Assembly: GCA_963920765.1 (NCBI GenBank)
Contig: OY987248.1
Location: forward strand, 13,922,539 to 13,986,538
DNA from: Ulota crispa
Taxonomy: Eukaryota; Streptophyta; Bryopsida; Orthotrichales; Orthotrichaceae
Direction of reading: 5' to 3'
DNA: 64,000 nucleotides
In this document: piece after piece, positions 1 to 64,000 of the stretch
Numbering within the stretch: the first letter of the stretch is position 1
Layout: each line of letters begins with the position of its first letter
The notes under the pieces: model-generated
The model's database searches: none
Seen by the model: only the letters and a program-made list of their open reading frames with translations
What the model was told of the DNA's origin: nothing
Translations under genes and position numbers: made by a program

Positions 1-470
1 CGAGTGGGGCTAAGTGGAAACACTCACAGCCCAAATCATGCCACTGGTGTAGCGAATGGTGCGTGCACACGTGTGCATTTTGCCGTAATACTTGGAGTAG
101 TTATCGCGGGGCAAGTACGCCGAGGCTAGTCGGTATGTCGGAGCACAAGGCCAATGGTGGGGGTCCCTGTACTTGACCTCCTTGGAAATGGGGTCAATGG
201 TCTTGGGCACGGACGTCCGGGCCACGATTTTGCAAGCCCGCGGTGTCTGGAGTGTCCTTGTCCCCCGGGGGGTCCAAGGGGTCCGGGGAGTGGTGGGGTG
301 GGTTGTTCTGGGGGCAGCAGGACATGTTTTGGGCCGGGGTCCATAGCTCTGGCTCCTTGAACTTGCTTGCTCAGCTACCAACCCTGACATGGTCCCCAAA
401 TATCAACCCTCCCTTGCACCTCTATGCTTCGAATCTGCACCCCAATTCCACCACAATCTTTGATCACTAG
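1..470. other. GC-rich segment with overlapping open frames, unassigned
   Basis: This stretch is clearly richer in G and C than the next kilobase and has open frames on both strands; the longest is 129 codons on the minus strand (399-10). That translation is rich in Pro, Thr and Arg in its first half, where the DNA is a G-rich low-complexity run (about 255-315). I recognise no domain. It could be an exon of a gene running off the left edge, or a GC-rich repeat whose frames are open by composition. Confidence 0.15.
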
Positions 471-2405
471 GAGGCCAGCCTATGTTTCAAAAATCAATAA
501 TTGCCTATATTCCCTAATTCCATTTGGATTTTGAGCTTGATTCTAACTAGAGCATTTTTTTTTGACAAAATGAAGCCAATATTTGTTTGGTCCCTCTATT
601 TATTACCCCTATTTATTACCCAATGGAATGTGGACAGCTAAGAGCTGACAATTCCAAAAACTGCCCTGATTCTAACTTAGCAATATACAATAAAAATTGA
701 ATGTAATATAAATTTTTGATATATATATGTTTTTTTTTTTTTTTTTTGACAATCTTGTGCCTGATATGCTTACTTCTCTCTTCCGTAGCTTAACTTATAA
801 ACCAATTACTAATTGGTTACAAATGCGAGGATTTTGTAATATTTAAGATTCACCCATTGGATTTGTAGAGATATGTTCAGAAAACAGAAAAAAAAATGTC
901 CTTCGACCATGTTTGAACTTGAGTTCTTGTTGTTCATTCTGTTGAATATGAATTTCAATTGCATTGGTTATTCCAACAAAATTGGAATGTTTATTGGTTT
1001 AATTGGCAGCATGGGAATTCATAGTCCTTTTACTTCTTTATAGCTCACCCATACTTTTTCAAAGAAATAATCCAATTTGATTAAAATTCACGGTTTGCTG
1101 GCTTTCTTGTTCCTGTACACTTGCACTATCCCTGTAGTCGTCTTGAGGAGCAAAGGTTTTTGCGAAGAGCACTGGTCTCCAACCAGGAGTTTTTGGCAAC
1201 CCCAACTTGAACTCACTCAAGTCAAGATAATGCACAAACAAAGAATTTCAAAACCCCACACCAAAGTTCAGAAGACACTCATAAGAATCACAATTGAGCT
1301 TCCTCATCCCAAAAATAAACTGAGTCTTCAAAGAATGAGAAAGTACAAACTATTGAGAGTCTATTTGAAAACCCTCACCATAAATGGCAGGAGTCACGCT
1401 GATCTTTGCCTCCAGACCAAGGTGAGTTGGGTGAAGTGAAATAGGTCTTGAGTGCAAGACTGAGGCATCTCCCAAAACGAGACTTGCAAATTTGGGGCTT
1501 TAAAAAACAGCCAGGGCTCAAAACAGAAAGAAAGAAGAAAACCTTGCAGATGGAATATGCTTGCTTCATAAAAGACGTTAATCATTGTCTTTCTCCGTGA
1601 TTATCCCTCCCATTTTGAAAGGCATAAACTTTTTCCTCTCATTGTGGAGCAGGGAAGAATTTTACAACAGTGTGTCCACAATTTGTGAAAGCTTGAGTTC
1701 ACGAGGACAACCCTGACGATCAGAAGAAGAGGCAAAAAGCTCCAGAGGATCAGGAAGAGAGATGATGAGCTTACTTGGGGGATTAGTGAGTCGATTGTGG
1801 AAGCAGGGGAAAGCCTTGAATTTAGCACTGTTGTTAGCAAGGCGCTTGCGTTGCGCTGTCATGGAGCCTGGTCAATGTGCAACTCTTGATGACTTTCACA
1901 TGAAAGTCCCTCTGACAATAGAAATCACTAACAAGACGAGCAAAACGTCCTGGAAAGGGAGCGGTTACGATGGCGGTTTGAGGAAACTCACCATGACGTG
2001 GCACAGATTTGGGCACTGATCCTGTTCACATGACAATTCAACTGACAAAGCACGCAACGAAACCGTCGCTTGGAAAGGAAAAACCCAACCAACAACCCCA
2101 CACAAACACGGCCACGAGAAACGAAAACGGTAGAGGAAAAACACATCATCCCCAAGCCATCGTCACAACTGAGAGATTGCCACAAACTTGGTGTTTTTGA
2201 GCAAATTGATTTTAAGAAGAATGCAATATATCAGTGTCCAGTACAAATCAGGTTCAGTAGAACACTCATCAATTAGTGCCACGTCGATCAATACCGACTT
2301 CAATATGCAGAGGACTGCAATTTGTCTAAAAGTACAAGCTGTCTAATCGAATATGCATGTGACAGGAGTGTTTACTTACGAGAGCCAATCAGAGCAGGCT
2401 CCTAG
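471..2405. other. AT-rich intergenic DNA, no supported gene
   Basis: Short open frames occur on both strands (for example 1077-1439 plus and 1840-1601 minus), but none has a recognisable domain, convincing splice signals or consistent coding composition. A poly-T run lies near 730-747. The part nearest TAF8 may include its 3' UTR. Confidence 0.5.
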
Positions 2406-2712
2406 TCACCATTTGAAGAGGCCCTGCAGCAACTCTCTTTCTAATCCCTTGGCAAGCTCACTGCTGGCAAAAAAACAATCCCTAAGAAAGTACAAGATAA
2501 TAACTAGGGAAGCTGCCATCAGTTGTGTAAACATCTGAAAAAGGTCCCAGAATGTTGGAAGAAAAAGAGACATGGCGAAATAACTTGCATGGCTGAAATG
2601 CTGGTTGTTGAGGGACATTCGCCTCTCCCTCCCAAGTGCATGTACTCCAAGCAGAACAAAGAGTTGCTGGCGCAGATGTGAAATCCAAGGGTGTGAATCT
2701 GGGCCAACATGA
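2406..2712 (-). other. Probable TAF8 3' UTR
   Basis: This region directly follows the TAF8 stop codon on the minus strand. A 107-codon open frame (2729-2406) overlaps the TAF8 end in another frame and has no recognisable domain, so I read it as incidental. No polyadenylation site could be fixed by eye. Confidence 0.4.
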
Positions 2713-5252
2713 TCACGTCTGAGTTGCATTGTCCTCAGTGTCGTCCATGGCTTGAGCTAAAATCTGCTCAGCCCGCTTCCGTTTCTCATCTTTTTCTTCT
2801 TCTTTGCCAGCAGAACCACCGGCCTTCCCTCGTTTTGGAGGCGGAGGGGGAGGAGGAGACGGACTCCTTCCCAAACTCATCTGAGCAGCTATGGCCTTTG
2901 CTCGTGCCTTCTTCCCAAAATCGAACTTGAGGGATACTGGCATCCTCTCCTTGGCTTCCGGTATGGCGCAGCTCAACTGTTCTCTTGGGCTTCCAATTGC
3001 TGATTCAGCATTCTCTCGGGCACCACTCTTGGCACTGTCCAATATAGGAGCAAACGCCTCTAATACAGAGGGAAATGCCACCTGTCTATTCGCCTCTTGT
3101 CTCCCAGCACTCTTATCAAAGTTTCTTCCTACAGATCACACACACACACAAAAAAACACTCTAAATACTCTGTATACATTTGGAAAATCCACATCCCAAC
3201 GTTGGCTATCTCATACATGATTAATATAGAAGGCCGAGGGGTTTATACAATGTCGAAAGCAGCAATGTTCAATAATAAGTACAGAGGACCCTCGTATAGT
3301 CATAAAAACAAAGATCAATGAGACCAACGCCTAGGAAATCTTTTTTCAAGAATTTTCGATTAGATCCTAAGCAGGAAGACTAGCTGAAACGCCAACCTCA
3401 TCCCAAACCCTCTGGCTCCACTCCTTAGGGTTTATGAAATACTTTAAAGAGCGTCTTGAAGTTGGGATAGAGGGTCTTCGTCTCCAGAGGTCTTCAGGAA
3501 AAAAAAACCCTAAAGTATGCTGGATTCCTCCTCTGGTTCCTCTATAATAAACCTTGACAATTATTGCAACGTTTCCAGCCTCTAAGTAATTCTAATTACG
3601 CATGTTCTGTCAATGATATATTGATTTTGCAGGGTCCTGATGAGTTTGAACGCTGATGTCAAAGAGATATCAGAACCCTAAACCTTTGCTACGAGACCGA
3701 AAGCAGCTGAGAATTGCTCCCTAGAGGATTAGTGATGAGGTCATATTCATGAATCGTTTATACCCTCTAGAGTCAAGGAATCATGGTTAAAAAAGCAACT
3801 ATTTCGATTGCTCGAATTGTGAAAAACATGATTCCGATACAGCCAAACTTCATAACACCAAAAGCAATGCAGAGCGTTGCGTGCGTTCGATCAAAAATAA
3901 AGTTAGAAAGGAGAAGAAATGTCAATACGACTTACTCAAAACTGCAATATAAAAAGGAGGGAAAATTTCATGGATACCCCTGAAGTTTGCAATATTTACA
4001 TAGATACCCCTGCTTTTTCAGAAATATCACAAGTACCCTTGGACCAAAAAATTTGGGCGTTTGTTTCGTTATGCATGTCACTTCTCTTCTTCCTTTGTGC
4101 ACACACTGCTTCTTTCTTGTTATGCGTGCAAACAAAGGAAGAAGAGAAGTGGCATGCACATCAAAACAAACACCTAAATTTTTTGGTCCAAGGGTACTTG
4201 TGATATTTCTGAAAAAGCAAGGGTACAGTATCTATGTAAATATTGCAAACTTCAGGGGTATCCATGAAATGAAATTTTCCCTATGAAGAAGCTGAGAGCC
4301 AGTTTGGTCACATACCTGAGAGAGTGATAGGAGTTACTTCTTTTTCGCCTGCTTGCAAGGGAGTGGCAAGGAACGGATTCTGCGCATTAGGTCGTTTCCC
4401 TTTCCCTTTCACTCCTGGCGCTTCCGACACGCCGCCCTTCACGTCTTGTTGCTGCTCTTTCAAAGGCCACTGCTGCCTCGTTGGAGCTTGCGCATCAGTG
4501 CCATTAGTCAAAGCTCCTGCAATTTTGGGAAGAACGCGAGCAGGTTCAGGTGGAGCATCTCCTCCAGCAGACGAGAGGCGAAGATGAAGAGAAAAAAGCG
4601 ACCGCTCAGCCTTCCGACGCTGCCTGGCGAGCTCCAACTTATCCATCCTGGGGTCGCTCTTCCTGTCGACCCAAACAGGAGTGGACTGGTACGTATGCGG
4701 GTCAGGGAACGCAGGCAACCACGCGGGAACATGAGGAAACGGCGGCTCTTCTCCGAGCTGAGCAAAAGTAGGAGGCGGAGTCCGTTTCTTATACACAGGA
4801 AACTTAGGCACGGGTCTTGCGAACGGAATCTCTTCCGCGAATTCCACGTACCGCATCACATCACGCAGCGCACTCGAATTCGCAAGACACCGACTCGACG
4901 TGTCCACCGCCGCAGCTCCCGGTCCCATGTCTTCCAAGGCCAGAATCACGTCGAACGCGTTGCATTGCGTCCGACCGGCTAAATTCGCGTAGAAGTGCGC
5001 GGCCTTGCCTAAATCGCTCAGGTAGCGCAATGCGATGTCCGCGAGTGTCTCCACGGCTGTGCGCTGAATTGCATGAAACCCTAATCCCTCGCATACCTGG
5101 GAGACTGCCGTGTTCGCCACCGCCCGCGCGAATTCGTCCCCGCCTTTGGACGAGCTCACTCCGCTTGTGCCGGAATTCGTGCTTGTTTCGCTCTTGGACG
5201 ACGGCGCCTTCTTCGTGGCCTTCTCCTTTTCCCTGTTAGTTTTGGCCGCCAT
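2713..5252 (-). CDS. TAF8: TFIID subunit TAF8 (two coding exons)
   Basis: Transcription initiation factor TFIID subunit 8, a nuclear histone-fold protein expected to pair with TAF10 in the general transcription machinery. Exon 1 is 5252-4316 (312 codons plus one base) and exon 2 is 3128-2713; the intron at 4315-3129 has donor GTATGT and acceptor TGTAG, and the phase-1 junction rebuilds a Gly codon. The product is 450 aa. Residues about 39-112 are a Bromo_TP histone fold (from DEFARAVANTAVSQVCEGLG to LALEDMG). Residues about 140-230 are the conserved TAF8 segment with EIPFARPVPKFPVYKK and WLPAFPDPHTY. Exon 2 adds the TAF8 tail, with AFPSVLEAFAPILDSA and MPVSLKFDFGKK, then a Pro run and a Lys/Glu-rich end. 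It is longer than angiosperm TAF8 as I recall it (about 350 aa). The intron holds a foldback element. Domain order and splice phase make the call firm. Confidence 0.93.
3958..4282. mobile_element. Foldback MITE copy 1, inside the TAF8 intron
   Basis: About 325 bp forming one long hairpin. The left arm begins AGGGAAAATTTCATGG and continues through GATACCCCTGAAGTTTGCAA; the right arm is its inverted copy ending TTTTCCCT. The arms run to a short centre near 4110, interrupted by small differences. A second copy of the same size lies at 59504-59824. No coding capacity is evident. Transcription of TAF8 would put this hairpin in the pre-mRNA. Confidence 0.75.
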
Positions 5253-5530
5253 GACTCCACATCAGTGGAAGCTCCTACGCTTACTCCACTGAATTGATGG
5301 CGGAGATGTCGATGTGAGTGAGCGTGCTCTTCTTCGCCCGTGCTGGGAATGAAATCCCGACGCCACGGCATACAATGATCGTCATTGAAGACTTGATGCT
5401 TCGGCTGGCGAGAGCGAGTGCGAGCGAGAACGAGAGCGAGTGCGAGAGAGACGAGTCGCTGGACATGAAAACAGAAAAAGCAAAACCCTAAAACCCCTGA
5501 GCAAGAAATCTGTACCGACGCCCCTGGCAT
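5253..5530 (-). promoter_or_regulatory. TAF8 5' region with telo-box and GAGCGA-rich tract
   Basis: Immediately upstream of the TAF8 start (minus strand). It holds AAACCCTAA at 5483-5491, matching the plant telo-box motif often found near starts of growth-related and translation-related genes, and a purine-rich GAGCGA/GAGAGC tract at about 5404-5460. The position fits a 5' UTR or core promoter. A 124-codon open frame on the same strand covers the region but is probably incidental. Confidence 0.4.
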
Positions 5531-5783
5531 GCTTGATGCTTTTATTTCCTAGTGTCCTACACTGAATATTGCGTTTAGGTTGCCCAGACTAATTTCTTGA
5601 CATTTTACACTATATAAATACTTACTGCTGCCACATTAATTTTCATATAAATTTACTGTAATTTTTTTTACCTTTAAGAGCGGATGTGGGTCACCGTGGG
5701 TACTCGGGGTCCTGTGTATACCCAAGAACAATTTTTGTCTCCGTCGACACTTAAGGGCTAAAGGACTTGACAATAGCAATTAA

Positions 5784-6718
5784 CCCTTAAAGGTTTTTGA
5801 CTATGTTTTCATTAAAACTGTCCCAAAGCTGCCATTTGTAGTGCAAGTATCAAATTTTTAATGAAAGTTATTTTTAGACACATCTAACAAAAAGATCTGG
5901 TAATACACTAGTATCCAAAGATGTGGAAAAAAATTCAGAAATTTCTGCCATGTGGATTGTTAGGTGATTGAGTTTGAATTGACAAAAAGTCGTTTTTCAT
6001 CCCTGCAAAAATCCGGGCAACTGCACTTCACAAGGTCCTATTTGTATGAAAAAAGTTTCAAAATGGTTGTAATTTTTTGTATTCATTCTTCAAGGCAAGT
6101 CAGGTACACACTTGAAAATTTTCAAATCATTTGGAAATGTATAACACATATGAAAAAAATAGTAAGTAAAAAGAAGTAGAGAATGATACAAAACACTAAA
6201 TTGTTAAGAATTTAATTATGAAAAACAAAAATTCCAATCCCAATGGTTGAAATGTTGCAATAAACAATCTACATACTTTGGCTTTATTTCTTTTCCAAAG
6301 TATTAAAAATTGAGTAAAACATAGGACTTAAAAGTTTTTTTAGAGTAGGGAATCCACAATTGCCAACAAATAGAATCTCCTCATAACTTTCATCTCATTG
6401 ATGAAAATTGAATGATTCAAAGCTTCCCGAGGATATACATATATCTAAAGAACTAATTTCAAAAAACAAAATTCAAAAAATGTAATTTTTAAAGAAGTTT
6501 TTTGAGCTGCCCAAGCTACCCCCGAACAAAGAAAACTACATATCATGCAATAACTTTTGAACCATGAAGTCCAAAGTTATGAAATTTATTGGACCTTAAA
6601 GCTACTCCTTGGACACATCATGTGTGAAAATTTCAAAGAAAAAAAATGAAAATTTCATTTATAGTGGGCTGCCCAAAATTGCTATGTTGCCAAAAAACAC
6701 TATTTGGGCCTTTAGGGG
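5784..6718. mobile_element. TTAA-flanked MITE, subfamily A (935 bp)
   Basis: Left end CCCTTAAAGG is preceded by TTAA at 5780-5783; right end GGCCTTTAGGGG is followed by TTAA at 6719-6722. The interior shares with the elements at 9.6, 17.6, 53.8 and 61 kb a block reading approximately CTTTCATCTCATTGATG then GAATGATTCAAAGCT, and a GGGCTGCCC word near the right end. No coding sequence is seen. Confidence 0.75.
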
Positions 6719-6722
6719 TTAA

Positions 6723-8803
6723 GCTTTGGAAAATAAATGTATGTCGTCCAAGTCATAAACAATATGAAATCTAAATATCTAGAGATTTGCATGCATCTCC
6801 AAATGGCTAAGTGATGCATGACATGGATAATTTACCAGAATAAGGCAATCTAATTGTGAAGGCAACCTAAATGCAATTTTCAGTGTAAGGGCCATTTTCA
6901 TTGCATAAAGCTGAAAGTTGGGTCTTCCCTTACTTTTTTTTTTGGATGACGTGGCAAGCAAACAAGTGCCACGTCAAGAATATGGGCTGCCTTTAGTTCC
7001 TAAAACTAGGCTCACAAATTAGGTTTAGAAGGTTGGATCGGATTTAGAAACTTGGATTTACGAGAAATGAGTTTCTGGATGTAAAGAGTTGAATTTATTA
7101 AAGTCTCTAAAGTAGGGTTTGGTTTTTGGAGCTAGAGCTATGTAAGATAGTTTGATAAAAACTTAATCAATATGGGTGTGTAATGACTGGGGACATCATA
7201 GTATTGATTGTCATTGATTTTGTACTTTTAAAATACCATGGGTTAGGGTGGTGTCATAGTGATGTCACCTCAATCAATGGCCTAGTTTTTTCTTTTTATC
7301 TAAAAGAATGAACAATCTTTGTAGGAGATGTTCCTTGAGTTTGAGACATGATATTCTTGCACCTCAAACTAATAGATTAAAAAAAATATTGAAAAGACAA
7401 CCTCCAAATTTGGGGGCTAAGTGATATCAAGACTTACAATGACAACAAGATGAATTTTCCTTATTTTTTACGTGTTTGTATTGCATTTTATTTTTCATTT
7501 CTTTTTTCATTTTCTTTAAAATCATGTGTATATGGAAAAACCTTTTGCTTATACAAGTTGCATGAATGTAGATTTTGTGAATTCTATTTCATTTGTTTCT
7601 TGTAGGGAGGCATTTGGATTGAAATTGGATTCCTCCTTTTGTGCCTTTTGTAATTGTCACAAGCCTTTAACATTGGTGAATAGTTGGAAACTTAATTTGG
7701 AAACATACTCCCAACATCAAAAAGCATGTTTGCTATTCAATTTTGTTAAGAACAAACATGAATGCAATGTACCAAAATGACTAATTTTAATGTACCAAAA
7801 ACAGTTGTCAAAAAAATGTGTAGTTCTCAACGAGTTCCAATAATTCTACTGGTTTTAAAGGTCTATTGATCCATCAATGTTTTTATATTTTTACTTTTGA
7901 TACTATTGTGTTTAGATTTATAATGAAGGAACTACATAGTGGTAGCTATGGAAACAGTAGGATTAGGCAATAGTTTATTTTTTTGTGAATAATAAAGTAA
8001 AATTCTATCATGATTTTTATTGTTTCAAGATTAGGAGGCTTTGAAATGTGATTTTAAAATTTAAACCTTCAATTCTCAAAACTTCCTTCTAGATATAAAT
8101 AAGCCAACATCTAACATTCTAATTTTCTTCATCAAGAAAGTGATGAAAGTAAACAATTCCATCAATTGTCTCTATCTTTAGGTTGCTTGATGTAACTATT
8201 TCCTTTGTTTTGTAGTTTTATATAAAGGAATGAAATATTGCAAAATGATAATTCATGAAAAATTTATAATTTTACAACAATCATAGACAACATCAACATA
8301 AATTCTATATAAGCTCAATTATGTCAAATATGAGTGGCTATTAGGAAAATGGATTCCTGTATGTTTTGCATGTTATAAAAGTTTGTGTAACTTCCAAATT
8401 CAAATGAACACATAAATAAATTTGCCACGTATTAATAAATATGAAGTAGCAAGGCATTGAATTATTATTTTTAAATTCAAAATGGCAAGAACATTTTGAA
8501 TAAGGGTAGGTTTATAAAAGGCTCATATCAAATTTTAAAAAGATAAATGCTTAACTATAGATGCATGCATTGTTTCTCTAACTTATACCACTCAAATTTT
8601 CATACAAAACCACCACAAATTTACATACTTGTGCTAAACAGGTGGTTAGTTTTTGGTGGCTTTAGAAAATTGAAATAATTGTACTGTACAAAAGCTAACG
8701 TTTAGTTGCACATGGGTGGTTTATAATTAATTTTATGTTTTATTCTCATGTAGTACTCTAGAAACATTACAGAACTTTTCATTGCAATAAATATAAAAGG
8801 GCT
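6723..8803. other. AT-rich intergenic DNA
   Basis: Only short, low-complexity open frames are present (for example 7526-7780 plus, 84 codons, no recognisable domain). I see no gene or bounded element here. Confidence 0.5.
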
Positions 8804-9204
8804 TTGATATTTGTACCACACCTTCTTGACTATCCCACCACATCATGGGGTAAATTTTTAAATCTCTACCATCAAAAAGTTGAATTTGAGAATTTGGAAT
8901 TCAAATTTGGACTTAGAGACATAAATTTTGTTTAGAACCATAAAAATATGTTGTAATTGAACAACACCCAATGAAAAAGCTTAACTTGGGAGAAAAGTAT
9001 AACTTTTACTTTTGTTTATAAAAAGATAAGCTTTTCCATTGGGTGTTGTTCAATTAGAACTTTTTTTTGTGATTCTAGAGAAAATCACCGTCTCTGAGTC
9101 CAAATCTAAATTCCAAATTCTCAAATTCAAATCTTTGATGGTAGAAATCTAAGATTTACTTGGGGTGTGATGGGATAGTCAAGAAAGTGTGGTACGCATA
9201 TCAA
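8804..9204. mobile_element. Palindromic MITE (about 400 bp)
   Basis: The left end reads TTGATATTTGTACCACACC and the right end is its inverted copy with a few changes. The inner arms also pair: ACTATCCCACCACA with TGTGATGGGATAGT, and GAACAACACCCAATG with CATTGGGTGTTGTTC. The whole unit is one near-complete hairpin with its centre near 9000. The target duplication is unclear. Confidence 0.7.
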
Positions 9205-9575
9205 TTCCCAATATAAAAACATACAAATTAAATTATTTTACAACTCCAAAATATTGATGTAACAAGCAAATTCGTCTTAAGAAATTTTGACTGTCCATTA
9301 ACTTTGAAATTCCCCATTGGGTAACTCTACCAATCATGTGTTTTCTAGCATTTTTAAGAAAATGAGGATCCCATCACAACAGCTGCAGCCACCAGCACTG
9401 GTTCTGAGCCAGAGGTTCCTTGTCACAAGCAATGTTCCCAAATGCGATGGGTGGCTCAAAATTAATCTTAAATATGACTAGATTTTCAAATTTAATACTA
9501 TGCTTACAGTTTATTTATTTACTCGTTTCAAATCCTGTCGTGCACACTAATCTTGAACCCCATTTTTGCATCAAA
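9205..9575. other. AT-rich spacer, nothing recognised
   Basis: No gene or repeat boundary is visible between the palindromic MITE and the next foldback element. Confidence 0.4.
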
Positions 9576-10297
9576 CCCCTAAAGGACTGACTGTCCGGTG
9601 GGGGGACAAATGGGATTTCGGGCACATATCTATGGTTAAATTATTTTGTGTGATTTTTTGAAACTTTTATGGAAGATGGGGAATTCAAAGATCTGTATGC
9701 TCATCTATTTATTTTTTTGCATTTTGACATTTTTGAAGAAGTAAAAAATCAATTTCTGATTTTTTTGGAGATGGGGCAGTCCAAGCAACCCAAATTTTTT
9801 TTTACAATTTACATTTTTAAAAAATAAATAATCTGAAATTGGTTCTTTGAGTTTACATATACTTGCAAAGCTTTGAATTACTCATTTCCAATAAATGAGA
9901 TGAAAGTTATGAGGACTTTTAGTTAACTAGTAGATGTGGCTCTATATCTATGAGTTAACTAAAAGTCCTCATAACTTTCATCTCATTTATTGGAAATGAG
10001 TAATTCAAAGCTTTGCAAGTATATGTAAACTCAAAGGACCAATTTCAGATTTTTGTTTAAAAAAAATGTAAACTAAAAAAAAAAACTGGGTTGCCTGGAC
10101 TGCCCCATCTCCAAAAAAATCAGAAATTGATTTTTTACTTTTCAAAAATGTCAAAATGCAAAAAAAAAAAAGACATACAGATCTTTGAATTCCGTATCTT
10201 CTATAAAAATTTCAAAAAATTACACAAAATAGTTTAGACACAGATACATGCCCAAAATCCCATTTGTACCCTGAACGGACAGTCAGTCCTTTAGGGG
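9576..10297. mobile_element. TTAA-family MITE, subfamily A, long hairpin with CAAA duplication
   Basis: 722 bp. The ends are CCCCTAAAGGACTGACTG and its exact inverse, then CGGGC...TGTGTG type inner sequence, and the pairing continues to a centre near 9940 (AGTTAACTAGTAG against CTATGAGTTAACT). Flanks are CAAA at 9572-9575 and CAAA at 10298-10301, a perfect 4-bp direct repeat unlike the TTAA of the relatives. The interior carries the subfamily A block ATAACTTTCATCTCATTTAT on both arms. Confidence 0.8.
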
Positions 10298-10301
10298 CAA
10301 A

Positions 10302-11984
10302 CTTTCATATTGGTCCCAAATTAAAAGATCCAAAAACAACAAACAAATTTGCAACTGTAAATTACTTGTCAATTCTGCGTTTCTGGATTCCGGATCCTGC
10401 ATGGAAGTTCACCTAGATACGGCAGGGTAAACACTGATGAGGGAATCAGGCATGGGATGCACATCAGGCAATGTGACCAGAACTGTACCTTTTTAACCTG
10501 CTCTGGCTGTCTGTGCATGTCTGGACCGAAAGCCACGGATAATAAATAAGCTTTTCAGCTGGGGGGTTTCACACTTTCACACGGAGTCCCACTCATGTGA
10601 CCATGTCCGAAGTTCCACTTTCCAAGTCCCAGCTGAATTTTCAAAAGTCTGATTGATTGAGAGGTTGAAAATTAGGATTTATATAGAGTCACGACAAGTC
10701 CAGTTTCAAATCTCCGCTTTAAAATGTTTGGCAGCACTTGTGTGAAGATTTGATTGTCAAGAATGTAGGACTCTTTGCAAATTGAGTTCCTGCTTTTGCT
10801 ACAATTCTTGCAACAAGTTTTCACTTTTTTGGCACCATATCTTTCCAGAAAATGCAATTGTATAGACAATTTTAAGTGAACATGGACTTGGGATACTAAG
10901 TGTAGCGGTAAGTTCAAGTTTTCGAAGCCTTAATCATTCAATATCAATTTCAAAAACTCACTTGGACCTTGGGATTCAAGAGTTGGGACATAGGGTCACA
11001 TTGAATCCCCCTTTCCAAATCTCTCAACCAATCAAATTTTGAAAATTAATGTGATTGGGGACTTGAGAAACAGTAATAAATTGTGTGCTATGTTGTAAAT
11101 CATGATTTCAAACTTCTCTACCAATCAGATATTGAGAATATAGTGAGACTAAGACATGGGATGTTATGAGAAATACAACGGGACTCTAGACATGGGTCAT
11201 TTTGAGAATACATTGTGAAATGGGACATGAAAGTATTTCGACATTTCAGCAGTATTGGAACATGGGACATGGAGGCATTCTGAGAATTCAGCGGGACATA
11301 GGACATGCGACCATGGGACCATGGGATATGGGACATAGTGTGAATTGCCCCTCCTAACAATTCATTACATTTGAGAGTGGTTCATTCACAAACCAGATTA
11401 TATGTTTAAAGATCACACACATTTTCACAAAATTCACTAGAAACGGGGCAGTAAATTTAGATGTGGAGTTATGGATCCAATTTGAATAATCTAACCGTAC
11501 AAATGGGAAGAATATATTGTTTACTATAAACCATCAAGATTTCAATGATTAGTGAGCAGTTAGTGGAAAATCTCTAGTTTCTTGAGCTACGTGGTTTTGG
11601 ATTTATTGCTCCATATTAGCTTTGCTTGAGAAGAGCCTTATATTTCTAAAAAGCAAGGTTTCCCACCTTTCCAATAAGATTAGTTTCACACAAAATGGAT
11701 AAAAATAGCAATCACAAGGTGTAGCTCAGTGGATAAATAGGGTCAAAATCCCACTTTATTTGCTACCCTAAAGTGGTTTTACAAGAAATTTGATAAATGC
11801 TATGGAAAATCCAAGTGGTGAAAACAATCAAGAATTGGCCTTAAAGGTAGGATGACAAATTTTTAAAACAAAATGATAGCACCATTTCAATAGGTTTTCA
11901 AATATTACAATTATATTGTTACCATATAGAGAAACAATACAAGCGTATTTCTTAAGCAATTTTGAACAAAATTAGGGCTGCACA
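10302..11984. other. Intergenic DNA with degenerate GGGACATGGGA words
   Basis: No gene is recognised. From about 11150 to 11345 the plus strand repeats words such as GGGACATGGGA and CCATGGGA in a loose, non-periodic array, which keeps an 80-codon minus-strand frame open (11360-11118). A related phrase ending in ACATAGTG plus AAT lies near 52321-52360, and another similar string near 39150-39180. Confidence 0.4.
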
Positions 11985-12124
11985 CACTACAAGAAAATTG
12001 TCCAAATTGACACATCTAAAATGACTAAATGTGTTGGAAATGACAAAACAATGTCTGCACCAACCAAAAAAAAGTCCAAATCAACATTTCCAAATGACAA
12101 AAAATGTCCAAATCTCTTATAGTG
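11985..12124. mobile_element. CACTA-type mini-element (140 bp)
   Basis: The left end CACTACAAGAAAA matches the canonical CACTA (En/Spm) terminus and the right end CTTATAGTG is its imperfect inverse. TGTCCAAAT/TGACA words recur inside, as in subterminal repeats. Flanking triplets are ACA and ATA, one mismatch from a 3-bp duplication. It is far too short to encode a transposase. Confidence 0.75.
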
Positions 12125-13026
12125 ATAATTAAATGTGGCATTCTTCTTGAATGTTTGATGTATTGTGTTGTTGCTTTTATCCATCTTTGACTAAATATGA
12201 ATATGTATTTTGAGACCATGTTGTATAAACACTATAATTTGTCAACTCACATACCAGATTCCATTTTCGTTTTTCTGATTAGATGCAAAATTCTAATAGT
12301 CACAAGCCTTCTTCAAGACCAATGTCCGAATTGTTAAGCGATTTTACTCAATAGGCCAACGACCACTCTCCCGAACCATATTTTGGTTCGGTGGTCTCCA
12401 AAGGGATAATTTGGCACCTTTCAACATCTGTAAATGTGGCCAAGTGCAGGACAATGTAGTCAATCCTTCAGTACTTGAGAGGAGAATTGGCAGAATGTGT
12501 CTGTGCCATTGCCACAGTTCCAAGCATTCAGTGCAAAGCTCAGGAGCCTTGGACATTCATTACAAAATATTATAAATATATTACAAAAATAATTCAGGGT
12601 TGGAACCACAGACTGACAGCAACTTTGCGCAATTTGCTACTTTTAGAAATCTACGACCTCCTAAGGTAGGTGGCTTGAATTCCATTAGGGCACTAAAATC
12701 GCTCATTTTCCCAACTGAACTATGTCGATACATGTCTTTATTCATAACCTTTCAGAAATGTAAAGTGTATGTACATTTGAGGAGGTAGACGGTTTTAGAG
12801 CCTTATGACATTTTCATTTCAAAATTTTATAACTAATTCCACATTACTCTGAAAAATACAAAATAACTTGAGTTAGATGCTAATTCCTCTTGTCTTTCAA
12901 GGAAAATTTATTGAAAAATATTTCAAGAAGTTTTGCCTCCCCAAAATTTAGTTTCAAACCTTAGATGGTTGGTTCATGAGCCTCTTACCTTAAGCTTACG
13001 TTGGCATACCTTGATACAATCTCTAA
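12125..13026. other. AT-rich intergenic DNA
   Basis: Several 60-70 codon frames near 12344-12788 overlap on both strands without a recognisable domain. Nothing else is supported. Confidence 0.45.
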
Positions 13027-14000
13027 CCCCTAAATGCCCAAGGCACCAAATTTTGGTGTCCAATATTTTTAGGAAATTTTGAAATCTTGATGAAGATACA
13101 AATTTGATTGTTACAAGGTTTTTGTATTTGGAAAAGTTGCGGGTTGAAGTTAGCTTCAACATTTAATATGAATTTTCTCCTTATCTTATTCTAATTGTTT
13201 TTGGTGGAAGGGAAACAACAAGCATACATTTTGTATCATGAATAGTGTTGCAAAGCCTATGACAAGTCGCCACATGGAAAAGACGGGCACCAAGTTAAGA
13301 AAAAAGTGAAGATTTTCTTTGGACACTCCTTTGGACAATATGGCCCTTTTAGTGAAATTTTATCATCTAACAAAATCCAAAAGTGTTTTTAGATTGATTT
13401 CAATTGGAATATTTTTGTTATAGAAGTTGAAATTCAAACACTATTGAACTTTCTTTCATTCATAATGATTTTTGGTCAATAATTGAAGTTACAAAATTTA
13501 ATATATTTGGCGATTGCCCTTTGACAATTGCATTGTAAGCTCATTTGTGAAAATATGGTCATGAATTTGGAAGGGGGCCATTAATTTTCAAGTAATAACA
13601 ATAAACACTAAAATATCCTAAGTGGTTGCTTCCCAATTTTGTATCCAAAAGTTGCCAATTTGCACTAGAAGTTTTGGGCGGCTCCAAAAAAGCAAAAAGT
13701 TCCATACTCATCCACATTCAATCACAAATATCTTAAAATCCATGTGACCATTTTGATTTTTTTTGGGTAGTGCTATCTAGAAGCCTTGAAGTTCAATATT
13801 CAATAGTTACAATTTTGTTTTGATGTTTCATAATGATTTTAGAGCATCTCTTGCCACCCACCAAATGAAGCCCCTAAAAATTAGGGTTGGAAGGGATAAG
13901 AGCAACAAGTAACGCAATAAAAAGTGAAGTTCCCCTGCCAACCAGAAGGTTTGCAAGCCGGCTTGCACTTGCAAGGAAAATACGCTTGAGCATTTAGGAG
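13027..14000. mobile_element. TTAA-family MITE, subfamily B (974 bp)
   Basis: Left end CCCCTAAATGCCCAAGGCACC is preceded by CTAA (13023-13026); right end GCATTTAGGAG is followed by TTAA (14001-14004). The interior matches the element at 56.9-57.5 kb over about 13120-13300, including AAGACGGGCACCAAGTT and the preceding TTGTTTTTGGTG region. One end has lost one of the four G bases, so this copy looks old. Confidence 0.6.
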
Positions 14001-14004
14001 TTAA

Positions 14005-14884
14005 CATTTATCCATGTCACAAAAAAAATCTCCGAATCTGCCAAAATCATATTTGTAACAGCGTGTCCAGTGCATACTTAGTTTTGTTTTTTTTGAAGAC
14101 AACGAAAAGTTACAAACGTAAGTACCAAAGTACCAAAATACAGTGTAGAAAACAGGCGCATTTTAATGTTTTCGGAGTTGCAATTCGGCGTTATACTCCA
14201 TTGGCAATTATATAATATATGGCATTTACTACTAAGAATGTTCTATATAATAAATACAAAAACCTGAATCACTTTTAATTAGTTTTCACTTATATTAAAA
14301 TTAGCTCCACCTAATGTGAGGCGCTTCCCATTGGTTGGCTTGGGAATATCTGGTGGAAGCGTCCACGAAGGTATCTGCAATGTTTACTAAAGCTTTTTTT
14401 ACTTCCTCTCCTTTTCTCTTCCTTTCACTTTTCTCTTTTTCCTTTTTCTATTCTTTTACTTTGTCATTCCTTTTCCTCTGTCTTTTTTTCCCATTTCCTG
14501 TTCTTTCTTCGGGCAGCTGTGCACTGCAGCCGGTACTGTAGAAACGAAGATGGCCAGGCTTACGTCAAAGAGTGTTGAAAAAGAATACCACACGTGTGCA
14601 ATAGAATCTGTTATCTGTATTTTGTAATATTTATCAAGGAATGTAAAAACAAAAAGATGCTTTAACTTGGCGGATGGTGCTTTAATTTGGGAACAAGAGC
14701 ACCCACTTTCAAGTTTTTAATATTAAACAAGACTCATGGTGAGCATGACACCGATGAGTGTGTAATTATATGAAAGAATTATTATCATTGGTAAGAATAT
14801 GTAAAGTTAACTTGTATATGGTAGTACATACATGTAATCACTAGTATACTACTTGTTGTACTGACGGGATTATTCTCCATCCCT
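14005..14884. other. Intergenic DNA with pyrimidine-rich tract
   Basis: A T/C-rich run at about 14395-14500 keeps a Phe/Leu/Ser-rich frame open; no domain is recognised. No element boundary is seen. Confidence 0.4.
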
Positions 14885-15442
14885 TATCCTTGTGTTCCTT
14901 TATCCTCATGTCCCCTATCCTTATGTCCCCTATCTACGTGCCCCCTATTCCCATGCCCTCCTATTCCCGTGCCCCTTATTCCCGTGCCCTCCTATTCCCG
15001 TGCCCCCTATTCCCGTGCCCCCTATTCCCGTGCCCCCTATTCCCGTGCCCTCCTATTCCCGTGCCCCCTATTCCCGTGCCCCCTATTCCCGTGCCTTCCT
15101 ATTCCCGTGCCCCCTATCCTTATGCCCCCTATCTCCGTGCGCCCTATCCCCTTGTCCCCTACCCCTACCCTTGTGCCCCTTATCCCCATGCCCCCTATCC
15201 CTATGCCCCTTTATCCCCATGCCCCCTATCCCGGTGCCCCTTATCTCGGTGCCCCTATCCCGGTGCTCCCCTATCCCCTGTTCCCGTGCCCCTATCTCCA
15301 TGCCCCCTATCCACGTGCCCCCTATCCTCGTGCCCCCTATCCTCGTGCCCCCTATCCTCGTGCCCCCTATCCTCGTGCCCCCTATCCTCGTGCCCCCTAT
15401 CCTCGTGCCCCCTATCCTCGTGCCCCCTATCCCTGTGCCCTC
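14885..15442. repeat. 15-bp minisatellite, C-rich on the plus strand
   Basis: About 37 units of 15 bp related to CCCCCTATTCCCGTG. The first third is dominated by that form, the middle is mixed with indels, and the last part has seven identical copies of CCCCCTATCCTCGTG in a row (about 15316-15422). Because 15 is a multiple of three, all frames on both strands stay open, which explains the 186-196 codon Pro/Cys-rich frames here; I do not treat them as genes. The minus strand repeats GGG and GGGGG runs, a pattern able to form G-quadruplexes. Confidence 0.95.
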
Positions 15443-15664
15443 TTTTGGTTGAAAGAAAGTTGTGGTTCAACTGCAAGTGATTTGTTGTTAATGTCTAGTG
15501 AAGCCATAGGTGATTTTATTTTTTTCCATTTATAACTTTCCGATCCCACTTATCCTCGTCATACCCAACCCTAATTGACTTATAACTGACTGACTGCTAT
15601 TCTTTTATTAGTATAGATGCCAAACTTTAGTACCTTGGGTAGGGGTGCTTATGGTAAACTAATA

Positions 15665-16022
15665 CTCCCTCCGTCCCAAAATGATTTTCCTAGTACACAA
15701 AAAGTTATAGATTAAGCTTGAAAATATCCATTTTTCAATTTTTTTTGACTTGTGAATAGAGTTTGATGTCCTCCCATTGTTTTGAAAATTTGAGTTTCAA
15801 ATTAGTTTCCAAACTGCGATTTCAAAGTGCTTGGAAATTGATTTTTTGAGGCATTTTTGAAGAGCACCGGTGGCCACTCACTTGATGGCATGGGATTGGT
15901 TAGCATGCCCATGTTTTTGGACTATGTACAAGTGTCACTAACTCCCTTCCTCCTCCAACAAGAAGATCATTTTGGAACATTATATAAAGGTCAACGTGAA
16001 GATCATTTTGGGATGGAGGGAG
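15665..16022. mobile_element. Stowaway-like MITE (358 bp)
   Basis: Left end CTCCCTCCGTCCCAAAATGA and right end TCATTTTGGGATGGAGGGAG are inverted copies flanked by TA (15663-15664 and 16023-16024), the signature of Stowaway MITEs of the Tc1/mariner superfamily. A 97-codon frame crosses the right end and is not coding. A related but partial right end lies at about 21955-22042. Confidence 0.85.
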
Positions 16023-16024
16023 TA

Positions 16025-17640
16025 TATTGTAGAAAGCTAAGTATTAGGAGGCACTATGGGACACATGTGAGAGCATACTTAGCTCATATCAAAAGTCATC
16101 TAAGGGGTACTTGCAACAAATCTACTTGCATAGTGGTGCCATTATTGTAATATTTCATCCAAAATTTGGACTTTCTTCCCGTGGGCGATCAACCAATGGA
16201 AATTTTTGAAATTCATTTTGTATTTTGTTGAATTCAAAAAAAATCCTTATATTTTCAAGTCTTTTGAAAAACGTTCTTGTAATTTTCAAAATTATAAATG
16301 ATTCCTATAGAGATTCTATAATACCATGGTGCAAATATATTGTATTTGGCGAAGAGTTTTCAACCATCCCGTGACCACCCATACATGTTTTGAATTCATC
16401 TCTTCACGCTTTTGTATTTCACCATCAAACAATTTACCCATTTTTGATATATTAGTTTTCTAACATTCTTACATGTTTGCAAGTTTGCATATTCATTTGA
16501 TTTGCCTTTAATGAATAAATTGTTTGCAAAATTGGATGTGGAAGCATTGCTTTGAGCTTGAGTACAACTCAACATGTCATTGCAATGTAGATGTTTTATA
16601 GAACCCCTAGAAAGGTATTTTTGCAATTTTTGAAAATTACAAAAACAGTCTTCATAATATGGCAAAATAAAGGGGTACTTTAAAAAAAAAAAAATCTTAA
16701 TTAATTGGTTTGAGAAGGCAATGGTGCTACATCAACCTATGCTAAGCAGACACCCTAAGGTGATTGGAACGTAGATGATTGAAGTGATGCCACCCAAATT
16801 ACCTTAAATTAGGGTCTTTAAATTTTTTGCTTGTATGTAAACTATTTAACGAGTTTGAGAGTAAGAAAATCACGTGTTTAACCTGGGTGATACCAAGTTT
16901 TTTTCACATATGTGTCAAACAAGGAATTTCCCTTCCTTGAAACTTCATACATGCTCATTAAGAATAAAACTAAGATTAAGAGGATAATTGAAGCAACGCA
17001 TTTAGAATTATATTACTTTGAAAATTAATCTATGAATAATGATAAATGAGGTGACATCAGTCATTATTACTTGTCCATTGTGTTTCTCCAGTGTAATGAT
17101 AGCTTCAATACATGCAAAAACAAATCTTTTGTATTTTTCAAAATGCAAGGTTGTCACCATGAAAAATCGTTGAAAATATTTTGTATTTCTTTGTAAATAT
17201 TTTTGTGAAAATAATTTCTTAATTATAAAGTTCAAAACATATTTTGGTATTTTTTTTGCAAAATACAATTTAAGGCTAAAGCTAGTACAGAGCCTATACT
17301 TCAAAGGAAATAATGCATTTTTGTTGTTGCATTCTTAAATAATTAGTATAACACATTTCTTTGATGTATATATGAAACTAAAATTTCACATGTAAATTAC
17401 AAAGTGTAATGTCTATAAAAGCTATGTTTGCCCTTGCATTGTTGAGTTAAATGTATCTAGGATTTTTACTTTATTTCAGCAAGTTTTTGCATTTTGATGT
17501 TTAGAGAAAGAGGTTTAATAATTTTCCATTTTGGAAACTTCACATGATTTGTTAAGATATTTTCATTCCCAATTTTAGCCAATGTACATAACAAATGTTT
17601 TTAGGATTTGGTATCTAAGAGTGGGGGAATGCTATACATT
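16025..17640. other. AT-rich intergenic DNA
   Basis: Only A/T-driven frames occur (for example 17304-17008 minus, 98 codons). No domain, RNA gene or bounded repeat is recognised. Confidence 0.45.
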
Positions 17641-17644
17641 GTAA

Positions 17645-18059
17645 CCCCTAAAGGCCCATTGTCCCTTCAAGGGACAAATGGAATTTTGGGCATGTACTCT
17701 TGAAATCACACCTACTTGCAAACTAAAACTTCTCATAACTTTCATCTCATTTATCAAAATTGAATGATTCAAAGCTCCCCACATCTATATAAGTCTAAAG
17801 AACCTATTTCAGATTTTTATTTGAAAAAAATGCAATTTTTAAAGAAGATTTTGGGCTGCCCAGAGTCCCCTGTTTTTCAATTATTCATTTTTAACTTCTT
17901 TAATAAATGTTGGAATGAAGAAAAAGTTACATTCCCAAGTAGATTTTTGAATTCCTCACCTTCAATAAAAGTTTCAGAAAATCTTGCAAAGTAGTTTAGC
18001 CATAGGTACATGCCCAAAATTCCGTTTACCCCCCAAAAGAGCCCTTGGGCCTTTAGGGG
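17645..18059. mobile_element. TTAA-family MITE, subfamily A (415 bp)
   Basis: Left end CCCCTAAAGGCCCA and right end TGGGCCTTTAGGGG are preceded by GTAA (17641-17644) and followed by TTAA (18060-18063). Inverted pairing extends about 60 bp inward, including GGAATTTTGGGCATGTAC. The interior carries the shared ACTTTCATCTCATTTAT and GGGCTGCCC blocks. This is the clearest member of the subfamily. Confidence 0.85.
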
Positions 18060-18063
18060 TTAA

Positions 18064-19475
18064 AATTTGATGATTCAAGTTAGAAATTCATAGATAATTG
18101 AATTAGTATGGGTATAGACACATTCCAAAGAAATACCATAAAATATCAAGAAGGACTAAAATAGTCTAAAGATCTTAGGACATTTTAGTAAGGCACATTA
18201 AAGATTTAGAGATCACAAAATATAGTAGACGTACTATGTTTATTAGATGGATTTTACTTCTTTGAACCACTATACACATCTAGCTATAGTAATATAGAAA
18301 ATGCTGAAACCCCTTTGAGTATAAGTGAATATTTACAAATCTTTCGCGAGTTGTTTTTTATTCAAAAAGTATAAAATCAATAGAGGTTGTATTTATATTT
18401 AATAAACTCTTTGTGTAATTATTCACTTTCCATGTTTGTAAACATGTGGAGCTCTTTCCTTGTAGTGCATGTACCTCTTGATGTTTTGAAAGCATTTTCC
18501 AATGTTTTGCAAAATAAATTAGTTTTTGGATTATTACATATGGACCTTGGATAGTCCATAGGTAATTGCACTTGATATGTAAGTTTAGTTTCCATTTATG
18601 TTTTCTAACCAAAAATCTGCAATTAAATTTAAGTATTGATTTTACTTCCTGAATCATTTTTTGACAACATTACATGTACATGTGTATAGATAATTTCTTT
18701 CCAATATAGATAAATGTTTTCAACCTAAAAATTTATCACATGCATTTTTAAACTTATTCTTAAGCAACACTTACAACTTTTGATTCTCAACTATAAAGAA
18801 ATTAATTTCAAATTTAGATTTGTCAATGGGGTTGGTAGAACAAAGCTAGAAAGTTCTAATGTACAAAGCAACAACATTAAAATTTCACAAAATACAAAAA
18901 AATAGGAAAAACCCCGTCCCTGAGTTTTTATGTTTGTTTTGGAAAAAAAACTTGATGTAGCATGTTCTTGTTAGAGAAGGAACAAGAAACAATTTTTGTG
19001 ACTTTCCAATATTTTGAATTTATGATATATATTTTTCATTGAAGCTTTAAAAAATATTCACTTTATGTACCACGGCTTGTCATTTATTTTCATTAGGTAC
19101 TTCTAATCTATTTTTTGAATGATTCTCATACATCAATACACAAATTGTTAATTATTATCCAAAGAAGTTAACAAAATTTACGGTTTTACATTCATGAAAA
19201 GTAAATCATGACTATTGTACTTTCGTGTATGTTTGTAACCATCAAAATCCAAATACACTCTTTGTAAGTTGGATTTATTCAATTTTCTTTTTTTCGACAT
19301 TCTATTTGTAGAAGTCCTTTCAAAATTAGCTTCCTAGAGTAAAGCAACAAAAAATCATTCATTGTTTTGTGATTGTTATAAATCACACCATCCTTTAAAA
19401 ACCAAAATTTGATCGTACGTACTAGTTACCAACTGCCTCAATTCAAAATCCATGCAACAAAGTTTTATCAACTAG
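18064..19475. other. AT-rich intergenic DNA
   Basis: A 99-codon minus-strand frame (18657-18358) is A/T-driven and unrecognised. No other feature is seen. Confidence 0.45.
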
Positions 19476-19479
19476 TTAA

Positions 19480-19706
19480 CCCTTAAATAACTATGGAGCA
19501 TAGTATATAAATTGACATATAATTGTCATTTGCTACCAATAAATTTTCTTTAATTTGTGATCTCAAGTAGCTCATTAGAACTGCATTGATCTATTCTCCA
19601 ACTTCTTTGTTGGTCTCAAATGTAGTAGAGGTGTGGATCCATTCCAAATACAAGAAAAATACCTCATATTGTATTAGTTGCAAAGGGCATTCCCATCGTT
19701 TAAGGG
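19480..19706. mobile_element. TTAA-flanked short MITE, subfamily C copy 1 (227 bp)
   Basis: CCCTTAAATAACT at the left and CGTTTAAGGG at the right are flanked by TTAA at 19476-19479 and 19707-19710. The interior is closely similar to copy 2 at 41433-41652, including CTATTCTCCAACTTCTTT and GTAGAGGTGTGGATCCATT, and to copy 3 at 37498-37729 in the opposite orientation. Confidence 0.85.
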
Positions 19707-20100
19707 TTAAATATTTAGATATACGTTTATCCTTGCCCTTTACTTCTATAATGACATATATAGACTAGAGTTAAACCTAATGTAATCTACTACCTTGTTT
19801 TATGACAACTATCCAAATTCGAATTGATTAGTAAGACATGTAATGCAAACAACTTTAAAAAGACTAATCCTAAATGTTACATCCACTTCATTGGCAATTC
19901 AATAGAAAATAGCACTATTTCTAGTTTCCTCTAGAGTACCTCTTAAATGATATATATCAATGGTTGAAAAATATTGAATTCCACTTTAAAAGGAAACTTT
20001 GCATCATGTACCACCTACATACATTTCAGTTTCTTTATGTACATTTCTAGTTTTGTGTGCAAACATTTGAATACCTTGATAATGGGTTTGTTCACCTTAA

Positions 20101-20804
20101 CCCCTGAATGCCCCAGAGGACCAAAAGTGTTCTCACATGATTTAAAAAACTTGTTTGAGGCACTAGATCTAATTTGTTGATCTTGCTATAAACTATAACC
20201 ATGAAAGCATTCAAGTGGTTCATGCAAGTGGAATAATGGCAAGGCAAGGCAAATATTGTACAAGTTAAGTGCTTCAAGAGCATTGATTGGGTGAAACATC
20301 ATATGGGGCGTGGTAACAAGCAACATCTTATAAGTTACAATTAGTCAGTACTTCTAGCAAGCAAGGGCATGTGCTTTGTGGTAATGGGAAATTTGCCAAC
20401 CGGCCATTTTTTTTATGCAACAACACTTTGAAGCCCTAAAACTTAACATAAGAAAAAGTATAATCTTTGATAATTTGCAAGTGTGTGCGTTCACATCAAA
20501 TCTTGCTACTCACAAAAATTGAGATGAATCAGGGGCTTTTAAAATTTTGTAAAAATCATTAAATAGCAACTATCTACCACAAAATGAGATTATGTCATCA
20601 CTTGTTGTTTGACCAAATATTAAAATCTCCCATCTCTTAGGATTAATTGTTCCCAAAATTTGCAAGCTATTTTCTAAATAGGTGTTCCACTATTTTCAAT
20701 AATCACTTTTTGCTGAGCATCAGATTGATTAAGATAAAATGCATCAAAGTTGGAGGTCTCCCAAAACCCTTAATTTTGGTGAATATGGCCTGGTCGTTTA
20801 AAAG
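20101..20804. mobile_element. TTAA-flanked MITE, diverged (704 bp)
   Basis: Left end CCCCTGAATGCCCCAGAGG follows TTAA (20097-20100); the right end CCTGGTCGTTTAAAAG precedes TTAA (20805-20808). The right terminus has diverged from TTTAAGGG, so the pairing is tentative. Confidence 0.45.
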
Positions 20805-20925
20805 TTAAAACAATCCTACAACCAACAATCACGGTCCGAACCAAACCCCAAAAAATTCTTAAATTAGGACTCAAATTCAACAAATTAAACAATGCATACC
20901 GTCCAACGCTCCACATCACCAAACA

Positions 20926-21029
20926 ACATAACATTGTTAACGCTAGTACAGTCTCCCCGGAATAATACCCCCAGATTCCTGGGGTATCATTCCGGGGGAA
21001 GACTGTACCAGCGTTAACAATGTTATGAA
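20926..21029. repeat. Strong 104-bp hairpin, possible pogo-like mini-element
   Basis: Arms of about 45 bases pair nearly perfectly: from ATAACATTGTTAACGCTAG through TACAGTCTCCCCGGAATAAT on the left against their inverse on the right, with a short loop near 20975. The inner TA-CAGTCT...AGACTG-TA part has the form of a TA-duplicating element with CAGT ends, as in pogo/Emigrant MITEs. The outer pairing suggests a larger palindrome. Confidence 0.6.
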
Positions 21030-21301
21030 AAGATCTCAGCCCCAGAAAAATCAGGGGAAGAAAAATAAAAAGGTCAATAAAGTCAAAGTTCCTTAACACA
21101 AAAAAGTAAAAGTAATGTTGAAAAAAGTGAAAGGGACTGTTGCACCGCCACACAACAGTGTTCCTCGATCACCCGTTGATCTCGCGTCTCATGACACAAG
21201 CCCAGATTGGAGCCAAAATTAGGCCTGAGGACGCTTCCGGTTGAAATCTCTCCCAAATTTGGCACCACCCCAGAGTAAAATCTTAACCCCAAATTTAGCA
21301 A

Positions 21302-22325
21302 GCTTGACGACAGAAAAAGATAAAGAGGAAAGAAAAAGAATTTGTAGGTCTGTCTTTCTGTGGAAGGAGCTGGCTGGCAGAGAGAGAAGGAGAGAGAGAG
21401 GCGTAGACGGACGTTTTAGACTTTGTCTAGGCCCGGTTCAGGCTAGCGACAGGACCAAAAAATCTTGAACGTCATTGGCTGGAATGTCAGTTTTGTTAGT
21501 TAAAGGGGTCACACTTAGGGTTTATTTGGCACTTCAACTTGTCTTGTCACTAGTTTAAATGTCTATGGGCAAGATAGTGAAAATTTGGGGCTTGCTACAA
21601 AAGTGATACCAAACTTGACCGGTAGAGGAACACTCTTGAAATAGCACACTCAACAATCAAATGCTGTGGAGGCGACCCTAGCGTGTGAAATACTAAATGC
21701 AGTGCCAATTCTTGTGTTTTGTCCACCCACTAGTTTGAATAGAGCCTTAGGCCTGGTTCATACCAAGATGTCCATAACCACTACACAAAGTGGTAAGCAA
21801 TCTCATTGGTAAATCCCAAGGTTTTGTCCAATATGGCATTCACAATAGAGGAACGTCTAGTGGAGGATGAGTCCATGTCATCACCTCTTCCTTCCAAATT
21901 TGAAGAGGAGCTCACTTGTGGTGGACAAGATTTTATTTCACCTTGGGAGGTGACCCCAAATCCTTCCTCCTCCAACAAGAAGATCATTTTGGGACACTAA
22001 ATAAAAGTCAACAAAAAATTCATTTTGGGACAGAGGGAATATGAAATAGAGAAAATAACCGCAAGAACTCCTTGATAAACCGGTTCAATACAGGAATTGA
22101 AGGAAAATCTATCGAAAAATCTCAAATGTTTCCCGGACCCTGCACCGGATGAAGCACTGGACAACGGCTTTCGTTTGCTGGCTTTGGCATGCTTGACGAA
22201 AGAAATAGAAGTAGAAAAAGAAAAAAAGAAAAAGGAAAAGGTATTGTGGGTCTGTCTTTCCACGGTAGGAGCTGGCTGGCAGAGAGAGAGAGAGGTGTAG
22301 ACGGACTTTTCGGACTCCGTCGTAG
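21302..22325 (+). repeat. 120-bp direct duplication flanking a MITE remnant, upstream of PERK
   Basis: Copy 1 at about 21302-21425 and copy 2 at about 22190-22320 both run from GCTTGACGA through GTCTGTCTTTC and GAGCTGGCTGGCAGAGAGAG to GTAGACGGAC. The 890-bp spacing contains a Stowaway-type right end (GAAGATCATTTTGGGACA, ending near 22042). The region lies upstream of the PERK transcript. Confidence 0.7.
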
Positions 22326-22329
22326 TCGC

Positions 22330-23976
22330 GGTTGTGCGAAAACGCGGCTGCAGCCGTAAAATTAGTCCACGGCGACCCCGCCATCACCTCAACTCAACTC
22401 TCAAGCGCTGCTGCCTCTTTCACTCGCCCTCTCGCTCGCCCCGCTCGCTCGCTTCCTCGCTCATTATCATCGTGGCTTTGGCGTGTTTTGGTGGGGCCGG
22501 ACGCGAAGTTAAACTCGGGTTTAGAGTGTAGCGCGGGTGAGTCAAACCCCACTTGCGGGGTTGCCACAACACAACACAACACAACACAACACAACACAAC
22601 ACAGCACAACACAACCTCTGTGCAAGTACAAGCAATTCCTCACTGCCCCTGTCCAGCCTCCAGAAAGCGGGTTTTTGGTCACTTCACACTCCCCCCTTGT
22701 CCTCTCTCGCACGGTTTGTTGCACAGATTTCGGACTCACCAGGATTACTTCGCTCGCTTCTTGGAGTGCGATTCTTGCTCTGCAAAGGAATTCTGTAACT
22801 TAGTTGCGCCAAGAACAGTTTTGCTTGCGTTACTCTCCTGACACAGGTACTCGTTCTACACTCTCTCTCACTCTCTGTCACTCTGTCACTCTGTCTCTGT
22901 CTCTCCCTGGATTTCGGTGTTGTTAGTGGAGTGAGATTTAAGACTCGAGCAAATCGAACTTGGGGTGCGAAATCAGGAGCCTTGGACTGGCGTGGGCTGT
23001 TCTTAAAATCATGTCAATCGATTCTAGCGTTGTCTGTCTGTTTTAGCAACGATGATGATCTCAGAGGTTTATGAGTGATAATGTTGACGCAAGTCCAGCA
23101 TTCCGAGAGAACCGTGGTTTCGCGCGAGGAATGCGGGCTTGGGGCAGTTTCACTCTGTTCCGGAGTTTGTGGGTGCGATGTGTATAAGATTTTGTAGCAT
23201 CGGTTGAAGGGAGGTTAGCCAGGTTTTTGCGTTGGTGTTCGGAAACGATCTTCTGTCATAATGTTGTAGCTGGATCACGAGCTTAGATACCTTTGAGGTT
23301 GCTACGTCGGAGAACTGTCACGCTTGCGAAGTTTTGGGTCTACGTTTTGAGAGTACGAGTGGAACGATCCGCGGGATTTGCTTGCGGATCCATTGCCTTT
23401 TGCCTTTTTACTCCGCTTTTTGACAGCTCTAGATTATCACGTGTGTGTCGCATTGTTGTTTTTTGTAGCGATTGTACTACCTCCGACTATGCAATCGCGG
23501 TACAACAACCGTTGACGTTGTTGTGCCTTCGTGGTTGACTTGATTGTTGATCTGGAAGCTCGGCAGCAGCAGAGTCGAGGTTTTGCGGTCGTAGATTCAA
23601 ATTTCCTTAATCACGGGAGGATCTGACCACCATGGCTTGATTTTGACACGAACCCTATTTTTTGTGGGATCAAAAACTACATAAACGTTTGAGTAGATTG
23701 TTGAGAAGAGAATGTGACCTATTTACATGACAGATCATGTTATAGAAGCAAGGATGCTACATGGGTCATTACAGGCAAGGATTTTGGTATGCCATGCTAC
23801 ATGGGTAATTTTAGGCAAGGATCTCGGTACGTCGAGTTTTGTGTCAAAGTCGTACTCCAGTTTTGATATCATAGGCATTGTCGTTGTGTTGGGGAATTGT
23901 GTAAGGCAATGTGAGTAGTCGGCTAATGGAATTCATTTACAATTATGCACAGGTTTTGTGCGCAATCTGAAGGAGG
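22330..23976 (+). promoter_or_regulatory. PERK promoter, 5' UTR and probable 5' UTR intron
   Basis: GC-richer DNA leading into the PERK coding exon. A probable untranslated exon near 22620-22846 ends ACACAG and meets donor GTACTC; an acceptor (TTATGCACAG) ends at 23952, 24 bases before the ATG at 23977. That would give a leader intron of about 1.1 kb (22847-23952). A CT-rich tract at about 22860-22905 (repeated CTCTCTGTCACT words) lies at its start. Small frames inside have no recognisable domain. Confidence 0.45.
22566..22615 (+). repeat. ACACA/AACAC pentanucleotide microsatellite
   Basis: Ten consecutive 5-bp units (AACAC, one unit AGCAC) occur upstream of PERK, probably in the promoter or first untranslated exon. 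Nearby frames in all phases are kept open by it and are not genes. Confidence 0.9.
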
Positions 23977-26900
23977 ATGGCGGCGCCTTCTCCAGCAGGG
24001 GGGGTCACGCCGACCCCCGCTGTGGACGCACCTCTACCAGCAACAGAGCCGCCTGTTGCATCGCCACCACCATCGGAGACACCACCACCGGTGGCGTCGC
24101 CACCACCCGCTTATGCAACGCCGCCAGCGCCTGTGAATGCTCCACCACCGGCTCTGGCGCCTCCGCCCGCGGTGGAGTCCCCTCCTCCAGTGGAGTCGCC
24201 TCCTCCGCCTGTGCTGGTTGCACCTGACGTGAGTCCTCCTGCTCCTGACGCTCCCCCGCCGTCCGTTACGACTCCCCCTGCTCCAGCTCCAGTGGATTCT
24301 TCTCCGCCACCAGTCGCAACGCCACCACCGGCTCCAGCAAGTCCACCTCCTGTGGAATCCCCGCCTCCATCACCTGCTGCGGATGCTCCACCTCCGACGA
24401 TCGTTGCAACTCCGCCTGCTCCTGCTCCTGTGGATTCATCACCGCCACCAGTGGCAACGTCACCACCACCGGCATCGCCACCACCAGCGGCAACGCCACC
24501 ACCGGATTCAGCAAGCCCACCTCCAGTGGAATCCCCGCCTCCACCACCTCCCGTGGACGCTCCTCCTCCTGCGGACTCAACGCCACCGGCGCCAGAGGCG
24601 TCACCACCGCCTCCTGTTATCTTATATCCTCCTCCTCCTCCAGGCACCCGGAGCCCTGCTCCTGCTGCGACTCTAAGCCCCCCTCCGCCACCAGCTACTT
24701 CATCTAAATCGTCCAGCAGCGGGCTTAGCACGGGAATAGTAGCTGGAATTGCAGGTGTGGGAGGCTTGATGGCGCTGGTTCTTTTATTCGGCATCATTGC
24801 TTTCTGTAGAAGGAAAAAGAACAAAAGGAAGAATGTACTTCCGTATGCAGGCGGTGGTGGTGGTAGTGGAGGAGGAGGAGGAGGTCACACTGGCTATGGA
24901 GCATCAGCATATAAAGTAGGTGGGATGGGCGATCCCAAAGGCTACTCAGGCGGGGGTGCTGGAGGCGTGCCTTTGCCTCCTGAAGGAACCTCTAGTGTGG
25001 GAAGTTCAAGGTCCTGGTTCACGTACGAGGAGCTGCATGCTGCCACGAACGGGTTCGCCATGAAGAACGTGCTGGGCGAGGGCGGCTTTGGACGCGTTTA
25101 CAAGGGTGAGCTTCCCAATGGCCAGGTGGTGGCCGTGAAGCAGCTCACACTGGGTGGGGGTCAAGGCGATCGTGAGTTCCGAGCTGAGGTTGAGATTATT
25201 AGCCGCGTCCATCACCGGCACTTGGTGTCTCTTGTGGGCTATTGCATTGCTGATAAGCAGCGGCTGCTTGTGTACGACTTCGTTCCCAACGGCACCCTGG
25301 ACGTCAATCTCTACGGTGAGTGAACCTTGCTCTTCTCACTTCTCTCTCAATGCCCCCATATCTGGAAACCAGCAAATTCCAATTTTTCCCACATGTGCAT
25401 TCCCTTGTACAGTGCATGACACTTATAATTAACAACTCTTATTTCGAGTGGCCGTCAATAAAAAAAAGTTATCAAAAATTTGAGACCACCAAGATGACGC
25501 TTAGGATTTGCCCCACTTGGTGGTAGAAATACTTTTGAGCTAATGAGTACATGTGTTGTGCTTTAGTATTTCTTGTTGGGACAATAAGTGTTGGTTATAG
25601 GTGTCATGCACTATAGTAACGGTGCTTGTGTGTAAAAATCAGGGAAAGGAAAGCCAGTCATGACTTGGGAAATGAGAGTGCGTGTTGCATTGGGAGCTGC
25701 TCGGGGGTTGGCGTACCTTCACGAGGATTGTCATCCTCGCATAATCCACCGAGACATCAAGTCTTCCAACATTCTTCTAGATGACAAATACGAGGCTCAG
25801 GTTGGTGGCAATTGGCATTATTGAGTCTTTATTGAGTTTCACCTCGTTTTTGTCTTTTGTGGACCCCCTTGTTGGTTTTTGTTTTTTTTAAGGATGAGTG
25901 ATTGACTATTTTGGTCTGCTGCTGCAGGTTGCTGATTTTGGCCTGGCGAAGCTGGCGTCGGACACAAACACCCATGTTTCAACTCGAGTAATGGGGACCT
26001 TCGGATACCTGGCGCCAGAGTACGCTCAGAGCGGCAAACTGACGGAGAAATCCGACGTATATTCTTTTGGCGTGGTGTTGTTGGAGCTCATCACCGGGCG
26101 CAAACCCATTGACCAGAGAAACCCTGTCGGGCAAGAGAGCCTGGTGGAGTGGACACGGCCGTTGATCAACTACGCGTTGGACGATGGCGATGTCGACGAG
26201 CTCATCGATCCTGGCTTGGACGGCGACTATGATCCTCGAGAAGCGTTGAAAATCCTCGAAGTCGCTGCGTCTTGTGTCCGCCATACTGCCTCCAAGCGCC
26301 CCAAGATGGGACAGGTGCGTGCGGCATCCCTCTCTTCCTCATATAGTTGCTAAATCTCTATGAATAAATTCAAACTTCACCAACAAAAGTAAACACAACA
26401 TACTCTGCGAACACGGAGTACAAGGGTAGAATGTCAAGTAATCTAGCGTGAGTTGGGTATTCATGTTGTCAGAACTCGAGAAATGGATTCTGCATGAGAG
26501 TTTTGACGAGAGCGAACATGAGGACAAGAGTAGAGTGTTGCACAGCCAAAGATCTCAACCCTAAAATCCCCAAGACTCCAAATTCTGATGGTTTTACACT
26601 AGAATTTGATACCATGAGCATGTAGGGTCAAAGGGAGTATTATGGTTTTTACAGTAGAATTTGATACCATGGGCATTTAGGGGTTAAAGGGAGTATTTAT
26701 ATGGTCATTGGGTCTGATGATGTTGAAATCTTGGACCACCAGGTGGTACGAGCGTTGGAAAGCGAAGACATCAACAACACCCAGCAAGGGCTGAGACCGG
26801 GGCACAGCTCGGAGCACGACTCGGAGTTCGACAATTACGGAGGGGACTACGACACGCAAGCATACAACGCAGACATGAAGCGATCGAGAAAGGCAGGGAC

Positions 26901-27306
26901 GAGCACCAGGCCATACGGCAGCAGCAGCGAGTACACCAGCGAGTACCCCAGTGAACCATACAGCGGAGGGAGTTACAACGTCGGGTTAGGCGGGGGCGGG
27001 GGCTCCGGGAGCGAGTTCGAGCCCATCATTCCCAAGTCCGCCGAGTCGACGCGCACGAGGGAACCAGGTCCCCTGTCGGTGAGAACCGGCCGAAACTCGA
27101 TGCCCAAAATCCGGTCCAGTTCAACGGAGCGGTACACGAGTTTGCCTCCCGTGAGAGCTGCTCCTCCAAGACCGGATTTGATCAGTGACGAGAGCAGTAG
27201 CATGGCGTCTGACATGTTTGTACCACCGCCGTTGCCTTCGAACTACAGCGACGAGTACGCTCCCATTGATTTCAGTGCTGCCAAGAGCCTCCGGGATGGA
27301 AGATGA
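23977..27306 (+). CDS. Proline-rich extensin-like receptor kinase (PERK family), four coding exons
   Basis: A plasma-membrane Ser/Thr receptor-like kinase with a wall-facing proline-rich domain. Exons are 23977-25315, 25643-25800, 25928-26314 and 26743-27306, all GT-AG, with junction phases 1, 0, 0; the product is 815 aa. Residues 1-245 are extensin-like (SPPP, PPPP and repeated [15 protein letters not shown] modules). Residues about 251-276 are one transmembrane helix followed by RRKKNKRK. A Gly-rich linker leads to the kinase, which starts near [14 protein letters not shown] (residue 347), with [35 protein letters not shown] and [20 protein letters not shown], so all catalytic motifs are intact. 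The Ser/Gly-rich tail is typical of PERKs. There is no classical signal peptide, also usual for the family. The third intron holds a MITE fragment with a 57-bp tandem duplication. Confidence 0.93.
26560..26700. repeat. Tandem duplication with a TTAA-family end, in PERK intron 3
   Basis: Two copies of about 57 bp, each with AGAATTTGATACCATG then GCAT and GGGAGTATT (first about 26587-26643, second about 26644-26700). The second contains GCATTTAGGGGTTAA, identical to the right end of the TTAA family; a weak possible left end (CAACCCTAAAATCCCC) lies near 26557-26572. It looks like a small element or its remnant. Confidence 0.5.
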
Positions 27307-27700
27307 TGATGAGCGGCCAAAGCGTTTGTTGTTAAGAAGACTGAGCCTCTGGGACTGTTCCGATGCTGCCGAGGATGTTTGTTTGTCCAAATCTTCTTCG
27401 CCAGGTTGCTTGTGATGTCTTGAGGCAGTGTACTGTACAGTTGCTGCCTTCGAGGTTGAGGGACCTTGTTGGAATGGGAGAAGATGACCGTTCGTGAAGG
27501 AGAGAGAGAGAGAGAGAGCGAGCTCGTCTTGGCAGCGTCACTAGTCCTTGAGGAGGCTAGAAGAAACAGTTTTGTAGTGTCAGCAGGTTTTGTACATTGT
27601 CTCACATGATCATAGTGGCCCCCTTCCAGCTGGCTTTTGATTCATTGATTTTTTTGTACCAGTAGTTGTCTTTTTTTCTTTCTCAGTTCATAATAATCAA
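27307..27700 (+). other. PERK 3' UTR, with GA microsatellite
   Basis: Continues downstream of the PERK stop codon and contains a (GA)n run at about 27500-27518. AATAAT-type signals near 27690 could serve for polyadenylation. Open frames in both directions are incidental. Confidence 0.4.
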
Positions 27701-29080
27701 TTCATTTGCAAACTTCAGTTTGGAGTTTTGTACCTGTTGCTCGTTGTGCTGTATGCGCTCGCTCTCTTCTGCGTGATATTGCTCTGTTGGCAACCTTTGC
27801 TTGCATTATTGGGTGGCTGTAACTGCACTTGTCTATTACAGTTTTGGGTGACCTGTCGGATCAACCTCTTTCCTTTGTTTATAGGCAAAATATTGCGACA
27901 ATGCATAATTTGATTATAAATGAGCCAAAAACCGAGAGTTGCATGGCCAACTTCAAAACCGCTACAATCCCATGAATTGAGAATAATACAAAGCCATTTT
28001 TAACACCCTGACGAATAAGAATAGGAAGAGCTGGTACGAACTTAATCAATATGCAAAGAAAGACCTGTTCCGAAGATAGAAATTGCCCCAAAGAAAAGAG
28101 AACGCCAGTGATTAGTGGATTTTGGAACCAGGCTGTTAGCATTTCCATTCAAGTGATGTGTGCGCCTTACAGCTGGGTTCCATTCTTCATTATTCTTCAG
28201 TACAAGGCACGTGCAGCAATATTAATTCACTTACGAAACGCATTGACTGTTTTCATCTCAACGAAATGTAGAGGTAAATCAAACCAAGAATATAGCTATG
28301 AATAGATGTTGGCAAACCTGTTTCGACTGTTTGATCATATATTTGAAATTACGTCTGTCAAATTCAAGTGAAAAATAGAGGTGTGTTTACGTCAAATTGC
28401 TATGAATACGTGCTGACAAGCCCCTTTCGGTGAATCAATCATGAATCTGGAATAGTATGTTGAATTTAAGAACATGGCGACACGAACAACTTTCTTGTTC
28501 TGGAATAGAAGGTTCCGCGTGTGCACTGCGTGCATCCCATTCTGTTTTTTTTGCACAAAACCCGTTGTAAATCTACGGTCAGAGCACAGATAATTCAGAT
28601 CTGAACTTAGGTTTATAACAGATGATGCTTTCCATGTTCTGGTAACCGCAGGTTTGGTCTGGAGCTGCAATCAGACACCGGGTGTGGAGGTACTTCGAAA
28701 ATCATACGGAACAGGAAGAAAGACTACAGGATCAATCCAACAACGTTGCTCTTTACTTGAAAGTGTCAGAGCTCTTACTCTCTACAATGGGAAAGTCGCA
28801 TCCGTTCACATCCTATGGTCATGGTGTATCGCTTGCTCTGGTCCACAAAGGACAACTCCAATGGCGTTCACAGAGTTCCGCCAGGAGAATAGCCCCGAAG
28901 ACAACAACCAATTCGCAAGAGCAGGAGGACCAAGGCTTCGTGCCAAGATGAAGAAACTCTCGTCCAGATATGAAATCATCTTCCAAATGAAGCTGAGAAA
29001 AGGAAAATCCTGATTGCGTCCTACTGTAGCAGGAAAGCAAATGAAAAACATACTTTTACGTACCATAACTGCCATTCTCG
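27701..29080. other. Intergenic DNA, no supported gene
   Basis: Frames of 60-120 codons occur on both strands (28654-29013 plus is the longest, 119 codons), overlapping one another and lacking recognisable domains. Base composition around 28640-29010 is more balanced than the surrounding repeats, so a decayed or non-coding transcript is possible. Confidence 0.35.
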
Positions 29081-29602
29081 AAACCCTAAAATAACACCAG
29101 AGTTCCTGTAGCCATTTCTAATGAAACCCTAATTGCGTCCTACCGTACTAAGAAATATTGAAAGAAAAATGCATTGTTTACTGAACACTGGACATATAAA
29201 TTCTCATACACTCTCATACTCCTAAAACATACCGCCAATTCAAAAAAGGGCGCCATCATTTCAAGAAGCGACATCTAATCACCAGAGTTCTCATGGCCAT
29301 TTCTAATAAAACCCTAATTGCGTCCTCATGTAGTAAAAAACTTCAAAAAAAAAATGCATTGTTTACTGAACATTGGACATAACTCTTATACCCTCAAAAC
29401 CCTAAAACTATCACCAGAGTTCTCATAGCCATTTCTATTAAAACTCTAATTGCGTCCCAATGTAGTAAAAAACTTTAAAAAGAATGCATTGTTTACTGAA
29501 CACTGGACGTAAAATTCTCATACTCTCAAACTCGTAAAATTTAACGCCAATTCAAAAAAGGGCGTCACCATTTCAAGAAGCGACATCTAATACAAACCCT
29601 AA
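29081..29602 (+). promoter_or_regulatory. Tandem repeats with five telo-boxes upstream of the 29.65 kb gene
   Basis: Three repeat units begin ACCAGAGTTC at 29096, 29281 and 29413 (about 185, 132 and 178 bp). Each has GCCATTTCTA, an AATTGCGTCC word and ATGCATTGTTTACTGAAC; units 1 and 3 share a further block with AATTCAAAAAAGGGCG that unit 2 lacks. AAACCCTAA (telo-box) occurs at 29081-29089, 29124-29132, 29309-29317, 29397-29405 and 29594-29602. The array ends about 50 bp before the start codon, so it is the likely promoter. Confidence 0.65.
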
Positions 29603-29650
29603 TTATTCAACCCCACAGATTCCGACAAGCGAGAAACGATCAAACTGCAG

Positions 29651-30145
29651 ATGGACGACGCGGCGTCATACCACGAGCCTCCGACGGAGCGGCTGGACGC
29701 AATGCGACGCACGGTTGCCAAGGCGCTCCTCTCCTCGGGACACAGCAGCTTCTATAACAGCGACTGCGACGAGGCGTCCCAAAGCTTAAAAATTGATGAG
29801 CTTGTTAGAACGATCATCTTCTCGCTCATGCGACAGAGCCTGCAGTACCTGAAGGAGCCCGAGGGCGAGGCCGCCATGGCGTGCTTCGTCGGTCTCCTGG
29901 CTCGCGCCGTGTCGCGCGAGCAAGTGAAGGTGGCGATCCGCGTGGGCGCTCAAGAGGCCACCTCGGGACTATGGGATAGATGTCATCAGAAAATGGATGA
30001 GATCGCGACGAAAGTGCCCCGGATTCTGTTGTGGATGGGGTTGTTGGTGGTGGGGACTTATGGGACCCTGTTGGCCGTGGGCTTGCTGTTGAGCTTGTGG
30101 CGGTTCTGCCTCTATGGAATCGTTCAAGAGAAAAACATTTGGTAA
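29651..30145 (+). CDS. Small membrane protein of unknown function
   Basis: I do not recognise this 164-aa product. It is acidic to neutral at the N terminus, probably helical in the middle (residues 45-120, including LVRTIIFSLMRQSLQYLKEP), and has one long hydrophobic span at residues about 125-157 (IRILLW-like start, through GLLVVGTYGTLLAVGLLLSLW). No signal peptide is seen, so a tail-anchored or single-pass protein is possible. GC content and codon use match the other genes rather than the AT-rich flanks. Oddities: the ATG directly follows CTGCAG, an acceptor-like string, and the stop TAA lies inside GGTAAGC, a strong donor-like string. The frame may therefore be one exon of a longer gene. 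A TA-type MITE begins 180 bp downstream. Confidence 0.55.
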   Translation: MDDAASYHEPPTERLDAMRRTVAKALLSSGHSSFYNSDCDEASQSLKIDELVRTIIFSLMRQSLQYLKEPEGEAAMACFVGLLARAVSREQVKVAIRVGAQEATSGLWDRCHQKMDEIATKVPRILLWMGLLVVGTYGTLLAVGLLLSLWRFCLYGIVQEKNIW

Positions 30146-30321
30146 GCCCCAAAAGCGCTTCAGAACTTTATTCAAGAATGATAAAGTGCTAGACATCATA
30201 AACAAACAAAATCTGAAAAATGTATAATCGTCACTGATTTTGATTGCCAATTTTAAAAAAATGCACATGATAATTAATGCAATTTGTTTTTGTAATATTT
30301 TTCCTAAGATCTTATTGCTTA

Positions 30322-30633
30322 AGGTAGCAACACCCATAACTATCAAATTAAGGATTTTGAACATGATGATTATAAATAAACATATATCAAATTATAATTC
30401 TATAAGCAAGAGAAAAATGATGAGTTTGCACTTTCAAATGTATTATTTGGATATTGTGAGAATAATTTGTGAATTTATAAAGAGTCAACTGCAACTGCAC
30501 CTAATACTAACATTAAGGTTTCATGTTCACATGTTGTACATCCTTGTAATTACATTTATTCATTTCTACAAATTTTTGAAGATTTTAGAGGTGATGATTA
30601 TGAGTACAGTGATGATTATGAGTGTTGCTACCT
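30322..30633. mobile_element. TA-flanked MITE family (AGGTAGCAACACC), copy 1
   Basis: Inverted ends AGGTAGCAACACCCATAA and TTATGAGTGTTGCTACCT are flanked by TA on both sides (30320-30321, 30634-30635). The 312-bp interior matches copy 2 at 60077-60382 almost throughout (for example TGAGTTTGCACTT, ATGTATTATTTGGATA). Size and TA duplication suit a Tc1/mariner-type MITE, though the termini are not the Stowaway consensus. Confidence 0.75.
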
Positions 30634-30639
30634 TATAGT

Positions 30640-33600
30640 TACAAAAAGTTTTAACTTATTGAGAGGTGATGTGAAGACTCATATGGTTGTTAGGTCTTTG
30701 TTGCTTTATGCTACCTTGCACCATAACACATTGTTTTTAGGATTCATTGAACCAAAAAATAATTCATAATTAAAATTAACTTTTATGCTAGCTGCATTAT
30801 TAGATCACCTACAATAATAAGCAATTCAAGTTTGTTGTCTATGAGTTTTACAACTTAAAGCCTGTTAGGGAAGTTTGCCCTTGCAATTGGTGTTGTTAAT
30901 GCTCATTGATTACAAAGACCTATTTCACATGCTCTTTCATTGCGTGATGTATTTGTGTGTCTTGTTCAAGTTGCAACATATTTAAGACTTTTGTTCATTT
31001 TGGGTTTCAAATTCTTGGTGGCTTTATGTTTAGAATTGCAAGCTTGCAATTGAGTACTCCAATTTTGTATAGGTGTTGGAGAATTTTTGGATATGTAGGA
31101 TTACAAACGCAAGAAGAAAAAAATTTGTAGGCACTTTGGATCTTGAAAATCATGAGTTTTCTATATTTCAAAATGATCGGTTTCTGAGAATTTTGAATGT
31201 TTTTTTCAAGTTAAATCTACCAGTTTTTTTCATGAATTTTCTAATTTTGACATCAATTACATATTGCTTATAATAATTTGTACCAACTCTCGTTAGAGAA
31301 CCCAGTTCATTTCTTTTGGTATTGAACAGCGTTCATTCTTTTTAATGGATTGATGTTTGTTGTTTTCTGTAAGGAATTCATCAAAATTAGTAAGTTAATA
31401 AGTAATTTTTAAATGTTAGATTAGATGAGTCTAGATAAACATGCAATGAAAAAAGTCTTCCAATGGAAAATTCAAGAGCACCACTAAAACACAAACAACT
31501 TCTAGAAAATGCTTTGAATAAGTTCTTAAGAGAATACTTTATAATTCTTTATGATGTTCAAAAAGACATTTAATAAGTAGGTGAAGGTGTTTTTCTAGCT
31601 TTTCAAAGAGTACTTCAAAAATTGTAAATTAAAAACTTGACTTGTAAGACTCATGTAAGAGATTTTAATGGAAACTTGAATTTTTGAAATTGACTTACAA
31701 CCAACTGACTTAAGTTTTCCAAAGCTAGAACACTATTATAGACATTTGATTGTGTGTGAATGTGAGAGAATCATCATATCCTTAATACCATGATGTATTA
31801 AAATTCATCTAAGATTTGCAAGTAAATTCCAAGAAACAATGAGTGGAGATTGTTTTAAAAAGAACTCTCAAATACAATGAAAATACAAAATTAAAGTCAT
31901 TTCAACTATAAGTGTAACTATAATTATTGAATAGTTTATATATTTATTTGTTTATTTTACATCTCTTCTAAAATGTGGTGTTAAGGGTTCATGAGTGATG
32001 AATGGAGGATTTGCAAAAATACCAATCTATCAAATTTTTCCTTTTACAACTTCCCTCAACATATTGATATCACTTTTTTGTTAGTGTTTGTAAAATTAAC
32101 AATTTACTGTAGAGTAAATTAATTTGCTTTGAGAATAATATTTCTCCCATTTTGTGAACATCAGTGATGCAATGTATTCATATATAACCGGAAAAGGATC
32201 TTAATAAGGAGAATGCTCCAAAAAATGGTGACAACACCAAAGTCTTTCAAAACTTGTTGGAATTCCAAGCCAAGTTGATGGTATGGTAGCCAATTTACGT
32301 ATGGATTAGTGGAAGTATGGGATCATGGTAGCAAATTTGGAGATTTATAGGTAATTTATTGGGGATTTATTTTTTCCCTCACATCCAACCTTTTTGTTTT
32401 GTTTTTGTTTTATAACTATTTTTGGATCTCAATAAAATAAAAATGACATTAGTATTGGTAACACTAATCTCAATTTGTAGCATTAAACGTCAACAACATT
32501 ATTAGTATTATCAATATTAAATGTCAACATGAACATTGCTTGTCATTTAAATTTTCAACAAAAAATATAAATTAGTTTTGTAATAGTTTAGCATGTACTA
32601 AAGTAGTATCCAACATTGATATTGGTTGTCAACATGAACATTAATTGTCAACCAAATGAGAGTTAGAGTGAGTAAAATGATAGGATAAATAACACTGTAA
32701 GTAGCAAAACACTAAATATCATTATTAGTGTAGTGTAGTTACAGTAATTCTTCAAATTCATAAAAAGATAAAAAAAAAGGTGGTTGGAATTCAATTGGAT
32801 TTTGGAGTCAAGTGTGAGATAAATGTAAGATTTCTCATGGAATTGACATCAAAGAGTTCAATATGTACACTAATAGTGACAATATGTAACATTTTTAGAG
32901 AAAATTAAAAATCAAGGCTTCAAATTATAGTGTTTACTTGAAAAATGAAAAAGACAAAAACGTGAATGTTATCTCTTTGATAATATGATAAGAGATGGAA
33001 TCGTTAATGTTGATAATATTCTTCTACATGTCAACAATCTACTTGCATGAGCACAGTTTTTTTACCGTGTGGGCTTTTTATTAACGGTCTAAACCCCAAT
33101 ACACCACTTATTAGAGGGTGATTGTATTTGTGTTGGTGCAATGAGGATCATAAAAAAAGGGCTTTGTTTGGCTTTCATCTTATTGAGATATTTCTTTTAT
33201 GGAACAATTTTTGATGACTCTTCAAAATACATTCTGCTTCATTTAAATTTTAAGTAAAATTATATTTTTATATGTTAATGAATGAAACTTTAGTTAACTG
33301 TTTAACAAATTGTGAACTATTCATGTAATTATGAATTTTTATGTTTTTGAACATAAAAGAATTGCTTGATGATTAGCATATATCTTCCAATGTTTTGCAT
33401 ATGGCTGCGGAAGTTTTGCAAACTAAATATAAAGTATGTTTCTTTATTGTTATTTATGAACTTTGGATATTCACCAATTAGTTAAATTCATAAAGAATGT
33501 CATTATTATCATGTGAGTAGTGAAAAATCAAATGATAGATAATGATTGTTTTGTTACAAAAAGTTATTGAATTAGTCAAATTCAAAATGTATTGCAATTC

Positions 33601-33960
33601 AATCTATAACTAATTTTCATGAGCTATATATGGAAATCACACCTAATTACAACCCTATTATGAAACCAACCTCAATAAGTTCTTGTATAAAATTTGTTCT
33701 TTTTGAAATGAGAGCCTAGTGTTAATCTTGGATACTACAAAAAGTATCTTGAAAATCTAATATAGTTTATTAAAAAAAAATTAGATTTTGACATGAAAAT
33801 CTAGAATCTTCCAATCACCAACAAGATCCAAAAGAATTTAAGATTATTTAGTACTAGGAGTTTTTAAGACACTTTTTGGAATATTATTTAGTGTAATTAC
33901 TTCATAGCTTCAAATCATGAAGAAAATGTATTATTGGAATGCCCTTGGCTAGTGCTTATA
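30640..33960. other. AT-rich intergenic DNA
   Basis: Very AT-rich. Words such as TGTCAACATGAACATT recur near 32520-32650. No gene, RNA or clear element boundary is visible. Confidence 0.45.
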
Positions 33961-33970
33961 ATTGCAAACT

Positions 33971-34914
33971 ATGTACACCTGCCTCCAACAAAGATTGTCG
34001 GGCCAGCCTTATTACATTAAGAGGTCAAGTCATTTTGACATGAAAATGAGGTCCATTGGCCTTTGTTATTTTCTTGTACTTTTAATATTTCATACTTACC
34101 CCAATCCCAACTAAGCTTACCAAATTTCAACCCCAAAAAATCAAATCCAAATTTTGATAAATTGTTTTGTGTCACACATCATGGTTTTACATGGTTTTAT
34201 AAGAAAATTGATTAATAAACATGGATGATGAATTTTGGTGATTTGATTGCATGGATATGAAGGTAACATCCATATGCACATCCGTATGCAAATCTTCCAT
34301 GCTATAAAAAAACCCCTTAAAGTAAAACAAAATTGATCTTTGAAGGGTTCAGTGTGACCCGTGATATGTCCAAATTTTGTAAAATAGATATTTTCTTATG
34401 ATAATCAAAATTTGTTATTTGATTCATACATTGTGACTAAGTTTATACCTCTGAACATGCTATTCTATTTCTTTGGTGAAAAGCTAAATAAAAATAAAAA
34501 ACATTTATTTTACAAAATTTAAACATATCACTCGTCACACTGAACCCTTCAAAGATCAATTTTGTTTTACTTAAGGGGTTTTTTTATAGCATGGAAGATT
34601 TGCATACGGATGTGCATATGGATGTTACCTTCATATCCATGCAATCAAATCACCAAAATTCATCATCAATGTTTATCAATCAATTTTCTTGTAAAACCAT
34701 GTAAAACCATGATTTGTGACACAAAACAATTTATCAAAACTTGGATTTTGATTTGTTGGGGTTGAAATTTGGTACGCTTGGTTGGGATTGGGGTATGAAA
34801 TATTAAAAGTACAAGAAAAAAAAGGCCAATGGACCTCATTTTCATGTCAAAATGACATGACCTCTCAATGTAATAAGGCCGGCCCAATAATCTTTGTTGG
34901 AGGCCACTGTACAT
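33971..34914. mobile_element. Large foldback element (about 944 bp, arms about 420 bp)
   Basis: The left arm (33971-34392) and right arm (34499-34914) are inverted copies that match at roughly nineteen positions in twenty by eye, separated by a loop of about 106 bp. The outer ends are ATGTACACCTGCCTCCAACA and its inverse. The arms share GATCTTTGAAGGGTTCAGTG and CATATGCACATCCGTATGC among many perfect stretches. Weaker inverted matches (AATTGCAA) outside suggest true ends slightly beyond. No coding sequence is seen. Confidence 0.85.
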
Positions 34915-34937
34915 GTTTTGGGCATTGGTTGCAATTT

Positions 34938-37400
34938 AAATTTTGGATACCACACTATTTATTTCTATTACTGTGCTAGCACCAACAATTTTCATTTTTT
35001 GTAGTTCATGAAAAAGGTGAATTTGCAAGGCGCATTAATAAAGTAGTTTGCTATAACTTAGGCTAGTTTAGTATAATGTTGATTATAATATTTTAATGCA
35101 ATTTCAAATTGTATGACTCTAGTGGCCAAAACTTCAAGTAGATTTTGCTAATATGTAGCTTAATTAGAAAGTGTGTGAAGGGTATTGCATTATTAAGACT
35201 CAGCTACCAAAGAATCAGTAATTGTATAAAGAGAAAATTAAAGATTGTGGTCAAAACCCTACTTGGAGAATAATTAAATATAGGAGACATATCACATCTT
35301 TACACTAATTAGACATAATTCATGTTGATTAAGCATATTCCCACATTGGCAAACAAATTTTTTGCCAATCACTTCTATGTGCATCACTTCTATGTGAGGA
35401 GGAAGGAAACAAGTGAATTAACAAGAATGTTTCATTTTCAACTAGATTTGAAATGTGCTTGAGGTTTACAATGTGTTGCCCTTGAATATTCAACAAAATT
35501 GTATGGGTGGGCTTATTTTGTTAGTATTCAAATTAAATGTATGATATATTGTTGGAAAGCTATTGACAACACCTTTCAAATTGGCTACCACACCCCATTT
35601 GGAGCAAAATTATAATTTATTGTACTTACTATAGCATGTCACAAATTGTGGTGACATCTACATCATGTCAAAATCAATTACTAAATTCAATCATTTCATG
35701 GTCAACCAAAAATCCTAAAAAGTTATGCTTCCTCCTTGAACCATGCCAACCAAGTTTGCATATCTTTCTTTTTTGCAAACAAGCCCCACTTCTGTGCATG
35801 GATATCAATCACTATTCATCTTACTCAAACTTTATCAAAAAATCCCTCATATAGAAATCGACCCTTAGAAGGTTAGTTTTCAAGAGATGAAAGTTTAAAA
35901 TGCACAATTATAGGGCCCTATGTATACATTTATAGGTGAAATTTAGTATTCTAGCAATAATGTAAGCTCAAGGCTGACAACTCAAGGATCCTCTCTCAAG
36001 TCTCAGGGTTTAACATCCCTAAGAGCTCAATGCCATCACATACAACACCAAAAGAAAAGCTACATAAACATGCATGAGTTGGGGTTTGATAGCATGCCAT
36101 TCTGTAGAGCCAAAGAGGGAAATCTCAACTTTTTTTTACAAATAAGGGTAAAAGTAAAAATGTGCCTACTATGTTGGAGTTGATTGGTTATATCCTCATC
36201 TATAGATCTAGAGTAAATCAGGGTGTCAAAATCTAAGTTATGAGCTTAAAATTCTCAAATTCAAAGTCTTGACGGTCAATATCTAAACTCTTACATTTAT
36301 ACTTTCTAGCAAGTGAAAAAGGTGATGTTGTCCACCCTTGCCCCTCAAAACAACATGCCATCTAACCCCAACCCTTCCAAAGCCTATGTCTAGATCATTT
36401 AATAAAAGGACTTCTCCCTTGCCATTAGGGATAGTCATACCTTCTTTGAGAATGAAACTTCTTTGAAGAATAAGAAGTTGTTGAGTGGAAATAGGAGTCA
36501 ATGGGAGTACTTCTCTATGAAGAAGGTGCGACTCTTCTTTTGTGGGCAGTGGAGTGAAGAACTATTTTACTTAGAAAATGGTGATATAGTAAGGAAGCAA
36601 GTTACATTCACACACTCAACCAAGATTGCCAACTACAAGGAAGGTGAAATTAAGAAGAGCAAGATGAAAAAGAGGTGCGCATTGATAAAACTTCTTCATG
36701 CCCATTTTTCTCCTTTAGAGATGAAAAAGAAAAAGAAAATCCATTTTCAAAAAATGGGACAAATCAAGGAGAGTGCCACATCCCCATTCTCAATGGGGGT
36801 GAAGAAGGCGTGACTACCATATCATTTCTTGGCCTTGAATGACCTCGGGACGTTTGGTATACTGACAAGACTCTAGATTTTTCTATAGATGGGGCCACTG
36901 CTTCCAAAGCTCTTCAAAAGGACATACAATGGGGCTTTTGCCCTCTTTGTAGAAAATCAGTCCCCTCTTTTCCCTCCGATTTTGAATGGTGATAGGAAAG
37001 ATAGGGGAAAGGGCAAAGTTCTCCCCCTTTCTTTGGTTTTGGTCTGATAAAATTAAAATAAAGAAACAGAAGCACCTGGATGTGGGATACTGATAGGCAC
37101 GATTGTCCTGCCTTCCCTGCAGTTATTAACCCCAACTACCCTTGCACCCCTGCCATAGAAAATCCATAAGGGTCCAAGGCCCTACCCCACCAAATGTTCC
37201 AAAGACCCATATGCCCATGTCCTAAGTCAAGAGGTTCCTATTTCAACACCCAATTGAACCTTTGCGTATGAAAGCAGGGGTACAAAAAAAATGTTAAAAG
37301 TAACTCAATGTTTCATGCAAATTTTACTTGAAGGAACTAGACTCCCAAGGCTAGGTTTTTGTTTTGTAAGCTCAACTGCCTTGATGCAAAGTCATGCTTT
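34938..37400. other. Intergenic DNA with dispersed repeat fragments
   Basis: Two fragments recur elsewhere. About 35235-35340 (GTGGTCAAAACC, TTGGAGAA) resembles 50718-50800. About 36490-36600 (GGGAGTACTTCT then TATGAAGAAGG and TTTTACTTAGA) resembles 62525-62640 and 63905-64000. A 116-codon frame at 36463-36813 lies in the second fragment and is Lys-rich without a domain. No gene is supported. Confidence 0.4.
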
Positions 37401-37401
37401 C

Positions 37402-37876
37402 TGAGAGCATTCCCGCCTCCACACCCGGCCGGGGGGCCACGGGCGATGGTTGGGGCCCGGGACTGCCCCACCGTGGCACTGGTTGAGTTTTATTTAACCC
37501 TTAAGCGATCGAGGAGCCCTTTGCGGTCAATACGATATTTCGTATTTTCTTGTATTTGGAATGCATCCACACCTTTACTACATTTGAGATTAATAAAGAA
37601 GTTAGAATATAGATCAATGTGGTTTTAGTGAGTTAGTCAAAATCTCAAATCAAAACTTTTTATTGGTAGCAAATGCCAGTTATACGGCAGAGTATTTATT
37701 ATGCAATACGTAAAGCGGTCTTTTAAGGGTTAACATTGGGTGCGCCCAATTTTCACAACCGTACGTCAAGTGTGCACGGACGTGGAATTTGTTTGGAGCT
37801 TGGGAGTTGACTTATGAAGGAGCTCTTTTGCATTGAATTTGTTTGTTGATTTGAGCTTTGGATGTGGTGGAGATGC
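37402..37876. mobile_element. Harbinger-like element interrupted by a TTAA MITE
   Basis: The left end GAGCATTCCCGCC and the right end GTGGTGGAGATGC match the ends of a relative at about 56363-56831. Between them lies subfamily C copy 3 (37498-37729). Sequence on both sides of that insertion (GGCACTGGTTGAG on the left; CGCCCAATTTTCACAA on the right) is continuous in the 56-kb relative. Exact termini and duplication are uncertain. Confidence 0.5.
37498..37729. mobile_element. TTAA-flanked short MITE, subfamily C copy 3 (232 bp)
   Basis: CCCTTAAGCGATCGAGG and its diverged inverse ending TTTTAAGGG are flanked by perfect TTAA (37494-37497, 37730-37733). The interior is the reverse of copies 1 and 2 (GGAATGCATCCACACCTTTACTA against TAGTAGAGGTGTGGATCC-type sequence). 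It interrupts the Harbinger-like element. Confidence 0.85.
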
Positions 37877-37914
37877 GTTAACAAGAGTTGGCTAATTTGA
37901 TTAGTTTGGTTTAA

Positions 37915-38564
37915 ACCTTGAGCGCCCCAACGCCTGAAATATGGCGCTCAAAATTTGAATTCAATTGTTGTGTTATCAGATGGAGTGATTTAGGGGAATT
38001 GAAGGTACACATGGTACGAGGAGTGGGGATTAGATGAAAGGGAGTGGTGTTTTGTGGCTTTGACTGTTGTATGTTGTGTCAGACTCAATTCAATGATGAA
38101 AAAAGTGGTTCAGGAGCAGTTCTGGGCAAATGAGGAGACCCCACCCATATGGGGTTCCTGGTGGTTGATTTTGGTTTGTCTGTTTTTGTAGTCAGATTTG
38201 GTATTATGAATCTTGTCAAAAAAACTTGAAAATTGGAAAGTAGTGAGTATACCCATTGTGGAACCTTGGCTCAAAATTTGGTTGCATAATTCCATCACCT
38301 AAACCCTAAATCAATGGATACCACTGCTAGACATACAAAAATTTGGACCCTAACCTAAATGTCAACCACCCTTTGACCATTATAATATCAGAAATGGTAT
38401 GGTTAAATTGCCCTAAATTTGAGAAGGATCTTGAGATTCAAGGTAACAACTACTTTCAAAGGCTCATACACATGGATTGTATTTTTGCATATGCCACAAG
38501 CTATTCAATCCCAGGTGGTCTCTTAGACCTGCACTAGAACAATTCTGAGCTAGGCGCTTAGGGG
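37915..38564. mobile_element. TTAA-flanked MITE, diverged left end (650 bp)
   Basis: The right end GGCGCTTAGGGG is followed by TTAA (38565-38568). The left end ACCTTGAGCGCCCCAACGC follows TTAA (37911-37914), matching the right end except at a few positions. Pairing is plausible but not certain. Confidence 0.5.
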
Positions 38565-38568
38565 TTAA

Positions 38569-41428
38569 TGGTTGGATTTAGGTGTTAATAATAGTCAAAA
38601 TTTTGGCATAGATCCCAGCCTCTTGATTCGTAGTGGTAGAGAGGTCCCAATTGATTGGACCTTCTCATTGTAACAAGCCTTAGGGCAATTGCTCCCTCAT
38701 GGGGATTTGATAACGCTAAGGTGCCCATGCTCTTAGGGAGCACACCAAGGAGCACACTAAAATTCATGCTAGACTTTATAATTTCGACACCTTGTTTGTT
38801 GAGTCAAAGTGAAAAAGCCCTATTTTTTCACATGCCAAAAATTAGAAGTGTTTAGGAATGTACCATTAAGAGATAGAATTTAGAAATCCTAAGTTTCCAT
38901 TGGACTTATAGACCTTGTTTTAGTCTAAGGAGCCTTGAAAATGAATGAAAATGAACAACTCAGTAGGGATATATTTGTATTTTTATCCTTATCTTAATAT
39001 AATAGGCCTATTTCACCTTGCCCCCAAAAATAAGGTGTCAAAGCATTAAGTCCAAGGTGAGTTTTGGTGAAATCTCTTTCTTACCGACACAACTTGCAGC
39101 AAATACAACCATGTATGGGCCTCTTATAAGTGAAGTGGAAGTGTGAGACTTGGAACTTGGCACATGGGACTTGGGATGTGGCGCAAGCCTATTGCTTTCA
39201 AATTTCAACTTCTTGACGTGTTAAAATTTGAAAATTCTGTAAGAGTTGAGACTAGAAGAACATGGCGTTAACATAAATGCATTGGTAATAATCTAGTTTT
39301 CGATTCTCTCGTAGTTCATGAATGCAAAAAGAACTCTTCATGTTAAAAAAAACCTGTATTAATTGACTTTTGTAAGCAAACAAAACGGTAGTTTATAAAC
39401 TTACCATAATTAGACATTGAGTTTCTAAGCCAAAAACTAAAAAGTCTCATGAAACCATCAATATAAGAATTGTGCCAAATTTGTTGATAAGTTTTCTTGA
39501 GTGCAATGATATATCTAGATATGATCTGTGTATTATGATTTTGAATATCATGCTCCAACTTTGTATATTGGTGCTTGGATAAGGTCAACTTTTGTAAGAG
39601 AAATGTTTGGATAGTGTCAAGGTCCCCATTTATTTTATTTTTTTAAACTTTTAAGTTAGTTGAATGGAGTGTTTCTTTAAAGACAATGTTTAGATATGAT
39701 CAACAATTTTTGCTCTCCCAAAGCATTGACCTTATCCAAATACCATTATATTTGTAGAAACATCACATCCCAATGCAACGTTATTTTGAGGCATGTCAAA
39801 TTTGATTATGCAAACAAGAGCTTTAGTTACGCAAAAAATATTAGATGCTTATGTCTACAAATAATTTTGAAGCAACCATGCTATTTCATGACTCATAATG
39901 CACATCCAAACTTTTCAAACTTTCAAAATTTTCATTTTTGATTTTTATAAATTTTATATGGTATTTTCACAAATATGGTAGTTTTTGAATTCAACATAAA
40001 CTTACATTCAAAAAATGTATGTCTTAAATGATTATTCCACAATGATTGTAATTGAGTCATCTAATATTCATTGTATATGTTTGCAACTATTGTGGACCGA
40101 TTTTTCATGCACGTTTTTCTTATATTGTTAGCTCCAATAAGTCAAAATTTGATTTTTTCAAAGAAAATCCTAGAATTGAGGATTTTTTTTGTAGTTTAAG
40201 TTTGTAGTTTAAGTTTGTAATTTGAGTTAATATCATACAAGCCCGTCTTTACTCACAAAGAATCACAAAAAATTCGTTTTCTTGGACTACAATCTACACT
40301 ATGATGATCGTGACTATAACATACTCTTAACTTTTATTCAAAAAATTGTGATGTTTTTTATTCTCCAACGTTTATTCCAAAGGACTTGGTAACCTTTAGA
40401 AGAAATTTGATTTTTCTTAAACAAAAGAAAGAAACAATAGTTTTCAATTGTATGAAATGGAGCATACTGACAGATTTAGTGTATCTTAGTCATTGGCTAC
40501 CACAATTAGAGGTGAGGCAGTTGACAACAAAACATTAGAAGAAAAAATTGTCTTAAATGACTGGTTCACAATGACTACAAATGTCTTAAACAACTATACA
40601 ATGACTCAATTATAGTTGTTTAGGACATTTGCAGTTATCATGAATATGTTGTTTATTGTAAGATTTTTTCTAGTGATCTGTCATCTAGATTGCTCAATCA
40701 TACCCTTGACTAGTAAAGTTTCCAAGATTTTTTTGAACTTCTTGGATTTTGTTTTATGTGAAACAAAAGTTTTGGTAAATTTTACCAAGCAAAATCAAAG
40801 TAATCACACAATCTTAAATCAAATATACTACAAATCACACAAAAATTGAAAACACAACATCATATTTGGATTGAAAGATCATAATGTTTGATCATGAGGG
40901 GCTCAAGATTTTAAAAGAGATTCAAAGTTTAATTTTCTAACTTTTTTTAATCATACCAACCCTAAAATTGAGGTCACATAATAAAGACACAAGCTTCAAA
41001 AACCTAACATGCATAACCATAATCAATCAATGGCAGCTCAAAAATCTGATACATTTCTTTTTTCAAGAAATTTGCAATGGGATTTTCCCCCTAAGATACA
41101 ACAAGGTACTTGAGGCCCATCTCCAAAAGCTCTCAGCACTACAAGATCAAAATTTGCAATTGATACCATATCACAAACACTTGAATATTGTAAGACTTGC
41201 TCCAGTCAAAACCTTATGGAAATGCCCTTTGGACGGGGCCTTGAGTCACATAAAGACTCTCTCGTGACCCCTTTCACAAAATGAGGCGTCTTCTGCCTTC
41301 TGAGCTCATGCCCGAGCACCCTTATTTTGTGAGAGGCCCATGAGGACGTACCTTATCCTATATTTAAAGTTGCAAACACGCATTTTTTACATCGAGATGT
41401 TTGTGCTAAAAGTAGAAATGAAGGAGCA
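38569..41428. other. AT-rich intergenic DNA with inverted repeats and a diverged element
   Basis: No gene is supported. TTGGATAAGGTCAA at about 39578-39591 pairs with TTGACCTTATCCAA at 39726-39739. A hairpin at about 40572-40642 pairs AAATGTCTTAAACAACTATA with its inverse around a 12-base loop. About 40830-41220 is a diverged copy of the interior of the element at 41737-42381. Confidence 0.45.
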
Positions 41429-41432
41429 TTAA

Positions 41433-41652
41433 CCCTTAAACTACCACAGGGCATAGTATATACACTGATGTATAATTGTCATTTGCTACTAACAAGAAAT
41501 TTGAACTTGGGATGTCAAGTAGCTCACTAGAATTGCATTGATCTATTCTCCAACTTCTTTATTGGTCTCAAATATAGTAGAGGTGTGGATCCATTACACG
41601 AAAAATATCCCGTATTGTACTGGTCGCAAAGGGCCTTTCGGTCGTTTAAGAG
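41433..41652. mobile_element. TTAA-flanked short MITE, subfamily C copy 2 (220 bp)
   Basis: Left end CCCTTAAACTACC follows TTAA (41429-41432); the right end TCGTTTAAGAG is followed by TTAG (41653-41656), one base off. The interior is closely similar to copy 1 at 19480-19706. Confidence 0.8.
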
Positions 41653-41736
41653 TTAGTAATCTTAACGAGAGAGATAAAAATAAAAATAAATAAAAATAAA
41701 AAACTAAATAATAGTGTTCTCAGAAGATTTTATTAA

Positions 41737-42381
41737 CCCCTAAATGCACAAGGCCTTTCTGAACTTCTTAGCATTTTCAGGAAAGTGAACAATCAACCAA
41801 CCTCTTCATAAATCTCATCAAGTTTTTTTAAACTATAACTGTACAAATTTAAACTTGACTTGTTAGAGATTTCATGGAAAAAGAAAACACAACAATATCA
41901 CTTATAGTTTGAAAGATTAGAATGTTTGAACATGAGGGTGTTAACATTGCAAAAGTGACTAGAAGTTTTCTAATCCTCATTTCACATGTCAAATCTAAAA
42001 AGTTGGTCATCAAAAAAATATGAGGTTTAAGGTCATTACATGTTTAACCTCAACCAATTTATGGCTTTCAAAATCTACTCATTTGTGTTTTTTAAATGGA
42101 TTTCTAATGCGGATTTTTCTCCAAGCTCTAGTGTATTTGAGGCTCATTTTCAAGATCTTCCAATAGTAGAAAACTCAAGATTGCAATGGACACCCTTGTA
42201 CAAAATCTTGAATAGAAAAATCATGAACATTCATTTTCAAAATCAGATTTTTGATGTTGAAAATAGACTTCAAAATAAACTTGTGTTCAAAAGAAAATAC
42301 CAAAAATAGTGATTTGATTAGATTTTATTTGTCTTCAAAGTTTTGCAAACACCCAAATTGGGTCCCTTGGGCATTTAGGGG
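41737..42381. mobile_element. TTAA-flanked MITE, subfamily D (645 bp)
   Basis: CCCCTAAATGCACAAGG and CCCTTGGGCATTTAGGGG are inverted ends flanked by perfect TTAA (41733-41736, 42382-42385). Inside is an 89-codon frame (42040-42309) that lines up with a frame at 40968-41267 in a diverged copy. No known domain is recognised. Confidence 0.8.
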
Positions 42382-42609
42382 TTAAACTACAACGTCTAGT
42401 CAAGTTCCAGAGCTTGAATGGGGAATGTACAGGTCAATGACATACATTATACCTACTTTTGAATTCTAGTTATGCACAAACCATGCAAATTGAGCTCGCT
42501 CAAGTAAATCCTAAACTATCCTCCTGTCACGTCGACACTGATCACCAAATGGATACTTTGCTCCGAGATGCAGAAATGAAAGTGATGGAGAAGCCGTAAA
42601 ATTAAATGA

Positions 42610-44943
42610 TCACAACGGGCTCATGTCGTAGACGATGCTCACGTTCCCGATCTGGATGGGAACCATGTCAGGGCCATACCGCGTGATGGTGACGATCACA
42701 TCCGTGACATTCTCCAGTCCAAGAGCGACGAGCTTCGGTCCCAGAGCGACGCGCCATGCGCGGCTGCGAGAGTACAGGGCCTGGCCGACGTGCGGGACGT
42801 AGTTGAAGATGCCGAGGAACTCCGGGCAGCCAGCGGAGGTCTGCGCTACGGCCATCGGGTGGAAGAGATACGCACGCCAGTGCGCTTGGATGGTGGTGTC
42901 CAGTCTCATCCCAGAAATCTCAAGCACCTCGGTGCCACTGGTTGCGTTCGGGTGGGTCGCGGGCAGGCGAGGCATGCGGAACGTGTAGGGTGCCGAGGTG
43001 ATGAAGTCATCTGAGGACGGGTATGGCGTCACTCCGATCACGGAGTTCAATTGGGAGGCGTCTAGGTTGCTGCATTTGGAGATGTTGTTCTCTGCCCCTG
43101 GTAACTGCCCGTTCGTCGTCCACCCCGCCGGCATCTCCTCGAACTCGTACCTGTCACACAACACGGGATGCAAATTTGAAATCGAGCTTACGAAACAAAA
43201 CAGAGCATTGCACTCTCTTCCTTGTCAGTGCGGATACAATTCGAATTTTAATGCAGCTTTAGAAAAAGAATCCAACTCTAACTGAAGGTTTTCTAACTTC
43301 ACAGAAATTTGCTTAAGTAATTTGGAAACTCAAACGAATTGAGCGCCAAAAATGAAGGTACGAAGAGCGACGTTTGAGAGATTTTCTTGATTTCCAGCTC
43401 AGCGTCAATCGGAGAGTTTTATGCTGCAGTTCAAAAAAAATCCAACTCTAACTGAAGGTTTTCTAACTTCACAGAAATTTGCTTAAGTAATTTGGAAACT
43501 CGAACAAATTGAGCGCCAAAAATGAAGTCACGACGAGTGACGTTCGAGTGATTTTCTTGATTTTGAGCTCAGCGTCAATCGGAAAGAGTTTGCTCTGTTG
43601 TTTGGTTATATCCTAATGGTAGGGACTGAAGATCACAGGACGTGGAAAAGAATAGACTAAAGTTCAAAAAGAAATTAGCGGAAACGAGGTACTACTAATT
43701 TGAGTCTGGACTATTGGACAGATTTTTCGTAGCAATGGCCGAAAATTTGAAATCTGCAATTAGAGAAGGGCTAACATGCATGCGGCATGGCTTGGATAGT
43801 ACGAGTACGCAAAACTTCAAGGCCGAATTTTGAAGGCCAGATCGCAGAAAGATGAAAGAGAGGGATACTGGAGAAGAGAGTTCACCTTAAAAGTGTGAGG
43901 TTCAGTGTTTGAGAAGTGTTCACAGCGACCAGGTCTCCGTTTTCGTCGTAGAAAGTGTATTGCGAGTTAAGAAAATCGGGATGAGTCGGCTCCGTGCGCT
44001 GTCTCCCTCCGAGCGACTTCCAAATTGTCCAAATTCTGTCAATATTCGCATGGTGGCCGTAAAAAACAGGATCTCTTGCAGCGACGGCAAAGTTTCCCAT
44101 GTCGTCGTAAGGCGCAGACGGAAAGATCGGATTCGGATCTCCCATCCACAAATGCACGGTGCCGTGCGGCGCGTCTTCAAACGTACCCGCGCCGCTCGTG
44201 CCAGCGTCGCCAAAGCTGAAAGGCATACCGAACATCAGATTCGCCGTCGGAGCACCGGAGACGAGCTGCGTGTACATCATCCGGTCATTTTCCATTCGTA
44301 TTTGCTCGGGAGATTTGTAAGTGCAACCTCCGCCGGTATTCAAATCAGCCGTGTACGGCGGCGCCGTGCAATTGTTCCGGTTCCTGTTCCACAACGAAGA
44401 CGACTCATTGCGGGCGTAAAAATACGGCAATATGTTGGCATACGGCTCCTCCGGGGTTTGATTGTCCCAGTTCCAATACGGAAGAGCGAACGTGTCGTCA
44501 TCAAGCAGCTTGGCGATGATGCGCTCGTTGAAATAAACGAACATCCGGTGCCAGGGGAGGAAATGCCAGCCTCCGTGAATCTCCAGCGGCCACGAGCTGT
44601 TCGGGTAATATATCCCGTTGTCGCAGTACAAGCAGTGCAGCTTCATTTGGTTCAACCATGAACGCGGATCACTGTCCGGCAGGTCCCGCTGTAACTGCAC
44701 CCCGCGCTCCAACTTCGCAATGTACGCCTCATCGACCATATGCGCAGCTCGGCGGATTCGAAGCGGGAGCGACTCGTTGAACTCGAATTGGCGCGCCGGT
44801 TTCCCCGTGTATGGCCGCGGCATACAGCATCTCTCCTCGCTGTTACAATAGTCCGGTAGCTCAGGCGCAGGCAGCGGCACTCCACTCACACTTCTCACCA
44901 ACACCATTGCCACAAGCAGCAACATCCCCGCGCTTCTCCTCAT
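42610..44943 (-). CDS. Secreted polyphenol oxidase (catechol oxidase/tyrosinase family), two exons
   Basis: A type-3 dicopper oxidase expected to oxidise o-diphenols to quinones. Exon 1 is 44943-43886 and exon 2 is 43150-42610; the intron (43885-43151) has donor GTGAAC and acceptor GACAG, with the phase-2 junction rebuilding Arg. The product is 532 aa. I chose the ATG at 44943 because it puts an RR-led hydrophobic signal peptide (residues 1-21, cleavage near SVSG) at the N terminus; an ATG at 45063 would bury it. CuA ligands are His103 (in HCLYC, with the thioether Cys107), His123 and His132 (HGGWHFLPWHR). CuB is His260 and His264 (HGTVH) plus the HHANIDRIW motif at 297-298, with gate Phe294. 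A DWL-type segment (DFLNSQYTFYDENGDLV) and a KFDV-type C-terminal domain follow. Several N-x-S/T sites fit secretion. There is no plastid transit peptide, unlike most angiosperm PPOs. Confidence 0.93.
43271..43605. repeat. 170-bp tandem duplication in the PPO intron
   Basis: The unit starting TCCAACTCTAACTGAAGG occurs at 43271 and again at 43441, an exact 170-bp period. The copies differ at few positions and end with AGCTCAGCGTCAATCGG. The high similarity suggests a recent duplication. Confidence 0.9.
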
Positions 44944-45537
44944 GACATCACACCTGTTACAACCGCACACCTCCACCTCGCACTTCATTGCTGCGCCCGA
45001 TCTTGATTTCAAGAAATTGACAATATGCAGCAATTCTTTTATAATATTTCTACAGCTGAACACTGTTCATCACAGCAAACAAGAAAGAACTATGCTTAAA
45101 TCGCGCCGCAGCTTCTGCTGTATGTTGGACATTCACAGCGAGCTTCAGCAACAAGTGCAAACCCTTCTCTCAATCACGCACTCCTCTGTTTCTTGTTTCT
45201 ATGGCTGACTGTTGTGCGACAGAGACCAGAGATTCAACAAGAAGAAACTAAATCGCGCCGCAACTTCTGCTGTATGTATGTAGGACGTCACAGCGAGCTT
45301 CAGCTGCAACATGTGCAAATCGTTCTCTCGATCAATCACTTACGCACTACTCTGTTTCTTGTTTCGAAGGCTGATTTTTGTGCAACAGATACAGGAGATT
45401 CAGAGCGAAAAGCATGCAAGTGCAAATTGTTCTCTCGATCAATTTCTAACGCACTACTCTATTTCTTGTTTCTATGGCTGACTGTTGTGCGACAGAGACA
45501 GCAGCCCGGTGTGTCTATATCATCACGTTGTAAATAA
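44944..45537 (-). promoter_or_regulatory. PPO upstream region with three tandem repeat units
   Basis: Upstream of the PPO start (minus strand). Units start at AAATCGCGCCGCA (about 45098) and AAATCGCGCCGCA (about 45249), period near 151 bp, with a third, 5'-truncated unit at about 45411-45507. All share TTCTCTC/GATCAAT and CACTACTCT-TTTCTTGTTT stretches and end GTTGTGCGACAGAGA or a close variant. The array begins about 155 bp from the ATG. The role is inferred from position. Confidence 0.6.
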
Positions 45538-48500
45538 TATTGTTGTGTGACTAGTGAATTCACCGAAGCAAAGGTTGTTTGGTATGTATGTGAGCCTCCC
45601 CTTCTTTTGCAAAGAAGACGTAGCCTTTGGGAGCAAATGTCAATGGCCTAACCCCCTCTTTCTGAAGGAGTTCCGGTCAAAGCCTCAAGGGGCTTTCTGC
45701 TGGGACACTTCAACGCTGACTAATGATGGGCTGACGTTGCTGACGTTGCTATTTTATCTCCACCCGAAGGACCCAAAGGACCCAAAGGACCCAAAAAACT
45801 TGTACGGAACAAAGTCAATGTGTAGTACAAGCTTGGTTTTATATCGTTTCTATGTTTGTACCCATCATACAGTGCTGCCTCCATAAGATGAATCTATGTA
45901 ACAAAAATGCTTGCTTAACATGATTGTCCCTGTCCCAATCAAGCCAAGAACACGTGTTCTTTGCCTAAGTAAGAAAAAATGTTTCCATTAGAAAAAAGCA
46001 CCTCTTGCATTAATGTTGAGGGGCTGCTTTATGAATAAAACTTGTTTACGTAAGAGAAATTTGCCTGCTAGCAGGTTGGAAGTCTAGAAGCATGGCTTTC
46101 CTTCTCCGCATGGTGACTTCTGCTATGGTGAATGCTTCTATAAGATGAAAAAAAATTCTGTCCAGATGCCTTCATGTTAACCAGGCACTATTGCACTACT
46201 AAAATCACAAGGGCCCATGTAATATGACATCTCGTGACCTCTGTCATGTCTAGTCTCTATAATATCATAGCTACAAGCACATTAGCCTCTATAATATCAC
46301 ATTTCTAGTCTCTGGGATATTATCACATAGATACAATTTGAAGATCTATTGAAAATTTTACTTTGTATTTTATTTAACATATGAAAATTCTCATAAAATT
46401 CTAATGGTAAATGTGCAATGTAGCAAGTGTCAGCCACTAACATCTTATAAAAAATAACTAGCATAAGCTTTTATTTTATATTTTATTGGTTTTTAATGTT
46501 GAGAAGGTTTTGCAATGAGAGATGCTATCTTGAGAAAGTTTGAGTAGGTAGTTCACTCAAAGAGCAAATAAGAGTAACAAGGGTAAAGCCTCTTTATAAT
46601 GTAATTTGCTTGTTTTTACAGAGTTTGTAGATAGAAGTTAATCGGAAATTTTAATGATGTCAATACAAAAAGAGTAGCAAAATCAAGCTAGTACTTTGCA
46701 CTGGTTGATTCCATGTGGTTTAAGAATTATTATTTGTCAAAATTTCTTGTGAGATTTGTATAATGAAGTTTATATGAATCCTATACTATTTCAATATGAC
46801 CACAATAGGAAAGCCAAACCTGTGTTGCACAATAGTGTTTTCAAATCTTGGAAAAATGAGATTTTGTCTCATGGTATTTTTGCATGAGGAAATAGCCTTT
46901 TTCATGCATAATCACGTTATCTCATGAGAAAAACTATAAGTTTTGTGCACCTAGCAAGGTGCAAAAAAGAGCAAGCACAAGCTTTGTTGCATGAAAAATA
47001 AAAAAGAAACAAGAAGCAAGAATCATAATCACCACAAAATAATCTAGATAATTTTCTTGCAAAAATGAAAGATTTAGTTGAGAAATGTATTGAGCATTAA
47101 AACCCCCTAATACTTGGTTCACTATAATTTTTATGTGGAATTGTCTTCCTTGATATTTTATAATGTTATGAAGTTGTTAAAGGGGGTGTTGGTCAAGGTT
47201 CTCAAATCCTAGATCAAGGGGCCATGTATTGTCCATAGCAATGTTATACAAAACTTGCAAAAAGTAGGGTGCTAGGTGAAGACATGAAATCTAAAAGAAG
47301 ATGTTTAGGGAAAATGAAATCTCTTTTTGCAAATATAGATTATGCAAAAATATCCTTTAGGGAATTTTTTAAATTTTGTACTGTTGTCAATAAATGGGTG
47401 CTAATCAGTACAAATCTGACTTTCCATATATGAAAATGTCACAATAGGATATTATTTTAAGGCTTGACCATTTTAGCTATAAAGAAGATGGATTTCATTG
47501 TGCATATACAAAACTTCTCTTTGTTTACGTGTATAGATAATTTCAATATAAACATGTTCTTTTCATAAATCACTATGCACAACAAATTTGTCACAAGTTG
47601 TTATTAGCCTTTTCTTGAATTTGCAAAAGCATCATTGCCCTACTTATGACTACCACAAGAATAGAGGAATACTATGTGAATAGATGAAATCATCAAAATG
47701 GAATGTACAAAGTAAGAATACAAGCTAGCATGGGCAAGGGGTATTTTTATCTTCCAAATATTTGTACGTGTTACTTCTAAACTTTCCAATGGTGAATTGT
47801 GCTTGAAACAAATTATGGCAACAAAATCACAAATGTGGTTCCCTTCTAAAATTTGATTAACCATTTTGGAGGTAGCTTATAACACATTCTACTTCTTGCA
47901 TACAAGCACAAATTTGTTGAATTTTCTCCCAACTAATTGTCTAATGTATGATATAGTGCTAATCATTTATCTTGGCTACATTTATGCAATCAAGTTGATC
48001 TCCAATTCTACATTATCCAAGAGTTTTTCAAATTTAAAATGTTTTAATGTTGTAAATTTGGATGATACAAAAACCCTTAAAATTTGACCTACTTCAATTT
48101 GTAGCTTATAGATTAAACACAAAAACATAGAAGAGCATATACCAACTTAAACACCAAGTTTCAATTGCTAGAATTTTAGTTTTGCCAAGGCAGTTTTATC
48201 TCTTCTTTAAATAATTTTATTTCGTTTTCCTTCCGTTTTCTTTTCCATACTACCTTCTACATGCATGGAAAAAACTATATTCAAAAATAAATTCCAGGAC
48301 AGATTTTTGGTTTTATTTTTTCTTCTTCAGAGAAATGTTCGACTACCTGGAAAAAGAGGGAAGCTTTTACTTAAGGTGTCATCTGCACCAGTTGCAAAAG
48401 GGCTTCTATTTAGTTTGATGGGTCTAGTGATTGATGTGAGAGAGCCTGCTTGAGAATTTCATGGACCAAGTAGCGTGGATGTCCAGCCTACTGATGCAAA

Positions 48501-49660
48501 ATAATATGACCAAGTCATGGGTCATGGGAATTGTAAGGAATGTCACACATTCCATAATAAGTTTGTATTATGGACATAGAGTTAGGGACAAAAGAGATTC
48601 GTTTCTCACTCAGAAACCTAATAATATAAAAATAAAAAGCCTATAAAGGGAATTAGATGTGTTAATTTATGACATGCATCAAGCTAGATGAAGTATTAAT
48701 AAAAACATTTGAAAAAAACATCAAATCACGGTGAAAGTGTTTTTGAAATCATTACAAATTCATTGTTAGTCTGCCATCAATAAGATCTCAATTTCTTCTC
48801 AATGTACAAGAGGTTGGCTTGAGTAAAGGCAATTTCAAATTTTAAAGGGCTATTATGAGTCACAAAGGTGTTGGTGGAAGTTGATAAATATGGCATACTC
48901 ATTTTGTACAAAATGGTGCTTGGCATGTATTAAAACATGAATTAACGATAGTCTACTTTTGAAACATAAACGCGTTTTATTTTATTTTTTAGATTTTTTA
49001 AAAATGCAATTAGTTTTAAATTTAGTGAGTAATTGACTATGTGGAAGGAGTTTGAGTAAGGAATGGGTCTTTTTGTCCTTAATTCTAATACAACTCCAAT
49101 GGTTGTATTTTATTCAATAAAAGCTCAATCACTAGTCTCAAAAGAAATATACTACAATCCTTGTAACTAGAAAAGATTGTGAGATATGACCATCCTTTCT
49201 ACATCTGATGCATAAATTGTCAACTTCAATAAAACAGGTGGACAATTTTATAGATACCATTGTATTTTACAATACTTTGATGAAAACCCTTGAATTTTTG
49301 AAAATTGTGGGGATACTCTTGAGAATATAGGAGTTGTAAGACTCAAGGAATGACTTGCTTGCGGGTTTGGCATTCACATCCTTGGTCATAGTGTTGTTAG
49401 TGTCTTTCCTTTTGGAGTCAAATGTTGTTGATATGCTTCCATCATGGCATCAAAATTGGGTTCACTCGGCATTAAGCCCTACTTGTCATGAGACAAATAG
49501 CACAATCCATGCAAGTCTTATGGTTGTACCATGCAAGGGGGAGCAACTTATTTTGTGACAAATAGGAGTATTGGTAATTGTTTTCTCTCCAAAATCCCTG
49601 TAAGGATGTCCCCACAATTTTTGAAAATTCAATGGCATCCATCAAAATGTTTCAAAATAT
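45538..49660. other. AT-rich intergenic DNA
   Basis: A short array of AAGGACCCA units lies at about 45770-45796. The rest shows only A/T-driven short frames; no domain, RNA gene or bounded element is recognised. Confidence 0.45.
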
Positions 49661-49662
49661 TA

Positions 49663-50244
49663 TTCCCTCTGTCTCAATATAAAGCTCCAAATTAGGCATA
49701 GTTCTGGTCCCACTAAAAAGCTCCCTTTTGCTAATTTCAATTGCTGAGAAATTGTTTGTCATGTCCAATGATCTCATGGGGGCAAGTTAAATAGTTAAAG
49801 AGCATTACTCTCCTAACAAGCTTGGTCTTGCCCATATGAGGTACCATTGTTGCTACTAATTTTTAAATAATCAATAATGAGGAGCTAACAACATGTACAA
49901 ATATGGTATTTTTTGCATGGAATTTGGGTTCCCAAACAGCAACATCAAAGTTGGAGATTTTGCACACATTTGGTAGATGGTATATTGATTGTAGAAGGCA
50001 TGTGTCATTGGTACAAAGACTAAAATAATGAGGAGCCCGTAGCCTTCACAAACTATGCACAAATGTGGTACTTTTTGCATGTAAATTGGGTGTTTAAATG
50101 GCAACATAAAAACTTGAGATTTTGCAGATATTTGGTAGGTGGTATATTGATTCTAGAATGCATTTTTCACTAGCATAATGACAAAAAATACAGTTAATCC
50201 CTCATGGAGAAGTTTTTTGGAACTTTACATTGGGACAGAGGGAG
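49663..50244. mobile_element. Stowaway-related MITE with internal duplication (582 bp)
   Basis: Left end TTCCCTCTGTCTCAATATAA and right end TTACATTGGGACAGAGGGAG are inverted copies; the left is preceded by TA, the right is followed by AA. The interior holds two copies of a unit of about 155 bp (from ATGGTATTTTTTGCATG and GTGGTACTTTTTGCATG to GGTATATTGATT), at about 49890-50010 and 50045-50160. A stray 78-codon frame crosses it. Confidence 0.7.
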
Positions 50245-50249
50245 AATGT

Positions 50250-53200
50250 CTCTATTAGATTTCCCATAACAAATGAGTTTTCATTCTATGTTATAGTTGC
50301 AAGGACAAAGACTGTTAAACAACATTGGAACATTTTCTTTACTATATAAAATACTTACTACACAAATTTATTTCCGTGACTGCACCCTTTATTAATAACA
50401 CCAATTGCCAATAATTCAAGAAGGAAGCAAGTACTACTGATAAGGTAGTTCGCATTAATTTAGGTGCAATCAATATGCTATGGGCTTTGATGTTTAAGAA
50501 ATTACCTCAAATACCATGATTGCCTACCATGACTTTGGTGAGTCTTGTGAACAACCTACCAATGGGAGCAATAATCGAATGAAGAAAATGTTATAGAGAT
50601 TTTGTGAGCAAGTTCTTTGACTTGAGAGTGCATGAAGGATGTTGCATTACAAAAGGTTGCATATCCATGTCTCTTGTCTCTTACCTCTTCCCATTTTTCT
50701 TGACTGATGGTAAAAGGTTGTGGTCAAAACCTTATTTGGAGAACAAAAACAAGGAGGTAAGTCATGCCGTCACACCAATTAAACATATTTTGAACAAAAA
50801 ATTCTCCCAAATTAGTATAAAGGAGCCTTCCACTATTCACACATATGTGATTATGAAAAGAATAGTTTTTCTCTTGCACATGAAATCCACAAAACATAAG
50901 AGAGAATTTATACAATTTGAATGTTTTGCATCTCACATCATTTTTGTAAATGCAATAGTTGTTTGCTTTCATACCCCATTCTCATTGGCACATTCACTAA
51001 ATAATATATCTGCCATGAACATTGTTCTACACACATCATTAAAAATTTCATTCTCATTGGCAAGAAGAATACAAGTAACGACTAAATAAAAAAAAGCATA
51101 GATGTAAGCTAAAATGTAAGAAAAGCACAAAACCCCACCACTTGAAAGGCCACATGTGATAATTCCCATTTTTTTGGGTCATATGCAACCACCCCATTGG
51201 TTGCTTGAAATTGGGGAACGTGTCACATGAGAGAATGCATTTTCTGGATGCATTCTCTCACACGTTCCTCAAATGCATGCAAAGGATATTTTGTTGAACT
51301 CAAATTGGGGTTAAGGAGCAAGGAGATCTAGAACACAACCAAAATTTAGCCAAATGAAATGTCAAAAAACTACTTGAAATTTGAATCCATTGGATAAAAA
51401 TTGGCTAGATATGTATGATATTTATAGTATAAATGTGTCGACAATTTTTAATACATGCACCAAAAATGGGTTGAAAATGAGAGGTGTAGGATTTTTAATG
51501 AAGAAGCTCAAAATTTCCGTAGGCATTGGTTGGAGAAGATAAAAACTTTGTCAAGTAGATGCGTCCAATGTGCCAATGGGAATGGGGCCTTCAGTAGTTA
51601 CACGTGGGTGGACTTTGGCATTGATCACTGGAAGTGAGAAATATAATTAAAACCTAGACGAGGATTTTTTTTTTAGTATTCCAAGCCCTGTTGAGCTTCT
51701 TTTGACTTCAGACTGAGGGACCTGCATTGAGAGTATCGCCCCCATAAACTTAGTGGTTTGAAAATGAAAAGAGGGTTAAAAAAAAAAGCCTCCTTGGCTT
51801 CTTCTTTTTTTCCCCTTTTTGTAGTTTTTAATTTTTTTCGTGTAGGGAAAGAAGGATACAAATATGAGTTTTAAAGGCAAATGAACGGCAATGGAAACAA
51901 GGAACGGATTCTACTGTGATGGACCTTTCAAAGGAGTCCATGGCTCAAAAGCAATGCTTTCTCCCTTTCCTTGTAAACGGTCTGACACAACACATGTTAT
52001 TGTCCTCTTTTGTAATAGCTCTATAAGGGGTGGTTCACATTACGTCCCATCTATACAAGTCCTATCTAGGGTGAAAAGAAGTACTAAAGAAAGTCGTGAA
52101 TATTTTATGTAAAAAAAATGATGGGACTTGGGTTGCAGCTAGGTCTAGCAAAATGATTGACCCAGATCTTGAGTGAAGTTTCAACTTTTTGGTTGTTAAA
52201 ATCTCCATAAAGTAATGCCATGTAAGCAATCAAAGCATTAGACCTGGCATTAGACTAGGAATGTAGCTTGAAGCATTGTCTCAACATTTGGCCTTACATC
52301 AATCAAATTCTTAGACTTTAGTAGGACTTGGGACGTGAGACATAGTGCAAATCACCCCTTATATTAGAGTTAGGCATTCAACTCAACAAACTCTCAATAC
52401 ATATCTCTCTTATGTAAGTACAACTTTACACTAGGAGTTAAGGTCATGAAAACTTGCAGTCATTTCAACCAAAATCTTAGTCGTAGTGACCTCAAGAACA
52501 TCTCTAAGCACCCATTATAATATGAGTATAAGTGGAGCCAATTCCCTTGCGTGTAAAGGCCTTGTGACCAAAAAGTTGAGGTCGCTAGTGCTAACCTTGA
52601 AAATTTCAAGAGAAAAGGGATAAAAAAAAGGAGACCCAACAATGACGTTGGTTTTTTTATTTATCATCCTACCATGTCAATTATTTCAAAAGATTATATT
52701 TTATCCAAATAATCATATTTTAACAATATTTGGTAATGGCCCTACAGTCAAGAATAGACTTCCAATTTTGAAAGACTCAATTTCTAAATAAATTTGTGTC
52801 AAATTATGTCTTTTATATATTAAAATGCATTTTGAAAATTTGGCCTTAACTCTTTAATTAAAAGTTGTTTTACAAAGAATCGGGCAATGAAAAGTTAGCA
52901 TTGGGAGTGCCATGCACTAAAACTAGCCTCTACATGTAATGTAAAGCTGCCTTATTGCTCTTTTGTCATTGAATTCTTGAAAACGTCACATTCTAAAGCG
53001 ACAGTCTATTTTGCAAGGGCAACTTAACTCAACCATGCATTCCATGGATTTAGTCGTTCTTATGCAAATCTTTTCATTGTTTGTGTAAAAAAAACGCTTT
53101 CACTGTAAACATGCCTTTTTGTTTCATGAACCTTATTGCGATTCACGTTTATCAATAATTGTGACCAAAACTCCTTAAACTTGCAATCAAAAAGTCTCCT

Positions 53201-53780
53201 CTGAGGGGGTTGACATGTGGCACTTTCCATTGACTATTGTTGTTTTTATGTGAACAAACTTCCAGGTGCACTAGCAAAGTTGGTAGAGGTCTAAGGCATG
53301 TACTAGAGTTGGTAAAGTGGTTTTCCAAAATGGTAGACAAAAAGTTTCATTTGTCACTTTTGCTTGAGTAGGTAAAAAATGAATGAAGGAACACGATTGC
53401 TTTGTTGTCAAAAAGATTTCAAATGTGTCAATGTTTGTACTCTTTTTATATCAATTCTTCAAAATAGCTCCGAAGATGGAGTTTTCATGTAACATGGATG
53501 CATGAGATACACTTGGAAAACTCTTGGTATTATCTTCCCAATGATATGTTGCATGGGCCACTATAATTACTAGTAATGGTTATAACAGGTGCCAAATGAT
53601 GGTGAAATTTTGTACCAAGTCAAAATTTATTACCAGGTTCGTCCCAGTTTTTTGTCAAAAAAACCCGTTACAAATGTACCAAAACCATCATATATGGTGG
53701 GTTCATAGTTAGAATAGTACACAAAATTTTGTATGATCCTACAAATCACTATAGCAGGCAAGAAGGCAAACCCTAGGAGC
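50250..53780. other. AT-rich intergenic DNA with small hairpin
   Basis: The longest frame (50604-51089, 161 codons) has no recognisable domain and overlaps a dispersed repeat shared with about 35.2 kb, so I do not call it. A compact hairpin at about 51215-51270 pairs GAACGTGT and GAGAGAATGCAT with their inverses. Nothing else is supported. Confidence 0.45.
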
Positions 53781-53784
53781 TTAA

Positions 53785-54706
53785 CCCCTAAAATTCTTTT
53801 GTGTTTAGAGACCCAAAACTGCTTCAGAATACTAGTCCCCAAATCACGGTCAAAATCTTCATTGAAACTTATTTTTTAACAAATCCAACCGTAGGATCCT
53901 TTGGTTGACTTGCACAAGTACATTGTCCCAAAATTCAGAATGAATATTCCCACCAATTGCAAGATCAATGTGCTTAAACTTCAAAATGTAAGTTTTTCTA
54001 GTCCTTCCAAAAGGTGAAGTTTTGATTTTCAAACTTTTTAGAAAAAAACACATATGTTGTATTTCTTGTGCAATTTTTGCAATATGTTGGAAAATGGGTT
54101 GAAAGCATATATAAAAAAATTTAACCCAAAAAAAAATTGGATTCATTTTTACAAAAATTGTAAAGTGAAAGGTATTGATGAATAAAAGATATAACTAATA
54201 TGCTAATAAGTTTTGGAAGAATTTGAAAATTGTTAATCCCAATGGTGAGAATGCTCTAACAGACAATTAGTAACTTTAATTTTCATTTTCATTTCTAATT
54301 TTTCAAAATTGAGAGTAAAAGATAACTTTATGTGTCTTTTCTACCCTCTTCCTACCTTCATTGCGTGCAAAAGAAAACTCCTTGTAACTCTTACCTCATT
54401 ATTTGGAATTGAGTGATTTAGTTTCTTTGAGTAGGTATCAATCTATACATTTCTATAAAAAAAAAATTAGAAGATTTAAAAAAAAATTAGAACTTATTTT
54501 TTGCTACCCGGTTTGACATTGAAATTGAAAAAACCTTATAACTTTTGCAATGCTTATCCAAATGACATGAAATAAAGCTCCACATGTAAATTATGATGAG
54601 TAGCATCCATCCTAAAAATTTCATGAAAAAATTCCAAATTATGGAATCAATAGAGCCTCCCCAAGTTCTCATAAAGCCCAAAGTGGGTTCCTTGGGCCTT
54701 TAGGGG
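53785..54706. mobile_element. TTAA-flanked MITE, subfamily A (922 bp)
   Basis: Left end CCCCTAAAATTC follows TTAA (53781-53784); right end TTGGGCCTTTAGGGG precedes TTAA (54707-54710). The interior has a diverged form of the shared subfamily A block (CTTACCTCATTATTTGGAAT near 54390). No transposase is seen. Confidence 0.7.
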
Positions 54707-54710
54707 TTAA

Positions 54711-55278
54711 ATGTGCTTTAGAACTACTTAGAAATAACATCATTCTAGGGAATTCCAAATCATGATAATTCATAAAAGATACAAAATTATACTGCTTGTC
54801 AAAAATAGTGTTCTCCACAATCTATGATTAATTTGGTGGAAGCTTACTATACAAACTTCCTTAAAGTTTAACATTTTTTTTGCCAGTTGCTTTTAATTCC
54901 TTACACAAGCATTGGTCAACTCTTTATTTACTTCTCTTTTCTTTCCTTTCCTAAATTTTGTTATACATTGAAGTCCACTCTAGTCTACTTTTGGTGGACT
55001 CTACTCGCTGCCCACTTGCTCTCAACGCTGTCTTTTCTTCCTTTGCCCTAACACGTAATTCCTTTATAAACTAAAAATAAAAGGCCAAAAAAGCCTGCAA
55101 CTTTTGCACAAAAAAAAGACCTCAGGTGCTCTATAAAGAGGAATAAAGGAGAATATAGGAGAAGGAAGGCAGCTTACCTTTCCTCCGCTTCTTTTCTTTC
55201 CAAGCAGAATTTCAAGACTTTCTGCATCTGACTTCCTTAACAGGACAAGATTCCAGAGGCTTCATGATTATCTCAATA
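54711..55278. other. Intergenic DNA, nothing recognised
   Basis: A stretch with pyrimidine-rich parts near 54925-55060 and no supported gene or element. Confidence 0.4.
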
Positions 55279-55286
55279 CTGTAAAG

Positions 55287-56336
55287 CAGGCCACCTTAAA
55301 AGTGGTAATCTACAAATATTTACCAATTTTAAGCTTGGCAGTTTACCACTTTTAAGTCTTTTATGATAATAAGGAATGCTAAATCATGAGCAAGAATACA
55401 TGAGCTGTGAGCCATGAGCCTAGATTTATAACCAAAATATTAAATTTCACCTATAAGTGTGTACATAGGTCATTGTAATTGTACATTATAAACATCCATC
55501 TTTTGAAAAACTTATTATTTTAAAACTTTTCCATTAATTTTGAGCTCACAATTGGTGTTAGCTCACAAAATCTTGGCTCACCTCTCATGGGCTCATTGTT
55601 TTACGCTCATAAAAAAGCATTGTTTGGATGGATACACCACTTGTGTATGGGGTTCACCACTTCTTTGCAGATACTTTCCATTCCACCATTCCACACTTCT
55701 TTGCCAACCATTTTTAGTCCAAGATGACATTTGCCAAACAGCCTTGTGTCAGATTTTGCCTAGCCATGCTCTTGAACTTGTGTGGATCAGCACAAGAGAA
55801 CAATGGTTGAATTGACACATTCAAATTGACTAACTGTGTCTAAAATGACCTTACAATGTTCAAAGTGACAAAAAGATGTCCAAGTTGACAACTTTCCTTT
55901 GAAGTGTCAAGTTTAGATGGACCACAAAGTCATGCACACACCATACTTGGAGGGCAATAATTTTGCTATTGTGTTTGACAATTACAACCACAAGACTACA
56001 TTTGAGGCTGGTTGAAGGCTTGTCAATTAGCAATTTGAATCATGCTTGATTGGAAGGGAGGTAATGCCACTCTATTCTCAAATACTGCATTTGTGGAGTT
56101 TGATATTTTCATTTTTGGATAGGAGAAAGACAAATATTGCAAGCCCATCACCGATTTGTTTCTAAAAGGTGATTTGCAATCTAAAATATTTGCACTTTTG
56201 AATCAAATAAGCTTGTGGGCACCAATACAAATGATAAAATGATTAAAAGTGGTTATAAACACTTTTGACTCTTACCAACTACCACTTTTAAACTAATTAA
56301 AGATAAAAGTGGATTTACCACTTTTAAGGTGGACTG
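55287..56336. mobile_element. hAT-like non-autonomous element (1050 bp)
   Basis: The terminal inverted repeats are CAGGCCACCTTAAAAGTGG and its inverse CCACTTTTAAGGTGGACTG, flanked by a perfect 8-bp direct duplication CTGTAAAG (55279-55286 and 56337-56344). CAG-type ends plus an 8-bp duplication are the hAT signature. AAAAGTGG/CCACTTTT words repeat in the subterminal regions (about 55299, 55350, 56245, 56283, 56305, 56317), as transposase-binding arrays often do. The interior has no transposase; a 91-codon frame is unrecognised. Confidence 0.88.
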
Positions 56337-56362
56337 CTGTAAAGGCCTCTAGGGAATTGCTA

Positions 56363-56831
56363 AGAGCATCCCCACCCACACTCCCCCACACTAGGTCGGG
56401 AGGCCATGGCCCATGGGTGAGGATTGTCCCATTGTGGCATTGGGCAAGATTTTTTTTTTGTATCAGCCATGCCCAATTTTCACAAGGGTATGGTTAGGTG
56501 CGCGTGGATGCATAGACATGTAACTTTTGCTGGAGCTTGGAGCAATGCACGGGGAGTACTGGCATTTAGTTACAAGTTAGCCGGTTGATTTTGAGAATTA
56601 TCAAATTGAATTCAAAAATTTAGGAAAAAAACCGGCCATATAAGGGGAAAAACAAGAGAATATTCTTTATTTCTATAGGCTTAGCCGGGAGTATCCTCTA
56701 GAAAACCAGTTGGCCCAAAAGAATGTTGGATGTTGGCCAGTTAAGCTAAAAGAACTTCCCGGACTGTGGCTTGGAGTTCATTGATGAAGAAGCCCACAAG
56801 CAACTTAAAGTTTTGGATGTGGTGGAGATGC
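56363..56831. mobile_element. Harbinger-like element, uninterrupted relative
   Basis: Begins GAGCATCCCCACC and ends TGGTGGAGATGC, matching the interrupted copy at 37402-37876. It lacks the 232-bp TTAA MITE found there: GGCATTGGGCAAG and GCCCAATTTTCACAA are separated only by a short T-rich link. Exact termini are uncertain. Confidence 0.45.
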
Positions 56832-56904
56832 AACCCAAATATTGGCAAAGATTTCTACTTTTGGGCCTACAAAGAGGAGGTCCCAATTGACTGAGCCCTC
56901 TTAA

Positions 56905-57536
56905 CCCCTAATGCTCAACGCACCATATTTTGGTGTTTAAACCTTAAGCGCTAGGGTAAAACCATGCCTACATGGGACCTGTGTATCAATAGGGACGAAA
57001 ATCGTCTCTATGGTCCTTTAGGGGTTAATAAACTTCAAGAAACTTTGAAACCTAGTTGAAGGTTCAAATTTGATATTTTAAAGGTTCTTAAAAAAAAATT
57101 GGAGACCTTGCCGATTGAAGTTAGCTTCAGCATTCAATTTTAGTATCCTCCATTCCTTATTCCAATTGTTTTTGGTGAAAGTTAAATTACAAGCATACTT
57201 TTGTGTCATGAATGCTGTCATAGAGCTTATGACAAGTTGCTACATTGAAAAGACGGGCACCAAGTTGAAAACAAAACAGGCCTCTTTAATTTACATTTTG
57301 TCATAAATTAACAAATTAGCCAAATTCATGTACATTGTGAAAGTTAATTTGTGTTTTGTCATAATTTAGCAAACTTATTTTTTATATGGGCATAGTTGAT
57401 ATCATGTTAATGTGACCATGTTAAGGAATATGTTAACCATGCCATCACAAAAGTTGCACAGTGATTGCCATGTGGCATATGCCAAGTGTCATTTTATGGG
57501 TAACCAGTGGGATTAACTTGTGCACATTTTTAAGGG
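56905..57536. mobile_element. TTAA-flanked MITE, subfamily B, with nested insertion
   Basis: Left end CCCCTAATGCTCAACGCACC follows TTAA (56901-56904); right end TTTTTAAGGG precedes TTAA (57537-57540). The interior from about 57110 to 57270 matches the 13-kb element (AAGACGGGCACCAAGTT). A second, 84-bp TTAA element lies within it. Confidence 0.65.
56941..57024. mobile_element. Nested 84-bp TTAA-flanked mini-element
   Basis: Left end ACCTTAAGCGCTAGGG follows TTAA (56937-56940); right end GGTCCTTTAGGGG precedes TTAA (57025-57028). The related 13-kb element runs continuously across the corresponding point, which supports a separate insertion. One terminus has diverged. Confidence 0.5.
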
Positions 57537-57854
57537 TTAACTTATTGATTTGTGCATTTATTTTTAGAAAACATAAATTGTAGAGGCCTAGAATAGAGTC
57601 AAGATTTCCCTGAGGCACTCCTCAAGATTTCCCTAAGGCACTCCTCTTTGCTTCAAGTTTAACTTACTCAATTGACTTAGAGAACTTCTAGTGTTAACCC
57701 CTAAGCACCACGCCAGTCACTGTTACTACCCCTTTATAGTAGCTTTGTAATAATGTATAGTAGTGTGGCAAGTGCCCACATATCACATAATAATGATGTT
57801 TCAAAAAATTGCAAATGTAAATAGTGCACGTTGCCCTCATAAAAATTGCAAGAA

Positions 57855-58612
57855 AGATGTATCCCTTCTTCGAATTCACAGTACGGCAAGGTTACCAAAT
57901 AAACCTCCTCCAAATCCACAACACACCGACAACATCACGCATCCTCCAAGACTTTGGCCACAACAAGAAATCCCAGACAAAATACTATAAATTTCTCTGG
58001 CACAAATCCAGACCCAGCAAGATAGCGGCTTTTCTCTGGACGGTGGTGAACAAGGGCTTGGCAACAAGAGCATGGCTAACCCAAATAGGTATGCACAACG
58101 CCCCCCTCTGTGAAATGTGCAGGGAAGGACAGATCGAAACTACAGGACATCTTTTTTGGAGCTGCGCTTTCGCCAAAGAAGCATAGAGAAGATATCACCT
58201 CACTGCAACAGGACACGGAGGACCACAATACAAGACCTGGGAAGAAGCACTTCTAGGACGATTCAAAGTGCCAATAACGAAAACACGCCAGTTTGTCTAC
58301 AGGCACCACCCCTGGGACATGCTACGGAGCTTTATCATCTGGTACATATGGACCGACCGATGCAAAGCGCGCTTCAGCGAAGAACCAGCAGCAATCGATC
58401 AAGCCCTCAGGAGGGCGTGGACCTCCACAATTCACACAGGTCACGCAGCCTGGAGAGCAATACATCAGCACCGACATGATGAAGACACCCTGTGCATGCT
58501 GGAAACAGCATTCTACACCGCATGGATTACCAAACCACCTATATTTTGTATAGACGAGGGTAACTCCACGATCTGGTTTCACACCCCACCACTGACCCTA
58601 ACATCAACATAG
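57855..58612 (+). pseudogene. LINE reverse-transcriptase C-terminal region (zf-RVT), one in-frame stop
   Basis: An open frame interrupted only by TAG at 58184-58186. Before it: FLWHKSRPSKIAAFLWTVVN, then GLATRAWLTQIGM, then LCEMC and GHLFWSCAFAKEA, the C-x2-C and H-x4-C pattern of the zf-RVT domain that follows the reverse transcriptase in plant LINEs. After it the same frame continues through WEEALLGRF and FIIWYIWTDRCKARF to 58612. The stop replaces the Trp usual at that position, consistent with a single G-to-A change. The polymerase and endonuclease are missing, so the copy is non-functional. Confidence 0.8.
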
Positions 58613-59309
58613 AAACAACCATCTCCTCCCCCAGCACGATGGCATCAAGCAGAAGGGAGGCACAACCTGCATCCGGAGAACAGGTAAATTCTAACCCTAC
58701 AGGAACCAAGAAGACCCCTCGCGACAGAAACCGCAGCAGCATATATCGAAGGGAGCACCCGAGGGCGAGGAGATCCGGCCAGCCCGCGCCCGAACAGATG
58801 CAGCACCAGAGGATGAACACGACCACAACAGGAAGGAGACCAAGCCGAAGCAAACCACAAGAAGAGCAACGACTGGCAAGCATCACCCGCAGGACACGAG
58901 AAAAACTGAAGAGGAAGAAAAAGCAAGGCAGCGAAGAGTAAGGAGCACACCAACGACTGCAGGACCAGCTGAAGACGACAAAAGCGACAGCTAAGACATG
59001 CAGCGTGACAGCTAAGACACGCAGCAGAAGGGACAGCCAAGCCAACAGAAGCAAATGAAGAATAATCCCAGAATAATCTAGGGCGCTGCTCTCATAGCAC
59101 AGCACTCTTCCAGCCTTCCTAGTTCTTACCTCAGCAGCACATGCACCCGGTTTTTGTCCCATCTTAGGGTTTCCAGATACTTTCTTTTTCTTGATAGGTT
59201 TTTTTTTTTTTTTTTTTTTTTCCACACTCATTTACTCTTTCACACCATATTACTACTACCACTGACGTCTTGGGACGATCCCGGTTTTTCCCCCCACAGG
59301 GACTTTTTC
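57855..59309 (+). mobile_element. 5'-truncated LINE with 17-bp target duplication
   Basis: The insertion lies between two copies of CATAAAAATTGCAAGAA (57838-57854 and 59310-59326). It contains only the 3' end of a non-LTR retrotransposon, the usual outcome of incomplete target-primed reverse transcription. GC content and codon use differ sharply from the AT-rich host element. The end holds a poly-T run (59199-59221) and then GGTTTTTCCCCCCACAGGGA, but no poly-A tail, which is unusual for an L1-type element. A basic 100-codon frame at 58639-58941 is unrecognised. Confidence 0.85.
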
Positions 59310-59503
59310 CATAAAAATTGCAAGAAGGGTAATAAGGGACCTAACTTTGTATCCATAAATCTTCTCACAAATTAGGTTACCCAAAAATATGAGTGAACTT
59401 GGTGAGCTTGATTTTTACCTTTCAAGATGAACCATGTATTTATGATCTCTTTTGAATAAAATAAAATGAAAAACAACTTTTCCATCTTGTAAGTTATTTT
59501 TTT

Positions 59504-59824
59504 AGGAAACATTACAAAGATACCCTTGATATATTTGTATAGATAACCTAGTTTTTTCAAAATTGCACAAATGCCCTTGGACCATAAAGTTCAGGCGTTT
59601 GCTTTGTTGCTCATGCCACTTCCTTCTTCCTTTATGCCCCTGTTCCTTCTTTTTTGTTCAATTGCACTCCCTTCTTTAACATTGGTCATGAAAAAAGTTA
59701 CATGTACAACAGATAAATACCTACTAATTATGGTCCAAAGGTATATGTGCAATATTTGAAAAACCAAGGGTCTTATGCCTATGCAAATATCACAAACTTT
59801 AAGGGCCTCCATCAAATTTTCCCT
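59504..59824. mobile_element. Foldback MITE copy 2 (321 bp)
   Basis: Same structure and size as the copy in the TAF8 intron: outer AGGAAAC/TTTTCCCT ends, inner ATACCCTT and CCTTGGACC...GGTCCAAAGG arms, and a centre rich in CTTCCTTC. It is more diverged than copy 1 and is inserted in the 57.7-kb TTAA element. Confidence 0.65.
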
Positions 59825-59866
59825 TATAGTTCTCTACAGCATTTGAGAGTTAATCGAGAGAATTAA

Positions 59867-60680
59867 CCCTTAAACGCCGAACTAGTCATTGCGACCAACT
59901 TAGCTACAATGTTCTACAATGTTATTTAGTGCTACCATTGGTGTCACAAGTGCCCTGGAAGCTACAAATGTCAATAATACATGCTGACCTCATAAAATTT
60001 GCAAAAAGGGCAGCAAGGAACCTAAGACAGTGCATGTAAAGTTTCTCACAATTTGGATTACTTAAAAATATGAGTAAAGTAGGAACACCCATAAGCGTTA
60101 GTTTAAGGGTTTTGAACATGATGACTATTAATAAACATCTAACAAATTATAGGATCCTATTAGCAACAAAAAAAATAATGAGTTTGCACTTATGAATGTA
60201 TTATTTGGATACTGTGAGAATAAGTTGTGACTTTTTAAAGAGCAAATTGCCATTGCACCCATAACCAACACTAAAGTTTCATATCCACAGGTTGTAAATT
60301 CTTGTAATTACATCATTATCTACTTCCAATATTTTAGAGGTGACGGTTATGGGAACACTAATGCTTATGGGTGTTCCTACCTTATACTTTGTGAAGTTGT
60401 TTGTTGCCTTCCATAATGCACCATACATGTATGATCACTTGCAAATAAAACTCATATGGAAAACAGCTATTTTTTGACTTGTAGGGTATTTTTTTCTTCT
60501 GCCCAACAAAGAAAAAGCGTTTGTCTTGTTGTTTGACCCCTGAACAACCAAAGGGCTTCAAATTTGCTGCAATGATAGTACAACTAAGAGCATCATCAAT
60601 GTGTACACTAGGAAAGAGACGGGCTTGCATTTTGCTTGGTGGAAGCCACTTTAGCAAGAAGTTTAGGGTCTTTTAGGGTT
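59867..60680. mobile_element. TTAA-family element, right end unresolved
   Basis: Left end CCCTTAAACGCCGAACTAG follows TTAA (59863-59866). The interior to about 60075 matches the 57.7-kb element and resumes after the TA-type MITE at 60382, with AAAACAGCTATTTTTTGACTTGT against AAAACAACTTTTCCATCTTGT. A candidate right end is TTTTAGGG followed by TTCC at about 60672-60683, which is not TTAA, so the boundary is open. Confidence 0.4.
60077..60382. mobile_element. TA-flanked MITE family (AGGTAGCAACACC), copy 2
   Basis: Ends AAGTAGGAACACCCATAAGC and ATGCTTATGGGTGTTCCTACC, flanked by TA (60075-60076, 60383-60384). It matches copy 1 at 30322-30633 throughout and is inserted into the 59.9-kb TTAA-family element. 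Confidence 0.75.
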
Positions 60681-60960
60681 CCAACGTCGCCACCGGAATG
60701 GAAACGCCAAACTTGACCCCGTTAAAACCACCTCCTTGAGCGGCATATTGTCTCATTTTCCCATGCCCCAGCTTGTTTTCCCAGTGTGCACTGCATTTGC
60801 TGACGGAGTGACACATTGCTTGTGATAACTTATAACAGCTTGCAATTTCCTAGCAACAACTTGCAAGTACTTGCATTCTTTTGTTACTGTGCTTGAATTT
60901 GCTGCGGAAGTTGTGTCAACATTGCAAGGAGCCGGCCATTGAAAGAAATTGCATACTTAA

Positions 60961-61912
60961 CCCCTAAAAGGACCAAGCCCTTTTTTCTTTGAAAATCACT
61001 GAAAATTGCCACTTTTGGAAGAATGAGTAGAAAGGTAGGAAAAAAGGTTTTTTTGAAAATTTAACTACAAGATCTTGCCCTAGACTATGGGAGGTACTTT
61101 TGGGAAAAAAAATCAGCTCATTCAAATTGTAGAGGAGTGAGATATTGACACCTGAAGTGAAAACAAAAGTTTTTTTCCTTGCTGCCCAAAAATTTCAGAA
61201 GCCTTTGACAGCTCTTATATCAAAAAAATTGCTTTACGCAAAGTTGAGGTTTATTTTTCCCATGTAGAAGACCAAGTTAGGTAAATGTGGGAGAATTTTC
61301 AAATGAAACGGAGGTGTGGATTATACTTTGTAAAATCCTGCAATGCCGTAAGGTCATGAAATTTGCATATACAATAGGCAAAATTGGAGGATTTATGTAA
61401 AATTGAGAAATGTGAATTACTTTTATCCGAATAACAAAAACCAAGGAATCTTGGTCTACTACAACTTGGAGAAAAAGGAAGTAAAAAAACAAATACACAA
61501 AGAGCTCAAAAAAGTAAAGCAACAAGTTTTACAAGGGGGAAAAGGAATAGAGGTTTGGGAGTCCCATACCTACCCGCAAACTAAAACTTCTCATAACTTT
61601 CATCTCATCTATTAGAATTGAATGATTCAAAGATGTCCACTTATATAAAATCTAAAGAATCAATTTCTGATTTTTATTTTAAAAAATTACAATTGTGAAA
61701 TTTTTTTGGGCTGCCTGCCCTCGCCTTTTTTCAAAAATTCATGCATAACTTCTTCAATAAATGTCAGAATGAAGAAAAAATTAGATGCCCACATAGATTT
61801 TTGAATTGCCCACCTTCAATAAAAGTTTCAAAAAATCCCAAAAAGTAAATTAGCCATAGGTACATGCCCGAAATTCCATTTGTCCCCCAAAGGGACAATG
61901 TGCCTTTAAGGA
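60961..61912. mobile_element. TTAA-flanked MITE, subfamily A (952 bp)
   Basis: Left end CCCCTAAAAGGACC follows TTAA (60957-60960); right end TGCCTTTAAGGA precedes TTAA (61913-61916). Near the right end are CATAACTTTCATCTCATCTA, GGGCTGCC and GGTACATGCCCGAAATTCCA, all shared with the 17.6-kb element. Confidence 0.75.
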
Positions 61913-61916
61913 TTAA

Positions 61917-63238
61917 GGGGCTGAGAGCGACACAAGACCGGCTACTTTGGAGTCCTGCTTGCAGTGTACACATTGATTATGCTCTAACGTGATTATTGTG
62001 AGCGATTGGCAAAATCTAGGGGACTCAAACTAATCGAACCGTGCCGATGAAAGGCTTTTGCTGTCACGACGTGGTTGCAAGTGTTTCCAAAGAGATCGAT
62101 AGGAGGGTCTAGAAATTCGCTGACTGATCTGCTTCCATACAAGCACGGCAGGTGACTCGGAAAGGAGCCATGTTTACAATATTTCTAGGTCCACGGTGGC
62201 TGCCACCTACTATGATTGCATGTATTCAATAACATGTTTTAGAACTCCTAGATAAGCCGAAGTACACCAAGACCAAATTTAGAGTGCATGTTTGCATATA
62301 TTCAAAGACCTCTTTTAGAGAAAAGCCCGGAGCACCTCAAGATCGTCTCTGTTATTGTGTGAAGGTCAATGTTGTGTATACTACGGGGATTTGTGTCCAT
62401 CCATTGGGAGTACAAGATACACAAGGGCAATTTGAGTAATTGCAAATTCTCTGTCATAGGGGTAGTCACAGTTGGTCTGAGATTGAAATTTCCGTGCAGA
62501 CTGAGAAATGGTTGAGTGAATGTAAGAATCATTGGAAGCACTTCTTCATGGAAGGAGGCGTGACACCCTTTTTGTGAGTGATGAAGAATGAAGAATGAAG
62601 AATGAAGAATGGAGAATGTTTACTTAGAGGAAGGCAACATGGCCACCAATTGCAGGAGCAGAAAAAGCAAGGGTGAAAAGCAACTCATGCGTGAGAAAAC
62701 AATGGACCATGGTAAGAATTCTCACACAAATAATATTCTCAGGCCATTTTCTCCATGCTTAGGGGATGAGAATTTTTTTTCTTCATCTTCACGGAAATGG
62801 CCTCGTGCCACTCGCGGACAATGTGGCAAGTCAAATTTCCTTGAAAAAAAATGAACTATGACTACCCCTATTGCTAGTTCTATTGCTAGTGTAGTGACAA
62901 ATTGTTGACAGTGTTTACAATCCATGACCTTGTTGTTCCTTGTACATTCGTTTCAAAGCTGCATCAACATCTCCCCTTCTACATGAACCTCACAACAAGG
63001 GTTATAATAAAGACAAAATCTAAAGTTACAATGAGAACATGACCATAGACTAATCTTTGGTTGCAACACACACAACTTACAATGCTTTAATTCAAACATA
63101 CTATGACAAACTCTTCTACGCCAACAGCATAAATTACACCCTCCCCGCCAAAAAGAAACTTTGTCAACGTTGAACTATTGTAGATTCATAGCATGGAACT
63201 ATTGTAGATTTGTAGCAACCCTAAATCCGATTATCTTC
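61917..63238. other. Intergenic DNA with dispersed repeat
   Basis: About 62525-62640 (GGAAGCACTTCTTCATGGA, then a GAATGAA 7-bp array at 62577-62608 and GTTTACTTAGAGGAAGGC) recurs at about 63905-64000 and, more diverged, near 36.5 kb. No gene is supported. Confidence 0.4.
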
Positions 63239-63241
63239 TAA

Positions 63242-63538
63242 GAGCATCTCCACTATGGATGCAAGCACACACGCAACCGTGACTGTTGCAAGAGCAAGCA
63301 ATGCTACTTCGCTCCGTACACGCAAGAGTTCCAAATTGTCACATGCATGCAACAGCTAACGCGGAAGACTATTCCCTTTCATTTTGCGTAGGGGTTTGCC
63401 AATTGTTTGCGCCTCACTGATTGCCTAGTTGGGTGGTAATGCGTGAGCTGTGTTGTGCGTGTTCGCTAAAAGACAAGACAGAACACTCTCAAAAAGTTTT
63501 TTTGAGTTCCTGGTTACGTCTACGAGGTGGAGATGCTC
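63242..63538. mobile_element. PIF/Harbinger-like (Tourist-type) MITE (297 bp)
   Basis: Ends GAGCATCTCCAC and GTGGAGATGCTC are flanked by TAA on both sides (63239-63241, 63539-63541). A 3-bp TAA duplication and these ends are typical of PIF/Harbinger MITEs. Overlapping frames near 63425-63550 are incidental. Confidence 0.82.
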
Positions 63539-63541
63539 TAA

Positions 63542-64000
63542 GTGCAGCACTTCCACGCAAAGGTGCATACACCGTAGCAAAAAAAAACAATATAATTGCT
63601 TTCCATATGCACAAAAACTGTATAGTTCCTTCCCATATGCACAATGGTCTCCTACAATCCTCAACTCTCCCAAATTGTTGGGGACAGTCCTTATACAAAC
63701 TCTCCCAAAACGCAGCGGAATGTTGGCAACAAAACTCTCAGAGCACGCAAAAAGCCTTGTGTATTAGCCGCAGCCGCACATTGCGGCATCCATAGGTTAA
63801 GGGTTGAAGATATTTCAATGCGTTTTTTGTTTGAGAAAACGTCATTTAATAGGGTAAAGCAAATGGAGATTGAGAAGTTGTGGAGAGAAAGGAGGAGTAA
63901 ATAGGAGCTTGTTCTTCATGAAGATGCCGTGACACCTTCATTTGTGTGTTTTGGATAATGTGAATAGAGAATGAAGAATGGTTTACTTAAAGAAAGGTAG
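63542..64000. other. Window edge, no supported gene
   Basis: Several overlapping frames occur on both strands around 63420-63900 with no recognisable domain. The final 100 bases belong to the GAATGAAGAATGG repeat also seen at 62.6 kb. Confidence 0.4.

What the first reader, a model, noticed from the sequence alone, without database searches (positions are those of the whole stretch)
5780..61916. A large family of small elements flanked by TTAA, with CCC(C)TAAA ends: piggyBac-like MITEs in a plant?
About fifteen elements in 64 kb start CCC(C)T(T)AAA and end with the inverse. Eleven have TTAA at both sides (5780/6719, 19476/19707, 20097/20805, 37494/37730, 37911/38565, 41733/42382, 53781/54707, 56901/57537, 56937/57025, 57694/59850, 60957/61913), though at least five of these pairings rest on a diverged end. 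Three differ by one base on one side; one has CAAA on both. TTAA targeting with CCC-starting ends is the piggyBac pattern. As I recall, piggyBac is poorly represented in land plants; Sola3 and Kolobok also use TTAA. No transposase lies in this window, so an autonomous partner must be elsewhere or lost.
Basis: partly seen in the sequence, partly recalled or inferred. Interest (0 to 1): 0.82.

Follow-up and report, generated by a model that had tools for sequence, protein, structure and literature searches.

The report
piggyBac-type miniature transposons in a moss
The window is full of short jumping-gene remnants that insert at TTAA, and the same genome, probably a moss, carries many copies of a piggyBac-type transposase, a kind known mainly from animals, some of which sit between ends of the same type.

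Summary
The word TTAACCCCTAAA occurs 30,972 times against 77 for a reversed control. Of 11,430 ends with the longer word CCCCTAAAGGMCCA, 9,689 (84.8%) follow TTAA directly. Five window elements were searched with 100-base flanks: 165 of the 195 top other copies (39 per search, 85-94% identity) start and stop within 5 bases of the predicted boundaries. A paralogous empty site has one TTAA where the filled site has two. The piggyBac guess is supported. The genome has 120 scored matches to the piggyBac transposase family, from 528 first-look candidates. Five of seven transposase loci examined have CCC(C/T)T-type ends on both sides, four of them with TTAA on both. One matches a 916-930 bp non-autonomous family at both ends. 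A chalcone synthase gene suggests a moss (plus recall). My open-access literature searches found no described piggyBac family in a land plant. New member of a known kind, in an unexpected host.

The parts
5780..6722 (.). non-autonomous element, 943 bp including TTAA on both sides
   Evidence: ends; 36 of 39 top other copies (89-93%) keep both boundaries within 5 bases; 7030 first-look candidates
9572..10301 (.). 730-bp near-palindromic (foldback) element flanked by CAAA on both sides, a 4-base non-TTAA duplication
   Evidence: self-inverted 89% over 730 bp
13023..14004 (.). non-autonomous element, CTAA on the left and TTAA on the right
   Evidence: both ends score over 19 bits; no copy search done
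17641..18063 (.). 423-bp element of the foldback family, GTAA on the left and TTAA on the right
   Evidence: two stretches match at 89-91% an element lying beside the J30 transposase element
19476..19710 (.). member of the ~235-bp family
   Evidence: clusters with 37494 and 41429; no copy search of its own
20097..20808 (.). old non-autonomous element, 712 bp; boundaries less certain
   Evidence: of 39 other top matches, 4 cover both boundaries within 5 bases, at 73-76%
26676..26687 (-). lone element end TTAACCCCTAAA
   Evidence: score 28.6; only a weak left partner at 26555, 11.4 bits
37494..37733 (.). member of the ~235-bp family, TTAA on both sides
   Evidence: 30 of 39 top other copies (89-93%) keep both boundaries within 5 bases; 3348 first-look candidates
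37911..38568 (.). non-autonomous element with GAGCGCC-type left end
   Evidence: first 35 bp match at 83% an end abutting transposase element J39, whose own end reads CCCCTGAGCGCCCC; no copy search
41429..41656 (.). third member of the ~235-bp family
41733..42385 (.). 653-bp non-autonomous element, TTAA on both sides
   Evidence: 35 of 39 top other copies (91-94%) keep both boundaries within 5 bases; 4703 first-look candidates
53781..54710 (.). 930-bp non-autonomous element, TTAA on both sides
   Evidence: 37 of 39 top other copies (91-93%) keep both boundaries within 5 bases; 1243 first-look candidates
   Evidence: copies cover about 57017-57276, 57276-57416 and 57413-57590 separately, with short matches at 56898-56941
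57694..57705 (+). lone left-type end; the pairing with 59850 is not supported
   Evidence: no scored copy covers the left part of 57594-59953
59863..59874 (+). lone left-type end TTAACCCTTAAA
   Evidence: score 23.9
60957..61916 (.). 960-bp non-autonomous element, TTAA on both sides
   Evidence: 27 of 39 top other copies (85-92%) keep both boundaries within 5 bases; 9366 first-look candidates; left end similar in pieces to the end 3' of transposase C7:11819342

Best explanation
[quoted passage not shown] Shown: short elements in which no transposase was found, many families, first-look candidates in the thousands, shared ends TTAA-CCC(C/T)T, a 4-base TTAA target duplication, and a large set of mostly broken piggyBac-type transposase genes, five of seven examined lying inside longer elements (5.0-7.5 kb) with ends of the same kind. 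Inferred: a piggyBac-type transposase bound these ends, cut the elements out and inserted them at TTAA, moving the short elements in trans. Also inferred: the short elements arose by internal deletion of longer ones and by foldback duplication, and the main bursts are over.
For: TTAA before 9,689 of 11,430 CCCCTAAAGGMCCA ends genome-wide, reversed control 0. Empty site with a single TTAA. Both boundaries kept within 5 bases in 165 of 195 top copies of five window elements. PF13843: 120 scored matches, best 254.5 bits, 528 first-look candidates of which 116 were scored, 0 of 14 control genomes. Three transposase pieces match the solved piggyBac (6x67) and piggyBat (9c0f) transposases at E 2.6e-24 to 1.2e-11; three Asp that I recall as the catalytic ones in 6x67 align with Asp in L031 and L047. 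Both ends found at 5 of 7 transposase loci, with ends of one element more alike than ends of different elements (2 of 120 permutations as high, the true one included). J31 matches the E0/E19 short family at its left end (3140-3194 at 80%, 3140-3297 at 69%) and right end (8164-8640 at 68%), in the right orientation. C-terminal Cys-rich motif in J31 and, by eye, in L047.
Against: J31, the one with the direct link, has ATAA and ATGG at its sides, not TTAA. No left end was found for J42 and J44. About 1.9 kb in the middle of J39, with most of its transposase domain, was not fetched. Element ends are so dense that an end near a transposase is weak evidence alone: 8 of 10 three-prime flanks had a right-facing one, 2 had none. 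The full-length parent of the window families was not found; the 60957 link is about 250 bp in pieces and could be a nested fragment. A second empty-site comparison (E6, 70% identity) shows CTTG instead of TTAA, and one of two E7 sites in L023 shows TTAT. 30 of 195 top copies miss a boundary by more than 5 bases. The Cys-rich pattern was found in 1 of 6 loci. L029 has Asn where the third Asp should be.
Confidence: 0.9

Rival explanations
1. The short elements belong to another TTAA-targeting superfamily (Kolobok or Sola3) and the piggyBac genes are unrelated co-residents.
For: The parent of the window families was not found.
Against: Transposase-bearing piggyBac elements have the same kind of ends, and one shares both ends with a short family. 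Kolobok and Sola3 genes were not searched for.
Confidence: 0.06
2. They are Stowaway-type (Tc1/mariner, TA duplication) or Tourist-type (PIF/Harbinger, 3-base TTA/TAA duplication) MITEs whose ends happen to extend the site to TTAA.
For: These are the common plant MITEs (recalled), and TTAA contains TA, TTA and TAA.
Against: All four bases are fixed at similar levels and position -5 is not. The E7 empty sites in L020 and one of two in L023 show a single complete TTAA. The CAAA/CAAA element is a 4-base duplication.
Confidence: 0.02
3. The ends are chance or telomere-like CCCTAAA words in an AT-rich genome.
For: CCCTAAA is the usual plant telomere unit (recalled), and many CCCTAAA words in the window are not element ends.
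Against: Genome-wide excess of about 400-fold over the reversed control, and repeated copy boundaries.
Confidence: 0.01

Closest known systems
piggyBac (Trichoplusia ni) and piggyBat (Myotis) elements, superfamily piggyBac
   Same: DDE_Tnp_1_7 transposase in this genome's long elements, aligned Asp positions, TTAA target, CCC-starting ends (the ends of the animal elements are recalled)
   Different: Probable moss host; elements of 5.0-7.5 kb with long flanks and an apparently split coding region, where T. ni piggyBac is 2472 bp (PMC10803768, start of abstract in the listing); diverged copies in one genome (32-50% pairwise identity)
piggyBac-like MITEs of animals; the coral MITEs of PMC2872659 (search listing only) are a likely case
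   Same: Short elements without transposase; that the coral ones are piggyBac-like with TTAA I take from the term counts of the listing, not from reading
   Different: Plant host; several families of hundreds of bases with 1243-9366 first-look candidates per query; some are ~730-bp palindromes
Tc1-like PpTc1/PpTc2 elements of Physcomitrella (PMC4054914, passages read)
   Same: A DNA transposon type better known from animals and fungi turning up in a moss
   Different: Different superfamily (TA duplication, DD34E) and different ends

Membership tests
piggyBac superfamily | TTAA target site, duplicated on insertion | tested here: met
   84.8% TTAA genome-wide; empty site with one TTAA; exceptions told under evidence against
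piggyBac superfamily | terminal inverted repeats starting CCC | tested here: met
   short elements and five transposase elements
piggyBac superfamily | DDE_Tnp_1_7 transposase in elements with these ends | tested here: met
   120 scored matches; both ends found at 5 of 7 loci. None found in the window elements.
piggyBac superfamily | catalytic Asp triad | tested here: met
   L031 and L047 align Asp with three Asp of 6x67, recalled as the catalytic ones; L029 has Asn at the third
piggyBac superfamily | C-terminal cysteine-rich domain | tested here: inconclusive
   found by pattern in 1 of 6 loci, seen by eye in L047
piggyBac superfamily | seamless excision restoring TTAA | not testable with these tools
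   needs an excision assay or sister strains
MITE | short, no coding region, high copy | tested here: met
   230-960 bp; first-look candidates 1243-9366 per query; no transposase in the window
MITE | ends shared with an autonomous element | tested here: inconclusive
   met for family E0/E19, outside the window, with J31; for the window families only short or piecewise similarity
Stowaway or Tourist MITE | 2- or 3-base duplication (TA, TTA/TAA) | tested here: not met
   four fixed bases, empty site
Kolobok or Sola3 | their own transposases | not tested
   no search made

The most novel reading that the evidence does not exclude
Mosses host an old, diversified, resident lineage of piggyBac transposons, with many families persisting side by side and non-autonomous derivatives making up roughly a tenth of this genome. 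The superfamily would then be a major and overlooked builder of some land-plant genomes.
Probability: 0.5. Interest if true: 0.75.

Novelty: new member of a known kind. Interest (0 to 1): 0.62.

Why it matters
A 2022 review of land-plant transposons counts six TIR superfamilies, and the word piggyBac has 0 occurrences in its main text (PMC9033089, passages and term counts). Here paired short elements cover 21,765 of 200,000 sampled bases (10.9%, rough), and the genome gives 120 scored piggyBac-type transposase matches. If it holds in other mosses, plant annotation may be missing a main component, and a piggyBac lineage living in plants would be open to study. Whether it came by horizontal transfer or long descent becomes testable.

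Tried and rejected
In the empty-site test (5 candidate rows) the E24 row matches that element's own right flank and was not counted; the E6 row is told as an exception. The 2088-bp and 2054-bp pairs E24 and E42 are probably composites (another left end, 60957, lies inside E42); both stay in the 33 of 43 count, and E24 in the 10.9% estimate. An earlier count said 7 of 10 three-prime flanks have a right-facing end; recounted it is 8 of 10.

Led nowhere: no relative of the L031 transposase in viral contigs. No left end for J42 and J44. Rfam and tRNA scans of the window were empty. BogWitch, a name I recalled for a moss transposon, had 0 occurrences in the 12 papers listed of 354.

Literature, what I saw: PMC9033089, PMC10619864, PMC6890710, PMC7466625, PMC13120521, PMC4054914 and PMC9985172 as passages and term counts. 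PMC6890710 (the fern Ceratopteris) lists PiggyBac, 1230 copies, 122,417 bases, 0.00%, in a repeat table, so the label has been used in a land plant before. In PMC10619864 both occurrences are 'piggybacking'. All others only as search listings, of which at most 25 papers each were shown. The library holds open-licence papers only, so absence there is weak evidence. Repbase and subscription papers were not searched.
Full report
What was checked. The reported ends are at the stated places. The 12-base end TTAACCCCTAAA occurs 15,477 times forward and 15,495 times reverse, against 41 and 36 for the reversed control.

The target site. Looking only for CCCCTAAA in 264 kb, 37 of 50 sites are preceded by TTAA; all four bases are fixed to a similar degree and the next base out is not. 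Genome-wide, 9,689 of 11,430 CCCCTAAAGGMCCA sites follow TTAA. For one short element outside the window (E7, L012:6747-7674) the flanks, joined around a single TTAA, align across the junction with sites in L020 (79% over 399 bp, TTAA) and L023 (73% over 404 bp, TTAA; 87% over 190 bp, TTAT). A second comparison at 70% identity (E6 against L034) shows CTTG at the site. The element at 9572-10301 has CAAA on both sides as a direct repeat, a 4-base duplication at a non-TTAA site.

The elements. A weight matrix trained on near-TTAACCCCTAAA words gave 43 pairs in the 264 kb, 14 in the window; 33 of 43 have TTAA on both sides, a count partly circular because of the training. By similarity, 30 of the 43 fall into seven clusters of 2 to 7 members, among them ones with typical lengths of about 235, 653 and 925 bp. 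Paired elements cover 21,765 of the 200,000 bases of 20 loci taken at preset positions, 10 on C1, 7 on C7 and one each on C2, C3 and C4; this is a rough estimate that includes possible mispairings. Some are near-perfect palindromes: 9572-10301 (89% over 730 bp) and L020:2760-3494 (83% over 756 aligned positions), and two others lie in the stretches fetched around transposase genes.

Copies. Five window elements were searched with 100-base flanks as part of the query; 40 candidates were scored each time, one being the element itself. Both boundaries fall within 5 bases of prediction in 35 of 39 (41733), 30 of 39 (37494), 36 of 39 (5780), 27 of 39 (60957) and 37 of 39 (53781) top other copies. 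Searches list six further rows each, mostly partial second matches, at 72-89%. First-look candidates number 4703, 3348, 7030, 9366 and 1243, so copy numbers are not exact. The most similar scored copies are 92-94% identical in the five searches, so no very recent burst is visible there. Element 20097-20808 is older: its best full-length-type match is 77%, and of 39 other top matches 15 start and 14 end near its boundaries, 4 both. The pairings at 56901-57540 and 57694-59850 are not supported.

The transposase. PF13843, the piggyBac transposase family, has 120 scored matches (best E 1.3e-73) from 528 candidates of which 116 were scored; 10 of the 120 rows show no stop in the matched stretch. 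Three pieces match solved piggyBac and piggyBat transposases. The pieces compared are 32-50% identical to each other, which points to several old lineages. tblastn with seven pieces found no such gene in the window or the 20 loci. The longer reading frames upstream, which I take as possible first exons, matched no Pfam family.

The link. I fetched upstream and downstream stretches of seven transposase loci. Five have ends on both sides: J29 6,607 bp, J30 5,027, J31 5,506, J32 7,495 and J39 6,996 (J39, its middle not fetched). Four have TTAA on both sides; J31 has ATAA and ATGG. J42 and J44 lack a recognised left end. Left and right ends of the same element resemble each other more than ends of different elements: summed score 30, reached by 2 of 120 permutations including the true one. 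J31 matches the short family E0/E19 at both ends in the right orientation. In ten three-prime flanks, three of them from J39, J42 and J44, 8 of 10 have a right-facing end, but the background density of ends makes this weak. Element 60957-61916 shares about 250 bp, in pieces, with the end beyond transposase C7:11819342, and 37911-38568 shares end sequence with the J39 neighbourhood.

The host. A chalcone synthase reading frame scores 697 bits against PDB 6dx7, which I recall is from Physcomitrium (Physcomitrella), and two near-identical chains; the next different sequences score 551 and 525 bits. Contig sizes of 41.4, 37.0, 34.1, 25.7, 25.6, 22.9, 22.0 and 21.2 Mb for C1-C8 would fit a Hypnales moss with 11 chromosomes (chromosome number recalled), but the species is not identified.

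Mechanism. Inferred from the superfamily (recalled biochemistry): the transposase binds the ends, excises the element through hairpin intermediates with TTAA overhangs, and inserts it at TTAA. Short elements without a gene are moved in trans. The shared ends and TTAA duplications are shown here; transposition itself is not.

Verdict. The new parts are the host, the scale and the linked transposase genes. I call it a new member of a known kind, because ends, target site and transposase all fit piggyBac.

Noticed in passing
window 9572-10301; L020:2760-3494; J30 2029-2754 (in L034); J29 1254-2128 (in L033): Some elements are near-perfect palindromes of about 730-880 bp; transcripts of these would fold into long hairpins and could feed small-RNA pathways.
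   Followed up: partly
L049:557-560; L018 near 8484; L043 near its right-hand end: Two elements stand back to back sharing one target site (TTAA in L049 and L018, TCAA/TTGA in L043), as if a second element had inserted into the target duplication of the first.
   Followed up: no
window 14901-15440: Minisatellite, about 35 copies of a 15-base unit TATCCCCGTGCCCCC.
   Followed up: no
window 4308-5252 (-), 23977-25323 (+), 43882-45063 (-): Host genes: TAF8-like (Bromo_TP, TAF8_C), a proline-rich frame with the start of a kinase domain, and a tyrosinase/polyphenol oxidase.
   Followed up: partly
L047:5976-6596: Long tetranucleotide microsatellite (read as repeated TYIH) downstream of a piggyBac transposase reading frame.
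   Followed up: no
C2:36765124-36766008 (+) and C2:36779670-36780554 (-); C7:18203169-18204302 (-) and C7:18223004-18224137 (+): Two pairs of transposase matches with identical scores in opposite orientation, about 14-20 kb apart, suggesting inverted duplications.
   Followed up: no
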